From Rugalucina vietnamica (lineage: Eukaryota; Mollusca; Bivalvia; Lucinida; Lucinidae), in assembly GCA_964017185.1 (NCBI GenBank), contig OZ024884.1, positions 19,624,048 through 19,688,047 on the forward strand: DNA of 64,000 nucleotides, in the 5' to 3' direction. Positions 1-64,000 of this stretch are shown here, piece after piece (the stretch's first letter is position 1; each line of letters begins with the position of its first letter). The notes below the pieces were generated by a model. The model was not told where the DNA came from. It saw nothing but the letters and a program-made list of their open reading frames with translations, and did no database searches. The position numbers and the translations under genes were made by a program.

Positions 1-245
1 TTGCCATTGCTTACTTTTTGTGTGCCAGTTCTTTGCCATTGCTTACTTTTTGTGTGCCAGTTCTTTGCCATTGCTTACTTTTTGTGTGCCAGTTCTTTGT
101 CATTGCTTACTTTTTGTGTGCCAGTTCTTTGCCATTGCTTACTTTTTGTGTGCCAGTTCTTTGTCATAGCTTACTTTTTGTGTGCCAGTTCTTTGCCATT
201 GCTTACTTTTTCTGTGCCAGTTCTTTGTCATTGCTTACTTTTTTT
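1..245. repeat. 33-bp tandem repeat, about 7.4 copies
   Basis: A 33-bp unit (ttgccattgcttactttttg followed by tgtgccagttctt) repeats head to tail from the left edge with few substitutions, mainly gcc/gtc. 33 is a multiple of three, so several frames stay open, but the translations are just the repeated unit. The array probably continues left of the window. Confidence 0.95.
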
Positions 246-907
246 TTCTCCTATTATCAAGCATCACGTTGTCAATGGCTTGAATATATGAAAAAACACC
301 ATATAAAAGCTAAATAATTCTACTCTTAGAGTCTATATAAACTGAAAATTAAGATAGCGAGATTAAAATTTTACCAGAATAAATTCTTTTGACCATAAAT
401 GCCCACCTCTACGCCCTCAGTGTAAAATGTCAAACATCTAGGGTTGAGACTAATTCCTAATAATGGGAATACGGAAAGCATTTCTAGAGTCAGTCCCTTT
501 AATAATAAAAGAGACAAAATGCTCATTACTACTCTATTTTACTACTCAACACTCATCGGAAAAGATACTCCTTTTTAAGTGGGTGGTTAATTCTGAATTT
601 ACATAGTGACGGACTACCAATATAGTCATTTCTGGTATTGAAAAAGACCATTCAGTGATGTTATCATGACTTGTTATCGTTGAACTCGGTGAGCGTGTGA
701 ACATAATTTATCAAGACTCGAAGAGAAGTGAATGAAAATCATTTTGTTGGAGTGACGGATTAAAAGAATTTCCAGGGAAAAGAAGAATATTACCATTAAC
801 AGATTCTGGAGCAAATCAAAGGTATGTGTCATTTTTTCAATAATAATTAGATACAAGAAAGAAAATGTGTGATATTATACTTTCAACTTTGTTAAAATTG
901 AATAATT

Positions 908-948
<41 letters not shown>

Positions 949-1013
949 GATGATGATGATATAATATTTTTCACTACTCCTTTTCACTATATGCTATATA
1001 TTCAATTGAAATT

Positions 1014-1048
<35 letters not shown>

Positions 1049-2105
1049 TTCTTTCGTTCTCTTAACATATGAACATTTGACACACATTTTTGTGTGTTTG
1101 TGAATTTCAAATTTTGTATATACGTATGTGTTAATTCTAATTTATTTCAATCTACCTGACTTTTACAATACCATAATACTCAGGCCAGGGGCATTCAATT
1201 TTGCAGCAAACTGAGCATTTCGTTTAAAAGAATTTTTATATTTCCGATTTTGTTGCTATTTATTTTTTTTTATTTTCTGTTTTATTTAAAAAAAAAAAAA
1301 TAAATAAATAAAAAAATAAAATGAAATAAAATTTAAGGAAGGTGGGAGAAATGCTTGTGATAATCTGTTTTTGGGTGGGGTTATGTTTTTCTTGTACATT
1401 CTTCATTTTTCCTTGTTTATTCCCTTACCTGCTACATTTTGTCGTTTGCTAGGTACATACATACGCAGACATTTTTTCACGTTTAAAAACATCAGTAATA
1501 TCACCAGATACGATGTTTAAGTGGAAATTTTTTACTATTAAGATATAATTCACACCCAAATAACATACAGACAAAACTCTGCTGTTCACTTTGTTAAGTA
1601 TGTATTTACATTTTCAATTAGTTTTCAAATTTTTATTGACTCATTTTTATGAAAAACACACACTTAATGCACGGGATAAGAGGCAGTATTGTATGCTAAC
1701 AAATGTAAATTGATTTTACTTTCTGAGAATGTTTATTTTATTCTGAAATATGTATCTGAAATACTTAAGGCAATTTTTCACTGTTTTCTGTCAAAGCTGT
1801 ATATTGGCACAGGTGTTATTTTTGAAATTTTTGGGTTTTGCTCTTCAAGATATTCTCGAGAAATCGAATACAATGAATGCAAAAACATACGTCATACGTT
1901 CTAGTGGAAAACTTAGAAAAGTACAAGTAGGCAATGGTCAGGAAATGGCACAGTCAGAAAGAAATTCATTTGAAACATGCTTTATACAGATCCTACATGT
2001 ATTTGCACTAATATACGCGTTTTACTAACCGTCTAGAGGCGGTTTAACTAATCTTGTTTACTATGTTACCGTTGTTTCTTCATTCATTACTATGTTACTA
2101 TGTTA

Positions 2106-2167
<62 letters not shown>

Positions 2168-2185
2168 ATCCTATATTAATCCTAC
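246..2185. other. gene-free stretch with simple repeats
   Basis: I see no supported gene. It holds a (GAT)n tract at about 909-948, a (TTTA)n tract at about 1015-1050, an A/T foldback at about 1260-1330 and a long poly-T followed by (ATT)n at about 2107-2166. The open frame over the GAT tract only encodes poly-Asp and is not taken as a gene. Confidence 0.7.
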
Positions 2186-2616
2186 AGCTTTATTCTGATT
2201 CTTTTGAAACTTTACAGATGTCTTGACAATGCTTGAAGATGTGCATGTGGTTTGAACATAATTCTCAGACTAATTTTTAACACTGCTTGTTTGCAATTTG
2301 AACTTAATCATTTTTCGGGTATTTTGACAATGAAAGTGAATGAACAGTTGGTACTTTGTATGCGCACCTCCTTCTACAGTTTTATTCCGATTCATTGAAA
2401 CTTTACAGATGTCTTCGCAATTCTGAAAATGTGCATGTGATTTGGATATAATTCTCAGATTATTTTTTGACACTTTTTTCGCAATTTGAACTTAGTCTTT
2501 TTTCGGGCATATTGACAATGAAAGTGAATGTACAGTGGATTCATGTTCCTTGTGTGCGCAACTACTCCATTCCGATTCTTTTGAAACTTTACAGATGTCT
2601 TATATATTATAGCCAT
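2186..2616. repeat. tandem repeat of about 190 bp, 2.4 copies
   Basis: The phrase gaaactttacagatgtctt recurs near 2205, 2397 and 2587, with shared text between (atgtgcatgtg, ttctcaga, acaatgaaagtgaatg). The spacing is roughly 190 bp. It resembles the inside of the tandem-unit repeats seen further right and may be an older relative. Confidence 0.7.
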
Positions 2617-2739
2617 GGCGTCGGTACGTCCTACGTGGTCAACCCGTCTGCCATCGTCCATCCACCAACCCAAGCTCTAAAACGTTAATATTTGCTGCAA
2701 GCACATGAATTTTAATTGGTGAACTGATGGTGGAAACTT

Positions 2740-3052
2740 GCAGGATATGTGCAAATGGACAGAAGGTCCACGGTCATAAATATAATACCAGGTTTGGTTG
2801 CCCCTGTCCTGCGGGTCAAAATTCCATGCCGTATATGGTCATAAACTTCAAATATATCACTGGAACGGTTTTGCCAACAAAGTCAAGTATTCTTCTCCGG
2901 AACCCAAAGTCCGATTATTTTTAAACTTGGCATGCATCATAAGGGATTCAAAGTTCATATAAATCATGACCTTATGATGACCTTGACCTATTTTACACCA
3001 AGGTCAAGCGACCACAGGTCGGGTGAGTGTTTCAGGACCCATGGTTATCTGG
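2740..3052 (+). mobile_element. truncated 3' end of the GTCACATGACC Helitron-like family
   Basis: It carries the family's atgaccttgacctattttac segment, then gggtgagtgtttcaggaccc and an end at atctgg followed by T. This matches the 3' end of the full copy at 28515-30952 (inverted-repeat remnant, short hairpin, CTGG then host T). The left boundary is not clear. Confidence 0.55.
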
Positions 3053-3289
3053 TTCAAAGTATTGTTTTAGCACTTTCTATTTGCTTTCATCATAATTTAC
3101 AAACGTCGTAATTGCGAATCTTAAAATAATGCCACATGGCATGAATGTACACGTGCTTTTGTACTAATTACATGTATTTGCAACCAAACATCGGCAATTT
3201 TAGAAATATTGGTACCAGTGGCAAAACCTAAGACGCTGTTAATAAGGCCTGGAACTATGTGAACTGGCGCCCCTGAACGAAATGACCAA

Positions 3290-3487
3290 CTAAAAAAAAA
3301 AAATATATTTTTTTCCTGGGCGACACCAGTACTATAGAAGGTTGTTTTTTGAGGTTGTTTTTGTGGGTTTGTTGTTCCGGGAGCACCCGAAGGCTCAACC
3401 GGGAGGAGGTTTTTGGAGAAGCCCGGGATCGAACCTGCGACCCCTGGTTTACAAGGCGAGTGACTTAACCACTGCACCACGGAGGGC
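3290..3487 (-). mobile_element. tRNA-Thr-derived SINE
   Basis: Read on the minus strand it starts with a tRNA-like head: an A-box-like tggtgcagtgg (3469-3479), an anticodon-like cttgtaaacc and a perfect B box ggttcgatcc (complement of 3426-3435). The body then runs to an A/T-rich tail near 3290. The head resembles tRNA-Thr(UGU). The 3' side of the acceptor stem does not pair with the 5' gccctcc, so this is not a functional tRNA. Confidence 0.75.
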
Positions 3488-4700
3488 ACGTGTTGACCAG
3501 CCCAAAGTGATGACCCTATCTCCGGAGTGCGTTCCCATTCTTATGTATAGTGTCAACAACATGTACAAATATGGAAATTTGGAAAATATCTTAATCATGT
3601 AAAATAGATGACTTAGTTGCTCTTCAGATTTCACTATTTGCGTGTTTAAACAAAATTTATTCCCTTCCAAGTTCAATTGTCCGAAACCACAAATTCTTTC
3701 CGCCATTGTAATTTTACTTTGATCTTTTTAGCTTTTCTTCCTTTTTTCCCTAACTAAATCTAAACTGTATGAGGCATATTATTAATTTTAAATACCACCG
3801 CAACTAAAAAGACTAACGCTAATAAACAGATGTTTAGATATGAAAAATAATATGTTTTAAATATGTTCAAACTGTGAGACGTACAAATTATCCAGTTTGC
3901 ATTATGAAAAATTTAATATCTTCATTCTACCGAAAGGGGGATAGTCCATAGTATAAATATTAACCAAATATTAATGAAAAATTATCTGCATGAGTAGATA
4001 AAACTTTAAGGGGTTAATATAGTTAAGAGGGTTCTCCACTTTAGCATGAATTGATGATCTTGCTTGAATGGGATTCTCTCGTCTAATCGGAAATTGAAAA
4101 TCTTCAAAATTCTTAAAGAAATTCAAACCTACATTTTTACATGAATTCCTATGGCAATCGAAAATCGGCGAGTTTGACTGAGTAGGAACTTGCGCGATTG
4201 TGTACATGACTTGCTGAAGTACAAGAGCATTTCAGATTCTGGCAAAGAAAACATTTAAGTACTTCAAATTTTGCAGTATCTGGTGTACCTCTAGGTACGA
4301 AACATTTAAATGGTTAAAACAGTGATCATGACATGGCACAATCAGAAAAAATTCTCACTCCAAGTGCTCAGTGTGCACACTATTTTCGGGGATAACATAA
4401 GTGTGCGCTTACTGAATATAAGCGGTTTACACGAGACGAATACGATTCGTGTCATAAAATGTAACGTGAATATTATAAATGAGCATGCCTTTTGCAGATT
4501 AGTTCTCAGAATTGTCTATGACTGATAAGTTTTTCGTGTTTATTCTATTATCTTTTCACCTATCCTGTGTATTGTATATGTCCCTTGGCACCATGAGTTT
4601 GTAAAGATAAAACGAATTTTATGAATCAGTTATCATTTTTTTTTTATTAAGTGATAGACTTGTAATACCCAAGGTAGTAATAGAAACACCGAAAACACAT
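3488..4700. other. gene-free stretch
   Basis: No coding region, RNA gene or clear repeat could be supported here; the short open frames have no recognisable domain. Confidence 0.6.
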
Positions 4701-4970
4701 GAGCCGCCGCAGAAAACCAACATTTTTTGCATATGCGAAAACAAAAGACGCAGATCAGCTGTGTAGTAACTGCACAGCTGATCAGCGCCTTTGTTTTCGC
4801 TACACGGATGATACAATTCCTCCTCTACCCATACCCAAAATTTCAAGGTTGTAGCTTTCTTCAGTGGGTGTATAGACCGGTTTGTGTCTGTCCTGGTCGG
4901 AAACCCTAAAGACCGACTGGGATAACTGGATATGGATAACTGGATATAGGTTTTCTCGAGACGCGACTAG
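4701..4970 (+). mobile_element. MITE-A copy, degenerate right end
   Basis: It begins gagccgccgcagaaaacc, has the central palindrome in its cagctgtg/cacagctg variant, then the cgctacacggatgatac and cggtttgtgtctg segments. Before the right terminus (ttttctcgagacgcgac) the 14-bp phrase ggataactggatat is tandemly repeated, making this copy longer than the usual 234 bp. Confidence 0.8.
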
Positions 4971-5119
4971 TATGATTCCATTCTATCTTGGGGCGGTCGG
5001 TTTATGAATCATTTTCATTTTCTCGAAAAATAATTCTGGTAAACATGATTTAATTATGAGCCATACCGCGACAAAAGAAACATATCAGAGTGTGCTTCAA
5101 TGCAGCCGCACGCGTTTTC

Positions 5120-5170
5120 CGCACAGTTTTGCTGTCAGCAAATCATCAGTTTTGCTGTCAGCAAATCATA
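5120..5170. repeat. short tandem duplication
   Basis: The 23-bp phrase built on cagttttgctgtcagcaaat occurs twice in direct succession. Confidence 0.85.
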
Positions 5171-7586
5171 CAAATTGCGTTAAATTCTTAGAAGTTAACT
5201 AATAAATTTAGCATGTCGCCCCGGCCTTCCATTACAGTTCTTATGTAGACAGTCGCTGTGTCAAAGTCTTGCGGTTCGGTGCGGCTCATCATGGCTCGCT
5301 CAAAAGTAATAAAATCCGACTTAATGTACCTGTTGAATCAACGATTCATTAAACGTCTATTTAGCACGAAATTAATTCAAGATGTGGACAGAGAGACGTC
5401 ATTCGAAAACTCGTTTTCAACATTTCGATACCGAGCAAGACTTAACTTCGAAAACTGGACATGAGAGCGAAATGGCCATCTTTGACCGTACATAACATAC
5501 AGATGAAACAAAAAATGAGCTTTGACTGCAAGACTGAGTGTGCACATTTGTTAGAGAGGTACGGTGGCACAAGATAGACAATTTCTTGTATTAGATAAAG
5601 ATAGATTTGCCAAGCCATTTCCAACCAACTAACGATTCTTCTTAATCATGAAATTTGTTTTCCTGAAATGAGTGAAGATAAATATTCAAATAAATACGCA
5701 AGGGATAGTTTCTTTACTTTTGAAGCAGAAAATCGAAAGTAGTCAAAGTATTTAGTTTTTATGCTTTTGCATTGTTAAATTTTCTACTTTTTTTTCATGA
5801 TGGATCTCTTCGAATTTTAATAGCTCCAAAATACATAGCAGTATTCTTGAAAGCCAAAAAGGTCATACACTTTTTGGACCCAGACCACCATTGCAAGGCA
5901 TACTGAAATATATCACTTTTCGATGCTATATACTTGTAGTAAACGATTGAAATTTATTGCTTCTGATGTTCAATTACTATTCACAAAATATTAATATACT
6001 GGCATGATAAAAATCTGTCTTATTGTAATTATAATAATGTTTATCGGTGTGGTTTTCATGCAGGCAAACGGTAGCATACATAATAACCTAACGATCTTTC
6101 ATTAGTCCGAGCACCCACGCAGTATTTTTTCAGTATGGTGTTCGCGTGGGGTCAAAAACGTAAACATGCTGACATTATCATAGTGCTATATAGCCTAATG
6201 CATTATACCAATACATCATCTATTTTGCCACAGCACGACTCTTTTAAGATGCAGTAAATGAGGTGTGAAAATTAAAACACAATAAATATGGAATTTTCCA
6301 CGTGTTTTCAATTGAGGATCCATTTTTTTCATTGGGCGTATCAACCTGTACTAAGAACATTAATAATGTTAAAATTAGTTTGATGAAATGATATTATAAG
6401 TGATATTTTTATTGGTATAAAATTTAAATTGTCATTTATATATTTTGTGGCTGAATTATTGATATAGTTTATTGACTACAATTTGATAATGTGCTGATAA
6501 CTGGAAAATATGAAAAATAATTGAAAACTTGCAAATTAAAAAGTAAATGAAAATAATACATTCCTTACCAGGATACTGTTCGAAAGGTTAGATTTGTTGT
6601 TTGCAATTTAATTGCTGTTTTATAAGCATACTTTCTATATATATTGTTAATAGCAGATTTGTATTCAAATGTAAAACATTATATTAAATGTCTATTTACC
6701 CCCCCCCCAATCCACCCACACACTAACTGGACACGGCTAGTTTTACAGAAGAAGATTTATCTGCATTTTTCATCAAATTTTTGCTGATACATTGAACTTA
6801 TACAATAATACCATGCCAGAATAAATTTGTGTGGTCCAGTACAGACCATCTTGCTATAAGAAAGTGCACAAAACACATAATGTTCTGTAATTTTCTCTTT
6901 CATATTGTGTTTTCAGATCGCTTCAGGCCAAAGTTTACAACCCCGCGGACGATCTGTTCCACAAAAGCATTGAATACCCAACATTCCTCAAAACAGAAGA
7001 AGAACGGACATCAAAGAAAGCAAATTGTCTTATCTCGTGCGATAGGTCTTTTGTGGTATTTTTACCAAAAATGAATGAAAGTGGACAATTTTAAATGAAA
7101 AGGGCCAAAAGTCAAGCTGAATTGTCCATAGAGCATAATTAAAGTGGTTTTGAATGAAAACTTGGACGATTAAAGTTAATTCATAAAATGAAAGAGCGAT
7201 CTGCAGACACAATGCAAGTGCTCTCATTGGATGAAAGCTACGCATATTAACCTTAAAAAAAGATATTCATAAGTTTCAATAATTTATATTTAAATTGTTA
7301 TAGAATTACCCATTGGCTTGAGGCAGAAGATACCTGATAGTATACTTGTTTGGGCAAACAAAGAGAAAGTGTTCTTGGTTTTCAATAATCCTTTCAACGA
7401 AATAACACTTGAAATATCGGATATAGCTCTGATTATTCATTCACAAATTCAATCATGTAGGTATATTGCAGTGACATTTTGGTTAGAAATTGCATGATAA
7501 TTCCGTCACACCATATGGATATTTGTTAAACAGGCGTCTGATATAGCACTCTATAAGCTGCTGTGTGCAGTGTAGAGAGACTTTGG
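5171..7586. other. upstream region of Wnt10, no gene seen
   Basis: No exon of a neighbouring gene could be recognised; in particular no Wnt6-like exon is visible. A possible 3' splice site (gttaaacag) near 7535 could begin a 5' UTR exon of Wnt10. A poly-C tract lies near 6700. Confidence 0.5.
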
Positions 7587-7751
7587 ATGTATTCTGAAAG
7601 TTCGCGTTCATTTTCTGGAAACAATACGGTACATTTGTTCACTCAAGCTCTAATGGAAGGAACAATCATCACGGATACACCCTCGTTATGTAGAGGGGTA
7701 TTTGCTGGCTCAGAGTTGGCGGGAAATAGTCATAGGTCGCGAAAGGATGAT

Positions 7752-7990
7752 ATGTTAGAGTTTAGTATATTTTCAACTGACACTGGTTGTATGGAAATTC
7801 TAGAAGATGACGAGTCAAGAAGAACAACGTGTACATGTGACTTAAATTCAGGGAAACTACATCGCAATGAGAACGAAAGCGTCAAAACCGGAAGTAGAAC
7901 AAAAGAGTTATTCCGGTTTTGTGGCCACTTCCGGTCATTTGAATGGCGTCTGGTGTTATTCAGTTTCATGCTGCTCATACATGGGATAGG
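7752..7990 (+). CDS. Wnt10: Wnt10 exon 1 (signal sequence)
   Basis: The frame ends in a hydrophobic run [16 protein letters not shown] (about residues 65-80) and then a donor gtaagt at 7991. Two bases are left over and exon 2 supplies one, so the junction reads [14 protein letters not shown], as expected for a signal peptide joined to a Wnt10 mature end. In-frame ATGs lie at 7587, 7653 and 7752. The last gives 410 residues but leaves a polar stretch of about 64 residues before the hydrophobic core, which is long for a cleaved signal peptide. Confidence 0.75.
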
Positions 7991-10900
7991 GTAAGTTCAC
8001 TGTTGTTGCTTTGTCATTTCGTTTAATTTGACGCTTTACGTCCATGGTCAAACAGGTCATGTCGAGACGGTCAGATATGTTAGTCTAATCCATCGATGGA
8101 GGTTGCTGGTACTTGTCTATTTTTGATTCAGGCTAGCAGGTTATTATAGTTTTGCGTGCTTCAGACGTGAATTTAAACCCTCTATATTACATGTTACATT
8201 GTCTATAAAATGTTAGATCACGTTATGATAGATAAAACGCAGAATGCAAGTGGGTACGTCTATCTGAACCAGATCCCTGCCTCGAATTGGATCACAACTG
8301 AAATTTCAGATAAACATATGCATTATGTAGGCCTAATTTTAAAGTTCAGCTCATTCTCATAAGGCTACAATTAGGTTACCCTTATTGGACTTATTTCATC
8401 TACACAGGTTAAACATGCATATTAACATCGATTTGAAACATTAGTACAAAAGACTGAAACAAATTATGGGACAATATTGCTTTTTAAGTAGTCAAAAATG
8501 TTCAGCCCATTTTAGTTTTTCTAATTATTTTTAAGTCATCGGATATCGATGGGAATACCATTACAAATTTGTGGTCTTGATCTTTAAAACAGATAAATTT
8601 TTGACAAAGTAGAACAACCGCTGTCACATAATGGTCACGCCTTTCGAATAGGTAGTTCTGAAAATGAATACCGGTAATTATTGACCGTAATACCGGTAAT
8701 TAGTAACCTTAATTGTCTGTGTTCAATCGTTCAGGCTTTTCACTGCTCATTTGAATTAACTAGCCCAAGTTTAATTATAGGTCTATCGAAATTTAAGCAT
8801 TTCGTTAAAGATAAACGACGATTTTTCGTGTTATCTTGTCAGATAATCGTTCACAAAATACAAAAATCGTCAACTTACAACAAGCAAGATATGTTAAGAA
8901 ACCGTTAATTATTTCACACAAAACAGGAGAAAGTCTTAAAGATACCATGTTCGTTCTTGTAAACAAATAAAAAAACTGATATAAGTGACCAACACTTCAT
9001 GTCAATTCATGCACCGCACCTTCTTTTACAAAGTGTAACTAGATATATTGAACAAAAATCCCACTTGTGACACCAAAGTTTGTCACCTTCGCTCTTTGAG
9101 TGGTCCATAGGCATACAAGTACCCAACACGTACTGTTCTAACTTACTTCGTAAAAAGCATTTAGCCTGATATGAGTCACTCACTATCAAAGTCGGCTTCT
9201 GTAGTAAGTTAACAGTCTATGCATTTAAAATTATATAAACATATATAACAAATATGATCGTGTAAGAAACTGCATTGCGGAAAAATGGTTTTGTTTTAAA
9301 TCGAAGATATTGATGAAATCATAATGAACCAACAAACATTCCTTTTTACAACTTGTACCGAGTTCTATATAACAGCTATAATTACTCATATGAAAAATTC
9401 GATGTTCCTTCTTTTTGATCTCCAGTAACTTTCCCTATACAAAGACACACCCAGTGTTTTCCCGTCTCCTTACAATACTCAGTGGACAGAACACATAACC
9501 CTCTCTCGAATCTATGCGACTGGCAAATAAAGTAACAAGAATAGCTAAATTTAGACGTCATATAGCCGTTGATATCTAACGTTGGCGGATATATACACGA
9601 GATCATGTGATCATGACAGTCTCCAATGGCAACGACATCACGTGATTTTCTTCCGTTACGTGATTCTGCTCTGTTCATTAGAACCATTGTAACCAGAATC
9701 AACAAGGCGACACACTGTACATGATTACCTGTAAATCAATAGGTGTAATTCTTTTTCATACATTTGTAGTATGACTTTCTGTTTTTCCTTTGAAGTTTTT
9801 GTAAATCTACTCGGTACTTTCACTCTTACGTACACGAGTCATTATAAAAAATAATTGTTTGTGTTTGCCCCAGTCAACAATTTTTCACTGTCATGTCGGG
9901 ACAGAGCCATCGCTTCCTGGGTTTTAACCAATACTCTAGGGAGTTAATGCGTCTTGCTCAAGACACAACACGGTGACCCTTGTGTGGATCGAAACCCAGG
10001 ACCTCTCGATTCGGAGACTGCGCACTAATACTAGGCCCCCGCTTATGAATAAAATGGAACAATCCTTGACCCTGATGGTTTTCTCGCAAGCGCGAAGTCC
10101 GAGGTTTGTTTTCCCCTTGTATAATCTTATTCTCCTTATTTTTTTCGATTTGCGTTTATAGATTGCTTCATTTTTGATAATGACCCATATACATGTTGTA
10201 CATTAATCTTTGTGAATTACATAACGTATAGTTTAGTTTAATCATTAGCAATTCAATTTTTACAGGAAAAGAAAATTTTGCCACAATAATTCGTCGATAG
10301 AATTTGCTGTACTCACCCATTTCAATTTTCTGTCAAAGCATAATTAATTAGAGAGAAAGTGTTCAAAACATTTTTATGGTTACCTGATTTCATATATATG
10401 TTGAAACTTTGTGTCCAGATGTTTTGGAAATATTATCTGTATACACCTGTCAAGGTGTCATGTTTTCATGTTAAAAAGGCCGTTTTCAAACGATCTTTAT
10501 GCAGTTTCCATTGTTTTGTTGTTGTTTTTTTTCCGACAAATTTGCATCAACTGCAGACAGTAGAAAACGAGTGACGTAATTGAAACACGCACCCATCATT
10601 AAACCATAGATAATGTCGTCTATGTCGGATGTTAAAGACGAAGCTCACTTTCTAATAAAACGTCAGTTTCTAGTGCATGATAGTCACGGTTTTATCCGCC
10701 TATATACTTCTCGATGCATCTGTCCCGAACTGGGCTGGTTTCATAGCATGGCTGAGAAAAATGCTCTTATGTACTGGAAGGCTGGTCGACTGCAACCAGT
10801 TATAAAGAGACAGCTGAATGCATTTTACAGATCTATGCTTGATCGTCATATCTTATCAAGGCTGAAGATAAAGGAGTGATTTTACTGGCCCCAGAGGGAT

Positions 10901-13900
10901 GGTCATACGATCTGGTGTAAGAGAGTGTAACATTTACTTCAGAACTGGTAAAAGTGCTTTCATTGCCTACTTTTACCTTCATTCATATTTGAAACCTTTT
11001 ACAAAACCCTTTCGTTTCAAAATTTCAAAACTGCACAAAGGTTAAACGAATAAGATACAGTAAAGCCTTTGTGTTCAAAAGCATAGTTTGAGTAAAACAG
11101 CCAAACAATTCATTAAACCGTCATAGTTTACTCCAAATTCTTAGCGACAGAAGTATGTAGGGTGTTTATTCTGCAAATATTTAAATATTTTCACTGCCAT
11201 TTCAACACTTAAACATGGTATTTCATGTTTTACAAAGGCTTGGAGGGGCTTAACGTCTAGGGTATACAAATGATTAAAGCGAGACGGGGTAACGATAAGC
11301 CCCATTTTCATGACGAATATCTAAATGTTTGTTTCGAGGTCATGATGATTGCACGACATTTATAATGCAATATGATTGTTCTGAAAGTTTTTTGAAATCG
11401 ACAATTTCTTTGAATGACATCATTTCGGTGCTACTTTTCTTCAAGCGACGTCGTTCTGATCGAACTGAGAGCAAAAGATCTCGAAGTCGCTGTAGAGTCT
11501 TCAACACATCCTTAAAGAGCAGTCACACATCAGCGTATAAGTGAAACGCGCGCCGGGCGTGTTGAAAAAATAGCAAAATTCCTCACACGCCAGACGCACG
11601 TCGGAAACACGTTCAAAACTCGCTACAAGCGCGTTGGGTACGCTTGGTGTACGTCCGGCGCGCGTCGCTGTACGTCGCTAAAAGTCTCTGCGCGTTTCGC
11701 GCGCGTTTGGGCTAAAAATTTTTTTAAACATGCTTAAAAATTTTCTAAAAGCTCGGCGTGTCCCGGGCGTGTGACTTAAACGTCCCGAATAAGTTCCACG
11801 CGCGCTACGCGCGCGTTGAATACGCTCTGAACGCGTTTGGCGCGCGTTTGAAGCACGCCAGTGTACGTTCCATGCGCGTTCCGATTTTATTAGATGTTGC
11901 TTCAGTAGCGTGCCCCAAGCGTGTGTGAAACGCGCGTTGAACGTTCGATGCGCGCATGTAGCGCGTGCTTAGCGTGTCTGGGACGTATCACAACCGTTCT
12001 CCAAAACTTTGAGATTTTTTATACGTCCGGCACACGCCCCAGTTGCGCGCTAATGTGTGACTGCTAAAGCGTGTTAAAGGAACAAATTAATTTTTATACG
12101 CCCAAAGTCTTCAGCGTGTTGAGATTTTTCATACGCCCGGCGCGCGTTTGGGTTATACGCTACAGTGTGACTGCTAGAAAATACATGTATATCGCTAACC
12201 GTTTTATAGCGGTGTTTCTGGTGTATTTACATGTGAAATAAGCTTTACTTTAGTTCTTAATTTACCAGTTCATTTTCCGATCAGCTGATCCAAATACCAC
12301 TACCGATTTGAAGTAAACCATCTATGTAAATATCAAACATGGTTGTCAAACTTATCGATGACATGCCAAACTTCTCTGAGATAGCTTCTAAGCAAACTTA
12401 GAGGGTCATTATTGTCAACAACAAGGCCAATTAATTTATGTATCCTTGTTTAGGTATGTAAATGATAACCCATTGGACATCTAGACTTCATCGTAATCCA
12501 TAAATTGTGATGTACGGGCAATGACCTACTGACATTATGAAAACATGCCCATGCATTATTCAGAGATTTCTTTCAGGTGTAAAAATTAAACATTTCATCA
12601 GAAAAAAAAATATTTTTGCTCAAAACATACATTTGGGATACACGTTAGAACCGCCTCGCCGAGGCGGTTCTAACGAGTACCCACAGTGTATGTTTTGGAT
12701 CCAAAATAAGAAAATTAGGTGTATCCCTGCAAACCCCAGTTTTCTATATAAAATTTGCAAAATTACAGTAGATTCTAATTCTCTTTGGCTCCATGTTGCC
12801 AAATCTATAGGGTCACTGAAGAGGCTTCAGTAGCCGAAACCGCGGTATGGCCCATCCCCTTTCTCATTTATAATCTCACTGCTCTTAAAGGATCTCAGTT
12901 TTATCTTTATTTATTGCACGGCCATGTTGTCCTGATGAATGCTCCTGCATTCAGGCTGATATTTGCTTGTGAGCACGCTGTTGTTTTTGTTGTTGTTTGT
13001 TGTTGTAACTTAAAATTATAATTGTAGAATATATATCAGGGGCATTTAAATTTCAGTGAAGTGTGACGTCATGGGGTCCACGTGATTGCAAATGCTTCTG
13101 TGGCCTTTAGATCGCATTAAGAACCGGTTCCAATGTTATTATCATGGTCGTTTGGTTTTTAACAGTATTTTTATTCTTATTTATAAAGTAATTTGGATTA
13201 ATTCTACACATGCATTCTACAATTTCTGAAATTTAGATACGTCGATGCATACCTACCACTTAAGCCATGCTTAAATTTACAATGTACCACAGGGAAATAA
13301 AGCGCCCATTCTATGAGCCCGAGAATGATGCTCGAACCAGTCGCACTTTTTCCACAAACAGAATTTTCTCAAATATTTTCCAACCACATATGGTAAACAA
13401 GTTATCAGGCATTTGTCAGTCTGTGTAAACACCGGGATTGTTTACAAAGATAGCGTTAAACTGTCTTAATTCTCATAGATTGCTGCTAAGCAAACTAATA
13501 GGGCCTGAATTGTCCACAAGAGCGGTAGTCAATTTGTGTATATTTCAATCGTGATGTATGGTCAGTTTTGTGATAAAGCACAGAAGTTCCGACTACTCTT
13601 GAGTCATTATTTTGCTAAAATTTTGTAAACTTATGAGTGCGTAAATTCCATAAATTCTCAAATGAAAACTTTATAGTTTTTGTGAATTACCAACGTTAAT
13701 CGGTCAACCGTAGTTCTCATATCCAATCGTTATACTGAAAATTCAAGAATCGTTTGGGCCCCTCAATTAGTCTAAAAGAGGATATCTGCTCTCTGTCCCC
13801 TAAAATAATGAATTCAAAGGTACAGTTAGGCAATGATCGGCCGGAAATGGCGCAATCAGAAAGATAATCCCACTCCATAAACCGAAGGGTGGGAAAAAAC

Positions 13901-16900
13901 TAAAATGACACTTAGGTACGTATACCAAGAAAACATATCGAGGATCTCCCCATTGTTTACCTCATCTCCCAAAAAGAATATTGCTCAAACTTAAAAACTA
14001 TGCACTAGCTCCTCCGGGTCCCTTGCAATAAATGCCATTAACCCAGTTCCCCCAGTCTCCTGAAAGGGCATGTCAGTTTACTAGTGATTGTTTGAATTGG
14101 TGCTTAACGCCCCAGTCAACAGCTAATGGTCATGTCGGGACGCTGCCTCCATTGTCAATACTGAACACCATGTTTTCAGAAAATCTTGCTTTTTGTTTTA
14201 TAAAATTATCAAATCTGTGGTAATCGAGGTCAGTCGAAATAACGGTCCACAGATTATCAGAAATTAAATGTTAATTCTACGATAAAAGGGTGACCAAATC
14301 AAATTTTAATCACAAAAAGCCAATTCGATTGATGTGGTAAGGTGAGCATGGAAAACTGTAACAAAATGGTAATTTGACTTTGATGCCAGTGTAGATGACG
14401 GTTATTCATATTCGATGCCGATTCTAGAATCTGAAAAACTTGTATTAAATAATCTTTATTGTCTCGTATTCAGTAATGTTTAAATAAACACGTATATACA
14501 TTTTGTTAGTAGTTTCGAAACAAATTCATTTATTCGATGACTAAATATTTATTGCCTCGCTAGGTGCGAAAATTGTTTATCTTTTTAACACAACGTAAAT
14601 AACCCTATTTAAATGTAAACCCACATGAACCCACACGAGAGAAACTGACAAAAGAATCTGACCACATAAAGTATCTTTGAAAAATTCTGTTTGTCAATTG
14701 CCTTAAAAGCAATTAGGACGAAAAGGATATGTAAATTGGTTTACTGTTTAGCACCCATTGCATTATTCGATTCTAAATATATACTTTTGATCACAGAAAT
14801 TAATCAACCCGTGTACGGACTGTATTTTAAGCAACCCATGAAAAGTGCATTTTACCCATAATTCTGGTTGAAGCTTTTTTTCACCAACTTTTGGGCATTA
14901 AAATTTCCCCCCAAATATCTGTTAAAAGGGGCCACATATTCACAGTTTTCAGTGATCATTTTACAATGCTGGCCATTCTAAACGAACGGCCGAAGCACCA
15001 AACCGCACCCCCTTTTGAAATAAAACTACGTTTTATATTGTCATATTGTTTGACGTTTAACATATCTGTAGAGAAGCAGTGACTAATTATACATCATAAA
15101 TTGGGTATTACAACATTTTATTTTCACGGTACGTTTCGGTATTTATGAGGTTCGCTGTGGTGCGTTCCGGTAAATCTTGATCCCGTCTAAAAGGCAGTAT
15201 TTCAGCGAAAAGGGACATTTAAAATCATTTTCCTCTCCGTTTTCCAGGTGCAGCATGAGCAACAACATTTTACAACTGAACATTCCTACAGAGGAGCCGG
15301 TGTTAGACCCCAACACCGTGTGCAAAACTTTCCCCGAACTGTCCCCGAAACAATACCGGTTGTGCGCGAAATACCCGGATGTTACCGCCAGTGCAATACA
15401 AGGAATACAAATAGCGGTGTACGAGTGTCAATTTCAACTGAAGGGACATAGATGGAATTGTTCCAGCCTAGAAAAGAAAAATAAGAATCCTCATTCAAGT
15501 CCCATGCTATCAAAAGGTAGGTGTAATAGAAACCCTTTGTGCTTTTGACTGATTCCAGACCATAGCCAAATTGACAATAAATCGAACTTGCCAATTTGCA
15601 GTTTCAAGTTTAAAGAAAGTTTCAAATGCCAAGTAAAGTAAGAATATAAGTCCAGGCATTGGTGTACAATTAAGTTCAGGCCAGTTTGGCTATTTGTCAA
15701 AATGAGTTCAAATTTTGATGTTGCCCTTTTCAACAGCGCGATTTAGAATAAAGCAAATGCTGATTCAGTTGCCTAGTACTTTTTATTTAAATTTATATTT
15801 TACAACAATATGTTTGAAAACAAGACAATGTGTTAATCTACACAAATGTTTATCTTTCTTGTTCCTTTGCGTTTTCTCGAAAATGTTTGTGTATCTCTGA
15901 ACATGTTTATATCTGTCTGTCGAAATTGCTTTGTGCTAAGTTTTCTTTTCCGTAACAAGAATAAGATTTGTGGAAAAGCTCCCTGTTCACAAGCATGTAT
16001 GTAATTTTCGTTAAATTTGACGTTGGATCCACTTCCAGTGCCCATGTTCTTTGTTGATACACAAACAAACAAAATATGTAGCAAATGAAGGGCAATCGCC
16101 GACGGTGGCTATTGGGTCCGTTTATGAAAATGGGTTTCTGTCAGATGCATTGTTGGATTTCGTTTCATTGTGTTTGCTATTCTTTTGTTTTAAATCTTAA
16201 TTTCTGTTTTTATAAAAGGGTTCGACTGGAATTTTAGACTTAGACTCGCTCAATTTAATCTAAAATTACGTTAAATCAAAAACATGAGCTGAACATGAGT
16301 TATCTAATTCGATTTTCCTCCATAATGACTCAATACCGATCTAATCGCTGTAATCTTATACTACCAAAATAGCCCAATAAATCACAAATAAAATACTCCC
16401 TAAATACCCGTTAATGCCAATAAACTGGGGATAAAGTTTCGAGAAAGAAATACTAACTGGCCGGGGTTAAACCACAAATAGCTGGGTCGTGGTATGGTTA
16501 AACAATCAGCAAAGTCCACAATCAGCCGCAAGCGCCGCATAAAGCCGGCGAAAGTGACCCGTAATGGATGGAAGGGGATGTTTGGACAAAGCTACGCATG
16601 CGCCGTGGAAAATATGGGTTATTACATGGAACTGGGAACAATAAGAAGCTAAACCTTTTTAAGTGGCTTACAAGCTCATGAATTTCACCTGGTAAATGAC
16701 AGTTTTACTTCGGACGTCTGAAGCCCCAAATTTTTCAATGTCAAATCACTTGGTGTATGCAATCGGTCTGGGTTACTCAAATTCTTGACAAGAAACTTGA
16801 TAAACAGTGACATTTCTTATTTTAGTATAAGTGATCCTTGAAATTTGATTATAGGGCCAATATTTTTGAAGAGTTTAAAGTGGATTTTTGCACGAAATTG

Positions 16901-19900
16901 ATTCATTTAGGAATTGAGTAAAGGCAAGAGTTCAGGACAGAATCAAGATCTGTGAAAACGAAAATGTGCTTATACTTTTTTTTTTCTTACCGCTCGCTTA
17001 TATTGATTGACTGATTGATTGATTGATTGATTACTTGCCTACAAACTCGCATTATGTATGTTCTTAGATGGAGCGGCACATTCATTCATGCCTGAGCATT
17101 GACCTATTATAAAAGATGCGCAATTACTTGTAGTGGTATATTGAAGTTCATTGAAAGTTGTGCTTCGACGGTAAAGAACATCGCAATTTAGCTTTAAAAT
17201 GGTATTTTCAACATTTTTCAAACATTTCATACTGCCGGGAGAATCAATTAGTAAAGTAACTGCATATGAAAGAAAACTGAAATTTTAGAGCTCTACAACT
17301 TTGACACACCAGGCAACTAAGGCTTTTTCAACGGGTGCCTCTACACCAAGTCGACAGTCAGCGACGTGCGTTCGCACATCCGCCTTTCGAAGGTATCGGT
17401 TTCGTAATCTTCGTTCAGATGGACTGCTATATGAGCCGCATCGTGAGAAAACGGGATTATTACCTATGCGAAAACAAAGGCGCAGATCAGCTTCGCGGTA
17501 ACCGCGAAGCTGATCAGCGCCTTTGTTTTCGCTACACGGATAGTACAATCCTTCTTCTTCTTAAATCCGAAATTTCAAGCTTCTAGCCATCTTCTGTGAC
17601 TGTACAGCCTGGTTTGTGTCAGACCTGGTCGTAACCCAAATTGTTGGTTTTCTCACGCACAGGCTCATATATGGATTGATCTGAGTTTTCACGGTACGCA
17701 AAGCCAAAATCATAGGCTTTGTCAAAGATCAGCTAAAATTGAATACTCAGGGTACCGTATCTGATTTCATGTCTTGACAAACCATCGAACCACCGACCAG
17801 AAACGTCCCACAATGCACCACAATTGAACAAAATGGGACTAGATAAGATAATAGTCTAGATTATCTTCCGATAACACAACACAAGGGTATCTTTGTGTCA
17901 AAAATTGTTTCCCAGTTCTATGGGTAATTAATTTTCAGTTGACGCTTGATTTACTATTTTGCGGGTAAATGAATATTCAATTGTCAACAAGTATAACATT
18001 ACGAGAAGGATGGACAGTTTTTTGTAACTGGTAAAACTTCGCAAATAGATTACACATGACATTTTCACACTAAACAACGACCACAGTCAATTTGTTCCCG
18101 CTAACTGGAAAGAATGAAAAAGAACTCTCACGCAAGAAACGTGCAGAAACGACGACCCGCCATATTGTAGTCAAAAAGAATTACCTGAGCCACCGCTTTG
18201 GAAAAGAGCTACACCCTCTGCCTATCAGTTTTGTTCTTATTGGTTTTAGATTATTATTCTTCATTTATAATTATCTACTATTTGTTACGACTTGTCCCGT
18301 TCCTGGTCCTTGCTTCGTTTTTATCGATTTAGTGAGGGCGAATTACATACGAGCCCGTACCCGACGACAGCAAATGACATTTTACAAAAAAAAGCAATTG
18401 ATTCCGCCAAATATATAAGTTTATTGCCAGAACGAACATAATGTGTGTGTGTTCTGAATAGTCTCTGTCTTTTTTTTTTTAATCTCTGTTCGTTCGCATT
18501 GGTTTGCAGCCCTTTATTCTTTTTATGAAGCTTGGTTTGAACATTTCTGCGGTTGCCCGGCTGAGCAGCCTCGCGATTTTTTTTATTTTTGCGATATTTT
18601 TTACTTGTGTAAGGTTTCATCAAAATTACTGCCTGACAAAAAAGTTCATCTTCCGATTGTGAAATGATTCGGAAATAAAAAGATGTTCATTGAAAGTCAA
18701 GATTCCGAGTTTAATTGAATGAAGTGAACTATATAAATGTTTAGTACCCTACATAACGCCTTGTTAAACATGTTTTGTCACCAGTGCAACGGTTGAATGC
18801 TCTTAGTTAGGAGCCCCATATTTTATGGGTGTTTAATGGTTTTACTTTCTGTATCATATGTACGAAGCAGCAACATTTTTGAAATGAATACAACACTGAC
18901 GTAATCATAAAATGTGCTAGTGAGTTTGAAACTATTGCCCTACAAGGTTGTCAACGAACTCTCAAACCATATAGGAAGTGTGTGCACGTGGCGTTCTAAG
19001 AGGCAGGCTCGAGCCCTTACATACCATTGACCCACTTTGTACCAACCATACTATTCAGTAAAATGAACATTCCAGGCCATAAAACAAGTTGCAACTCTTT
19101 TGTGTTACGCTACGGCAGTGACGCGCTGTAGAGGGGACCATAGATCTACATCTATTTCTAAAGCAGTGAACGTCTATATGAAATAAAGAAACGTCGTCTT
19201 TCGTCAATCAGTTTGTGGCGTGCTTAGTGGGGTAAAGCAGAATTCACATGTTTGCATCAACATGTTTTAAACTTTTTTGTTCGATTTGCAGGTTACAAAG
19301 AGTCAGCGTTCGCCTACGCCATTTCAGCCGCAGGAGTCACCCACCAGGTGGCGAAAGCGTGCAGTATGGGAAAACTCAAGTCGTGTGGGTGTGACATGTC
19401 CATGCAGGGTGAGGTCAAGGAGAAGTTCGAGTGGGGCGGGTGTAGCCACAATGTTGAGTTCGGGATCAAGTATGCCAAGCGGTTCACGAATGCGCGGGAA
19501 AATGCACGAGATATACATGCCCGGATTAATCTCCATAACAACAGGGCCGGTCGTCTGGTAGGTTACTAGTGATATTATTATACTGCTCAACATTATTTAA
19601 GCAATGTCGAACTGTCCACCAGTCACTATGATAGTCAGTTGCTTGTACGAGTTAAATACTTGTTGTTAACGGTAGCTAATGTAGTGTTTCATGTCACGGA
19701 GCCACAGCTTTCTGGGTGATAACCGGCACTATGGGAGTTAATGCGCCTTCATCTAGGAGAAAATCCTGTGACATTAAATAGTTACGGATATAAAGCACAG
19801 CACTTTTACAAGACCTTGGATTATTTCGTATTCCGATTAAAAACTGCCTAGGTATGTGGTCATACGCATTTACTAGAAACACGAATGTGCTTTCATGTTA

Positions 19901-21950
19901 ATGAAGAAAAATAATTAGCACGAAATATGTTTCTCCAAATTATCAGAAAGTACATTGTATAAGCCAGCTCGCAAGAACCCCAATCATGGGATTTTCTGGG
20001 CGAACAGACTTTCGTCTAACAATCTCAAGAGATCAACAAATACAAACAACGAGACGCTTCTAAAGGTTTTGTGTTTCATACCAAAGTAATGTGTCACTGT
20101 TGCCACTAGTGCTATCACTGGTGAGACCTTTGTTGTTTAAAAGAGCTCGTTTTCAAACGTTTGTTTTTTCCTTCTTCATTAATCTAATCTATGCTAATTT
20201 AGTACTTCGAAAAAATGCTTTTCCCAAAATTAATTTGGAAAAAAGTAGGTCGTCTCTAAATTGCCCCACTGGTCTGAATATTTTACCACATAAGAATAAC
20301 ACAGTCATTAATAAGTGACCTTAATCGCGATATTAACCCATATTCGACGAATGGATTTTCCCATCATTATCATTTGGGTCAGTCCACTTTCATTATTAGG
20401 GACATCAAGAGTTATTTTGAATTTTTATTCCATATATTTTATATGAGTTTATTGCTTTCAACTCCGTTCGGTTTTATTTCTGGAGGGGAAAAAAACCCAA
20501 AAAACCAAAACGAAATACTCGTACAATTCTCTTCACTGTTAGGCTTTTCTTTACCATGTCAGTGAACTTACATGCTAGATAATAAGGCTGCTCACCACCA
20601 TGTATACTTCTTTTATTTTTGTACTGATTTTAAAAAAGCTGCAACTTGAAACAAACGGACAGCTTTGACCACAAGAAAAGTTATTGTTGCATCTGCGCAG
20701 TCTGATCACAATCAGTATTACTTGTAAACAATCTGGCTTTCAATTTTGCAGAATAAATGATTATCTGGATTTTCCCCACCATGTATAACAATATTTATTT
20801 TCAGGCTATACTCCACAACGTTAAGAAGCAGTGTAAATGTCACGGTATGTCGGGGAGCTGTGAGATCAAAACATGTTGGAAAGTCGCCCCAGATTTCAGG
20901 AAAGTCGGAGATATACTCAAAAAGAGATTTCATAAAGCGGCGAAGGTAAGAAAACGTAATTAGATTTAACAGAGTTGTTACTTATTTGATTGCCTTCTGT
21001 AAAAGATGCGGTTTTAAACCAGGCTCCGGTAAAATAAAAATATGCTCATCTGAGATTAAAATTTATCATGTTCGTAAATGTTAAAATGCCACCAATTAAC
21101 ATTTATTAGCAGGATGATTTACATACTTTGGTGATCTAAACCTGAAACTTCAATTTAGTAATCATGAGCAGTTTAAATTTCAGTTTTAGGAATCAGATTC
21201 ATTCCTGTTACGAATAAGTGCCCGGTATGGAACACTAGGATCGCAGGGATTTTGGCATCAATATCCGCGTATAATGAAAGGAGTGACAAAAATGTATTCA
21301 AGTTGACGTAAAAGACTTGGTAAATCACCCTGCTCACCTGAGGTCACGATATTCGTTACGATTTTAATCAAGCAAATTAGCCACCTCGTGGGAAAAGTAA
21401 CAATGTGGTTTCCGAACAGGTCTGACACAAACCGGCCTGGGCAGTCATAGAAGCAGGCTGGAAGCTTGAATTTTGGATTTAGAAAGTAGAGGAATTGAAC
21501 TATCCGTGTAGCGAAAACAAAGGCGCTGATCAGCTTCGCGGTTACCGCGAAGCTGATCTGCGTCTTTGTTTCCGCATATGCAGATTGTTGGTTTTCTCAT
21601 GAGGAGGCTCAAATAATGTTTTACTTTTGCAGGTAAATCTGAACAACTACGCTGACAGCCGTTCAAAAAGACGCTTAATTCGAAAGCAACCAAGAAAACG
21701 ATTGTTATTCTACGAGAAGTCTCCAAATTTCTGTGACCCTAACCCTAAAGTAGACTCACCGGGTACAACCGGGCGCTTCTGTAACAAGACTAGTAAAGGG
21801 ACGGATAATTGTGAAACGCTGTGTTGTGGGCGGGGTTACAATACGCTGCGCGTGAAACGGTCGGAGAGGTGTAACTGTAAATTTCATTGGTGTTGTTATG
21901 TGGTGTGTCAGACTTGTACATACAACGAATGGGTGACGGTATGCAAATGA
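7752..21950 (+). CDS. Wnt10: Wnt10 secreted signalling protein, five coding exons
   Basis: Joined CDS: 7752-7990, 15248-15516, 19292-19557, 20805-20945, 21633-21950, all with GT-AG borders and agreeing phases (2, 1, 0, 0), giving 410 residues, close to the usual Wnt10 length. Wnts are secreted, lipid-modified ligands for Frizzled/LRP receptors. Wnt10-type features: SNNILQL...[10 protein letters not shown] near the mature N-terminus, WNCSSLE (N-glycosylation site), RESAFAY-like KESAFAY block, CGCD, EWGGCS, DIHAR-LHNN, the CHGMSGSC motif with the serine expected to carry palmitoleate (about residue 274), and a cysteine-rich end FHWCCYVVC...TVCK. The loop between CGCD and EWGGC is much shorter than in the vertebrate proteins I know. 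Introns contain MITEs, SINE pieces, a CpG-rich element and an antisense peptide gene. The start codon is the least certain point. Confidence 0.93.
7991..9381. other. Wnt10 intron 1, first part
   Basis: AT-rich intron sequence with no gene or repeat that I can support. Confidence 0.6.
9382..9842 (-). CDS. secreted eight-cysteine peptide, macin-like, two exons
   Basis: On the minus strand, ATG at 9842 opens a 13-nt coding exon (9842-9830) with donor gtaaga. After a 101-bp intron and acceptor tttacag, the second exon runs 9728-9382 and ends TAA. The phases fit and give 119 residues starting [20 protein letters not shown], a clear signal peptide. The mature part has eight cysteines spaced C-x6-C-x19-C-x3-C-x9-C-x6-C-x8-C-x-C. 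The CxxxC, Gly-x-Cys and CxC signature is that of cysteine-stabilised alpha-beta peptides, and the overall spacing plus the leading Gly-Asp-Cys matches the macin antimicrobial family of annelids and molluscs. The tryptophans typical of macins after the first cysteine are missing, so this is a divergent member or a look-alike. It lies antisense inside Wnt10 intron 1. A SINE ends about 25 bp upstream of the ATG, so the promoter or leader may lie in or beyond it. Role in innate defence is inferred. Confidence 0.55.
9868..10045 (-). mobile_element. tRNA-derived SINE
   Basis: The minus strand has a diverged B box (ggtttcgatcc, one extra T) and ends with the family tail ...gttgactgggg near 9868. 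It shares cagtcaacaatttttcactg, gagttaatgc and gctcaagacacaacacggtg with the copy at 42630-42805. Confidence 0.7.
10046..11517. other. Wnt10 intron 1, middle part
   Basis: No recognised gene. An 88-codon open frame (+, 10613-10879, ATG start) has no family that I recognise and no splice or expression support, so I do not call it as a gene. Confidence 0.5.
11518..12175. mobile_element. CpG-rich element with terminal inverted repeats
   Basis: The ends are inverted copies: agcagtcacac-atc-agcgtat at 11518-11538 and atacgct-aca-gtgtgactgct at 12155-12175. The inside is packed with short CpG words (cgcgcgt, tacgcccggcgcgcg, acgcgc) in an otherwise AT-rich intron, and the end phrase gtgtgactgcta also occurs internally near 12054. 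No long coding frame. It resembles the element at 54079-54793 in build but not in wording. Confidence 0.6.
12539..12760 (+). mobile_element. MITE-B foldback copy
   Basis: It starts gaaaacatgcccatgca and contains a perfect palindrome around cgttagaaccgcctcg/cgaggcggttctaacg at about 12646-12676, then ggtgtatccctgca and cccagtttt. The right terminus seen in other copies (acatgttttc) is lost. Confidence 0.7.
12761..15247. other. Wnt10 intron 1, last part
   Basis: No gene supported. A SINE tail fragment (ccccagtcaac...catgtcgggac) lies at about 14109-14165. Confidence 0.6.
14109..14165 (-). mobile_element. SINE 3' fragment
   Basis: ccccagtcaac and catgtcgggac match the tails of the SINE copies at 9868 and 42630; the tRNA-like head is absent. 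Confidence 0.55.
15248..15516 (+). CDS. Wnt10: Wnt10 exon 2
   Basis: Acceptor ccgttttccag before 15248 and donor gtaggt at 15517. It encodes [19 protein letters not shown] through [11 protein letters not shown], with [17 protein letters not shown] and WNCSSLE, both highly conserved in Wnt10. It ends in phase 1, which exon 3 completes as Gly. Confidence 0.95.
15517..17432. other. Wnt10 intron 2, first part
   Basis: No gene seen. A (GATT)n tract sits at about 17002-17034. Confidence 0.6.
17433..17666 (+). mobile_element. MITE-A, 234 bp, ATAT duplication
   Basis: Starts gagccgcatcgtgagaaaac and ends ttctcacgcacaggctc, flanked by ATAT on both sides (17429-17432 and 17667-17670). Central perfect palindrome cagcttcgcggt-aaccgcgaagctg. 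It lies in Wnt10 intron 2. Confidence 0.93.
17667..19291. other. Wnt10 intron 2, second part
   Basis: No gene or clear repeat supported. Confidence 0.6.
19292..19557 (+). CDS. Wnt10: Wnt10 exon 3
   Basis: Acceptor tcgatttgcag and donor gtaggt. It encodes [20 protein letters not shown] through HNNRAGRL, containing [21 protein letters not shown] and [13 protein letters not shown]. It ends in phase 0. Confidence 0.96.
19558..20804. other. Wnt10 intron 3
   Basis: No gene. A diverged SINE piece (ggagccacagctttctgggt ... gggagttaatgcgcctt) lies at about 19698-19750. Confidence 0.55.
20805..20945 (+). CDS. Wnt10: Wnt10 exon 4
   Basis: Acceptor tttattttcag and donor gtaaga; 47 codons, phase 0 at both ends. 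It holds the lipidation loop [16 protein letters not shown]. Confidence 0.97.
21040..21118. mobile_element. diverged fragment of foldback element C
   Basis: tgctcatctgag and cgtaaatgttaaaatgccac followed by aacatttattagcaggat match the palindromic element at 42982-43212 with a damaged centre. Confidence 0.55.
21378..21610 (-). mobile_element. MITE-A, AAAT duplication, next to Wnt10 exon 5
   Basis: Reverse orientation, 233 bp, flanked by AAAT at 21374-21377 and 21611-21614. Palindrome cagcttcgcggttaccgcga. Its end is 22 bp upstream of the last Wnt10 exon, inside the usual branch-point and pyrimidine zone. Confidence 0.93.
21633..21950 (+). CDS. Wnt10: Wnt10 exon 5 (last)
   Basis: Acceptor acttttgcag; 105 codons plus TGA at 21948-21950. 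It begins [14 protein letters not shown], a basic linker, then [15 protein letters not shown], the [20 protein letters not shown] block and the terminal cysteine cluster. A MITE-A copy ends 22 bp before the exon. Confidence 0.96.
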
Positions 21951-22245
21951 TATGCAGATCAAGATGGAATATTTAGATCACATTACCAGCCTGGCTCGAG
22001 TTCGCACATGATTTGAATGCCGGATAGCCGCGGCGGCCATATAGTCACGGGATTCTGCTGTAGGGAAAGGAATTTGCCACCTGGTAAAATAGAAATAAGC
22101 CCGAGTCACACGGCTAATGAACATCAAGAGTGTTAATTAAAGACCTAAAACGCTGTTAAACGTTGTCTCAGGACTGAGTATGCCTAGAGCCGACGTCGAA
22201 CGTTTGAATATACACGTGTGTATTCGAGGCATAAGGGTGTCAAAT

Positions 22246-22479
22246 GAGCCGCCTCGTGGGAAAACCAACAATGTGGTTTCCGAACAGGTTCGACACAAAC
22301 CGACCTGTACAAGCACAGAAAATAACTAGAAGCTTGAAATTTCGGATTTAAGTAGAAGAGGAATTGTACTATCCGAGTAGCGAAAACAAAGGCGCTGATC
22401 AGCTTCGCGGTTACCGCGAAGCTGATCTGCGTCTTTGTTTTCGCATATGCAGATTGTTGGTTTTCCCATGAGGCGGCTC
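22246..22479 (-). mobile_element. MITE-A, 234 bp, AAAT duplication
   Basis: Complete copy with AAAT at 22242-22245 and 22480-22483. It lies 0.3 kb after the Wnt10 stop and would be in the 3' UTR if the polyadenylation signal at 22971 is used. Confidence 0.94.
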
Positions 22480-22970
22480 AAATATATTGGTCTGACTGAC
22501 GTAAACCGATGCAACATGGACTTGTACTAGGAAACCTGTTGGAAGTTTGGACCAATTTTGTGCCCAAGATGAACTAGAATTTCTGTATTGCGGACGTTGT
22601 TTTGTGAATGAACAAAATTAAGCAATACACAAAAGTTTTTAGAAAGTGTGATGTTTTCATATTTCATGTATAGTTGTCTCTTGTTTATAAAACCGGGTAA
22701 ATATTTGATACTTCATAATTTTACGAGAATTAGATTTAATTTATGTTTGTTGTTGCAACGTTTTGAGAAAATGAGCCTCGTCATGAAAACGAAATATGTC
22801 TCCATTGTTTCATACCAAATAGACTCTAACCATATGTCTGTTGTGCGCAGTGTTGTTGATCAGATTGCATGGATACAATGACTTACATGTAACCAGCTTT
22901 TGTTTTTCGCAGAAAGCCGGAATCAAGTTTCATGACGAGGGTCAAATAATTTGTGATATGTCTCAATTTA

Positions 22971-22976
22971 AATAAA
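22971..22976 (+). terminator. candidate Wnt10 polyadenylation signal
   Basis: An AATAAA hexamer about 1.0 kb after the Wnt10 stop codon; position alone supports it. Confidence 0.3.
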
Positions 22977-25167
22977 CCAGTGGTGTATAGTTGTAATAAA
23001 TTACTTTGATGAGACTAAGCTTTAATAATTTCGGATCCAAAAGATACGATACGCCACCAGGCGGCAATCTTGAACTGACAATTTTAACAGAATTTCCAAC
23101 TGCCAAAACAACGTTTTCGATTGTCAAAATGTGTTTTAGACAATCTAAACTTTTAAATTTGCGTCCTGGCGATCTAAAACGCATGTTTGGCAATCGAGAA
23201 CGATTCTTGTAAAATTGTTTGTTCTGCTTACACTCAAAGGACTTGACGCACATTGTTTTAAGCTGTTACCCATATGTTTTGATTTAAGAAAAGACCTGTA
23301 GAAACAAACACCAGAAAAGCATAGGCCATTGTTCACCGTTCTCTGCTCTGCTTTGCAATATTGCTTTCCATCTCCAGATTGAATGATTAAAACTTTGGTT
23401 TATTGACAACAGTGTATGAATGTGCATGTCCGTCACGTGAAATTGAAATTTTATCTCATTTGTAGCAATCAAAACAACAATCAAATGCAACTTTTCTATT
23501 TCTGCGTGATTAAAAGACAAACAACTGCAAATAACCTGTATTCTGAAAACTTTTTAGATCAATGTTTCTAAGAATACCTAAGAACATCACCGGATTTGCT
23601 GTATGCGGATAGATCATTTCTCTATTTTAGCTGTGTTCCATTTCGCTACTTGCACTTGTTTCTCGTAGAATATGTTCCTATACATAATTGATGATTTTAG
23701 CTCATATAACGACTTTTCTTGGCCATTTTGAATTAAGAAGAAACGAGCAACATCATGTTACGCTATATTTGACACCAAGCAACACGCATAGACGAAAACA
23801 AAGGCGCAGATCAGATGTACAGTGACTCCACACTTGATCATCGCCTTCGTTACCGCTTCAGGATAGTATAATCCCTCTTAATAATATCATGAATTATCTG
23901 AGAGGACCAAAAATACATAGGCCGTTCCTGTACCCATCTCAGAATGGGATGAAAGTTTCACAGAATGATCATTACCACCAACAACTAAGGTATTTCCAGT
24001 AAAATAAACGATTGCTCCCTTCGTTGCCATGGCAACCGCAAATAATTTTCATGGCAAAAATAGTCATACATGCCAAAAAAGAAGCGTTTAGTCTGATATT
24101 AATCAAACGTTATTTAAAAGACAAAACTACTTGTATGCTGCCAAAGGCGATAACTCTTCCATACTTGATGAAAATTGAAAGAAAACTAAGTGTGAGAAAA
24201 TTTCTAAGGATCATGTCCGCACGACGCCGTCTCACAAAAGCATAATTGTTAAGATAGTCGCATATATGCAAGACAGTCGCATATATGCAAACATTTAAGT
24301 TTCTGTGAAGAACTCTAGGAACTATGATTTAGCTACCCGATTCTTCTTTCTAACATATTTGTCTAAGTCTCAGATAATTCTGTCAATATTTTATCTTATC
24401 ATTCAGGCTTATCGTATCCATGCAGCATGATTGTATCTACCTTAATGAAAATAAATGGGTATCAATGAAAACAGGTATACCTTATAACATGCTAAAACAA
24501 TATAGAGCCAGCTCAGTATGCGCAAAATTATTCGACTCGCTTATTTCATATGCAATAGAATTGGTAAATTTTAAAAATTGATAGTTTGCCTACCGAACCC
24601 AGATTCACAATTTGTTATGTTTTCAATCATATCCAGTTCAACTTGCATCCAACGTGTTCAAAATCAGATACCATGTAAGATGCTATGCAAAAAGCTTGTT
24701 AGAATATAGTCCGTTCGTCTGTGTTACGATATTCTCTAGCTTATCGCTCTGTATGGTCGGAACATACACTAAAACTTTTAAGTTTTAAAGCGTTAAAAAT
24801 TAAAACCTGCCAGTTAAATAAGGATACACGTATAATGAAAGGTATGTTACATTAACACATTCTTAGCAAATCTCTCAAGAATTTCTTTTATTTAAACACG
24901 GGGTATTTTCGTCAAGATTGTGGCCATAAATTTTATCGACTGATGCTTAAAACTCTATGAATTAACGAGAAGTTCCTATATAAGTCCATCTTTTATTCAT
25001 ACCCAAAGAGAAGCAGAAAATCATCAGACAGGTCAATATTTTATGTCAATACGAACGTACATATATGAATTTCGAGTAAATGTTTTCTTAGATGAAAGTA
25101 AGTAGCGTTTATCTCTAAAATGCTGCTTGTAGTCTGTTCAGTTCTTTTGAATTAATATTTAAGAAAT
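22977..25167. other. intergenic stretch between Wnt10 and the glycosyltransferase
   Basis: No gene seen. A degraded MITE-A core (gacgaaaacaaaggcgcaga ... cttgatcatcgccttcgtta) lies at about 23792-23880. The 15-bp phrase agtcgcatatatgca is duplicated near 24257 and 24275. Confidence 0.55.
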
Positions 25168-25374
25168 GAGCCTGTGCGTGAGAGAACCAACAATTTGGGT
25201 TCCCCACCAGGTCTGACACAAACCCGCCTGTACAGTCTTAGAACAAGGATAGTAGCTTGAAAATTTGGATTTAGATAGTAGAGGAATTAGTCTATTCGAG
25301 TAGCGAAAACAAATGGGTGATCTGCGTATTTGTTTTTGCATATGCAGATTGTTGGTTTTCCCATTGGGCGGCTC
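25168..25374 (-). mobile_element. MITE-A with deleted hairpin arm, AAAT duplication
   Basis: 207 bp instead of about 234. AAAT flanks at 25164-25167 and 25375-25378. The central palindrome is mostly lost (aaacaaatgggtgatctgcg), leaving both termini intact. Confidence 0.9.
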
Positions 25375-25972
25375 AAATACGAATTTTAAAAATTAATGCG
25401 TTATTTGAATGTTTCTGGACTAACAACCAATTTCTAATGTGCTTTTGGTGCTACTACTATATAGTAATATCCGAAACAGTGGCATTGGGTCATCGTCTTT
25501 TATTTACTATTAAATATTTTTTGCGTATATCTACATTTTGGTATGTAAATGTGTGTAAAATATTTGCAGGTAATACGGTATTAATTTCTATAACCCGATT
25601 ACGAAAGATGTGCATGTGACTCTCCCCCCCCCCCCCCCCCTAGATGGTTGAAAAATTTGCCTTTATCAAAAGGTCATTGGTCCCGTTTTGTGACATCCAA
25701 ATTGTCAGGTTGCAATTAAGTGAAATAAGATCGCTATATGCTGTTTAACCATCTACATTATTTTCGTGTACATGTATTTTGGTTTGTATTATTATTTTTC
25801 AGCTGATTTCCTATATAAATGCCTTAAAGGAGATTTTATCTAAACCAGTGGTACTTTTAAGAAATAAGAGATCCACATAAAAAGGGAGGGTATCAACCTA
25901 TTTCAAAGTGAACATTTCCTGTGACATTTGTTTTAAGTGTTGTGTTTTAGACGACTAAACATACTGATAACA
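25375..25972. other. 5' flank of the glycosyltransferase
   Basis: A poly-C tract at 25624-25640. The sequence tgttttag before 25951 could be a 3' splice site of a 5' UTR intron; nothing else is recognised. Confidence 0.4.
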
Positions 25973-27657
25973 ATGGTTCTAAGACTAAAATTTAGGACTC
26001 GAGTGTTTATAGTGAGTTCATTATGTGTTCTTGCCTTTCTGACCATTCTTTACGACGTCGCAGCGTTCTGTACTCTTAATAAGATAAATTCTGGAAATTT
26101 AGTAATGAAAAATGTTGTTGAAACTCAAAATGACTTAGATATAAAGCGTGAATTAGACGACATACATGCCAAAAAAGTTCTACATGAATTTGGAGGAATG
26201 GTTGAAACGGATCTAAATGCTTTGGTCAAAGCAAATGTGCATAACACAGTGCATTATGTGTGGTGCCCAAACAAAACTATAGAATTTACACAATATCTCG
26301 GCATTCTTAGCATTTGGAAGATTTTACAGCCAGATATTTTTGAATTTCATCACCAGTTTCGGATAAATATAACAACTGGATAGACGAGTTACAGAAAGTA
26401 ATTCCAGCTTTCGTCACCAAGTCCCTCCCATTACACTGGGATGGGAGTGAACGAGGGTGTGGCTTCTGGTTTGGATTGGCTGTGCTGGATGATAGAGGTG
26501 GGGTTTATGTCGGAAAGGACGTTTTGTTGACTAATCATATTCTTTCTGAGAGACAGAAAAACTTTTCAGTAATATTCATGACGACAAATTCTAAAACGGA
26601 TGTTGCATTTGCAATGGCAAGTCAGTATGACAAGGATCTTAAACAATTCAAGAAAACTTTTGCCCAAACATTTGAACCGAAGGAACAAAGGTTCTGTCCA
26701 AATTTGAATGACCCTTCAGTTAACCAAACTAAAACTCCTTGCATTAAAATGGATGCCTCTCTACATCCCAAAGATTTATGGGAACTCAATTCTCTTTTTG
26801 GTGCCGAGACCAGGATATTATTATATGGATCACCGAAAATAAAACTGCCAAGACCAATATTACCTGAATTTATTCCAAAAATAGTCCATTATGTTTGGTT
26901 TGGAGAAAAAGAAATGGATTTTATGATGTATCTGAGTATTTTAAGTGCACTCTTTATTCTTAAACCAGAGTTAATATTTATTCATGGTGATGGTGGATTA
27001 CATGGCAAATATCTTGATTTGGCAAAAAGAGATAAAAGGGTAAAATTCGTATATCGTGAAAGACCATATCACATATTTGGAAAAGATATATTTTACAGGC
27101 AACATAGAAGTGATGTTGTGAGGGCAGATGTTTTATTAAAATATGGTGGTATATACATGGATTGGGACGTTCTGTGGTTAAAAGACCCATCAAATATCAT
27201 TTCTAAAGGGTATGATGCGGTAGCAAACGTTGATCATATGCCTCAGCCTGGTTTTCCAGATACAATTAATTTAGGAGTATTCATGGCAAAACCAAAATCA
27301 ACATTTGTCAAACGGTGGCAAGATGCTCTAGTAGACTACAGATCAAGAGATTTTCTGTATAATGCTATTGAACTTCCATACAAAATTTATGAGAAATATC
27401 CAGAATATTTGTACATTGAAAGAAGACTCCAAGTCATGTGCTTTCGTTTAAAATGCCATCCAGCATTTCAACCCAATTTTAAACTATTTATGGAAGAACA
27501 ACCATTTGACTGGCGGAAAGATGTTTATTCCATTCATTTTACATACCCAGATCCTGATGAATTTAAATCAGAGGAACAGTGCAGAAATGGAACTGGAAGG
27601 TTTGCCGAAATTGGTAAATTTATTCTTCAACACGAAGAAAAACTGATCAAACTGTAA
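25973..27657 (+). CDS. GT32-like glycosyltransferase, tandem domains, one frame break
   Basis: ATG at 25973 opens a frame with a membrane anchor at about residues 11-30, typical of a type II Golgi transferase. The first domain begins VHYVWCPNK and continues to a stop at 26381-26383. The rest continues in another frame, open from 26344, through to TAA at 27655-27657, so a net one-base loss or two-base gain lies in about 26344-26383. The second domain starts IPKIVHYVWFG near 26874 and has VVRADVLLKYGGIYMDWDVL, with the DxD that binds nucleotide-sugar and metal. This is the glycosyltransferase sugar-binding DXD family, which includes alpha-1,4-galactosyl- and GlcNAc-transferases. The first domain keeps the VHYVW start but has GGVYVGKDVLL where the DxD should be, so it looks inactive. 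No intron interrupts the coding part. Substrate unknown. The break may be a sequencing error, an allele or early decay. Confidence 0.75.
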
Positions 27658-27908
27658 TAAGCAAAGATAATTCATTTTCAAAACTAGTGTTTCATATTCA
27701 GTCTCATTCCAGTGAACAACAAAGTAAAATATTTCTCCTAGGGCCTGCGCCAAATCGATGTGGGCTGCTTGTGCCTCCAGGCAAAGCTCATAGCCAACTG
27801 ACTGACCACCTGATAACTGGTTAACCGCTTTGAAGGAGTGAGTCTGCCCAGGAAAAGTGGTTTAGTCAAACCATCTATGCATGAAGCTTTTAATACAGTA
27901 CCTTTCTA

Positions 27909-27914
27909 AATAAA
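27909..27914 (+). terminator. candidate polyadenylation signal of the glycosyltransferase
   Basis: AATAAA about 250 bp after the stop codon, a usual 3' UTR distance. Confidence 0.4.
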
Positions 27915-28514
27915 AGTAACGGGGGTGTAACCTGATACATTATCCACTCCCAAACCTGTACGATTTTGGAGCAGTTGACACGGCCTGCTCACATGTAAAC
28001 TTCTGGTCTACTGTAAAATGAAAATTGCTCTTTTGAAAAATAACCATGTAACGACCTTTATAATTGGATGAAAATTGAAATTTTATTAGCTCTAATTGAA
28101 ATGAGAGTAATCTGCCAAACTCTATTATGTAAGGTTATCAGATCAAGTTCCATGGAATTACATGTACGTTAAATCTTTAATTATTACTTCCCCGACATTA
28201 CTTGTACATATTAATTGAAAAGAAATACAGTTTATTATCCAATGATTGCCAGGCATGTTTTAGATTATGGGAAGATCAAGAGCTAGTTTTTTATTAGGAT
28301 TTGATATTTATTTACTTTTAGACCTTAATTTGTTTGACTGCAGTCACCAAATATACCATAAATTTTAGATTGACAATGAAAAGTGGGAAAAGGTGCAGCA
28401 GCCTAAATATATGACATTACTTTGTCATTGAATTTTCAGCCTGACTCCAAAAGGAATGCCTGACAAGATTTATGTTTGATTTTAATAATGCATGCACTGC
28501 AGGCTGTGCATTTT
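27915..28514. other. intergenic, nothing recognised
   Basis: AT-rich sequence without a supported gene or repeat. Confidence 0.5.
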
Positions 28515-30952
28515 TAGCTCACCTGAGCCGTTAGGCTCACAAGGTGAGCTTATAGGATGGCCATGATCCGGCGTCCGTCCGTCGTCCATCGTCCCTCCGT
28601 CCGTCCGTCCACAATTTCAAAGATCTTCTTCTCTGAAATCGCTTGGCCAACCAAAGCCAAATTTTATATGAAGCATCTATAGGAAGGGGGAACCAATGTG
28701 TATATAAGAAATCCTGGTCACATGACCAAGATGGCCACCATGCCCATATATGGTAAAAACCCTTCAAAAATCTTCTTCTCCAGAACCAGTGGACTGATTT
28801 CAACGAAACTTGGCATGAAGCATCTATGGCTCAAGCACTACAATGTGTATATAAATCATGACCCTGTGATGACCTTGACCTGTTTTACGGCAAGGTCAAC
28901 ATAGGTCGCCAATGCATTTGAATGGGGAAAACTTTTAAAATGTCATTTAAAGTCAAAGTCTTGCAGGAAATGGGCAGTAGGACTGAATATTAATGATTCT
29001 GACAAAAATTGGACCTCAGGGGCTCATATGCCCCCACCCCGGGGCGATATACATGTATATTACCATAATATTCAAACATCATCTCCTCTGAAACCGCTTG
29101 GCCAATCAAAGCCAAATTTTATGTGAAGCATCAATAGGAAGAGGTAATTAATGTATATATAAATAATCCAGGTCACATGACCAAGATGGCCGCCATGCCC
29201 ATATATGGTAAAACCCCTGCAAAAATCTTCTTCTCTAGAACCAGTGGACTGATTTCAACGAAACTTGCATGAAGCATCGATGGCTCAAGCACTACAATGT
29301 ATTTATAAATCATGACCCTGTGATGACCTTGACCTGTTTTACGGCAAGGTCAACATAGGTCGCCAATGCATTTGAATGGGGAAAACTTTTAAAATGTCAT
29401 TTAAAGACAAAGTCTTGCAGGAAATGGGCAGTAGGACTGAATATTAATGATTCTGAAAAAAAATTGGACCCTAGGGGCTCATATGCCCCCATCCCGGGGC
29501 AATATACATGTATATTACCATAGTATTCAAGCATCATCTCCTTTGAAACCGCTTTGCCAATCAAAGCCAAATTTTATGTGAAGCATCAATAGGAAGAGGT
29601 TATTAATGTACATATAAATAATCCAGGTCACATGACCAAGATGGCCGCAATGCCCATATATGGTAAAAACCCTTCAAAAATCTTCTCCAGAATCAGTGGA
29701 TCGATTTCAAAGAAACTTGGCATGAAGCATCGATGGCTCAAGTACTACAATGTCTATATAAATCCTGACCCTGTGATGACCTTGACCTTTTTTACGGCAA
29801 GGTCAACATAGGTCGCCAATGCATTTGAATAGGGAAAACTTTTAAAATGTCAATTAAAAGGATAGTCTTGCAGGAAATGGGCAGTAGGACTGAATATTAA
29901 TGATTTTGACAAAAATTGGACCCCAGGGGCTCATCTGCCCCCACCCCGGGGCAATATACATGAATATTACCATAATATTCAAACATCTTCTCCTCTGAAA
30001 CCGCTTGGCGAATCAAAGCTAAATTTTATGTGAAGCATCTATGGAATGGGGGAATTAATGTATATATAAATATTATCTAGTTCACATGACCAAGATGGCT
30101 GCCATGCCCATATATGGTAAAAACCCTTCAAAAATTTTCTTCTCCGAATCTGGTGGACCGATTTCAAAGAAACTTGGCATGAAGCACCAATGGCTGAAGT
30201 ACTACAATGTATATATAAATCATGACCCTGTGGTGACCTTGACCTATTTTACGACAAGGTCAACATAGGTCGCCAATGCATTGGAATGGGGAAAACTTTT
30301 AAAAAGTCATTTGAGGTGAAAATCTTGCAGGAAATGGGTAGTAGGACCAAATATTAATGATTCTGAAAAAAAAATTGGACCTTAAGGCTCATATGCCCAC
30401 ACCCTGGGGCAATATACATGTATTTTACCATAATATTCAAACATCTTCTCCTCTGAAACCACTTGGCCAATTGAAGCTAAATTTTATGTGAGGCATCTAT
30501 AGGATGGGGGAACCAATGTATATATTATTAATGTAGGTCACATGACCAAGAGGGAGGCCATGCCCATTTATGGTAAAAACCCTTCAAATATCTTCTTCTC
30601 TGAAACCAATAGATTGATTTCAACGAAACTTGGCGTGAAGCATCCATGGCTAAAGTACTACAATAAATATATAAATCATGACCCTGTGATGACCTTGACC
30701 AAGTTTATGGCAAGGTCAACATGGGTTGCCCATGCATTTGAATGGGAAAAACTGTAAAAATGTCATTTGAAGGGAAAAACCAGCAAGAAATTGGCAAATG
30801 GACAGAATATTGATTATTCTGAAAAAAGAAAAACGACCCAGGGTCTTCATAAGCCCCTGCACTGGGGTTAAATACCATAATATTCAAACATGTTTATTGG
30901 TATATGCAGCAGACTCAGGTGAGCGTTTACAGGACCATTGGTCCTCTGGTTA
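28515..30952 (+). mobile_element. Helitron2/HINE-like element with five tandem units of about 455 bp
   Basis: The left end is tttttagctcacctgag. Near the right end the inverted phrase ctcaggtgagc is followed by a hairpin aggaccattggtcct and CTGG, then a host T. The opposite-strand copy at 59497-61020 shares the same ends. Subterminal inverted repeats, a 3' hairpin and no target duplication fit non-autonomous Helitron2/Helentron-type elements. Inside, the phrase catgaccaagatgg recurs at about 28721, 29177, 29632, 30084 and 30540. No transposition protein is encoded. Each unit contains tgaccctgtgatgacct (see findings). Confidence 0.7.
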
Positions 30953-30967
30953 TTACTTTGTCATTTC

Positions 30968-31860
30968 CGCTCACCTGAGCTGAGAGCTTTTAAGGTGAGA
31001 TTGTAGTATGGGATTGAGCTGGCATCCGTGGATCTGTTGGTGCGCCTGTCTGTCCACACATACAAACAGTTCTCCTCCGAAACAACTGGGCCGATTTTTT
31101 AGTCAAATTTCATGAGGGGCCTCTATGACTAGGGGGAACAAAGGTGTGTTCCTAAGTTCAAGGTCACTTGACCAAGATGGCTGCCATGCTCATTTATAGT
31201 AAAACTCTTCAAAAATCTTCTCCATAACCGCAAGGTCAGTGACCTTGTAACTTGGCATGTAGCAGCTGGGACTCAAGCCCATCATAATTTTTGTTAACAT
31301 GATGACCTTGAGGTGACCTTGACCTATTTTATGCCTAGGTCAGTTTTGCAATATTTATGCTAAAAAATGCAAAAATGCTAAATTGCAGATATTTTAAATA
31401 AAACTTCCCACGAAGTCATCAACGACATATTTTTTTTTTTCCAAATGCCATTATTTGTTTGATTGCTATGGCAACAAAAAGGAAAAATATGAGTTAAAAA
31501 TCTCAGAAACTACTTGGCCGATTGAAGTCAGATTCCAGATGCAGCCTCTATGGGATGAGGGAATTTAAGTTTGCTTCCAATTTCAAAGTCACATGACCAA
31601 GATAGCAGCCATGTTCATATATGGTAAAACCCTTCAAAAATCATCTTCTCCCGAGCTGCAAGGCGGATGAACTTGAAACTAGGATGTAGCATCGGGGACG
31701 CGGGCCCATCATAGTTTGTTAAAATGATGACCTTGGCCTATCATAGTTATGTTAAAATGATGACCTTGGCCTTTTTTATGCCAAGGTCAATTTTGCATTT
31801 TTTAGGCTAAAATATGCAAAAATGCTAAATTACAGATATTTTCACAAGTGCAATTGTTAC
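30968..31860 (+). mobile_element. older relative of the GTCACATGACC element
   Basis: Begins gctcacctgagctgagagct right after the previous element, then cgcctgtctgtcc, ttgaccaagatggctgccat near 31170 and a second cacatgaccaagatagcagc near 31590. Two diverged units. The right boundary is uncertain; the phrase aatatgcaaaaatgctaaat near 31811 matches one near 31363. Confidence 0.6.
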
Positions 31861-32906
31861 CCTTGGGGCTACTTGCTTTTTTTAATGTCTCTGTTTGAGG
31901 GACACCCACGCTTGCTTTCTGTTGACCCTGTTAACTCAGGCCTGGCTTGAGTATGATAATTTTCAGTGATGTTTATGCACCCTGAACATCTGTCATGGGT
32001 AGAGAAATTGTTGGTTCATACTAGAAATTGTGTACCAAGTACTGGATTCTGCTAGACATGCACTAATCATCATGAAAGGGTGTTTAATTTGGGCGTTGAA
32101 AATCAAAACAAACAGACATGCTCTTGTCTGTAAGTCTGAAAAGTCTGTGATACATGCTCAGCAAAGCTTTTTTTTCAGTTTTAAGGTCTTCCTTTCCTGT
32201 AACCATCATAACCTGTCCATGTATCAGTACAGGTATAGTATATGAAAGCAACTGCAAATGAGCGTCTTTGTAAAGGACCCCATTATGAGAAATTGCCTGT
32301 TTGCAATAAGAGGTGGGTAGATGTGTGTTGATTTTAAATATATATTAAATACACAAATTGCAGCTAAGAGGAATGATCTGAATGAAAGTAATTAATATGT
32401 CAGCCTTAATAATCATGAGGCTGTAGACTCCCTTTGATTTGACCAGTTTGGTGAAAAAAAACAGCAGTATTTTTCAACATGTTATAAAACAGTTGATCTG
32501 TTTCTTAGCGTGACTGTTTTAAAGATTATGCAGAGCTATTCAACTCACCCTGTTGTCTGTTGCCGGTGGCATCACACTTTAATCAAATTTTGTGTGTAAG
32601 TTACCACCTCCAAATTTAACACAGATATCATTATGAAATGCGTATAAAAAATTTGGATTAAAATGCTCATATCACTTGGTTCCATAACACTGTCCCATTT
32701 TGGACTTTGAAAATCTTGGGCAAAGTTTTGCATGTAAATGCCTCTCTCCAAAGCTAACACATACAGATACCAGTTTGACACTTCACACAAATACTGAAGA
32801 CGAAAATGCGAGTTAGTATCATTACGATGCATAAGTCTATATTGTACTGTTATAGAATTATGCCCCATATTGGACATAGAAAATCCTGGTTAAAATTTTG
32901 TATGTA
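31861..32906. other. gene-free stretch
   Basis: Nothing recognised beyond AT-rich unique-looking sequence. Confidence 0.5.
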
Positions 32907-33209
32907 CAGTCCCGGTAAAGTTTTAACAACATATTTCTCGTTTCTGGGAGGACACTAAGCCTTTTTTCTCGGAGAAAGAATGGTAAATTTCTCTTTTCAT
33001 TAAAATATTTCGCGTTCCATGTATTCCGATTTCTCCGAGAAACATCGCGAAATTTCACCGCGACCGCAGATATTTACCGGAGAAAACAGGTAAGTCCAGA
33101 TATACCTATTCGCGGAGTTTCTCGGAGGAATAATGTGCACGATTATGAAAATCGACTTTACCTTTAAGTTATTTTTTATAATCCTTTTAAAGTATATTAA
33201 ATAGAAAGA

Positions 33210-33345
33210 GTGATCAGGGCCTTTGTTTCCGCTACTCGGATAGTGCTGTTCCCCCTCTTCTTAAATCTAAAATTTCAGGTTCTATCCATCATCAGCGACT
33301 GTACAGGCTGGTTTGTGTCAGAACTGGTCGGGAACTATGCGGACC
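33210..33345 (+). mobile_element. MITE-A right-hand fragment
   Basis: tgatcagggcctttgtttcc, ctactcggatagtgctg and ggctggtttgtgtcagaact match the second half of MITE-A; the left half is missing. Confidence 0.75.
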
Positions 33346-33453
33346 GGATTTCTGACGCCGTGGCTCAGGTAATTAAAGTAAAACTGGGATGAACCAGCTT
33401 GTACATATTTTCTTATTTTTTGCTCTCAACATAATTGATGGGTACATGTATTT

Positions 33454-33490
33454 GTTAGAATCGCCTCACCGAGGCGGTTCCAACCTGTAC
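33454..33490. mobile_element. MITE-B palindromic core fragment
   Basis: gttagaatcgcctcaccgag followed by gcggttccaac is the imperfect MITE-B palindrome; further match to that family is weak. Confidence 0.5.
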
Positions 33491-34565
33491 CGACAATCAA
33501 TGTTTAAAGCTACCATTTATTTCCTACTATAAATTTATCCAATTTTGCAGCTGAAAAAAAAATCTTTATTTATTTATTTATTTATTTGTGCAGTATTTAG
33601 CGAGGGTGACGCTCTCTGTATATCGCATGGGCAATGTTTCGTAATACTACAGCGCCGGACATCGAATGTAGGGATCCTAGTAGTGGAAGCGGGCTTCTAA
33701 CATATCATAAGAAAACCAGTCAATCATGTTAGATTACAACGAACCAAGGAAACAATCAGCGTTTGAAATTCCGACTCCTGTTTAAATATCCTAACCGAAA
33801 CCAACATGTAAATTTAAGTAATAATATTTCTGACCTGATGCACTGTGCGAACTATTTAAACAAATGTGTCTGGTAGATTTTCTAATTCTTAATGATCAAC
33901 TTTTTGACATACAAATAATAAATGAAAATGTCTATGTCATTACCAATTGCAATGCAACTCTTGCATTCTGTTTTATGAAAATACATGTATGTCTTCTCAT
34001 TGTATCATAAAGTTAGTTGTACATGTTTAGGGAGAGGACTTACTTATGTTGTAATAACTTGTGTCCAATCCTTTTGTTTATTCACAATAAAATATGATTA
34101 ATCTGAACGTGTCTGTTGCACATAATGCATTTTTCTTGTCTAATGATATTATTGAGATTTATAGAAGGAGCGAAATAAAAGATTAATACATGTACAATTA
34201 AAATTTTCTCGACTGAATATACATGTACATTTACAATGCTCCACACAAACCGCAATCCCGCACAAGAAATAACATACATGTAAATGTATTTTTAAGGTCA
34301 AACTGTCAAATTAATTATCAATCTCTAGTCTAAATGACCAAAACACTTTTCGTTTCAAAGTACATGTGCATGTGCTCTCAACATAATTTAACACAATTCA
34401 TAATTCAACACAACTTTACAGTATCGAATTCTCAAGAAATCTTTAGACATGTTAGAAGTGGATGAAACCTCTCCTTCCGTTGTATAGAAATTATGCCATG
34501 TAACTTTCAAATTCGTGGAATAAAATAAGAATGGAAACTAAAAACTTACTACTCAAGAATGATTT

Positions 34566-34795
34566 GAGCCGCCTCATAAGAAAAAAAAAACAATCTGCAT
34601 ATGCGAAACCAAAAGCGCTGATCAGCTTCGCCGTATCTGCGAAGCTGATCAGCGCCCTTGTTTACGCCATATGGAACGTACAATTTGTCTACTTTCTAAA
34701 TCCAAAATTTCCAGCCTCTAGCCAACTTCTGTGCTTGAACAGCCTGGTTTGTGTCGGACCTGTTCGGAAACACATTGTTGGTTTTCTTACGAGAC
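34566..34795 (+). mobile_element. MITE-A, ATTT duplication
   Basis: Starts gagccgcctcataag, ends gttttcttacgagac (a few terminal bases deleted), flanked by ATTT at 34562-34565 and 34796-34799. The palindrome has a mismatch (cagcttcgccgtatctgcga). Confidence 0.9.
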
Positions 34796-35589
34796 ATTTT
34801 TAATGATGAATGTTCATCAATAAAAATACATGGACAAATTCATTCATGTTTAGGTGATTTACAAATCCGTCAGTTGGGATGAAGTCATATGACAGTGTTC
34901 GCTTCACGGTCGGCATTATTTATTTGCTTGATTTTATATTTCACTTTACGGCAGACAGTTTTCCAATCATTGCGAAGAAGCAGTGTCATCTTCGTGTTTA
35001 TAAGAGAATACGAAACAAGTACACATGCATGCTGAAACACACCTCCGTGTGATTCTGTCTCCCCCACTCTACAAGTATGCCACAAAAGTCAACAATAATT
35101 TCTGTAAGTTTTGTTGACTATTTTTGTTGTTTGAACCATGCATGGATTAGGGCAAAAGGGTATCAATTTAGGCGATCCCATCAGTTCATGATTTATACGG
35201 CTTTGTGGTTTTTCATGGAGAATAACTTTTTTTACGAAAATTCCTTCCTACTACATGTAGGTTCGATATAATACGTACCAGTATACATTTACGAGTGGTC
35301 AAATCATTTGTGATTTATATTGAGCCATACTCTTAATGATTATGGTTAATACGTTAACAGCTTATCAAGTAATGCTGGCGGACGACTAAGGTACGAAAAT
35401 TTAATAAGACTGGCCGCAGTGGTCTTACAGATAGTGTGTTTGCTTTGCAAAGAAAAGGTTGCAGCCGATATATTCTTGTCTTTTTGATGGCCCGTGTTTA
35501 TCCTGACATGCATGCAATAAAAGCAAACAGCATATTAATTAATTCTACTGTACAGAATTAAATACCTTCGATCAAATGTTATTCATTAC

Positions 35590-35861
35590 GAAAACTTGCC
35601 CATGCAATATACATGTATAGAGAATTTTTTCAAAAGCAAAATTGAAAATTTCATGGAAATTTTTTGACATCTTAATACTTTTGCTCAAAACATTGATTGT
35701 GGGTACACCTTAGCACTGTATCGCCGAGGCGGTTCTACCGAATACACACAGAATATGTTGATCAAAAATAAGAACAATATGTATACGTGACCCCTGCAAA
35801 TCCCAGATTTTGTACATGAAAGTGGGGTGTAAGGGGGTACACATTTTACGGACATGTTTTC
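35590..35861 (+). mobile_element. MITE-B copy
   Basis: Starts gaaaacttgcccatgcaa and ends acggacatgttttc, so the termini are inverted repeats. The core palindrome is damaged on its left arm (ccttagcactgtatcgccga). It shares agtggggtgtaagggggtac with the 43584 copy. Confidence 0.75.
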
Positions 35862-36367
35862 CTGGATACTGATTATCCATATGTTCACTGGAAGTGTGGT
35901 TATTTCATTATTTGTCGGAAAGGACAATGCTCAAGCTGCGAATATCTTATGATCAAACATCGGGTAATCGTAGATGGTGTGAAACAAAACACAGTGATAA
36001 AGGTCATTGTAAAATTTAATGTAAACAAAACATTAAATATGGATTATAAGCCATCTAAAGAAATACGTATACTTGTAAAATCTTAAATTTAAATGTTTCA
36101 TATTTATTCAAAAATTATCATACATGTACTCATTTTCAAATTTCCTCCGAGAAACTCCGCGAAACCGACTTTGATCGACAAATCAAGGTAATTACCTTTC
36201 TCGGAGAAACACCGAGAAATTTCACCGAGAAACACCGATGAATTTCGCGCAGACGATTTTGTCTACCTGGCTTATTTCGCGGTGTTTCTCCAAGAAATGA
36301 AAATTTCGCGTTTGCCATGGTTGCGGAGAAACGCGAAATATGTTGTTTTTAATTTACCGGGAGTGTA

Positions 36368-37152
36368 GGTGATCATCTCCAAAACTAACATAGATATTTC
36401 TTTTATACTTCCAGCAGACTGTCTGAATGAAAATACAAGCTTGTTTCACCAAGTACCACTCTATTACGCAATTATGTAGAAATTTTAGTACTGATATATA
36501 TTTACATGTCCATCAAAGTCTCTTTTATAGTGACATCATTTGGAAATGTCCAGCGATGGCTGTCTTATGGACAGCTTTTATTATGATAAAGATGAGACTA
36601 GTTGTGAAGTAGCAAGGTTAAAATTAATCTCTGGTAAATGACCCCGTGGCAAATACATATACTGCTCTACGGCACATACATCTGCCTTCGTTGGAGAATG
36701 ATTCCTACTACTATCGCTGTTTTCAAGTGCACAAGGACAGTCGCCCATCTTTTTTCGCACACGCTTGCCAAGAGGCGAAGAATGATATCCCTGACAGTTT
36801 TTCTTCCCAAAACAATTCCTTCTTTTTGTAGACATTTTGATATATATGTGTACACATATTTAGTTGCTTGGCTTCTTTCATATAAGTCTATCACTCTTCC
36901 TTTCAAATACAATGAAACCATCCTAAATATTATCTTTAGTGTGCATTAATTCTGAGCATTAAGCACTCATTCTTTTCAACAGAAAATGAAATAGAAACAA
37001 ACACAAAATGTGAATCACAATGCAACAGGTACATAATAATAAAAACCAAAACTTTGAACCAAATTTTCTAATTTGAATTAACAAACTGCTATTAGCCATT
37101 AAATTGGCAATGAAATTGGTCTTGTCAAATCAATTACTGTCAGAAAACACAG
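36368..37152. other. gene-free stretch
   Basis: Overlapping open frames at 36580-36950 on both strands have no recognisable domains; no gene is supported. Confidence 0.5.
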
Positions 37153-37585
37153 GAGCTGTCATGGGAAAATCTGCTTTGAAAATATGTGAAAACAAAAGCA
37201 CAGGTCAGTTTTCACGAAGCTGATCAGCACCTTTGTATTTGCTCAGAAGAACAGATAAGGTTCATAATTGTTGATATTTGATGATAATTAAGAGATGATT
37301 TTGCTGATTTCCTCATAAAAACCTATGTTGTGGGTGCTCATTAGAATCGCCTGGCCGAGGTGATTCTAATGAGCACCCACAAGATAGATTTTTATGAAGA
37401 ACTGACAAAATCTTTCAGTTCTCATCAAATATCATCAAACATGCACCTTATCTGTTCTTCTGTTTGCTTAACAGATGGTGCAATCCCTTTAACCCAAATT
37501 CGAATTTTCAAGCCTCTAGCTGAACAGCAGGGTTTGCATCAGACCTGGCCTGAAACCTGGAAGATAGGCTTTCTTCCACAACAAA
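37153..37585 (+). mobile_element. MITE-A copy split by a 219-bp foldback insertion
   Basis: The left half (gagctgtcatgggaaaatct ... gctgatcagcacctttgtat) stops at 37243 and the right half resumes at 37463-37585 (gatggtgcaatccctttaac, tgcatcagacctggcctgaa). The parts match the ends and flanks of an intact MITE-A. Confidence 0.8.
37244..37462. mobile_element. 219-bp foldback element nested in MITE-A
   Basis: Perfect 18-bp terminal inverted repeats cagaagaacagataaggt (37244-37261) and its complement (37445-37462), flanked by the direct repeat TTTGCT on both sides. The centre is the palindrome gggtgctcattagaatcgcc/ggtgattctaatgagcaccc, related to the MITE-B core. No coding capacity. Confidence 0.85.
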
Positions 37586-38010
37586 CTGCCTGCAGATTCT
37601 ACTATCAGTATTTATTTATGTTTGTAACAAGTTTGAACTACTATTTCACATTAAAATGCCAAGAAATTATCAAATGTGTGATAGGATTTCAGTTGAGTGG
37701 TATAACAATTATCAGAGGCTCTAGAAATTAGATTTCAGACTATGTGTCCATGGTATGTTTTGCCCTGTATGTAAAATTTTAATTGGAAGCATGCACATAA
37801 AATGATTAGCAACATGTATGATATCAGAAATTCAAGTTACCACTCTATACAGCCGCTGATCTCGATAGAGGGATCTGATTTTGTGCATGTAAGAAAAGGA
37901 AGACCACTTCTTTGGGTAGCAATAGTTTCCTCCCAAATATAACGGGTAAATCATGAAACACCCAGACAAATCATATGGGCCAACAGTGATTTACAGTGGA
38001 CCTTGTTTTT
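37586..38010. other. gene-free stretch
   Basis: Nothing recognised. Confidence 0.5.
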
Positions 38011-40175
38011 AGCTCGACTGCACGAAGTGCATAGAGCTATTGCAGTCACCCCGGTCATCCACGTTCCCGTTCCCATGCGCGTCACACTTGCGTTAAAGTT
38101 TTCTAGAAGTCCATATCTTGACAACCACTCATCAGAAAGCATTCATACTTGGACCATAGATACCCTGTAGGGTTAGCTTTCATTCCATTGCATCGTGCCC
38201 CTGGGTCCAGGCCAGGGGGTGGGGCTGGAGGTTAAAATCTAGAACACCTTCAAAAATGGCAATTCTTGTGTTTAAGTTTTCTAGAAGTCCATATCTTGAC
38301 AACCACTCATCAGAAAGCATTGATACTTGGGCCATTGACACCCTGTAGGGTCGGCTTTCATTTCATGGCATCAGATCCCTGGGTCCATGCCAGGTGGTGG
38401 GGCTAGAGGTTAAAATCTAGAACACCATTAATGATAATGGCTTTTCTGTGATATAATATTCTAGAAGTCTATATCTTGAAAACTTTTTATCAGAGGGCTT
38501 TCATACTCGGACCATAGGTACCCTGTAGGGTTGAGTTTCATTTAATGGCATCGGGTCTCTCGGTTCATGCCTGGGGGGTGGGGCTAGAGGTTAAAAACTA
38601 GAACACTGTAAAAAATAGAGGTACTGCTGTGTAACTTTTACAAGGAGTCCATATCTTGACAATAACTTATCATAAAGCATTCATACTTCATACACTTTAG
38701 GTTCCATGACATCGGACCTCTGGGTCGGAGTCAGGGGGGCGGGGCTAGAGGTCAAAATCTAGAACTCCTCAATTTTTTTTTCTTTTTATTTCTTAATAGA
38801 AACAACTTCTAGGAAGATGGTTGGTCATTCATCTTTTGACTTTATGACACCGACTTGTGTGTCATGACGGTAAGGGTCGGTTGACCTACTTTCCATGGTT
38901 CAGTGATTTTGCCTTATATCTTGACACTCAATTAGTATATTTTCTTACTTCTTTCAGATTATGAGTGAGTACGACCAGGCCTTTGACCCCGATATACATA
39001 TAGGTCACTGTGACCTAATTTCATGGTTCAGTGATTTTGCCTTATATCTTGACACTCAATTAGTATATTTTCATACTTTTTTCAGATTATGAGTGAGTAT
39101 GACCAGACCTTTGACCCCAATATACTTATAGGTCACTGTGACCTAATTTTACGGTTCAGTGATTTTGCCTTATGTCTCAGTTCTCAAATGGTTTATGAAC
39201 AAACTTCTTTCAAAGTATGTTTGCGTATGACAAGACCTTTGACCCTGAAGTAGTCCTAGGTCTCTGTGACCTAATTTCACGGTTCAGTGATTTTGCCTTA
39301 TATCTTGACACTCAATTAGAATATTTTCATACTTTTTTCAGATTATGAGTTGGTATGACCAGACCTTTGACCCCAATATACTTATAGGTCACTGTGACCT
39401 AATTTCACGGTTCAGTGACTTTGCCTTATATCTCGGCACTTAAGTAGTTTATGAACAAACTTCTTTCACACTATGTTTGCGTATGACAAGACCTTTGACC
39501 CGAAAGTAGTCCTAGGTCAATATGACCTAATTTCACGGTTCAGTGATTTTCCTTTATATCTCGGCACTCAATTGGTATATGAACATACTTCTTTCACGAT
39601 ATGTATGAGTATGACAAGACCTTTGACCGTAAAGTATTCCTGGGTCACTGTGACCTAATTTCATGGTTCAGTGATTTTGCCTTATATCTCGACACTCAGT
39701 TGAAATTTTTTCATACTTCTTTCTGATTATGAATGAGTATGACCAGACCTTGAACCCAAACGTACTTATAGGTCACTATGACCTAATTTCATGGTTCAGT
39801 GATTTTGCTTTATATCTCAACACTGAATGGGTATGTGATCAAATTTCTTTCACATTATGAGTAAGTATCACTAGACCTTTGAGGCTTTGACCCTGAAATA
39901 CTTATAGGTCAGTGTGACCTTATTTCATGGTTCAGTGATTTTGCCTTGTGTCTTGGCACTCAGTTGGTATATGAACACACTTCTTTCACAATATGAGTGA
40001 GACCTTTAAATCTTAGGTAGTTATAGTTACTTTCATGGTTCAGTGATTTTGCCTTATTGCATCAAGGCAAAAAGATGTATGAGCATAATGCTTTGGGTTA
40101 CTGGTCGGGTTTGGCCTTATGTTTGACAAAGGTCAGAAGCAGTCGAGCACGCTGTCCTGCGACAGCTTTTATTCA
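38011..40175 (+). mobile_element. Helitron2/HINE-like element with two tandem arrays
   Basis: Begins agctcgactgcacgaagtgc. Near the right end the inverted phrase gcagtcgagc (40139-40148) is followed by a hairpin gctgtc-ctgc-gacagc, the same plan as the element at 28515. Array 1 (about 38095-38780): four units of about 185 bp built on tagaagtccatatcttgac and ggtggggctagaggttaaaa. Array 2 (about 38880-40060): about nine units of about 125 bp built on ggttcagtgattttgcctta and ggtcactgtgacctaatttc. No protein encoded. Confidence 0.65.
38880..40060. repeat. tandem array carrying AGGTCA-n3-TGACCT palindromes
   Basis: Palindromic sites at 39002-39016, 39130-39144 and 39386-39400 (all AGGTCACTGTGACCT), 39258-39272 (one mismatch), 39514-39528 (spacer ATA), 39642-39656 (first base G), 39770-39784 (spacer CTA) and 39906-39920 (spacer GTG). 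The spacer varies while the half-sites mostly do not. As text this equals the classical oestrogen response element. Confidence 0.9.
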
Positions 40176-40251
40176 ATCTCTTGACTAGTTGGTTGCACCA
40201 GTGCTTTGCTTTTGACTTTTGACATGGTTTGCTGCCTGGGCTCTACCGTTA

Positions 40252-40315
40252 TTATACCCCCGGCATTTATGCCTACGGGTATATAGCTTTCGCTTTTCCG
40301 TTCGTCCGTTCGTAT

Positions 40316-40346
<31 letters not shown>

Positions 40347-41420
40347 CGTTTCTTCGTTCGTAATTCCGGAACGTTCGTGGAATTTACGTCAAAGTTTTGG
40401 TTAAAGTTTCTCTAGAGGTGTATATCTCATGAACCAATGGTCAGAAACCATTCATATTTGGACCATAGGTACTCTATAGGGTTTGCTTTGTTTCCATGAG
40501 TTCGGACCCCAGGGCCCATGCCCAGGGGTAGGGCTGGAGGTCAGAATCTAGGTCACCTTTAAAATATGCTATTTACAATTTTAATGATTCTTCTCTAAGT
40601 CCATATCTTAACAAACAATCATAGGGATGTATTCTTATTTAGTTCCTAGATACCCTATAGGGTTTGCTTTCATATTTCATGCTCGGTGCCATCTCCAGGG
40701 GTGGGGCTAGAGGTCAAAATCTAGGACTTATTTATAATATGATAAATACCATGATAAATTTTCTGTAAGTCTATTTTCTTGACATCCACAAAGTCTTGTC
40801 AGAAAGCATTCATACTTAGACCATAGGTACCATGTAAGGTTCAGACACTAGGGTCCATGTGCGGGGGGTGGGGCTAGAGGTCAAAATTTAGAACTTCTTT
40901 AAAAATTGTATTTTCTGTACTTTTCTTTACCACCATGTTTAGAAATGATTTGTACATGCACCAAAGGGACTCTATAAGGTTTGCCTTGTTCCTAATGACA
41001 TTAGACTCTAGGGTCCGTGCCCAGGGTGGGGCTAGAGGTCAAGATCTAGGACATCATTTTTTTTTTTTTTAAATATTATTGAAGAATGACATTCTACTTT
41101 ACATCTAGGACCAAGGACCTGACCCTCAATGTCCACGATCAAGTCCTAGATTGAGTATACAAGTCAGCTCTGTATACGGTTCTAAAATAGATCTGTCATT
41201 CTACTACAATCCCCCCCCCCCCACCACACACTTCCTATGGTTTTAGATAATGCTTTTTGCAAATACAAATTTATAAGATGTACTTGTTGAGGGCGCTCTC
41301 TTTCATCAGGAATTGAGGTTCAGTGAGCATGTCTGGATTGGAGGGCGGTGGGCTAACGGGTGGGGGCGTTGGAGGGAGCTACCAGCCGGGGGTATACGTG
41401 CCTCTCAAGGCACTTTCTAG
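40252..41420 (+). mobile_element. second Helitron2/HINE-like element, directly downstream
   Basis: Begins ttatacccccggcatttatg. Near the right end the inverse gccgggggtata (about 41387-41398) is followed by the hairpin gtgcct-ctca-aggcac and ends CTAG before a host T. Inside are diverged units with accataggtac, tagggtttgctt and ggtggggctagaggtcaaaa, related to array 1 of the neighbour. (GTTA)n lies at about 40316-40346 and a poly-C at about 41211-41222. Confidence 0.65.
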
Positions 41421-41676
41421 TTGATTTACGAGGTCAACAGTATCTGGAAACCTACAGGAGTCACATTTCAAGTGGTATGATGAGCCTCAACTACAATAGT
41501 ATATGCCATAATTAGCTATCAGCTGTCAAATAACAATTGATCAACACTATAACTGAAATGATGGTGATGTAACAATGATGATGATTATGAGGAAGAAGGG
41601 AAGAGGAGCATCATTGAAATTACACATTATATACACTACAGCATCTATGGTTTTAATTATTTATGTATTAGTATTT

Positions 41677-41911
41677 TAGCCGTGATGCGAGAAGACCTGT
41701 TTTCAGGATTTCCGAACCAGTCCGACACAAACTGGGCTGTTCCGACAAAGAAAATGGCCAGAGGCTTGGAATGTCGTATTTAGGATAAAGAGTCATTATA
41801 TTATCTGTGTAGTGAAAACAAAGGCGCTGATCATCTTCGCGGTTACCGCGAAGCTGATCTGGGCCTCTGTTTTCGCACATGCAAAAAGCTGTTTTTCTCG
41901 CGTTGCGGCTC
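41677..41911 (-). mobile_element. MITE-A, ATTT duplication
   Basis: 235 bp, flanked by ATTT at 41673-41676 and 41912-41915; ends ctcgcgttgcggctc. The palindrome has one mismatch (gatcatcttcgcggttaccg). Confidence 0.92.
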
Positions 41912-42629
41912 ATTTACAAAATTCATTCTTCAACCTCCATGCAAATATCATGGTGGTCAACCCACATTTGGGAAATTTTCTGTCAATTTAGGGTAAAAAA
42001 TACTCATTTCTAAGCTCTCATTGGGGCTGATTTTCAAGAAATAAAGTGCAGAGTAAGTGCCCATTTGCTTTGGGGAAGAAAATCAGATGCTTATTACTGC
42101 CTCTCATAGAAACAAGGACAAAGTGCCTATTCACATGAGGGCTTGACTCAGTCCTAAAAATTTCAACATGAAACTATGTTTTCTATTAGAACCTATATGG
42201 CTCTTACTGTAACATACTACATGTATTATATAATGATGTACATGTAAACAGTTGTCATGTTAATTGATGTTGACTGATCCAATCTAAAATTACATGTTTT
42301 ATTTGACAGCCTTTTTTATAATTGAAGTTGAATGATTCAATTTAAAAGTACAGGTTTTTTGATTTTGATTTAATCAAACCAATTATAGGTCACCGTACTA
42401 GACTGTATCCAACCAATTTTCTGATATCGAAAAAAACGTAACTGTATAATGGCCTGGTTTACACGGAGCTCTAACATCCAATTAAGAATACAACAAAAAT
42501 GACAGCTAATTCCATTATACACAAGGAGATTACGTTACTTTTATTCTGAAACCTACTGTAGTTATTTACTTGGGTGGTTATATTCAAAGCATGTTTATCC
42601 CATAAAAATGGTTGCTTGTTTACATTGAG

Positions 42630-42805
42630 GCTAAATGTCCCAGTCAACAATTTTTCAGTTATGTTGGCACAAAGCCAGCATTTTCTGGGTAATCAGTACT
42701 ATGGAGAGTTAATGCATATAATGATATTGCTCAAAGACAACACGGTGGAGGATCGAACCCAGGACCTCAATCTGATGCTCTACCACCAGGCCATTGCGCT
42801 CCCCT
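42630..42805 (-). mobile_element. tRNA-derived SINE, best-preserved copy
   Basis: The minus strand starts near gggagcgcaatggcctggtg with an A-box-like tggcctggtggtaga and an exact B box ggttcgatcc (complement of 42750-42759). The tail is gttgactggga near 42631. It is a Pol III type head with a non-tRNA body. Same family as 9868-10045 and 53243-53357. Confidence 0.8.
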
Positions 42806-42981
42806 CTATAAATTAAATGGAACATCCTTACATGACATAGCTGTTGACTGGGATGTAAAGCAACAAATCCAAGAATTCTCAAGAATCAGCCGTAGGATTT
42901 TTTAACAAAAAGATAAACCATCTTAACAACTGTTTTTCAGTCAATTCCAGACAGACTCCACTCTACATGTAACCAGGGCCT

Positions 42982-43212
42982 GAGGTTATAAACTTTTTTC
43001 ATGCTCAACTCAGCTGAGACTAATATTTATCCTGCTCATAAATGTTAAAATGCCAACAATTGTTGGCATTTTAACATTTATGAGCAGGATAAATTTCTAG
43101 TTATTGAGATTTGAACTTGAATTTTCAACAATTTTTTTTCTGATTCAACATTTATAAGCAATTGAAATTCCATGCTCAGCTGAGCTGAGCTTGAAAAAAG
43201 TTTTATAACCTC
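42982..43212. mobile_element. foldback element C with 35-bp perfect palindrome arms
   Basis: The outer arms gaggttataaa... and ...ttttataacctc (42982 and 43212) are inverted, with tcagctgag phrases inside. The centre 43025-43094 is a perfect palindrome, 35 bases per arm, meeting at ccaacaa/ttgttgg. No coding capacity. A truncated relative is at 49793-49925 and a damaged one at 21040-21118. Confidence 0.85.
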
Positions 43213-43583
43213 GAGACCAGTCGCCGTGTCTTGCTAATGAACACAAAACAGTAAAGTTACCATATAAATCATACATATTTAAACCAAGAATTCTTCTCCT
43301 ACAAAGGAAATCAAAGATAACCAAAGGCACAATTGATTTTGCTTCATTTATTTATACATGAAGACATGAACACAAAAGTTTGATGTTCAGTGAAAAATGC
43401 TCAATGATATGAGACAATGAAAGACTTGTACAATAATTTTATACACTTTGTCCCAAGTGTTCAGACAAGATAAATCCAAAACTAGAAGTCAGATTCAAAA
43501 TGCAGTCTGGGTCAGGGAAACTCGTTGAATACCGCAATCTTTAAGATCGCAGTTTTCCGTGATGTTGTATCGTAAATCATTAT

Positions 43584-43858
43584 GAAAACATGCCCATGCA
43601 ATATATATATATATTTTTTTTTTTCAAGTTGTAAAAATTGAAAATTTTCAGTAGAAAATTTTTGATATTTTTCTCATTTTTGCTCAAAACAGAGATTGTG
43701 GGTACACGTTAGAACTGCCTCGACGAGGCAGTTCTAACGAGTACCCACAATCTATGTTTTGGAGCAAAAATAAGAAAAATAGGTATACCCCTGCATACCC
43801 CAGTTTTGCTATATAAAAGTGGGGTTCAAGGGGGTATACATCACACGGACATGTTTTC
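43584..43858 (+). mobile_element. MITE-B, full-length copy
   Basis: Starts gaaaacatgcccatgcaa, ends acacggacatgttttc. The core is a perfect palindrome around acgttagaactgcctcg/cgaggcagttctaacg inside gtgggtac/gtacccac. Compared with the 12539 copy a C/G pair is changed to T/A on both arms. Confidence 0.85.
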
Positions 43859-44595
43859 CTGATAGATATCCGCTGCTGACAATTAAAAACAATGCTGACT
43901 GTCTCTACCTCTTCAAGTGCTTGCCCTTAACAAATCAACGGCAGATTTTCAAACCCAGCGGTAGAATTAAAGATCTACAAACTTTCATGGTTCCCCTTTG
44001 TACAGGGTCAGATAAACGCTTGAAAAAATCAATTCTATGCTCCCGTCATTTTTCATAAGATCACGCTATTAACTGAGATCTTAGCAAAATCGTGTATTTG
44101 ACGAGTTTCCCAGACTAATTGAGATCGGATGATGTCAATGTCAGTTTTAACGTCACTGTCAGATCATGTCATATACATATATGTATTGTTATGTATGCGC
44201 ACATTTTTTATTTGTGTAATGAATAATGCTTGAATACAACTTTTGCGTATGTGTATGGTTGTGTAATGAATGATGTTTAAATAGAAGTTGATGACTTTGA
44301 AATCACTTTTACTTTGAAAGGGTGTTTTTTGATCATTTTCCAATGTAACCGACCACATTGTAAAAAAACATCCAGTCTACTAAGCACTTATCTTGACATT
44401 TACAGGAACAGTATACATTATTTCTACTTCAAAATTCAAAAATTGTCTAAGGAACCTGTTCAAAACTACGATAACAAAATGAAACTGTATGTGACAGTTA
44501 AAGAGACATGAAGAATAAATTATTAATGCTGCAAAGATGAAGATTGAATGGGATGATAGAAATAGAACTGATAAAGTACATATCTCATGATAAAT
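43859..44595. other. gene-free stretch
   Basis: No supported feature. Confidence 0.5.
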
Positions 44596-44829
44596 GAGCC
44601 GCCCCATGGGAAAACCAACAATCTGCATTGGCGAAAACAAAGGCGCAGATCAGCTTCGCGGTAATCGCGAAGCTGATCAGCGCCTTTGTTTTCGCTACTC
44701 GGATAGTACAATTCCTCCTCTACTTAACCCCAAAATTTCAAGCTTCTAGCTCTTTTCTGTGACTGTACATGTCGGTTTGTGTCGGACCTCGTCAGAAACC
44801 ACATTGTTGGTTTTCCCACGAGGCGGCTC
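44596..44829 (+). mobile_element. MITE-A, 234 bp, AAAT duplication
   Basis: Complete copy; AAAT at 44592-44595 and 44830-44833; palindrome cagcttcgcggtaatcgcga (one mismatch). First of five copies in the same orientation downstream of topoisomerase II. Confidence 0.94.
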
Positions 44830-45257
44830 AAATGAAGAGGGCTCTTCACTGGTTTTCTATTTACCTATGTTGTACATGTTTATATGAACTATCACTTTAT
44901 AGGCAATTTCAACAATACAAGTTCAATGAATCAATCTCAACATAGAGATTTAAATTAAGAAATAGTTTTAATTCCTTCCTTTATGATAATTCCTTCCTTC
45001 AATATCATAAAATATGTACTTTCTCTGCTTCAATGATGAGTATTAGAAACGAAATGTAAGTTTGAAAATGTAGTTTTAAATGAAAAATTAGCAACAAATG
45101 TTTAGTAATGAAGAAAGCATGGTAAGGCAGTCACAAATGATATTGAAATGAGGCAAAGTGGCAAAAAATGAACACAGATGAAATTGAATGAAAGCTTAAG
45201 AATGACAATTATTTACAAACATAAATACAGGAACAAATTTTCAGTGACTTGACAAAC

Positions 45258-45495
45258 GAGCCGACCCATGGAAAAACCAACAATCTGCATAGGCGAAAAC
45301 AAAGGCGAAGATCAGCTTTGCAGTAACTACGAAGCTGATCAGCGCCTTTTTTTTTTTTCGCTACATGGATAGTACAATTCCTCTACATTCTAAATCCAAA
45401 ATTTCCCGTCTCCAGCCATCTTCTGTGCTTGTACAGCTCGGTTTGTGTCAGACCTTGTCAGAAACCACATTGTTGGTTTTTCCACGAGGTGGCTC
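45258..45495 (+). mobile_element. MITE-A, flanks AAAC/AAAT
   Basis: Complete copy; palindrome cagctttgcagtaactacga with mismatches and a poly-T expansion in the right arm. The flanking tetramers differ by one base. Confidence 0.88.
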
Positions 45496-45612
45496 AAATA
45501 TCCAAACAGCACAAATCTGAAAGCACCAATATTTACATTTTTGTCCACTCACATACATTAAAACTGTCACATTCACTTAAATTACACTAAAAATCTTTTA
45601 AAAATCTTAATT

Positions 45613-45847
45613 GAGCCGCCGAATGGGAAAACCAACAATCTGTATAGGCGAAAACAAAGACGCAGATGAGCTTCGCGGTAAAACGCGAAGCTGATCAGCG
45701 CCTTTGTTTTCGCTACTCGGATAGTACAATTCCTCTTCTACTTAAATCCGAAAATTCAAGTCTCTAGCCATCTTCTGTGAGTGCACAGACCGGTTTGTGT
45801 CAGACCTGTTCGGAAACCACATTGTTGGTTTTCCCACGAGGTGGCTC
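45613..45847 (+). mobile_element. MITE-A, AATT duplication
   Basis: 235 bp; AATT at 45609-45612 and 45848-45851. Confidence 0.93.
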
Positions 45848-45922
45848 AATTACTGTAATTAGAGTGTCATGAATGTATTTGACCACAGGTATAACATTCT
45901 TGTATCGACCTACCAAATACTT

Positions 45923-45928
45923 TTTATT
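45923..45928 (-). terminator. weak candidate polyadenylation signal for TOP2
   Basis: AATAAA on the minus strand about 830 bp after the stop, with two MITE-A copies between. No closer consensus hexamer was noticed. Confidence 0.2.
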
Positions 45929-46069
45929 CCTAGTCAACATTTTTTCAGCCATGGAGAGATTGTGTCAACACTTTCATTCCCCACACTGAGCAGATAGCTT
46001 ATTTATGACCTTGTATCTTAATTTTCAGCACTTTTTACACAAGAGTAAGATATTTCTCAGATATAAATT

Positions 46070-46303
46070 GAGCCGCCTCATGAGAAAACCAACATTTCGC
46101 ATTTGCGAAAACAAAGGCGCAGATCAGCTTTGCAGTAACTGCGAAGCTGATCAGCACCTTTGTTTTCTCTACACGGGTAGTACAATTCCTCTACTTTCTA
46201 AATGCAAAATTTCCAGCCTCGAACCATCTTCGGTGCCTGTACAGCCTGGTTTGTGTCGAACCTGTTCGGAAACCATATTGTTGGTTTTCTCATGAGGCGA
46301 TTC
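46070..46303 (+). mobile_element. MITE-A, AATT duplication
   Basis: 234 bp; AATT at 46066-46069 and 46304-46307; the palindrome is intermediate (cagctttgcagtaactgcga). Confidence 0.93.
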
Positions 46304-46496
46304 AATTATCAAAGCACATAGTCCATATTTCTATGCTAAATGGCAGTAAGTGACAGAGATATGAACGAGTCTCACACCTTACTATAAGTGTCTGACACTA
46401 TGTTAGACAAGAGTCTCACAATCTCATGGCCTTTGATGAATTTTAAAGACTCCCATCATTCATACACAACACTTTTTGATATGATAAAATATATAT

Positions 46497-46731
46497 GAGC
46501 TGTGACATGAGAAAACCAGATTTTTGCCTATATGAGAACAAAGGCACAGATCAGCTGTGCAGTAACTGCACAGCTGATCAGCACCTTTGTTTTCACTGAA
46601 CAGATAGTGCAATTCCTCTTCTACTTAAATCCAAACATCCCAGCTTCTAGCCTTCTTCTATAAGTGTACAGACAGGTTTGTGTTGGATCTGTTATGAAAT
46701 CCCGAAGACCGGTTTTCTAGTGTCACGGCTC
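46497..46731 (+). mobile_element. MITE-A, ATAT duplication
   Basis: 235 bp; ATAT at 46493-46496 and 46732-46735; perfect palindrome of the cagctgtgcagt/actgcacagctg type. It ends 27 bp beyond the topoisomerase II stop, so it must lie in its 3' UTR or immediate flank. Confidence 0.94.
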
Positions 46732-46757
46732 ATATGATTTTGAGATTCTCATTCCTT

Positions 46758-46916
46758 TCAATCAAAGTCATCAGAATCAGAGTCATCACCAAAGTTATAT
46801 TTCACAGGTGCTTTAGACCTGCCCGTGGTTGTCATCCGCGCTCTGAGGGGGGCGGGGGCATCATCCTCCATGTCTGAGTCCTTCAAATCATCCTCGTCAC
46901 TGTCTAACTTCTTTTT
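46758..46916 (-). CDS. TOP2: TOP2 last exon
   Basis: Acceptor catttattccag; 52 codons plus TGA at 46760-46758. Ends GRSKAPVKYNFGDDSDSDDF-D, comparable with the basic-then-acidic terminus of vertebrate TOP2. Confidence 0.93.
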   Translation of the reverse strand, partial: KKKLDSDEDDLKDSDMEDDAPAPLRARMTTTGRSKAPVKYNFGDDSDSDDFD

Positions 46917-49900
46917 CTGGAATAAATGAAAAGCATTAAATAGGAGACTCGCGACATTTCAACAGACAGACTAGGAGCTGAACATAAGAGGCTTCTGGCC
47001 TGCTTTCAGGTTAACACAGTTACAATTAATTATGACTTTTGTCGATCTTTCTAAATTCAATCAAGTGCTGTTCAAAAGGGTCATCAAGCAAATTATTATA
47101 AACAACTTTAGCTTACTGCTCCTAATTAAGCCTTTCTGTGACAATTTACCAATAAAAATCAGTGTATTCTTAACAGAACCTATCAGAATTAATTTTCTCA
47201 CTAAACCTCCCATGTTAGATGGTTAATGCTTGTGTTGGAATTTACCCATTATACATAAAGTTTTACCATAGCAGTATCAGTCATAGTCTGTTTGAGAGAA
47301 AATTCCTCCTCTGGCATTCTTTGCTTTAAGCCATACCACAATTTTATCAAACACTAGTTTTTACCTTAGCTGCATTAGGTTTTGCTTTCTTGGGAGCAAA
47401 CTCTTCTTCCGACATATCCGACACATCAGAGTCACTGAATTTCTTGGCAGGTCGTTTCTTGGCCCCTTTCTTGGGTCTATCATCATCTGAGTCCTCGTCA
47501 GACCAAGGATTCTTCTTCTTTTTGGCAGGAGGCTTCTTTTCTTTAGGGGCTTTTTCTGGAATTAAATTAAAGCTCTGTAATGAGGATTGTGTTTGCACAG
47601 TCCAAGAAAGATAATATTTTGATTTAATGCCTTTAATCCGACCTCCCTTTGAACGTTTTCACTGCTTCTTAAGGATCAAACCTTTATATGTTATTATTAT
47701 TTATTTTAATTATGTGGGAAGGTCAAATATCCTAACCAACAGTGTTCCTGGGATAGCCGCCTAGAGGGAGATAACCAGTACTTAGTGCACAAAAAAGAGG
47801 AAATAGGTGTAAAAATATTTTTTGACCATATCTTCATGAAAGAAATGTGTCGAGCCATGAATTTTGAGACAGGCTACAAGTTTTGAACACATACAAAAAC
47901 TAAAACTAGTAATCATTGCAACATGAACAATATGCCACTGCTAGGCATTCGTTGAGTAACCATGTTTAACAGAAAAGTGGATGACAGTGCAAGCGCAAAT
48001 GAAGTGTGCATGCATTTAAAGTGCAAATGAAATCTACATGCATTCAATAAATTAGTGAATCATAAGGTAAAGTGTTGGCAATACCAAAGTCGTTATCAAT
48101 GGTACTAGTTGCTCCCCGCTTGGCACTTGGATTTTCGGGGTAGGGCTAGGACTGGTCGCTCCGGTGTCAGTATAATGTGACTGGAGGTGGTATCAGGTAA
48201 ATGTGTCTGGGATCTGATACCACAGTGAGGCAGCACTATAAAAGTGAGCATTGAGCTCCCTGTCACAACCAGACACCGTCGTGATATGACAGATAATGTT
48301 GAAAGCGATGTTAAACCCGAACAAACAAACAAACAATCAAACTGATATCAATTTCAGTGCAGAACAGTGTTTAGGTAACATTGTCTGATCTTTAAAAGGG
48401 CAGACTAAGATCAGGCTATTCCTGATCAGGATTTATCACTATTTTACTAAAGAGTAGATAGATCTGTCTTGAACATAGAAACATGAATTTAAGAGTGATT
48501 CCTGGGGAAACACATGGAACTGTAGACAGATCTTTTTAACTTGCTTTGTTTCTCAAACAGCTTGCCAACTTTTCTTCTAACAATCTAAACCCTGCATGCA
48601 AAAATCCCATCACCAAAAAATCAAAACCATGCCAATGGGCCTACAAAACACACCATTTCTGGGGGCAGCACTACTAACACCCACATCACTATCATCATCA
48701 TCACTGCTATCTATAGTAACAGGATTGGCTTTAGCTTTGGACTTGGCTAAAGCTGCTGATATAGACGGCTGCTTGGCATCTATTGTTTAAATGAAAAAAA
48801 AAAAATATAAATTAGTTTTCTGGTACCAGCATTTGCTTCAGCTGTTGATGAAGACGGCTTTTTGATATCTATCAGTTTAAACAGAGAATAGAATGTACAA
48901 AGTAAGAGTACTAATTCTATGTAAAGCATGGATCTGGATAAAGCGGGAAAACTTCATTGTTTGACAACACAAATTCTATTTTGGGTCTACAACATTCACC
49001 ATTCCTTTTGCTGGGACAAGTCTTTGTCATACTATGCTATACAACTGCATAAAATTTTTTGAGGTCAAAGGAGATTATTCATGATTATGAGATACATAGC
49101 AACTAAAATTTCAACCCACTTTAAGCATGTTCATGCCTTCATAGATCTAGCTGAAATGCATACTATTTTGATCAAGGCCAAAAGAGGCAGTGATGCATGA
49201 AATAATGACAGACAAAAAAAATCTAAAACAATACCTTTTTTCTCTGCTTTCTTCTTAGGCGGTGCCTTGGGTTTCTTTTCTGCAGCCGGTTTTTTGGCTG
49301 CAGGCTTCTTTTCTTTTGCTGGTTTAGAATTTAATTTTGATATCGGCTTAAATAAGTCATCATCTTTGGATGCCACATTGTTGTCAGAGTCATCGTCATC
49401 AAACATTGGTGGTTCGGAATCTGAAGAAAGAAATGTCAAAATGAGGTTTGCACAATGACCAAATGCAACATCATACTTACTTGATGTCCTGTTTTTGCAT
49501 GTTTGCTTTATTGCTTAAAGCAGCCAAGTTCATTTTGGAAAGATCAACCATCATAGCCACTCTTTTCCTGAGCAAGCCTTCAAGACTCAAGAAGCAGTTT
49601 AATTGTCCACATTTATTTTGCAATTAGCCCACAAGAGTTACTGCCCTTCCATCAAATGAAAAAAAAAAATCAGAAATATTTTTTGTTTTTAATAGATCTT
49701 CACAAAAGAAATTAACCAAACTTGAGCTTAATATACAGTCTGCTTCCATGCAAACCTGACAAACATCAGACTGAGAAACAATGCCAGGTCCTGAGGTTAT
49801 AAAACTTTTTTCATACTTGACTCAGCTGAAATTTTGGGTTTAGACCATCATAGCCAGTAATTTGTCCTGCTTATAACAGTTGGCATTTTAACATTTATGA

Positions 49901-52900
49901 ACAGGATAAATTTTAGTCTTAGCCCTTGGGGCCTGGTCAAGATCAGATAATTATGAGGTCTTGGTAATCACCCCTGACTGTATCAGACTAACACTATTAA
50001 TTACAGTACTTGACTGTAAACATTTTTAAAATTTCAACTCATAGCTGAAAAAAAAAAAAAAATCAAATCTATCTAGCCTTGCATTTTTTCTGCGAGAAAA
50101 ACTTTGAGAAATTTCTATAGACTAATGCCTACTATGTTTTGAGCCGGAGTCGGACTGTTTATCATTCTCCGTTGACTGTGACGTAGCTCCCGTGTCAGAT
50201 TTCTGTCCTGTTATCTTGAGCCAGTCATCCTCGGAAATATTGCTGAGATCACGTGGGGCCTCATTTTTGTCCTCGTCCTCTGAGTCTGAATCTATCAATG
50301 CTGCTGACTTCTTCGCTGTAGGCTTCCTGGGTTAGAAATTAATTTGGTATCAAGTTACATTTAAATGGACTAGTCCAAAGAACGTTACAAGCCAGCTGTT
50401 TTCTACTGAGACAAAATAGTCCAAAAGCATTCAGAGTTCAAACCACTGTCTATTACAGTCACATTTTTGTTTGACCTGGTATGAAACCTTGACATTTGAG
50501 CCACCATATGGGAAAATCAACAATCTGCTTAGACGAAAACAAAGGCGCAGATCAGCTTCGCAGTTACTGCGAAGCTGATCAGCGCCTTTGTTTGCGCTAC
50601 ACGGATAGTACACTTCCTCTTCTACTTAAATCCGAAATTTCAAGATTCTAGCTCTTTTCTGTGCTTGTACAGGCCGGTTTGTGTCGGACCTGTTCGGAAA
50701 CCACATTGTTGGTTTTCCCACGTGGCGGCTCATTTCTTTTTTTTTCCTCAACATCCCTTTCAGAGGCAGATTACCAGTACTCAAAGCATATTCTTTCAAC
50801 ATTTACAGCACTTGATCACTTTGGCAGTGGAAGTTTTATTTCTTTTCTTTGACACCAGTCCAATTTTAAATCACAGAAAATCAAATATTTTCACTTGTTC
50901 ATTGGCCGACCCAAGTGCTTTCTGTTTTCAAATGACTTAGCTCACATTTAACAGTAACCCATCTTCTACATCAATAGAGCCGCATCATGAGAAAACCAGA
51001 CTTTTGCATATGCAAATACAAAGGCACAGATCAGCTGTGCAGTAACTGCACAGCTGATCAGCGCCTTTGTTTTCGCTACACGGATAGTACAATTCCTCCT
51101 TTACCTATTTCTAAAATTTCAAGCTTCTATCCTTCTTCTATGACTGTACAGGCCGGTTTGTGTCAGACCTTGTCGGAAACCCCGAATATCAGTTTTCTCG
51201 CGTTGCAGCCCACTTACTTTGCGGCTGCTGCTTTCTTGGCAGCTGGAGCTTTTTTCTTCTTCTTGACACCAAAGTCGGAGTCACTATCTGAGTGAGATAT
51301 TTTTACTGATTCGTCGTCGGAGTCAATTGTAACTGGCTTCTTGGCTGGAGGTTTCCTGCAATGAGAAAATATTCAGCTTTAATGAGAAAATATTCTGTTT
51401 CAATGAGAAAATAAGCTTCAATGAGAAAATATTCTGTTTCAATGAGAAAATATTCTGTTTCAATGAGAAAATATTCTGTTTCAATGAAAAAATATTCAAA
51501 CTTTTGCAAACATGTGCAATGCAAATATGTACTTAGCCTGTGGTACATAAATTTAAGCTATCAATGTTTATGTACTTTATCTTCTTTTGATGTTACTGAG
51601 CTGTTACGCAAGGACAGTCACCCATTTCCAGGGATTTCTACACCACAATGATGTACCTTGAATTAAAATCTTGTCAATTCTGCACCTATATCTAGACTAT
51701 ACTGAATCACTTTCTTTGCACAAGAGCATGATAGCCTGCCTGATGGTTCAAGTTCAGACCATATTGAGAGGTTGGGTTTCTAAACCCACTTTTCTTGAGC
51801 AACACATTTAAATGTCATAGTACTGTAAATACCTTGGAAGTATTAACACCAACGACAGATTAACCACTTACTTTGCAGCGGCTGGCTTCTTGGCAGCAGG
51901 TGCCTTTTTCTTCTTTTTGGCTCCAAAGTCAGAGTCATTATCCGAATCTGACATTTTAAATGATTCTTCATCTGACTTGGTCTCAGGAGTCACCGGTTTC
52001 TTAGCAGCAGGTTTCCTGGAACAATTGAGCCGCGACGTGAGAAAACCAGTCTTCGGGGTTTCCGACCAGGTCCGACACAAACCGACCTGTACCAGCTCAG
52101 AAAAGAGCTAGAAGCTTGAAATTTCGGATTTAAGTAGATGAGGAATTGTACTATCCGAGTAGCGAAAATAAAGGCGCTGATCAGCTTCGCAGTTACTGCG
52201 AAGCTGATCTGCGCCTTTGTTTTCGCATAGGCAATAATCCCGTTTTCTCACGATGCGGCTCAATTCATGCATACAATGTACCTTGATTGGCTTAAATCAT
52301 TGCTTTATGTTTTAACAATATAGGCCATTTTTTCGATGGACAATTAATCATACTATGCCTGGGTTAACAAACATGGACCAACCTTTTTAAATTGAACATA
52401 ATTGCACAGGTCTTAAATCACACAAGGATCTGAATCTAAAAGATATTCATGATATAAAACTTAACACAAATTTTCAACCACCAAATCATGCCTTTTAGCG
52501 ACGCAGATATCTTACTTTGTGTCATAACAGGGCCCTTCTCTGCACTGAAATCTTCATCAGACCCCGTTATCTTGAATTCAGGCTTGCTTGACATTGAACC
52601 GTTGAAAATATTGTCCACCAGCATATTTATCTTTTTTTTCTGGACACTATTTTTTCCACAATTTCAGCAATATCTTACTTTATCAATGCCATTACAGGGG
52701 CCTTCTTTTTCTTTGCACCAAAATCTTCATCATCATCTGACCCTGACATCTTGAAGGATTCATCGTCAGACTTTGACTTAGTCGACGTTGGCCCATTGAC
52801 TTCCATAGGTTCATCGTCGTCATTGTCACTCTTGATTTCATCTTCATTGTCGAAGTCATACTTCACCTTTGTAGCTGAAGACCAATGAGATAATTAAGCC

Positions 52901-55900
52901 CCCTTTTTAATAACAATGACATGCGACAGTTTGTGACAAGATAAAATCATATCCAAAGTATTGCAAAACATTCCCAGTATTGTCTGCCATGGGCAGGTTT
53001 AATGTCCAGGGGCCAGTTTCCAAAACTTCATTAGCTTAACACTGTCGTTAAGCCCTCAATTTGTTAACTATATATCGACTTCAAAAGCAAATACCCTGTT
53101 ATTTTTTGTTGCAACGCAAAGGATTCTCACATATTTTCAACAAAAAATAACAATGTATTTGTAATACTGCCATTTGAAATTTTAACAAATTGTTAACCAC
53201 ATCGTTAATTTTGAACTAGGCCCAAATCAACTTTTTTTTCAATAATGTCTGGCAAGAGCCATCGTTTCCTATTACCAATGCTATGGAGATTTATAAATTA
53301 CAAAACCCAGAGCTGGTGGGGTTAAAATGTTCTACCATCAGGCCACTGCCCTCACTAAACTGGTCTAAATCCTGTTGGGAGGTGTTCGTGTGATTCACCT
53401 CTTATAGAACAAGTCTTTCTAAATTTCCAAGTAGAACAAGTTAATAACCCAAAAGTAAACAGTTCTGATTCTTAACCTACCTGCCTGTCGTCTTGGACCC
53501 CTCTCCCGTGGAATGAAATTCTCCATGAAGCTGCCATCCATCTCATTGTCTGACAAGTCACTGTTTGCGGCATCAGACCCTTCTGATTCGTCAGACCAGG
53601 GGTTCTTCTTCTTGCCGCCCTTCTTTTTAGGGGATTTCTTTTCTGCGGAGGACTTTTTCTCAGCCTTGGGAGCTGTGAAATCAAGGAATAATCACATATA
53701 AATTCGTCTCAGCATGAAAAAAGGGACAATTTGGGCTTCTGACCAGTTCATCTCCTTTACTTCATCTCTACACTGAGTTTCTGAAGCCACTGGGGTTATC
53801 CAGAGAAACAAACATTAGGGTGAAATCAAAGTATAATATATGGCTCTGACCAGCTCCGACACAAACCGGCCTGTGCAGTCACAGAAGCTGGTTAGAAGCT
53901 TGAAATTTCAGATTTAAGTAGAAGAGGGATTGTGCTACCTATGTAGCGAAAACAAAGGCCCTGATCAGATATGCAGTTTCTGTACAGCTGATCTGCACCT
54001 TTGTTTTCGCCTAAGCATGTTGTTGATTTTCTTATGCTGCGGCACAACTACTTTTCAATGGTATATAGCTATAGCTAGTATCTCACTGGCATGCGAATTT
54101 CTCGCGACTGTTTTGCGAATTTTGTCGCGGGATTTTCGCACGACATTCGTGCGAGTGTCGAGCGAGTGTCGTGAGAATTTTTTGTGTCGCGAACTAGTCG
54201 CGAACTGGTCGCGAAGTTTTTCAACATGTTGAAAATTTTTATGCGAATTTTTTCTCCAAAATATTTCGCAAGACTGTCGCGCGACAGTCGTGCGACGGTC
54301 GCGCGACGTTCGTGCGAGTGTCGCGAACTTGTCGCCGCGAAATTTTGGCGAATTTACAATGCGAAATTTTCGCGACACTCGTACGAATGTCGCGCGAGTG
54401 TCGCACGACGGTCGCGCGACAGTCTTGCGAAAACCTCGCGACTATCTGGCGAGAAAATAAAACTAAGCGACATTCGTACGACAGTCGCGCGACACTCGCA
54501 CGAATGTCGCGCGACTGTCGTACGAATTTAAATGAAAATAAGTTACATTCGCGGGAAAGTCGTGAGACACTCTCACGAATGTCGCGCGACTGTCGTGCGA
54601 CAGTCGCGCGACTATCGCGCGACAGTCGCGCGATATATTTTCAAAATTAGACCGAAATTCGCGAATTTGTCGCAAAAATGTCTATTCAATGAGACTGCAA
54701 CGTGAAAGTTGTGTTTATATCGTTTATCTTTGTCGCGAAATAGTCGCGAACTATTCGCGAACTAGTCTCCAGTTGTCGCATTCCAGTGAGATAGGGGCTT
54801 ATGGCATAAATGAAATATATTCACAGATGTTTTATTCTGTGTTGGTTTAAACCAACACTGGTTAATTGATAGATTTCTATTTTCTATTACTAGCCCAACA
54901 TTGTACCATACAAAATACTATTTTTCTTTATTCATATATATTGACCATGCAAGACGCTAATGACCCATTATGGTTGATGTATCATTTAATAAAGAATTCT
55001 TACCTTTAGCAGCTTTCGGCTTCTTTTCCTTAGCTGCCCCACCCTTCAGGGCTTCCACAGGACTTCCTTTAAGTTTGAGACGGTCAGCCAGTGACATTGG
55101 CTCATTGCTGTCTTCATCCTCCATCTTGACAAAGTCTAGAATGTTGCCTTCTTTACCATCTTTCTTATCCTGAAGAAAGCATGTTATGTTTACATTCCAC
55201 TCAACAGCATTGGTGATATCAGGACAGTCAGTTACCGTGCTGTTCTTGGGCAAGCCTTCCAGAGACAGATAAACTGAACCAAGTGTTCAGCTCTTTTACT
55301 ATTAACTGACAAATGCTCTTCTTTAATCAGCAGAAGAGGAAGAATGGCTTTAGAAATATTTTAATTACTATACTACATGAATGAAGTCAGAAATGGGGAG
55401 AAAAGTTTATTGAATAAATCAATGATACAATGTACATGTAAAGGACTCCGACTGATAACCAGTCATCATCTTTTCCCATTTACTGACACTATGCTGGATA
55501 CAAGAATTAAGACCGAAGACCTCTAATTTACAAGCCAAGACAGACTACTGCCTTTATTATCTGGACCACTAACATTTATTAGTGAGCCGTGTTACTATAT
55601 AAATTCTAAAGGGGAAAAACTCATTGTACAAAAAAAATCGATATAAACCCATACTTTTAACTTTTGTTTCTTGATAGCTTCCTTTTCGGCTTTCACCTTC
55701 ATCGCCGAGTCCACCCTGGGCACGATTCTCCTTCCCAGAGGTGAGGGCATGGCATCCTGGACAACCTTCTTGGGTCTGGCTTTACCCTTGATCAGTTTGT
55801 TGGGCTTAAGGGTACCCATTTCATCCTCTCTTTCTTGCTGCTCGACTTTCTAGGGAATTTGTGAATGTGCAATTAGCTACTTGGTATTCACTGCTACAGT

Positions 55901-58900
55901 TATGAAGTTTCGATAGTCTTATTCACACTATAAACTGAAACAACTATGTTTTTGCAATGAATTTGAAAGATAGAATGTTCACCTACTGTAAATTAAACAA
56001 CAAACTCCAAATAGAATCTTAATTCCAGAAATAATTTGATACTCTTTTAAAAAGCATTTTGGATTAAGAAAGCATACATGTTTTATATACTATTTCAGCT
56101 AAATTTACTATGCATATCTAATGCAGCATAAACAGAGAAACTGATCAGCTATGCTATCACTTCACAGCTGATCTGTACCTCTGTATTTGTATGACAAAAC
56201 TTGTGAAGTGACTTACATCTAGCTCTGTCAAGAACAGTTCTAGATCATCCTTCCACAAGTCACTGGGAGACTTCTTGCGTAGATCTGTCAATTCCTTGGC
56301 CTAGAAAACAAAACACAAATCATGGTTAACAATTTATATGTTGTTTTATGGTAGCTGACATCAACCGTAACATGTTTACACAAAGACGTGTTTTGAACGC
56401 GACCGTCACATTGATCAGGTGCCGGAGGCGTGAAACTTTATAGCATGTCTAATTTGCATTGGGACAACACCGTTAATTTGAGTAATTCCTATCTTGATTG
56501 GAGATAATTGATTCTTGGAGCTAATAAACAACAAAGCCAAGGTAAAGATGGGAATTTTGGGACGTCTCAGGGCGAAAAAATCTTGCATCCCGTGAAATAT
56601 CTCTTGGCAGAATCATGCGTCCGCATCCTGGGACGCCGAATCTGGCGTCCTCGAGATCTCTGACTCTACCTACCCACTGCACTACCTTCCCTCTAACCAT
56701 CTATTTTGGTACAGATGAAGATTGATTGATAAGATCGGCATACGGTGGTCCAGAATGCAGCCCTAACCTAACCCCCATAACACTATACTAATAATTGAAC
56801 CCACATCAAAAGCTATTTTCTTTACCTTTTCATCCCTCTTCTTGCACAATTCTTCTTTCTTTTCTTTTGTGAGATTGTAGATTGGCATACTGAGAATGTA
56901 GTTGAAGTCTGGCCCTGAATCTGTCTCTTCCTCATTGTCAGAGTTGTTCAGATCATCGTCAATCACCTACAAGCATTTACAATTGAGCCTTTGCTTGAGA
57001 AAACCAACAATTTGGGTTTCTGATCAGGTCCAACACAAACCAGCCTGTATAGTCACATAAGTTATTAAGATAGCTAGAGGTTTGAAATTTCGGCTGAAGG
57101 AAGAAGAGGGATTGTACTATCCATTTAGCGAAAACAAAGGCGCAGATCAGCTTCGCGGTTACCGCAAAGCTGATCTGCATCTTTGTTTTTGCATATGCAA
57201 ATTGTTGTTTTTTCCCATGCAGCGGCTCAATTTCAATTCATTAATCTGCTACCAACAATTAAGGATGTGTGTTGATCAATGCATTCACTCTTATTTGTTT
57301 GAACTCGGGGACTAGCAAAGTTTCCTTGCCAAAGATCACACATAGGCATGCAATCAATATCATTTGAGAAGTGGTGTTGAAATTGAAAACAGAAATGCAT
57401 TGGTGAATAAAGATTTAACAATTATTCTTGCATAGATATCTATGCGCATAGCTGTTTGAAGTCGTTTTCGATTGGTCGAAAGCTGTGTTCAAACAGCAAA
57501 ACCCATGTTCAAATAATGAAATTCACGTGCCGTTTGAACATGGGTTTTGGCCGACGTCATTGGTCAATGCGACAAGACGTCATGTGTTTCGTAGAAACAA
57601 AATGGCCGACGGTGAAGAAGCTCCGCGGTTTTCTGTCAGTTTTTACGTTGTTAATGTTATTTTCATGAGATTTTAAGTGGATTGGAGTGAAAATGCAAGA
57701 ATAGCGATCAACCATGGTTTGTTTCAGTGTTCAAACATTCGCTGGATCACTCGGTAGGTGTTTGAACACGCGGCCTGCGGCCTTGTGTTCAAACACCTTC
57801 CTCGTGATCCATCGGATGTTTGAACACTGAAAACCATGGTTGATCCCTATATTATCTGATTTAAATGCAAGAAATAGATTGCACAGCTTGTTATCTTTTG
57901 CAAAGAAACTTCGTGCTTCATCACCGCAGAGGCGGATCCAGGATATCCAGAAGGGGGATTCAAACCCATCACAAGAGGGATCATTTTCGACATTTTACCT
58001 GATTTACCCATGAAATCGAACCACTGAGTTAGCCGATGTGGTGAAGCTTGCCTCTGTGAATCTGACACATTACCAACCAAGCTACAGCAACCGGCATGAT
58101 TTACATTTGACAATGACTTTCATTTGAGGCTAAACATCTAATAGCACTAAATGGCACACAAACTTTGTAGTGCAAAGCAAAGCAGAGCTTAACATGTATC
58201 TATGAAAATGTTGGCAAAATAGTTTTGCTTCAATAAAGCATGATATGCCGCACAAGTTTACACCATGATTCACCAACTGATAATACAATATTCAATGAAA
58301 TGATGCATGATTTAGCAACATGATTTTCAAACTTTTACGTTCTTGAATGACGTATGAAGTGCATGACTTTAAGCTACTCAATGTTCACAATCAATAATGT
58401 CTCTGACTTCTGAAATCTTGTGGATGAAATGATGCATGACTTTACAAATTATACAAAACAACAGTCATGCTTTCTCTTACCCCTCGTTTATCACCATTTT
58501 TATCCTGGTTGCAAGAGTTGTAAAAGATTTTTACATACAATAAAATTACAGATATTTTTAGCCATGGGTGTCTTAACTCAAAACTTGAAGATCAATATCT
58601 ACTTTACACATATATTCCTGGCTTATCAAAATGTAATACACTATCAAAATAATAAGCTTAATCTGCCATAGGGTGTATGGCTTACAAGTTCTTTTTACTG
58701 TTTTTTTCCACTAAGGTCATACATTTAGAAAATTTAAATGTAGTGCTGCTATAGAAGAATAATGTTATTGCAATGACTATAATACTGACCTTTCCCTTAT
58801 TCTGAGCCTCTTTCCAAGCTTTGATGGGGTCGGAGTCGTACCCTCTCCTCACCAACACCTGGACAAGATCTTTCTTAGCCTTGTTTTCTATACAAAACAA

Positions 58901-61900
58901 ATATTTACAGATAAATGTCCTAGTAAGCACCTATGGTCATATAGAGTTGCTTATCTCTGATTTTGATGTTTAGCATGGAGATAAAATGACATTGACATAA
59001 TGAAAACTCAAGCCCTACAATGATTCATCCCCAAAAACAGCTAAGGGCTAAATTCAAGGGCAGTCTAATGTACTATACCACTTATCTTCAGCAGCCATAG
59101 GAATCAATTATAGTTCAAGGTTTTAAGGACAGTCATTCCCATCGCTAAAATATTGATAGTAGTCATGTTTGCAAGGCATTTAGCCTATCTTACGAAAATG
59201 TTACAAGCATAATTTGCATGTCACCTGAAAGAAGAGAAGATGTTCTTTCTACTGATATATGTATGTGTTGAGAATATTTTGTAGCCTTTTGTTGGCTCAA
59301 TGAGACAATTTTAATTGTCTTTTTGCAGTTTATTTGCATCTTCTTTTCAAGTTTTTGAGTTTGAGGTACCTTTTTCTGTGACAGCCATCAGTTAATTGAG
59401 ATCTACAATAATGTATGAGGGATTTTTGAAATAATGTCTCAAAGCAGAAATACAGCACATTTTGTCATGCAGTTCATAATTAATTGGTCATCCCTAACAC
59501 CAGAGGACCAATGGTCCTGTAAACGCTCACCTGAGATCAGCTGCATATACCAATAAACATGTTTGAATATTATGGTATTTAACTCCAGTGCAGGGGCAGA
59601 TAAGCCCTTGGGCCATTTTCTTTTTTCAGAATCTTCAATATTCTGTCCATTTGCCAATTTCCTGTTGGCTTTTTCCTTCAAATGACATTTTAACAGTTTT
59701 CCCAATTCAGATGCACAGGCAACCCATGTTGACCTTGCCATAAACTTGGTCAAGGTCATCACAGGGTCATGATTTATATATACATTGGAGTACTTTAGCC
59801 ATCGATGCCTCACGCCAAGTTTCCTTGAAATCAGTCTATTGGTTTCAGAGAAGATGATTTTTGACGGGTTTTTACCATATATGGGCATGGCGGCCATCTT
59901 GGTCATGCGACCTAGATTATTTATATACACATTGATTCCCCCATTCTATAGATGCTTCACTTAAAATTTGGCTTTGTTTGGCCAAGCGGTTTCAGAGGAG
60001 AAGACGTTTGAATATTATGGAAATATACATGTATATTGCCCCGGGGTGGGGGCACATGAGCCCCTGGGGTCCAATTTTTTTCAGAATCATTAATATCCAG
60101 TCCTACTGCCCATTTCCTGCAAGAATTTCACTTTAAATGACATTTTAAAAGTTTTCCCCATTCAAATGCATTGGTGACCTATGTTGACCTTCCCGTAAAA
60201 TAGGTCAAGGTCATCACAGGGTCATGATTTATATACACATTGTAGTGCTTGAGCCATCAATGCTTCGTGCCAAGTTTCGTTGAAATCGGTCAACCGGTTC
60301 TGGAGAAGAAGATTTTTGAACGGTTTTTACCATATATGGGCATGGCGGCCATCTTGGTCATGTGACCTGGATTATTTATATACATATTTGTTACCCCTTC
60401 CTATTGATGCTTCACATAAAATTTCGCTTTGATTGGCCAAGCGGTTTCAGAGGAGAAGATGTTTGAATATTATAGAGATATACATGTATATTGCCCCGGG
60501 GTGGGGGCGGATGAGCCCCTGGTGCCCAATTTTTTTCAGAATCATTAATATTCAGTCCTACTGCTCATTTTCTGCAAGATTTTTCCTTTAAATGACAATT
60601 TAACAATTTTTCCCATTCAAATGCATTCGTGACCTATGTTGACCTTGCCGTAAAATAGGTCAAGGTCATCATAGGGTTATGATTTATATACACATTGTAG
60701 TGCTTGAGCCATTAATGCTTCATGCCAAGTTTGGTTGAAATCGGTCCAGTGGTTCCGGAGAAGAAGATTTTTGAAGGGTTTTTACCATATATGGGCATGG
60801 CGGCCATCTTGGTCATGTGACCTGGATTATTTATATACACATTGGTTCCCCCTTCCCATAGATGCTTCATGTAAAATTTGGCTTTGATTGGCCAAGCGGT
60901 TTCAGAGGAGAAGATCTTTGAAAATGGTGGACGACGGACGGACGACGGACGGACGGACGACGGAGCATGGGTATACTATAAGCTCACCTTGTGAGCCTGA
61001 CGACTCAGGTGAGCTAAAAATCCTTGATAGATCAAGAACCGTTCAAAATTAAGAAAATCTGTGATACATTTATCTTTGTCATACTTCAAACCACCCACCC
61101 ACCAAATATTATGTAGATCCGTCCATAAATAAAAGAGTTATACCACTTTGAAATCGAAGTTCTTTTGAAAATCTAATTGTCAGATAAACCTTAAAACTGT
61201 TTGATGATACAAAATGTCTATAATCCTCTTGAATAGGTAGATTCTAGAACATGGCATCTTCACACATCCAATCAGCGCTCTGGGAGACTTTGCTACACAC
61301 CTTTTGGGCTGGTCTGCTTTATCATAGTAGGCCAAAATTATGAAAATATTGTTTATTTTAACCAATAGCCTGATTTCCAGTCATGAATACATTTCACGGT
61401 CATTAGTTAATGACCTGCCCTAAGTAGTGGAACATTCTCCGGGAAATCTTCAAAAGGGAGGCATAATCTGCTATCACTTAATGATGGATGTGGAAAACCA
61501 ACTGTTACAGGAAATGAATGGATTGCCTTTTTACTGTCTTCAGTATGTCTGATGTTAGCCTTTGTCTTGGGAAAACCTATGTACATGCAAACCCGAAAGG
61601 TTGGATGCAAACCATGACTTTAGAGTTTCATAGTTTACATTACACTTTTTACATTGAAATTTGAAATTCATCAACTACATGTAGTAAGATTATACTAGAT
61701 ATACAGTAAAGGGAAAAAAAGAAAAGAAAAAAAGTTCTGATCAAGCTTATGCAACCAATTTGAGAAAAAGATAAGCTAAGATAATACATGGACTGATCTT
61801 CAGCATGCTCTGATCTTCAGGGTTTCGGACCAGGTCCGACACAAACCGGCCTATACAGCTACATGATATGGTTAGAAGCTTGAAGTTTCGGATCTAGGAA

Positions 61901-63922
61901 GAAGAGGAATTGTACTATCAGTGAAGCGAAAACAAAGACGCTGATCAGCTGTGCAGTTACTGCACAGATGATCTCTGCCTTTGTGGTCGTATATATATAT
62001 ATAGGCAAAAGTCCAGTTTTCTCATGACGCGGCTCAAATATAATATCATGAGCAATGAATGATGCTATGTAAAAAGAACAATGCCCCACTGTGAGAGTTA
62101 CAGGTGTCTAGGCCATTTAACAGATACACAAAATAACCAGTTTCTAGTAATAGGGATGTTTAAATGTTTAAAACAAAGTCCTGAACTTTGCAGCAGAAAC
62201 ACAGCTCATCTTTTCTTTATTATATTTTTTCTTTTTCTTTTTTTATGTCTTGTGCAAGAACTAACACAGGTTTTCTCAAGGCAAGACAGTTCTTGTCTGT
62301 CTTAGTTGATTAATAGCCTACTGGCCCTTCAGCCTCCTGGTACAGAAAAAATCTTTATAGTGTGTGAAATCAATTGGCCATTGGCAATCAGGGATAAATT
62401 GATAGAACAAACTTATCCACATTTTACAGTTTCTTGGGAAATTTTATCAAATTTTAGCATTTCTGACAAAGATATGATTTTAATTTTTGCACATGATGTA
62501 GAACATACTTAATGTATTTATAAACTATTAGTTTTGAAAAACGAGCAAAAAATAGTGTCAGTGACGTCTGACTGTCCTTAAGTGAAAGCACAACTTTTCA
62601 CTGACATTTAAATCTTCAACACCCCATCAAGTCTCAGTCTGGGGAAAAGAGCCATTGGTGAGATCGATTTTCTTTCCAATGAATTCCTACAATTTATATT
62701 CTTCTCAAAGCTTCTCCCCTCATTTTAACACTACATACCCACTACCACTGTTCCCTCAATTTTCTCCATGATGAATCTCGCAATGTTGTCCATCTTCAAA
62801 GATTCGGCCGCCAACATGCCCTCAAGGTAGGCTTTCCGTTTGGTGTATAAGTCCATTCTGACATCATAGAACTCTCTCAGGATGTCTTCAGCACTGTTGT
62901 ACCTCTTTATACAGCCATTGTGGTCAAATAACACCTGTTGAAAAGAGTAACTTATTTGTAGCAAAGTAAGTTTTATTTAAAATCATGCTTAACATATACA
63001 ACCATGCAAATAGCAGCTTAGCAATCCAGAAGCATCTCAACTAATGTCAAAAAGATGAAAATGACATTTCCTGTCCAATATTCTGTATCAACCTTGAAAT
63101 GTACATCAGCACCTCATTTATCTCTGATTGGTCAAAGTAAGATGGAATTGACAGATGTTGATTTCTCTTTTCAAAAATTTCATTGGTTGTTTGAAAGGAT
63201 TGAAACAGACCAAGGCGATTGTTTGACAGCTTTTGACTATTTTAAAGAAATGAACAACTTTTTTCTATATTTGAACTGCACCTGGATGACTGTTGTGGAC
63301 TGTCAATTTCTCGTCTTTGACAACTGATTTTGAGATGACTGAAACTTGTGAATTGCTAAGCTGGTATTTGCATGGTTGTAATATAATCAGCCGAAGTTTA
63401 AAGCAGACAATCATTTGAGAGGCTTGAGACATGCAGTTAACCAGTGCTTACTGCTCCTTTTTGCCAAATAATGAAAGATTTTCCTGGACTAGAAGGCAAA
63501 TCAATACATGCTACTGAGTTAGCCTGACAGGTTTAATATCAAAATAAAATAAACATAAGCCAACTACTTTTTGCATATGCAAAAGGCTTTCTTATCCCAA
63601 TATTTCAAGTCTTAAGATGACATCCTTTTTATTTGTGTAACTCTGTACACGTATGTCAGACTAGCAAAACCCCCAATAGGCTCATACTGTTTTGTTGTTT
63701 TTTTTTTTGTTTTTTTTTGTTGTTGTTGTTGTTGTTTTCTTCACATTTCCACTCATTTAGGCCAAAAATTCTGAGTCCCAACTTACCATGGTGTTTGTGG
63801 ACATAGAGGTCTGTAGTTTGAAGAACTTGTGGATACCCATCTCTTCTGCTCTGGCCAATTTCTCTGGTGCCATTTTCACTGTGAACTTCACTGTCGTGTC
63901 TGTATGGTACTCCTTGTAATCT
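46758..63922 (-). CDS. TOP2: DNA topoisomerase II, C-terminal half, 16 exons (5' part outside window)
   Basis: ATP-dependent type IIA topoisomerase that passes one DNA duplex through another in the nucleus. Joined on the minus strand: 63922-63787, 62934-62739, 58887-58790, 56966-56826, 56300-56217, 55849-55655, 55169-55004, 53672-53481, 52874-52679, 52015-51872, 51355-51218, 50326-50133, 49420-49235, 48779-48654, 47555-47365, 46916-46758. All borders are GT-AG and all phases agree, giving 846 residues plus TGA. Family marks: DYKEYHTDTTVKFTVKM, VLFDHNGCIKRY, LEGMLAAESLKMDN, RGYDSDPIKAWKEAQ, SGPDFNYILSMPIYNLTKEK, SPSDLWKDDLE, MPSPLGRRIVPRV, then a long Lys- and Asp/Ser-rich tail with two KNPWSDE motifs, ending DDSDSDDFD. 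The tail is some 300 residues longer than I expect from vertebrate enzymes, partly because exons were duplicated. The ATPase, TOPRIM and active-site tyrosine parts lie beyond the right edge. Confidence 0.95.
47365..47555 (-). CDS. TOP2: TOP2 exon O (second KNPWSDE block)
   Basis: Acceptor tttaattccag, donor gtaaaa. Encodes EKAPKEKKPPAKKKKNPWSD then EDSDDDRPKKGAKKRPAKK, ending KPNAAK in phase 0. Confidence 0.92.
47556..48653. other. TOP2 intron N-O
   Basis: No gene recognised. A minus-strand frame at 48105-48332 has no domain. A gaacaaacaaac/caatcaaac tract lies near 48318. Confidence 0.45.
48654..48779 (-). CDS. TOP2: TOP2 exon N
   Basis: Acceptor taaacaatag, donor gtgtgt (non-optimal). Encodes AKQPSISAALAKSKAKANPV then TIDSSDDDDSDVGVSSAAPR. 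The phases fit both neighbours. Confidence 0.8.
48827..48868 (-). CDS. TOP2: possible TOP2 micro-exon, partial duplicate of exon N
   Basis: Acceptor-like aaactgatag, then text parallel to exon N (IKKPSSSTAEANA) and a weak donor gtacca. It is 42 bp with two bases in and one out, exactly the phase of exon N, so it could be included without a frame change. Equally it may be a dying duplicate. Confidence 0.3.
49235..49420 (-). CDS. TOP2: TOP2 exon M
   Basis: Acceptor atttctttcttcag, donor gtattg. Encodes SEPPMFDDDDSDNNVASKDD then a Lys/Ala/Pro-rich end KPAAEKKPKAPPKKKAEKK. Confidence 0.9.
49793..49925. mobile_element. foldback element C, truncated copy
   Basis: gaggttataaaacttttttc, gactcagctg and agttggcattttaacattta followed by gaacaggataaat match 42982-43212 with the central palindrome halved. 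Confidence 0.7.
50133..50326 (-). CDS. TOP2: TOP2 exon L
   Basis: Acceptor tttctaacccag, donor gtaggc. Begins KPTAKKSAALIDSDSEDEDK like exons J and K but then diverges to ISEDDWLKITGQKSDTGATS. Ends in phase 1. Confidence 0.88.
50498..50731 (+). mobile_element. MITE-A, 234 bp, ATTT duplication
   Basis: ATTT at 50494-50497 and 50732-50735; perfect palindrome of a third wording, cagcttcgcagt/actgcgaagctg. Lies in the TOP2 intron between exons K and L. Confidence 0.94.
50977..51211 (+). mobile_element. MITE-A abutting the donor of TOP2 exon K
   Basis: Starts gagccgcatcatgagaaaac, ends ttttctcgcgttgcagccc; perfect palindrome cagctgtgcagt/actgcacagctg. Its last base (51211) lies inside the donor gtaagtg (51217-51211). 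No clear target duplication. Confidence 0.9.
51218..51355 (-). CDS. TOP2: TOP2 exon K (duplicated exon)
   Basis: Acceptor ctcattgcag, donor gtaagt; same symmetric phase as exon J. Encodes KPPAKKPVTIDSDDESVKIS then HSDSDSDFGVKKKKKAPAAK. Its acceptor side is a minisatellite and its donor side abuts a MITE-A copy. Confidence 0.9.
51358..51500. repeat. minisatellite of about 21 bp at the acceptor of exon K
   Basis: About six copies of tttcaatgagaaaatattctg, with one shortened unit (ataagct). On the transcript strand each unit reads ...ttttctcattgaaacag, so each contains an AG after a pyrimidine run, and the last unit supplies the acceptor ttttctcattgcag of exon K. Confidence 0.9.
51872..52015 (-). 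CDS. TOP2: TOP2 exon J (duplicated exon)
   Basis: Acceptor aattgttccag, donor gtaagt; start and end phases equal (1 base in, 2 bases out), so it can be added or skipped without frame change. Encodes KPAAKKPVTPETKSDEESFK then MSDSDNDSDFGAKKKKAPAA. A MITE-A copy begins 12 bp upstream of its first base. Confidence 0.92.
52027..52261 (-). mobile_element. MITE-A, AATT duplication, next to TOP2 exon J acceptor
   Basis: 235 bp; AATT at 52023-52026 and 52262-52265; perfect palindrome cagcttcgcagt/actgcgaagctg. Between it and the first exon base lie only 11 bp (aattgttccag on the transcript strand), so the element's end supplies the ttttctcac pyrimidines. Confidence 0.94.
52516..52586 (-). pseudogene. 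decayed duplicate of TOP2 exon I
   Basis: Minus-strand text parallels exon I: SKPEFKITGSDEDFSAEKGP followed by VMTQ, with the same donor gtaagatat. It is four bases shorter before the donor, so it would leave one base where exon J needs two. Including it breaks the frame, and I see no other acceptor that repairs it. Confidence 0.65.
52679..52874 (-). CDS. TOP2: TOP2 exon I (SFKMSGSDDDEDFGAKKKKAP)
   Basis: Acceptor ttggtcttcag, donor gtaaga. Starts ATKVKYDFDNEDEIKSDND and contains DDESFKMSGSDDDEDFGAKK. Ends ATA AA in phase 2, continued by G of exon J. First of a set of homologous exons. Confidence 0.9.
53243..53357 (-). mobile_element. diverged SINE copy
   Basis: atgtctggcaagagccatcg, atgctatggaga and ttctaccatcaggccactgc align with the SINE at 42630; B box damaged. 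Confidence 0.5.
53481..53672 (-). CDS. TOP2: TOP2 exon (first KNPWSDE block)
   Basis: Acceptor gatttcacag, donor gtaggt. Begins APKAEKKSSAEKKSPKKKGG, then KKKNPWSDESEGSD and an acidic stretch ending RERGPRRQA. Related to the exon at 47365-47555. Confidence 0.92.
53842..54045 (-). mobile_element. MITE-A, degenerate termini
   Basis: ccgacacaaaccggcctgtg, the hairpin zone ccctgatcagatatgcagtt and cttatgctgcggcac match MITE-A; the right end is mutated and no duplication is visible. Confidence 0.8.
54079..54793. mobile_element. CpG-word element with 18-bp inverted ends
   Basis: Ends tatctcactggcatgcga (54079-54096) and tcgcattccagtgagata (54776-54793) are inverted with one mismatch. The 680 bp between are built from short self-complementary CpG words such as gtcgcgcgac, gtcgtgcgac, cgaatgtcgcgcgac and ttcgcgac, giving many overlapping spurious frames on both strands. 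Lies in the TOP2 intron between 53672 and 55004. No protein domain. Confidence 0.75.
55004..55169 (-). CDS. TOP2: TOP2 exon (C-terminal domain)
   Basis: Acceptor gctttcttcag, donor gtaaga. Begins DKKDGKEGNILDFVKMEDED; contains MSLADRLKLKGSPVEALKGG and ends KPKAAK plus one base. Confidence 0.92.
55170..55654. other. TOP2 intron
   Basis: No feature recognised. Confidence 0.5.
55655..55849 (-). CDS. TOP2: TOP2 exon (MPSPLGRRIVPRV)
   Basis: 195 bp in phase 0, acceptor ttccctag, donor gtatgg. Contains KARPKKVVQDAMPSPLGRRI, the conserved start of the C-terminal domain, then VPRVDSAMKVKAEKEAIKKQ. Confidence 0.95.
56130..56196 (-). mobile_element. MITE-A core remnant
   Basis: actgatcagctatgctatca followed by cacagctgatctgtacctct is a damaged MITE-A palindrome lying just downstream of the exon at 56217 in the transcript; no termini. 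Confidence 0.5.
56217..56300 (-). CDS. TOP2: TOP2 exon (SPSDLWKDDLE)
   Basis: 84 bp in phase 0, acceptor gttttctag, donor gtaagt. Encodes AKELTDLRKKSPSDLWKDDL then ELFLTELD. Confidence 0.95.
56826..56966 (-). CDS. TOP2: TOP2 exon (FNYILSMPIYNLTKEK)
   Basis: Acceptor tgcttgtag, donor gtaaag; 47 codons in phase 0. An acidic linker DDDLNNSDNEEETDSGPDF leads into the conserved NYILSMPIYNLTKEKKEELC. A MITE-A copy starts 19 bp upstream of the acceptor junction. Confidence 0.95.
56985..57228 (-). mobile_element. MITE-A, AATT duplication, next to a TOP2 acceptor
   Basis: 244 bp; AATT at 56981-56984 and 57229-57232. It begins 19 bp from the first base of the exon at 56826-56966. Confidence 0.93.
57498..57548. 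repeat. inverted repeat aaaacccatgttcaaa
   Basis: Arms at 57498-57513 and 57533-57548, perfect over 16 bp, with a 19-bp loop. Same vocabulary (gttcaaac) as the larger foldback at 57706. Confidence 0.85.
57706..57845. repeat. 140-bp foldback
   Basis: gatcaaccatggttt at the left is mirrored by aaaccatggttgatc at the right, followed inward by cagtgttcaaac/gtttgaacactg, ggatcac/gtgatcc and ggtgtttgaacac/gtgttcaaacacc, meeting at cggcc-tgc-ggcc. It may form a mobile foldback with the repeat at 57498. Confidence 0.8.
57846..58789. other. TOP2 intron
   Basis: No feature recognised. Confidence 0.5.
58790..58887 (-). CDS. TOP2: TOP2 exon (RGYDSDPIKAWKEAQ)
   Basis: Acceptor ttgtatag, donor gtcagt. 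Encodes ENKAKKDLVQVLVRRGYDSD then PIKAWKEAQNKGK, near-identical in wording to the family. Confidence 0.97.
58888..59496. other. TOP2 intron
   Basis: No feature recognised. Confidence 0.5.
59497..61020 (-). mobile_element. Helitron2/HINE-like element, three tandem units
   Basis: Reverse-oriented copy of the 28515-30952 family: begins ccagaggaccaatggtcctg with the inverted subterminal gctcacctgag, ends ctcaggtgagctaaaaa. Units at about 454-bp spacing (atcttggtcatg at about 59894, 60349 and 60803). The host base at the CTGG end is again T on the element strand. Lies in a TOP2 intron. Confidence 0.72.
61021..61810. other. TOP2 intron
   Basis: No feature recognised. Confidence 0.5.
61811..62035 (-). 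mobile_element. MITE-A, left end truncated
   Basis: ggtttcggaccaggtccgac, aagcgaaaacaaagacgctg and ctcatgacgcggctc match MITE-A; followed by AAAT. An (AT)n expansion lies near 61990. Confidence 0.85.
62036..62738. other. TOP2 intron
   Basis: No feature recognised. Confidence 0.5.
62739..62934 (-). CDS. TOP2: TOP2 exon (VLFDHNGCIKRY)
   Basis: Acceptor ttttcaacag, donor gtatgt; 65 codons plus one base. Encodes VLFDHNGCIKRYNSAEDILR through RFIMEKIEGTVVV, part of the coiled-coil and C-gate region of type IIA enzymes. Confidence 0.96.
62935..63786. other. TOP2 intron
   Basis: A plus-strand frame at 63055-63327 has no recognisable domain. Simple repeats (poly-T, GTT) near 63690-63736. Confidence 0.5.
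63787..63922 (-). CDS. TOP2: TOP2 exon (core end, DYKEYHTDT)
   Basis: Acceptor cgtattcag, donor gtaagt. Starts with one base completing a codon, then DYKEYHTDTTVKFTVKM to MSTNTM; end phase 0. Sequence from 63923 to the right edge does not read as coding in this frame and is taken as intron. Confidence 0.93.
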
Positions 63923-64000
63923 CTGAATACGAAATGGAAACATGAGATGGGCCAAAATGGTGTGACGAAAATGGGAGAACCCTGAGAAAGACCACCTGGA

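Follow-up and report, generated by a model that had tools for sequence, protein, structure and literature searches.

The window, that is, the whole 64-kb stretch of DNA that was analysed (A+T = 63%), carries 22 clusters of a short repeat, MITE-A, which we located by BLAST with five window copies as queries. These clusters comprise the 13 copies listed in the original prediction and nine further copies or pieces; both BLAST and reading of the ends place the 13 in one repeat family at the positions given for them. Six copies on the plus strand pass the end criterion and have a perfect 4-bp target site duplication (TSD): 21378–21610 (AAAT), 22246–22479 (AAAT; the copy for which a fold was computed), 25168–25374 (AAAT; 207 bp, with an internal deletion), 41677–41911 (ATTT), 52027–52261 (AATT) and 56985–57228 (AATT). 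The same is true of five copies on the minus strand, 17433–17666 (ATAT), 44596–44829 (AAAT), 45613–45847 (AATT), 46497–46731 (ATAT) and 50498–50731 (ATTT). It should be noted that the copies at 21378 and 41677 begin with TAGCC, the first base being T. A perfect duplication combined with the end criterion was thus seen in 11 of 17 near-full window copies, always as AWWT, and the other six have none. Two of the 13 copies, both on the minus strand, fail the end criterion: the copy at 34566–34795 has lost its GGCTC end (GAGAC, then ATTT) and has ATTT on either side if the damaged right terminus GAGAC is accepted, while that at 46070–46303 ends in GATTC followed by AATT, which gives a TSD of AATT if this end is accepted. 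Identical AWWT flanks had been claimed for all 13 copies; this stands as perfect duplication for 11 and holds for 46070 and 34566 only if damaged ends are allowed.

The nine further copies and pieces were all found by BLAST. A copy with full ends at 45258–45495 (minus strand) is bordered by AAAC and AAAT, an imperfect duplication; the copy at 4700–4913 (minus) has a damaged end and fails the end criterion, and for that at 50974–51201 (minus) no duplication was found. The left end is lost in the plus-strand copies at 53845–54047 and at 61816 or 61821–62035. Partial copies lie on the minus strand at 33206 or 33211–33335, at 23786–23879 and, as a weak match, at 37159–37243; there is also a piece with a weak 62-base match from 56126. 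Read by eye, the partial pieces have the same GAGCC class of end or have lost their ends, and no second type of target was seen among them.

The consensus of MITE-A, built from 58 copies, is 234 bp long. Its ends, GAGCCGC..CGTGAGAAAACC, form an imperfect inverted repeat over the first 32 bases of either end, and its inner part includes a near-perfect palindrome of approximately 65 bases (approximately positions 135–199 of the consensus). For the copy at 22246, the computed single-stranded DNA fold has an energy of −82 kcal/mol, compared to a mean of −27 for shuffled sequences (z = −14.7, 200 shuffles). Scans of the window with Rfam and a tRNA search found nothing, so that the inner palindrome corresponds to no known RNA family at gathering thresholds. 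MITE-A has no evident coding capacity, and 234 bp is too short for any transposase. With its uniform short length, inverted ends, target site duplication and many copies, MITE-A is a MITE, a non-autonomous DNA transposon. In these respects the original prediction was right: the MITE character, the foldback structure, the uniform length of approximately 234 bp, the GAGCC...GGCTC ends, the 4-bp duplication and the preference for AWWT are all confirmed.

The family was then viewed on the scale of the assembly (1.09 Gb, 47 contigs). The exact 21-base end GAGCCGCMTCGTGAGAAAACC occurs 8,579 times (4,287 + 4,292), whereas the same sequence read backward, used as a control, does not occur at all. Counts of the exact end fall short of the size of the family, because a further 100 copies or pieces, all lacking the exact end, lie in approximately 266 kb beyond the window, or 3.8 per 10 kb, a density in which a few copies are counted twice (overlapping loci) and which may be inflated because the stretches were picked for the repeat. 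Since such stretches are possibly enriched, we can only guess that the family has on the order of 100,000 copies. Three samples, each with a different bias, were used for analysis of the flanks. Sample (a) is the window itself. Sample (b) consists of twenty 10-kb stretches of contig C1, each picked for a listed AWWT-flanked end; together with the window it includes 114 copies or pieces, of which 84 are near full length (4 of these 84 without recognisable ends), and in 58 the ends match at 9 or more of 10 bases. Sample (c) was blind to the flanks: it takes the end pattern at its first 30 places, whatever the flank (L023–L052), and seven of these copies also lie within the stretches of sample (b).

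The 4-bp target duplication of MITE-A is real. Of the 58 copies selected for matching ends (9 or more of 10 bases), 42 have a perfect 4-bp duplication and 16 have none. The flank-blind sample gives a perfect duplication in 22 of 30 copies and none in the other eight; the 22 include L052, in which the right end is weak (14 of 21 bases). The length of the duplication is well defined: a match in the 3-bp register was found in 1 of 58 copies, no copy matches in the 6- or 8-bp register, and the list of longest matches ends at 5. In a window with 63% A+T, one could suppose that the matches are chance tetramers in A/T-rich flanks, or that AWWT belongs to the true ends of the element. However, two random tetramers of the window match with a chance of only 0.0055, and when the compared windows are shifted outward by 1–5 bases, a match is seen in 0–1 of 58 copies, compared to 42 of 58 without the shift. 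Tetramers other than AWWT are duplicated as well, and sites that lack the insertion carry the tetramer once; we therefore consider this explanation highly improbable.

The sites without insertion come from a search in which the two flanks of each of 66 sites were joined and compared to all retrieved sequence; a few of the 66 represent the same locus twice. The insertion in L031, flanked by AAAT, faces a single AAAT in the relatives L011, L020 and L030, and the insertion in L052, flanked by CTAT, faces a single CTAT in L013 and at positions 38076–38255 of the window. For L045, whose site has ATAT, the related sequence in L047 (93% identity) reads ATCT; for the L009 and L021 sites, inspection revealed no clean empty site. 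The L052 site sits in a tandem satellite, of which the sequences in L013 and at 38076–38255 are further occurrences; other units of the satellite have CAAT or AAAT at this place.

The sequence of the target is a strong preference for AWWT, not a strict rule. The 42 perfect duplications are AAAT (13), ATAT (12), ATTT (11), AATT (4), AGAT (1) and TATT (1). When the 18 copies outside the window that contain the selection string for the stretches (AWWT plus the end) are dropped, 26 of 40 copies have a perfect duplication, and 24 of these 26 are AWWT; when both the string-selected copies and the window are dropped, the corresponding values are 16 of 29 and 14 of 16. In the flank-blind sample, 17 of the 22 perfect duplications are AWWT, and the other five are ATTC, ATGT, AGAT, GACT and CTAT; it is these five that argue against strictness. 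The same preference is seen in the complete set of exact ends, where AWWT directly precedes 6,186 of 8,579 (72%; 3,091 + 3,095, with 0 in the backward control), compared to 4.7% of the tetramers of the window (a base rate taken from the window). AWWT is its own reverse complement, and the agreement between the two strands is what is expected of a symmetrical target. The original prediction had described AWWT as strict, naming duplications outside AWWT as the observation that would count against it. For the sampled copies, comparison of the flanks upholds the duplication itself and the preference for AWWT; the strict form of the claim is contradicted by the five flank-blind duplications.

Clustering of 88 rows produced two main subfamilies, A1 with 46 rows and A2 with 28, other rows being outside the cut-off; in terms of the 81 distinct copies (88 rows less seven duplicate loci), A1 includes 42 and A2 includes 25. 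The median divergence of copies from their own consensus is 5.4% for A1 and 6.4% for A2. Between the two consensus sequences, 12 of 32 positions differ at the left end and 10 of 32 at the right end, whereas the core adjoining the right end differs at 3 of 118 positions. Each end was assigned to the nearer of the two consensus sequences, so that an intermediate end had to fall into one class or the other; assigned in this way, the two ends are of matching type in 78 of 81 distinct copies (A1 on both sides in 45, A2 on both sides in 33) and mixed in three. The window copy at 17433, which has one A2-type and one A1-type end, is among these three.

Such a concerted difference in the ends around a nearly constant core could mean that a stable core was re-capped, that is, that the A1 and A2 ends were gained by recombination with two related transposase-bearing families and that two enzymes serve one core. 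The contrast between ends and core and the matched end types speak for this, and a conserved core with variable ends is similarly described for CMITEs of corals (PMC2872659). Nevertheless, A1 and A2 agree in the GAGCCGC at their outer edge, in the GAGAAAACC or GGGAAAACC block and in their 4-bp target, so that a single enzyme could be enough for the two subfamilies; instead of being exchanged, the ends could have diverged under fast selection; assignment to the nearer consensus hides intermediate ends; and the left and right ends of A1 themselves differ at 9 of 32 positions. We consider recapping unlikely on balance. A fuller version, in which the conserved non-coding core swapped both terminal repeats together and, with its 65-base palindrome kept, became a passenger of two transposase lineages that are related and share AWWT as their target, appears somewhat less likely again. 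Recapping is compatible with a mover of the Sola2 type, which is our best explanation for MITE-A. The concerted difference between A1 and A2 ends is the part of these results most worth following, as it would be a test case for MITEs that switch enzymes around a fixed core.

A coding partner was sought in several ways. Inspection by eye of the 60 longest frames in the window and in 20 stretches of 10 kb recognised no coding element with MITE-A ends, and none was recognised at 13 solitary end-like sites outside known copies, several of which look like decayed copies. No exact copy of the 21-base end is present in viral_contigs, a collection from which records of the source genome are possibly omitted. 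We also searched for the family DUF7869 (PF25273), a domain of unknown function that is a possible candidate for a Sola transposase domain. The genome contains at least 144 matches (150 candidates were scored), compared to none in any of 14 control genomes; open frames of approximately 590 codons hold some of the matches, and further ones are apparently split over exons. This abundance and the variety of the frames suggest the presence of at least two kinds of uncharacterised coding repeat. In the 901 and 951 bases beside two DUF7869 loci, the sole GAGCC end marks the border of a decayed MITE-A-like copy: in L053, this copy (from position 269; approximately 76% identity over 95 bases) lies behind the end of a frame, and L054 has nothing resembling MITE-A ends. 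The DUF7869 exon in L055 has no tblastn relatives in viral_contigs or genome_contigs, where records of the source genome are possibly omitted. Nothing in the analysis ties DUF7869 to MITE-A.

Under the model that we favour, a transposase would recognise the inverted ends (GAGCCGC..CGTGAGAAAACC) by binding to them, cut out the unit of 234 bp and integrate it by a 4-base staggered cut into an A/T-rich tetramer, preferably AWWT; repair of the gaps would then produce the 4-bp duplication. Because MITE-A is without evident coding capacity, the enzyme would have to act in trans, and a Sola-superfamily transposase of the Sola2 type is its most likely source. The inverted ends, the foldback, the duplication, the empty sites, the AWWT preference and the thousands of exact ends were observed directly; cut-and-paste movement, mobilisation in trans and the Sola2 type are what we infer, and MITE-A is probably a non-autonomous cut-and-paste element moved by a Sola2-like transposase. 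It is solely the length and the sequence of the target that make Sola2 the most likely assignment: the 4-bp AWWT duplication characteristic of Sola2 is present in MITE-A as a preference (17 of the 22 flank-blind duplications; 6,186 of the 8,579 exact ends). The founding paper on Sola is reportedly that of Bao et al. 2009. There are other families with 4-bp duplications, such as Sola1 and Ginger, and the mover could belong to one of these superfamilies with A/T-rich 4-bp targets or to one not yet described. This possibility, to which we give distinctly less weight than to Sola2, gains from the fact that no partner element was found and the target rule alone points to Sola2, and from the DUF7869 matches, at least 144 in number, with their apparent diversity of uncharacterised coding repeats; on the other hand, no step considered here calls for a new enzyme, and the AWWT rule is already in print for Sola2 (PMC3627910).

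The original prediction could not place MITE-A in a known superfamily, but the published account of Sola2 supplies one: in PMC3627910, 4-bp duplications and short terminal inverted repeats are described for Sola2 elements of Dictyostelium fasciculatum (AWWT) and of Polysphondylium pallidum (ATAT, AAAT and ATTT). MITE families of insects are classed as Sola2 (iMITEdb, PMC5199201), and coding Sola2 elements are listed for bivalves (PMC10294476). Repbase places two non-autonomous elements with equally long TSDs in one superfamily if they align from position 1 to 11 with one mismatch (PMC4455052). With thousands of copies, some of them with empty sites, MITE-A makes a target preference measurable rather than asserted, and it constitutes a large natural insertion record for a transposase type that is probably poorly studied.

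Several known kinds of MITEs resemble MITE-A in being short and having inverted ends (piggyBac, Tc1/mariner and PIF/Harbinger), but their duplications differ. PIF/Harbinger elements duplicate TWA, and the duplications of hAT, MULE, Merlin and P elements are 7–12 bp long. The latter four were rejected as candidates (no match in the 6- or 8-bp register in 58 copies, the longest match being 5), as were Tc1/mariner and PIF/Harbinger (4-bp duplication in 42 of 58, 3-bp register in 1 of 58) and piggyBac or Kolobok (TTAA is absent from the perfect duplications, 42 in 58 copies and 22 in 30). For piggyBac and Tc1/mariner, the published duplications are TTAA and TA, respectively (PMC5199201). The CMITEs of corals are similar to MITE-A in that the core is more conserved than the terminal repeats; unlike MITE-A, they are approximately 100 bp long, duplicate TTAA and are linked to piggyBac-like elements (PMC2872659). 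The Sola2 MITEs of insects are, like MITE-A, short, non-coding and classed by TSD and terminal inverted repeats, although in a different host (iMITEdb, PMC5199201). The DFa and PPa families of Sola2 in amoebozoans share with MITE-A the AWWT 4-bp duplication and short inverted ends; however, they are kilobases long, compared to 234 bp, and a transposase is encoded by some of them (in DFa-2, one of 888 aa; PMC3627910), whereas MITE-A has no evident coding capacity. The AWWT target pattern has already been described for Sola2, and MITE-A is thus most likely an ordinary passenger of such machinery.

The domain of unknown function DUF7869 (PF25273) is multicopy in the Rugalucina vietnamica genome, in which it was found in at least 144 places; several of these are single open frames of approximately 590 codons, and in other places the frame is apparently divided among three exons. 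In a small piece taken beside one DUF7869 locus, there is a frame located downstream of the DUF7869 match, and its stop codon is immediately followed by a decayed copy (L053:269-455) that resembles MITE-A, the non-coding foldback family of approximately 234 bp. Another MITE-A copy, also outside the window, is in two parts (L005:3935-4723), with the break at approximately consensus position 104. The interrupting insertion, of approximately 555 bases, is different from MITE-A; its ends resemble an inverted repeat that starts with CAGCCCCTTTCACTC.

The window contains a 437-codon open frame (26344-27654), a 393-aa part of which has matches to Gly_transf_sug (PF04488) and Nucleotid_trans (PF03407), both above cut-offs; no PDB relative of this part was found at E 0.001.

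Several types of short and tandem repeats are present in the window as well. Degenerate CG-rich repeats of 11 bases, of the GTCGCGCGACA type (54363-54655, repeat family D15), are located in A/T-rich surroundings. A unit of approximately 455 bases is present in about five tandem copies at 28549-30932 (families D4 and D6), and a 128-base unit forms a tandem array at 38763-40109 (D1 and D10). A tandem repeat with a unit of approximately 178-180 bases occupies 38087-38611 and 40396-40562; elsewhere in the genome, at one of 30 MITE-A loci sampled without regard to flanks (L052), this same satellite is interrupted by MITE-A at CTAT.
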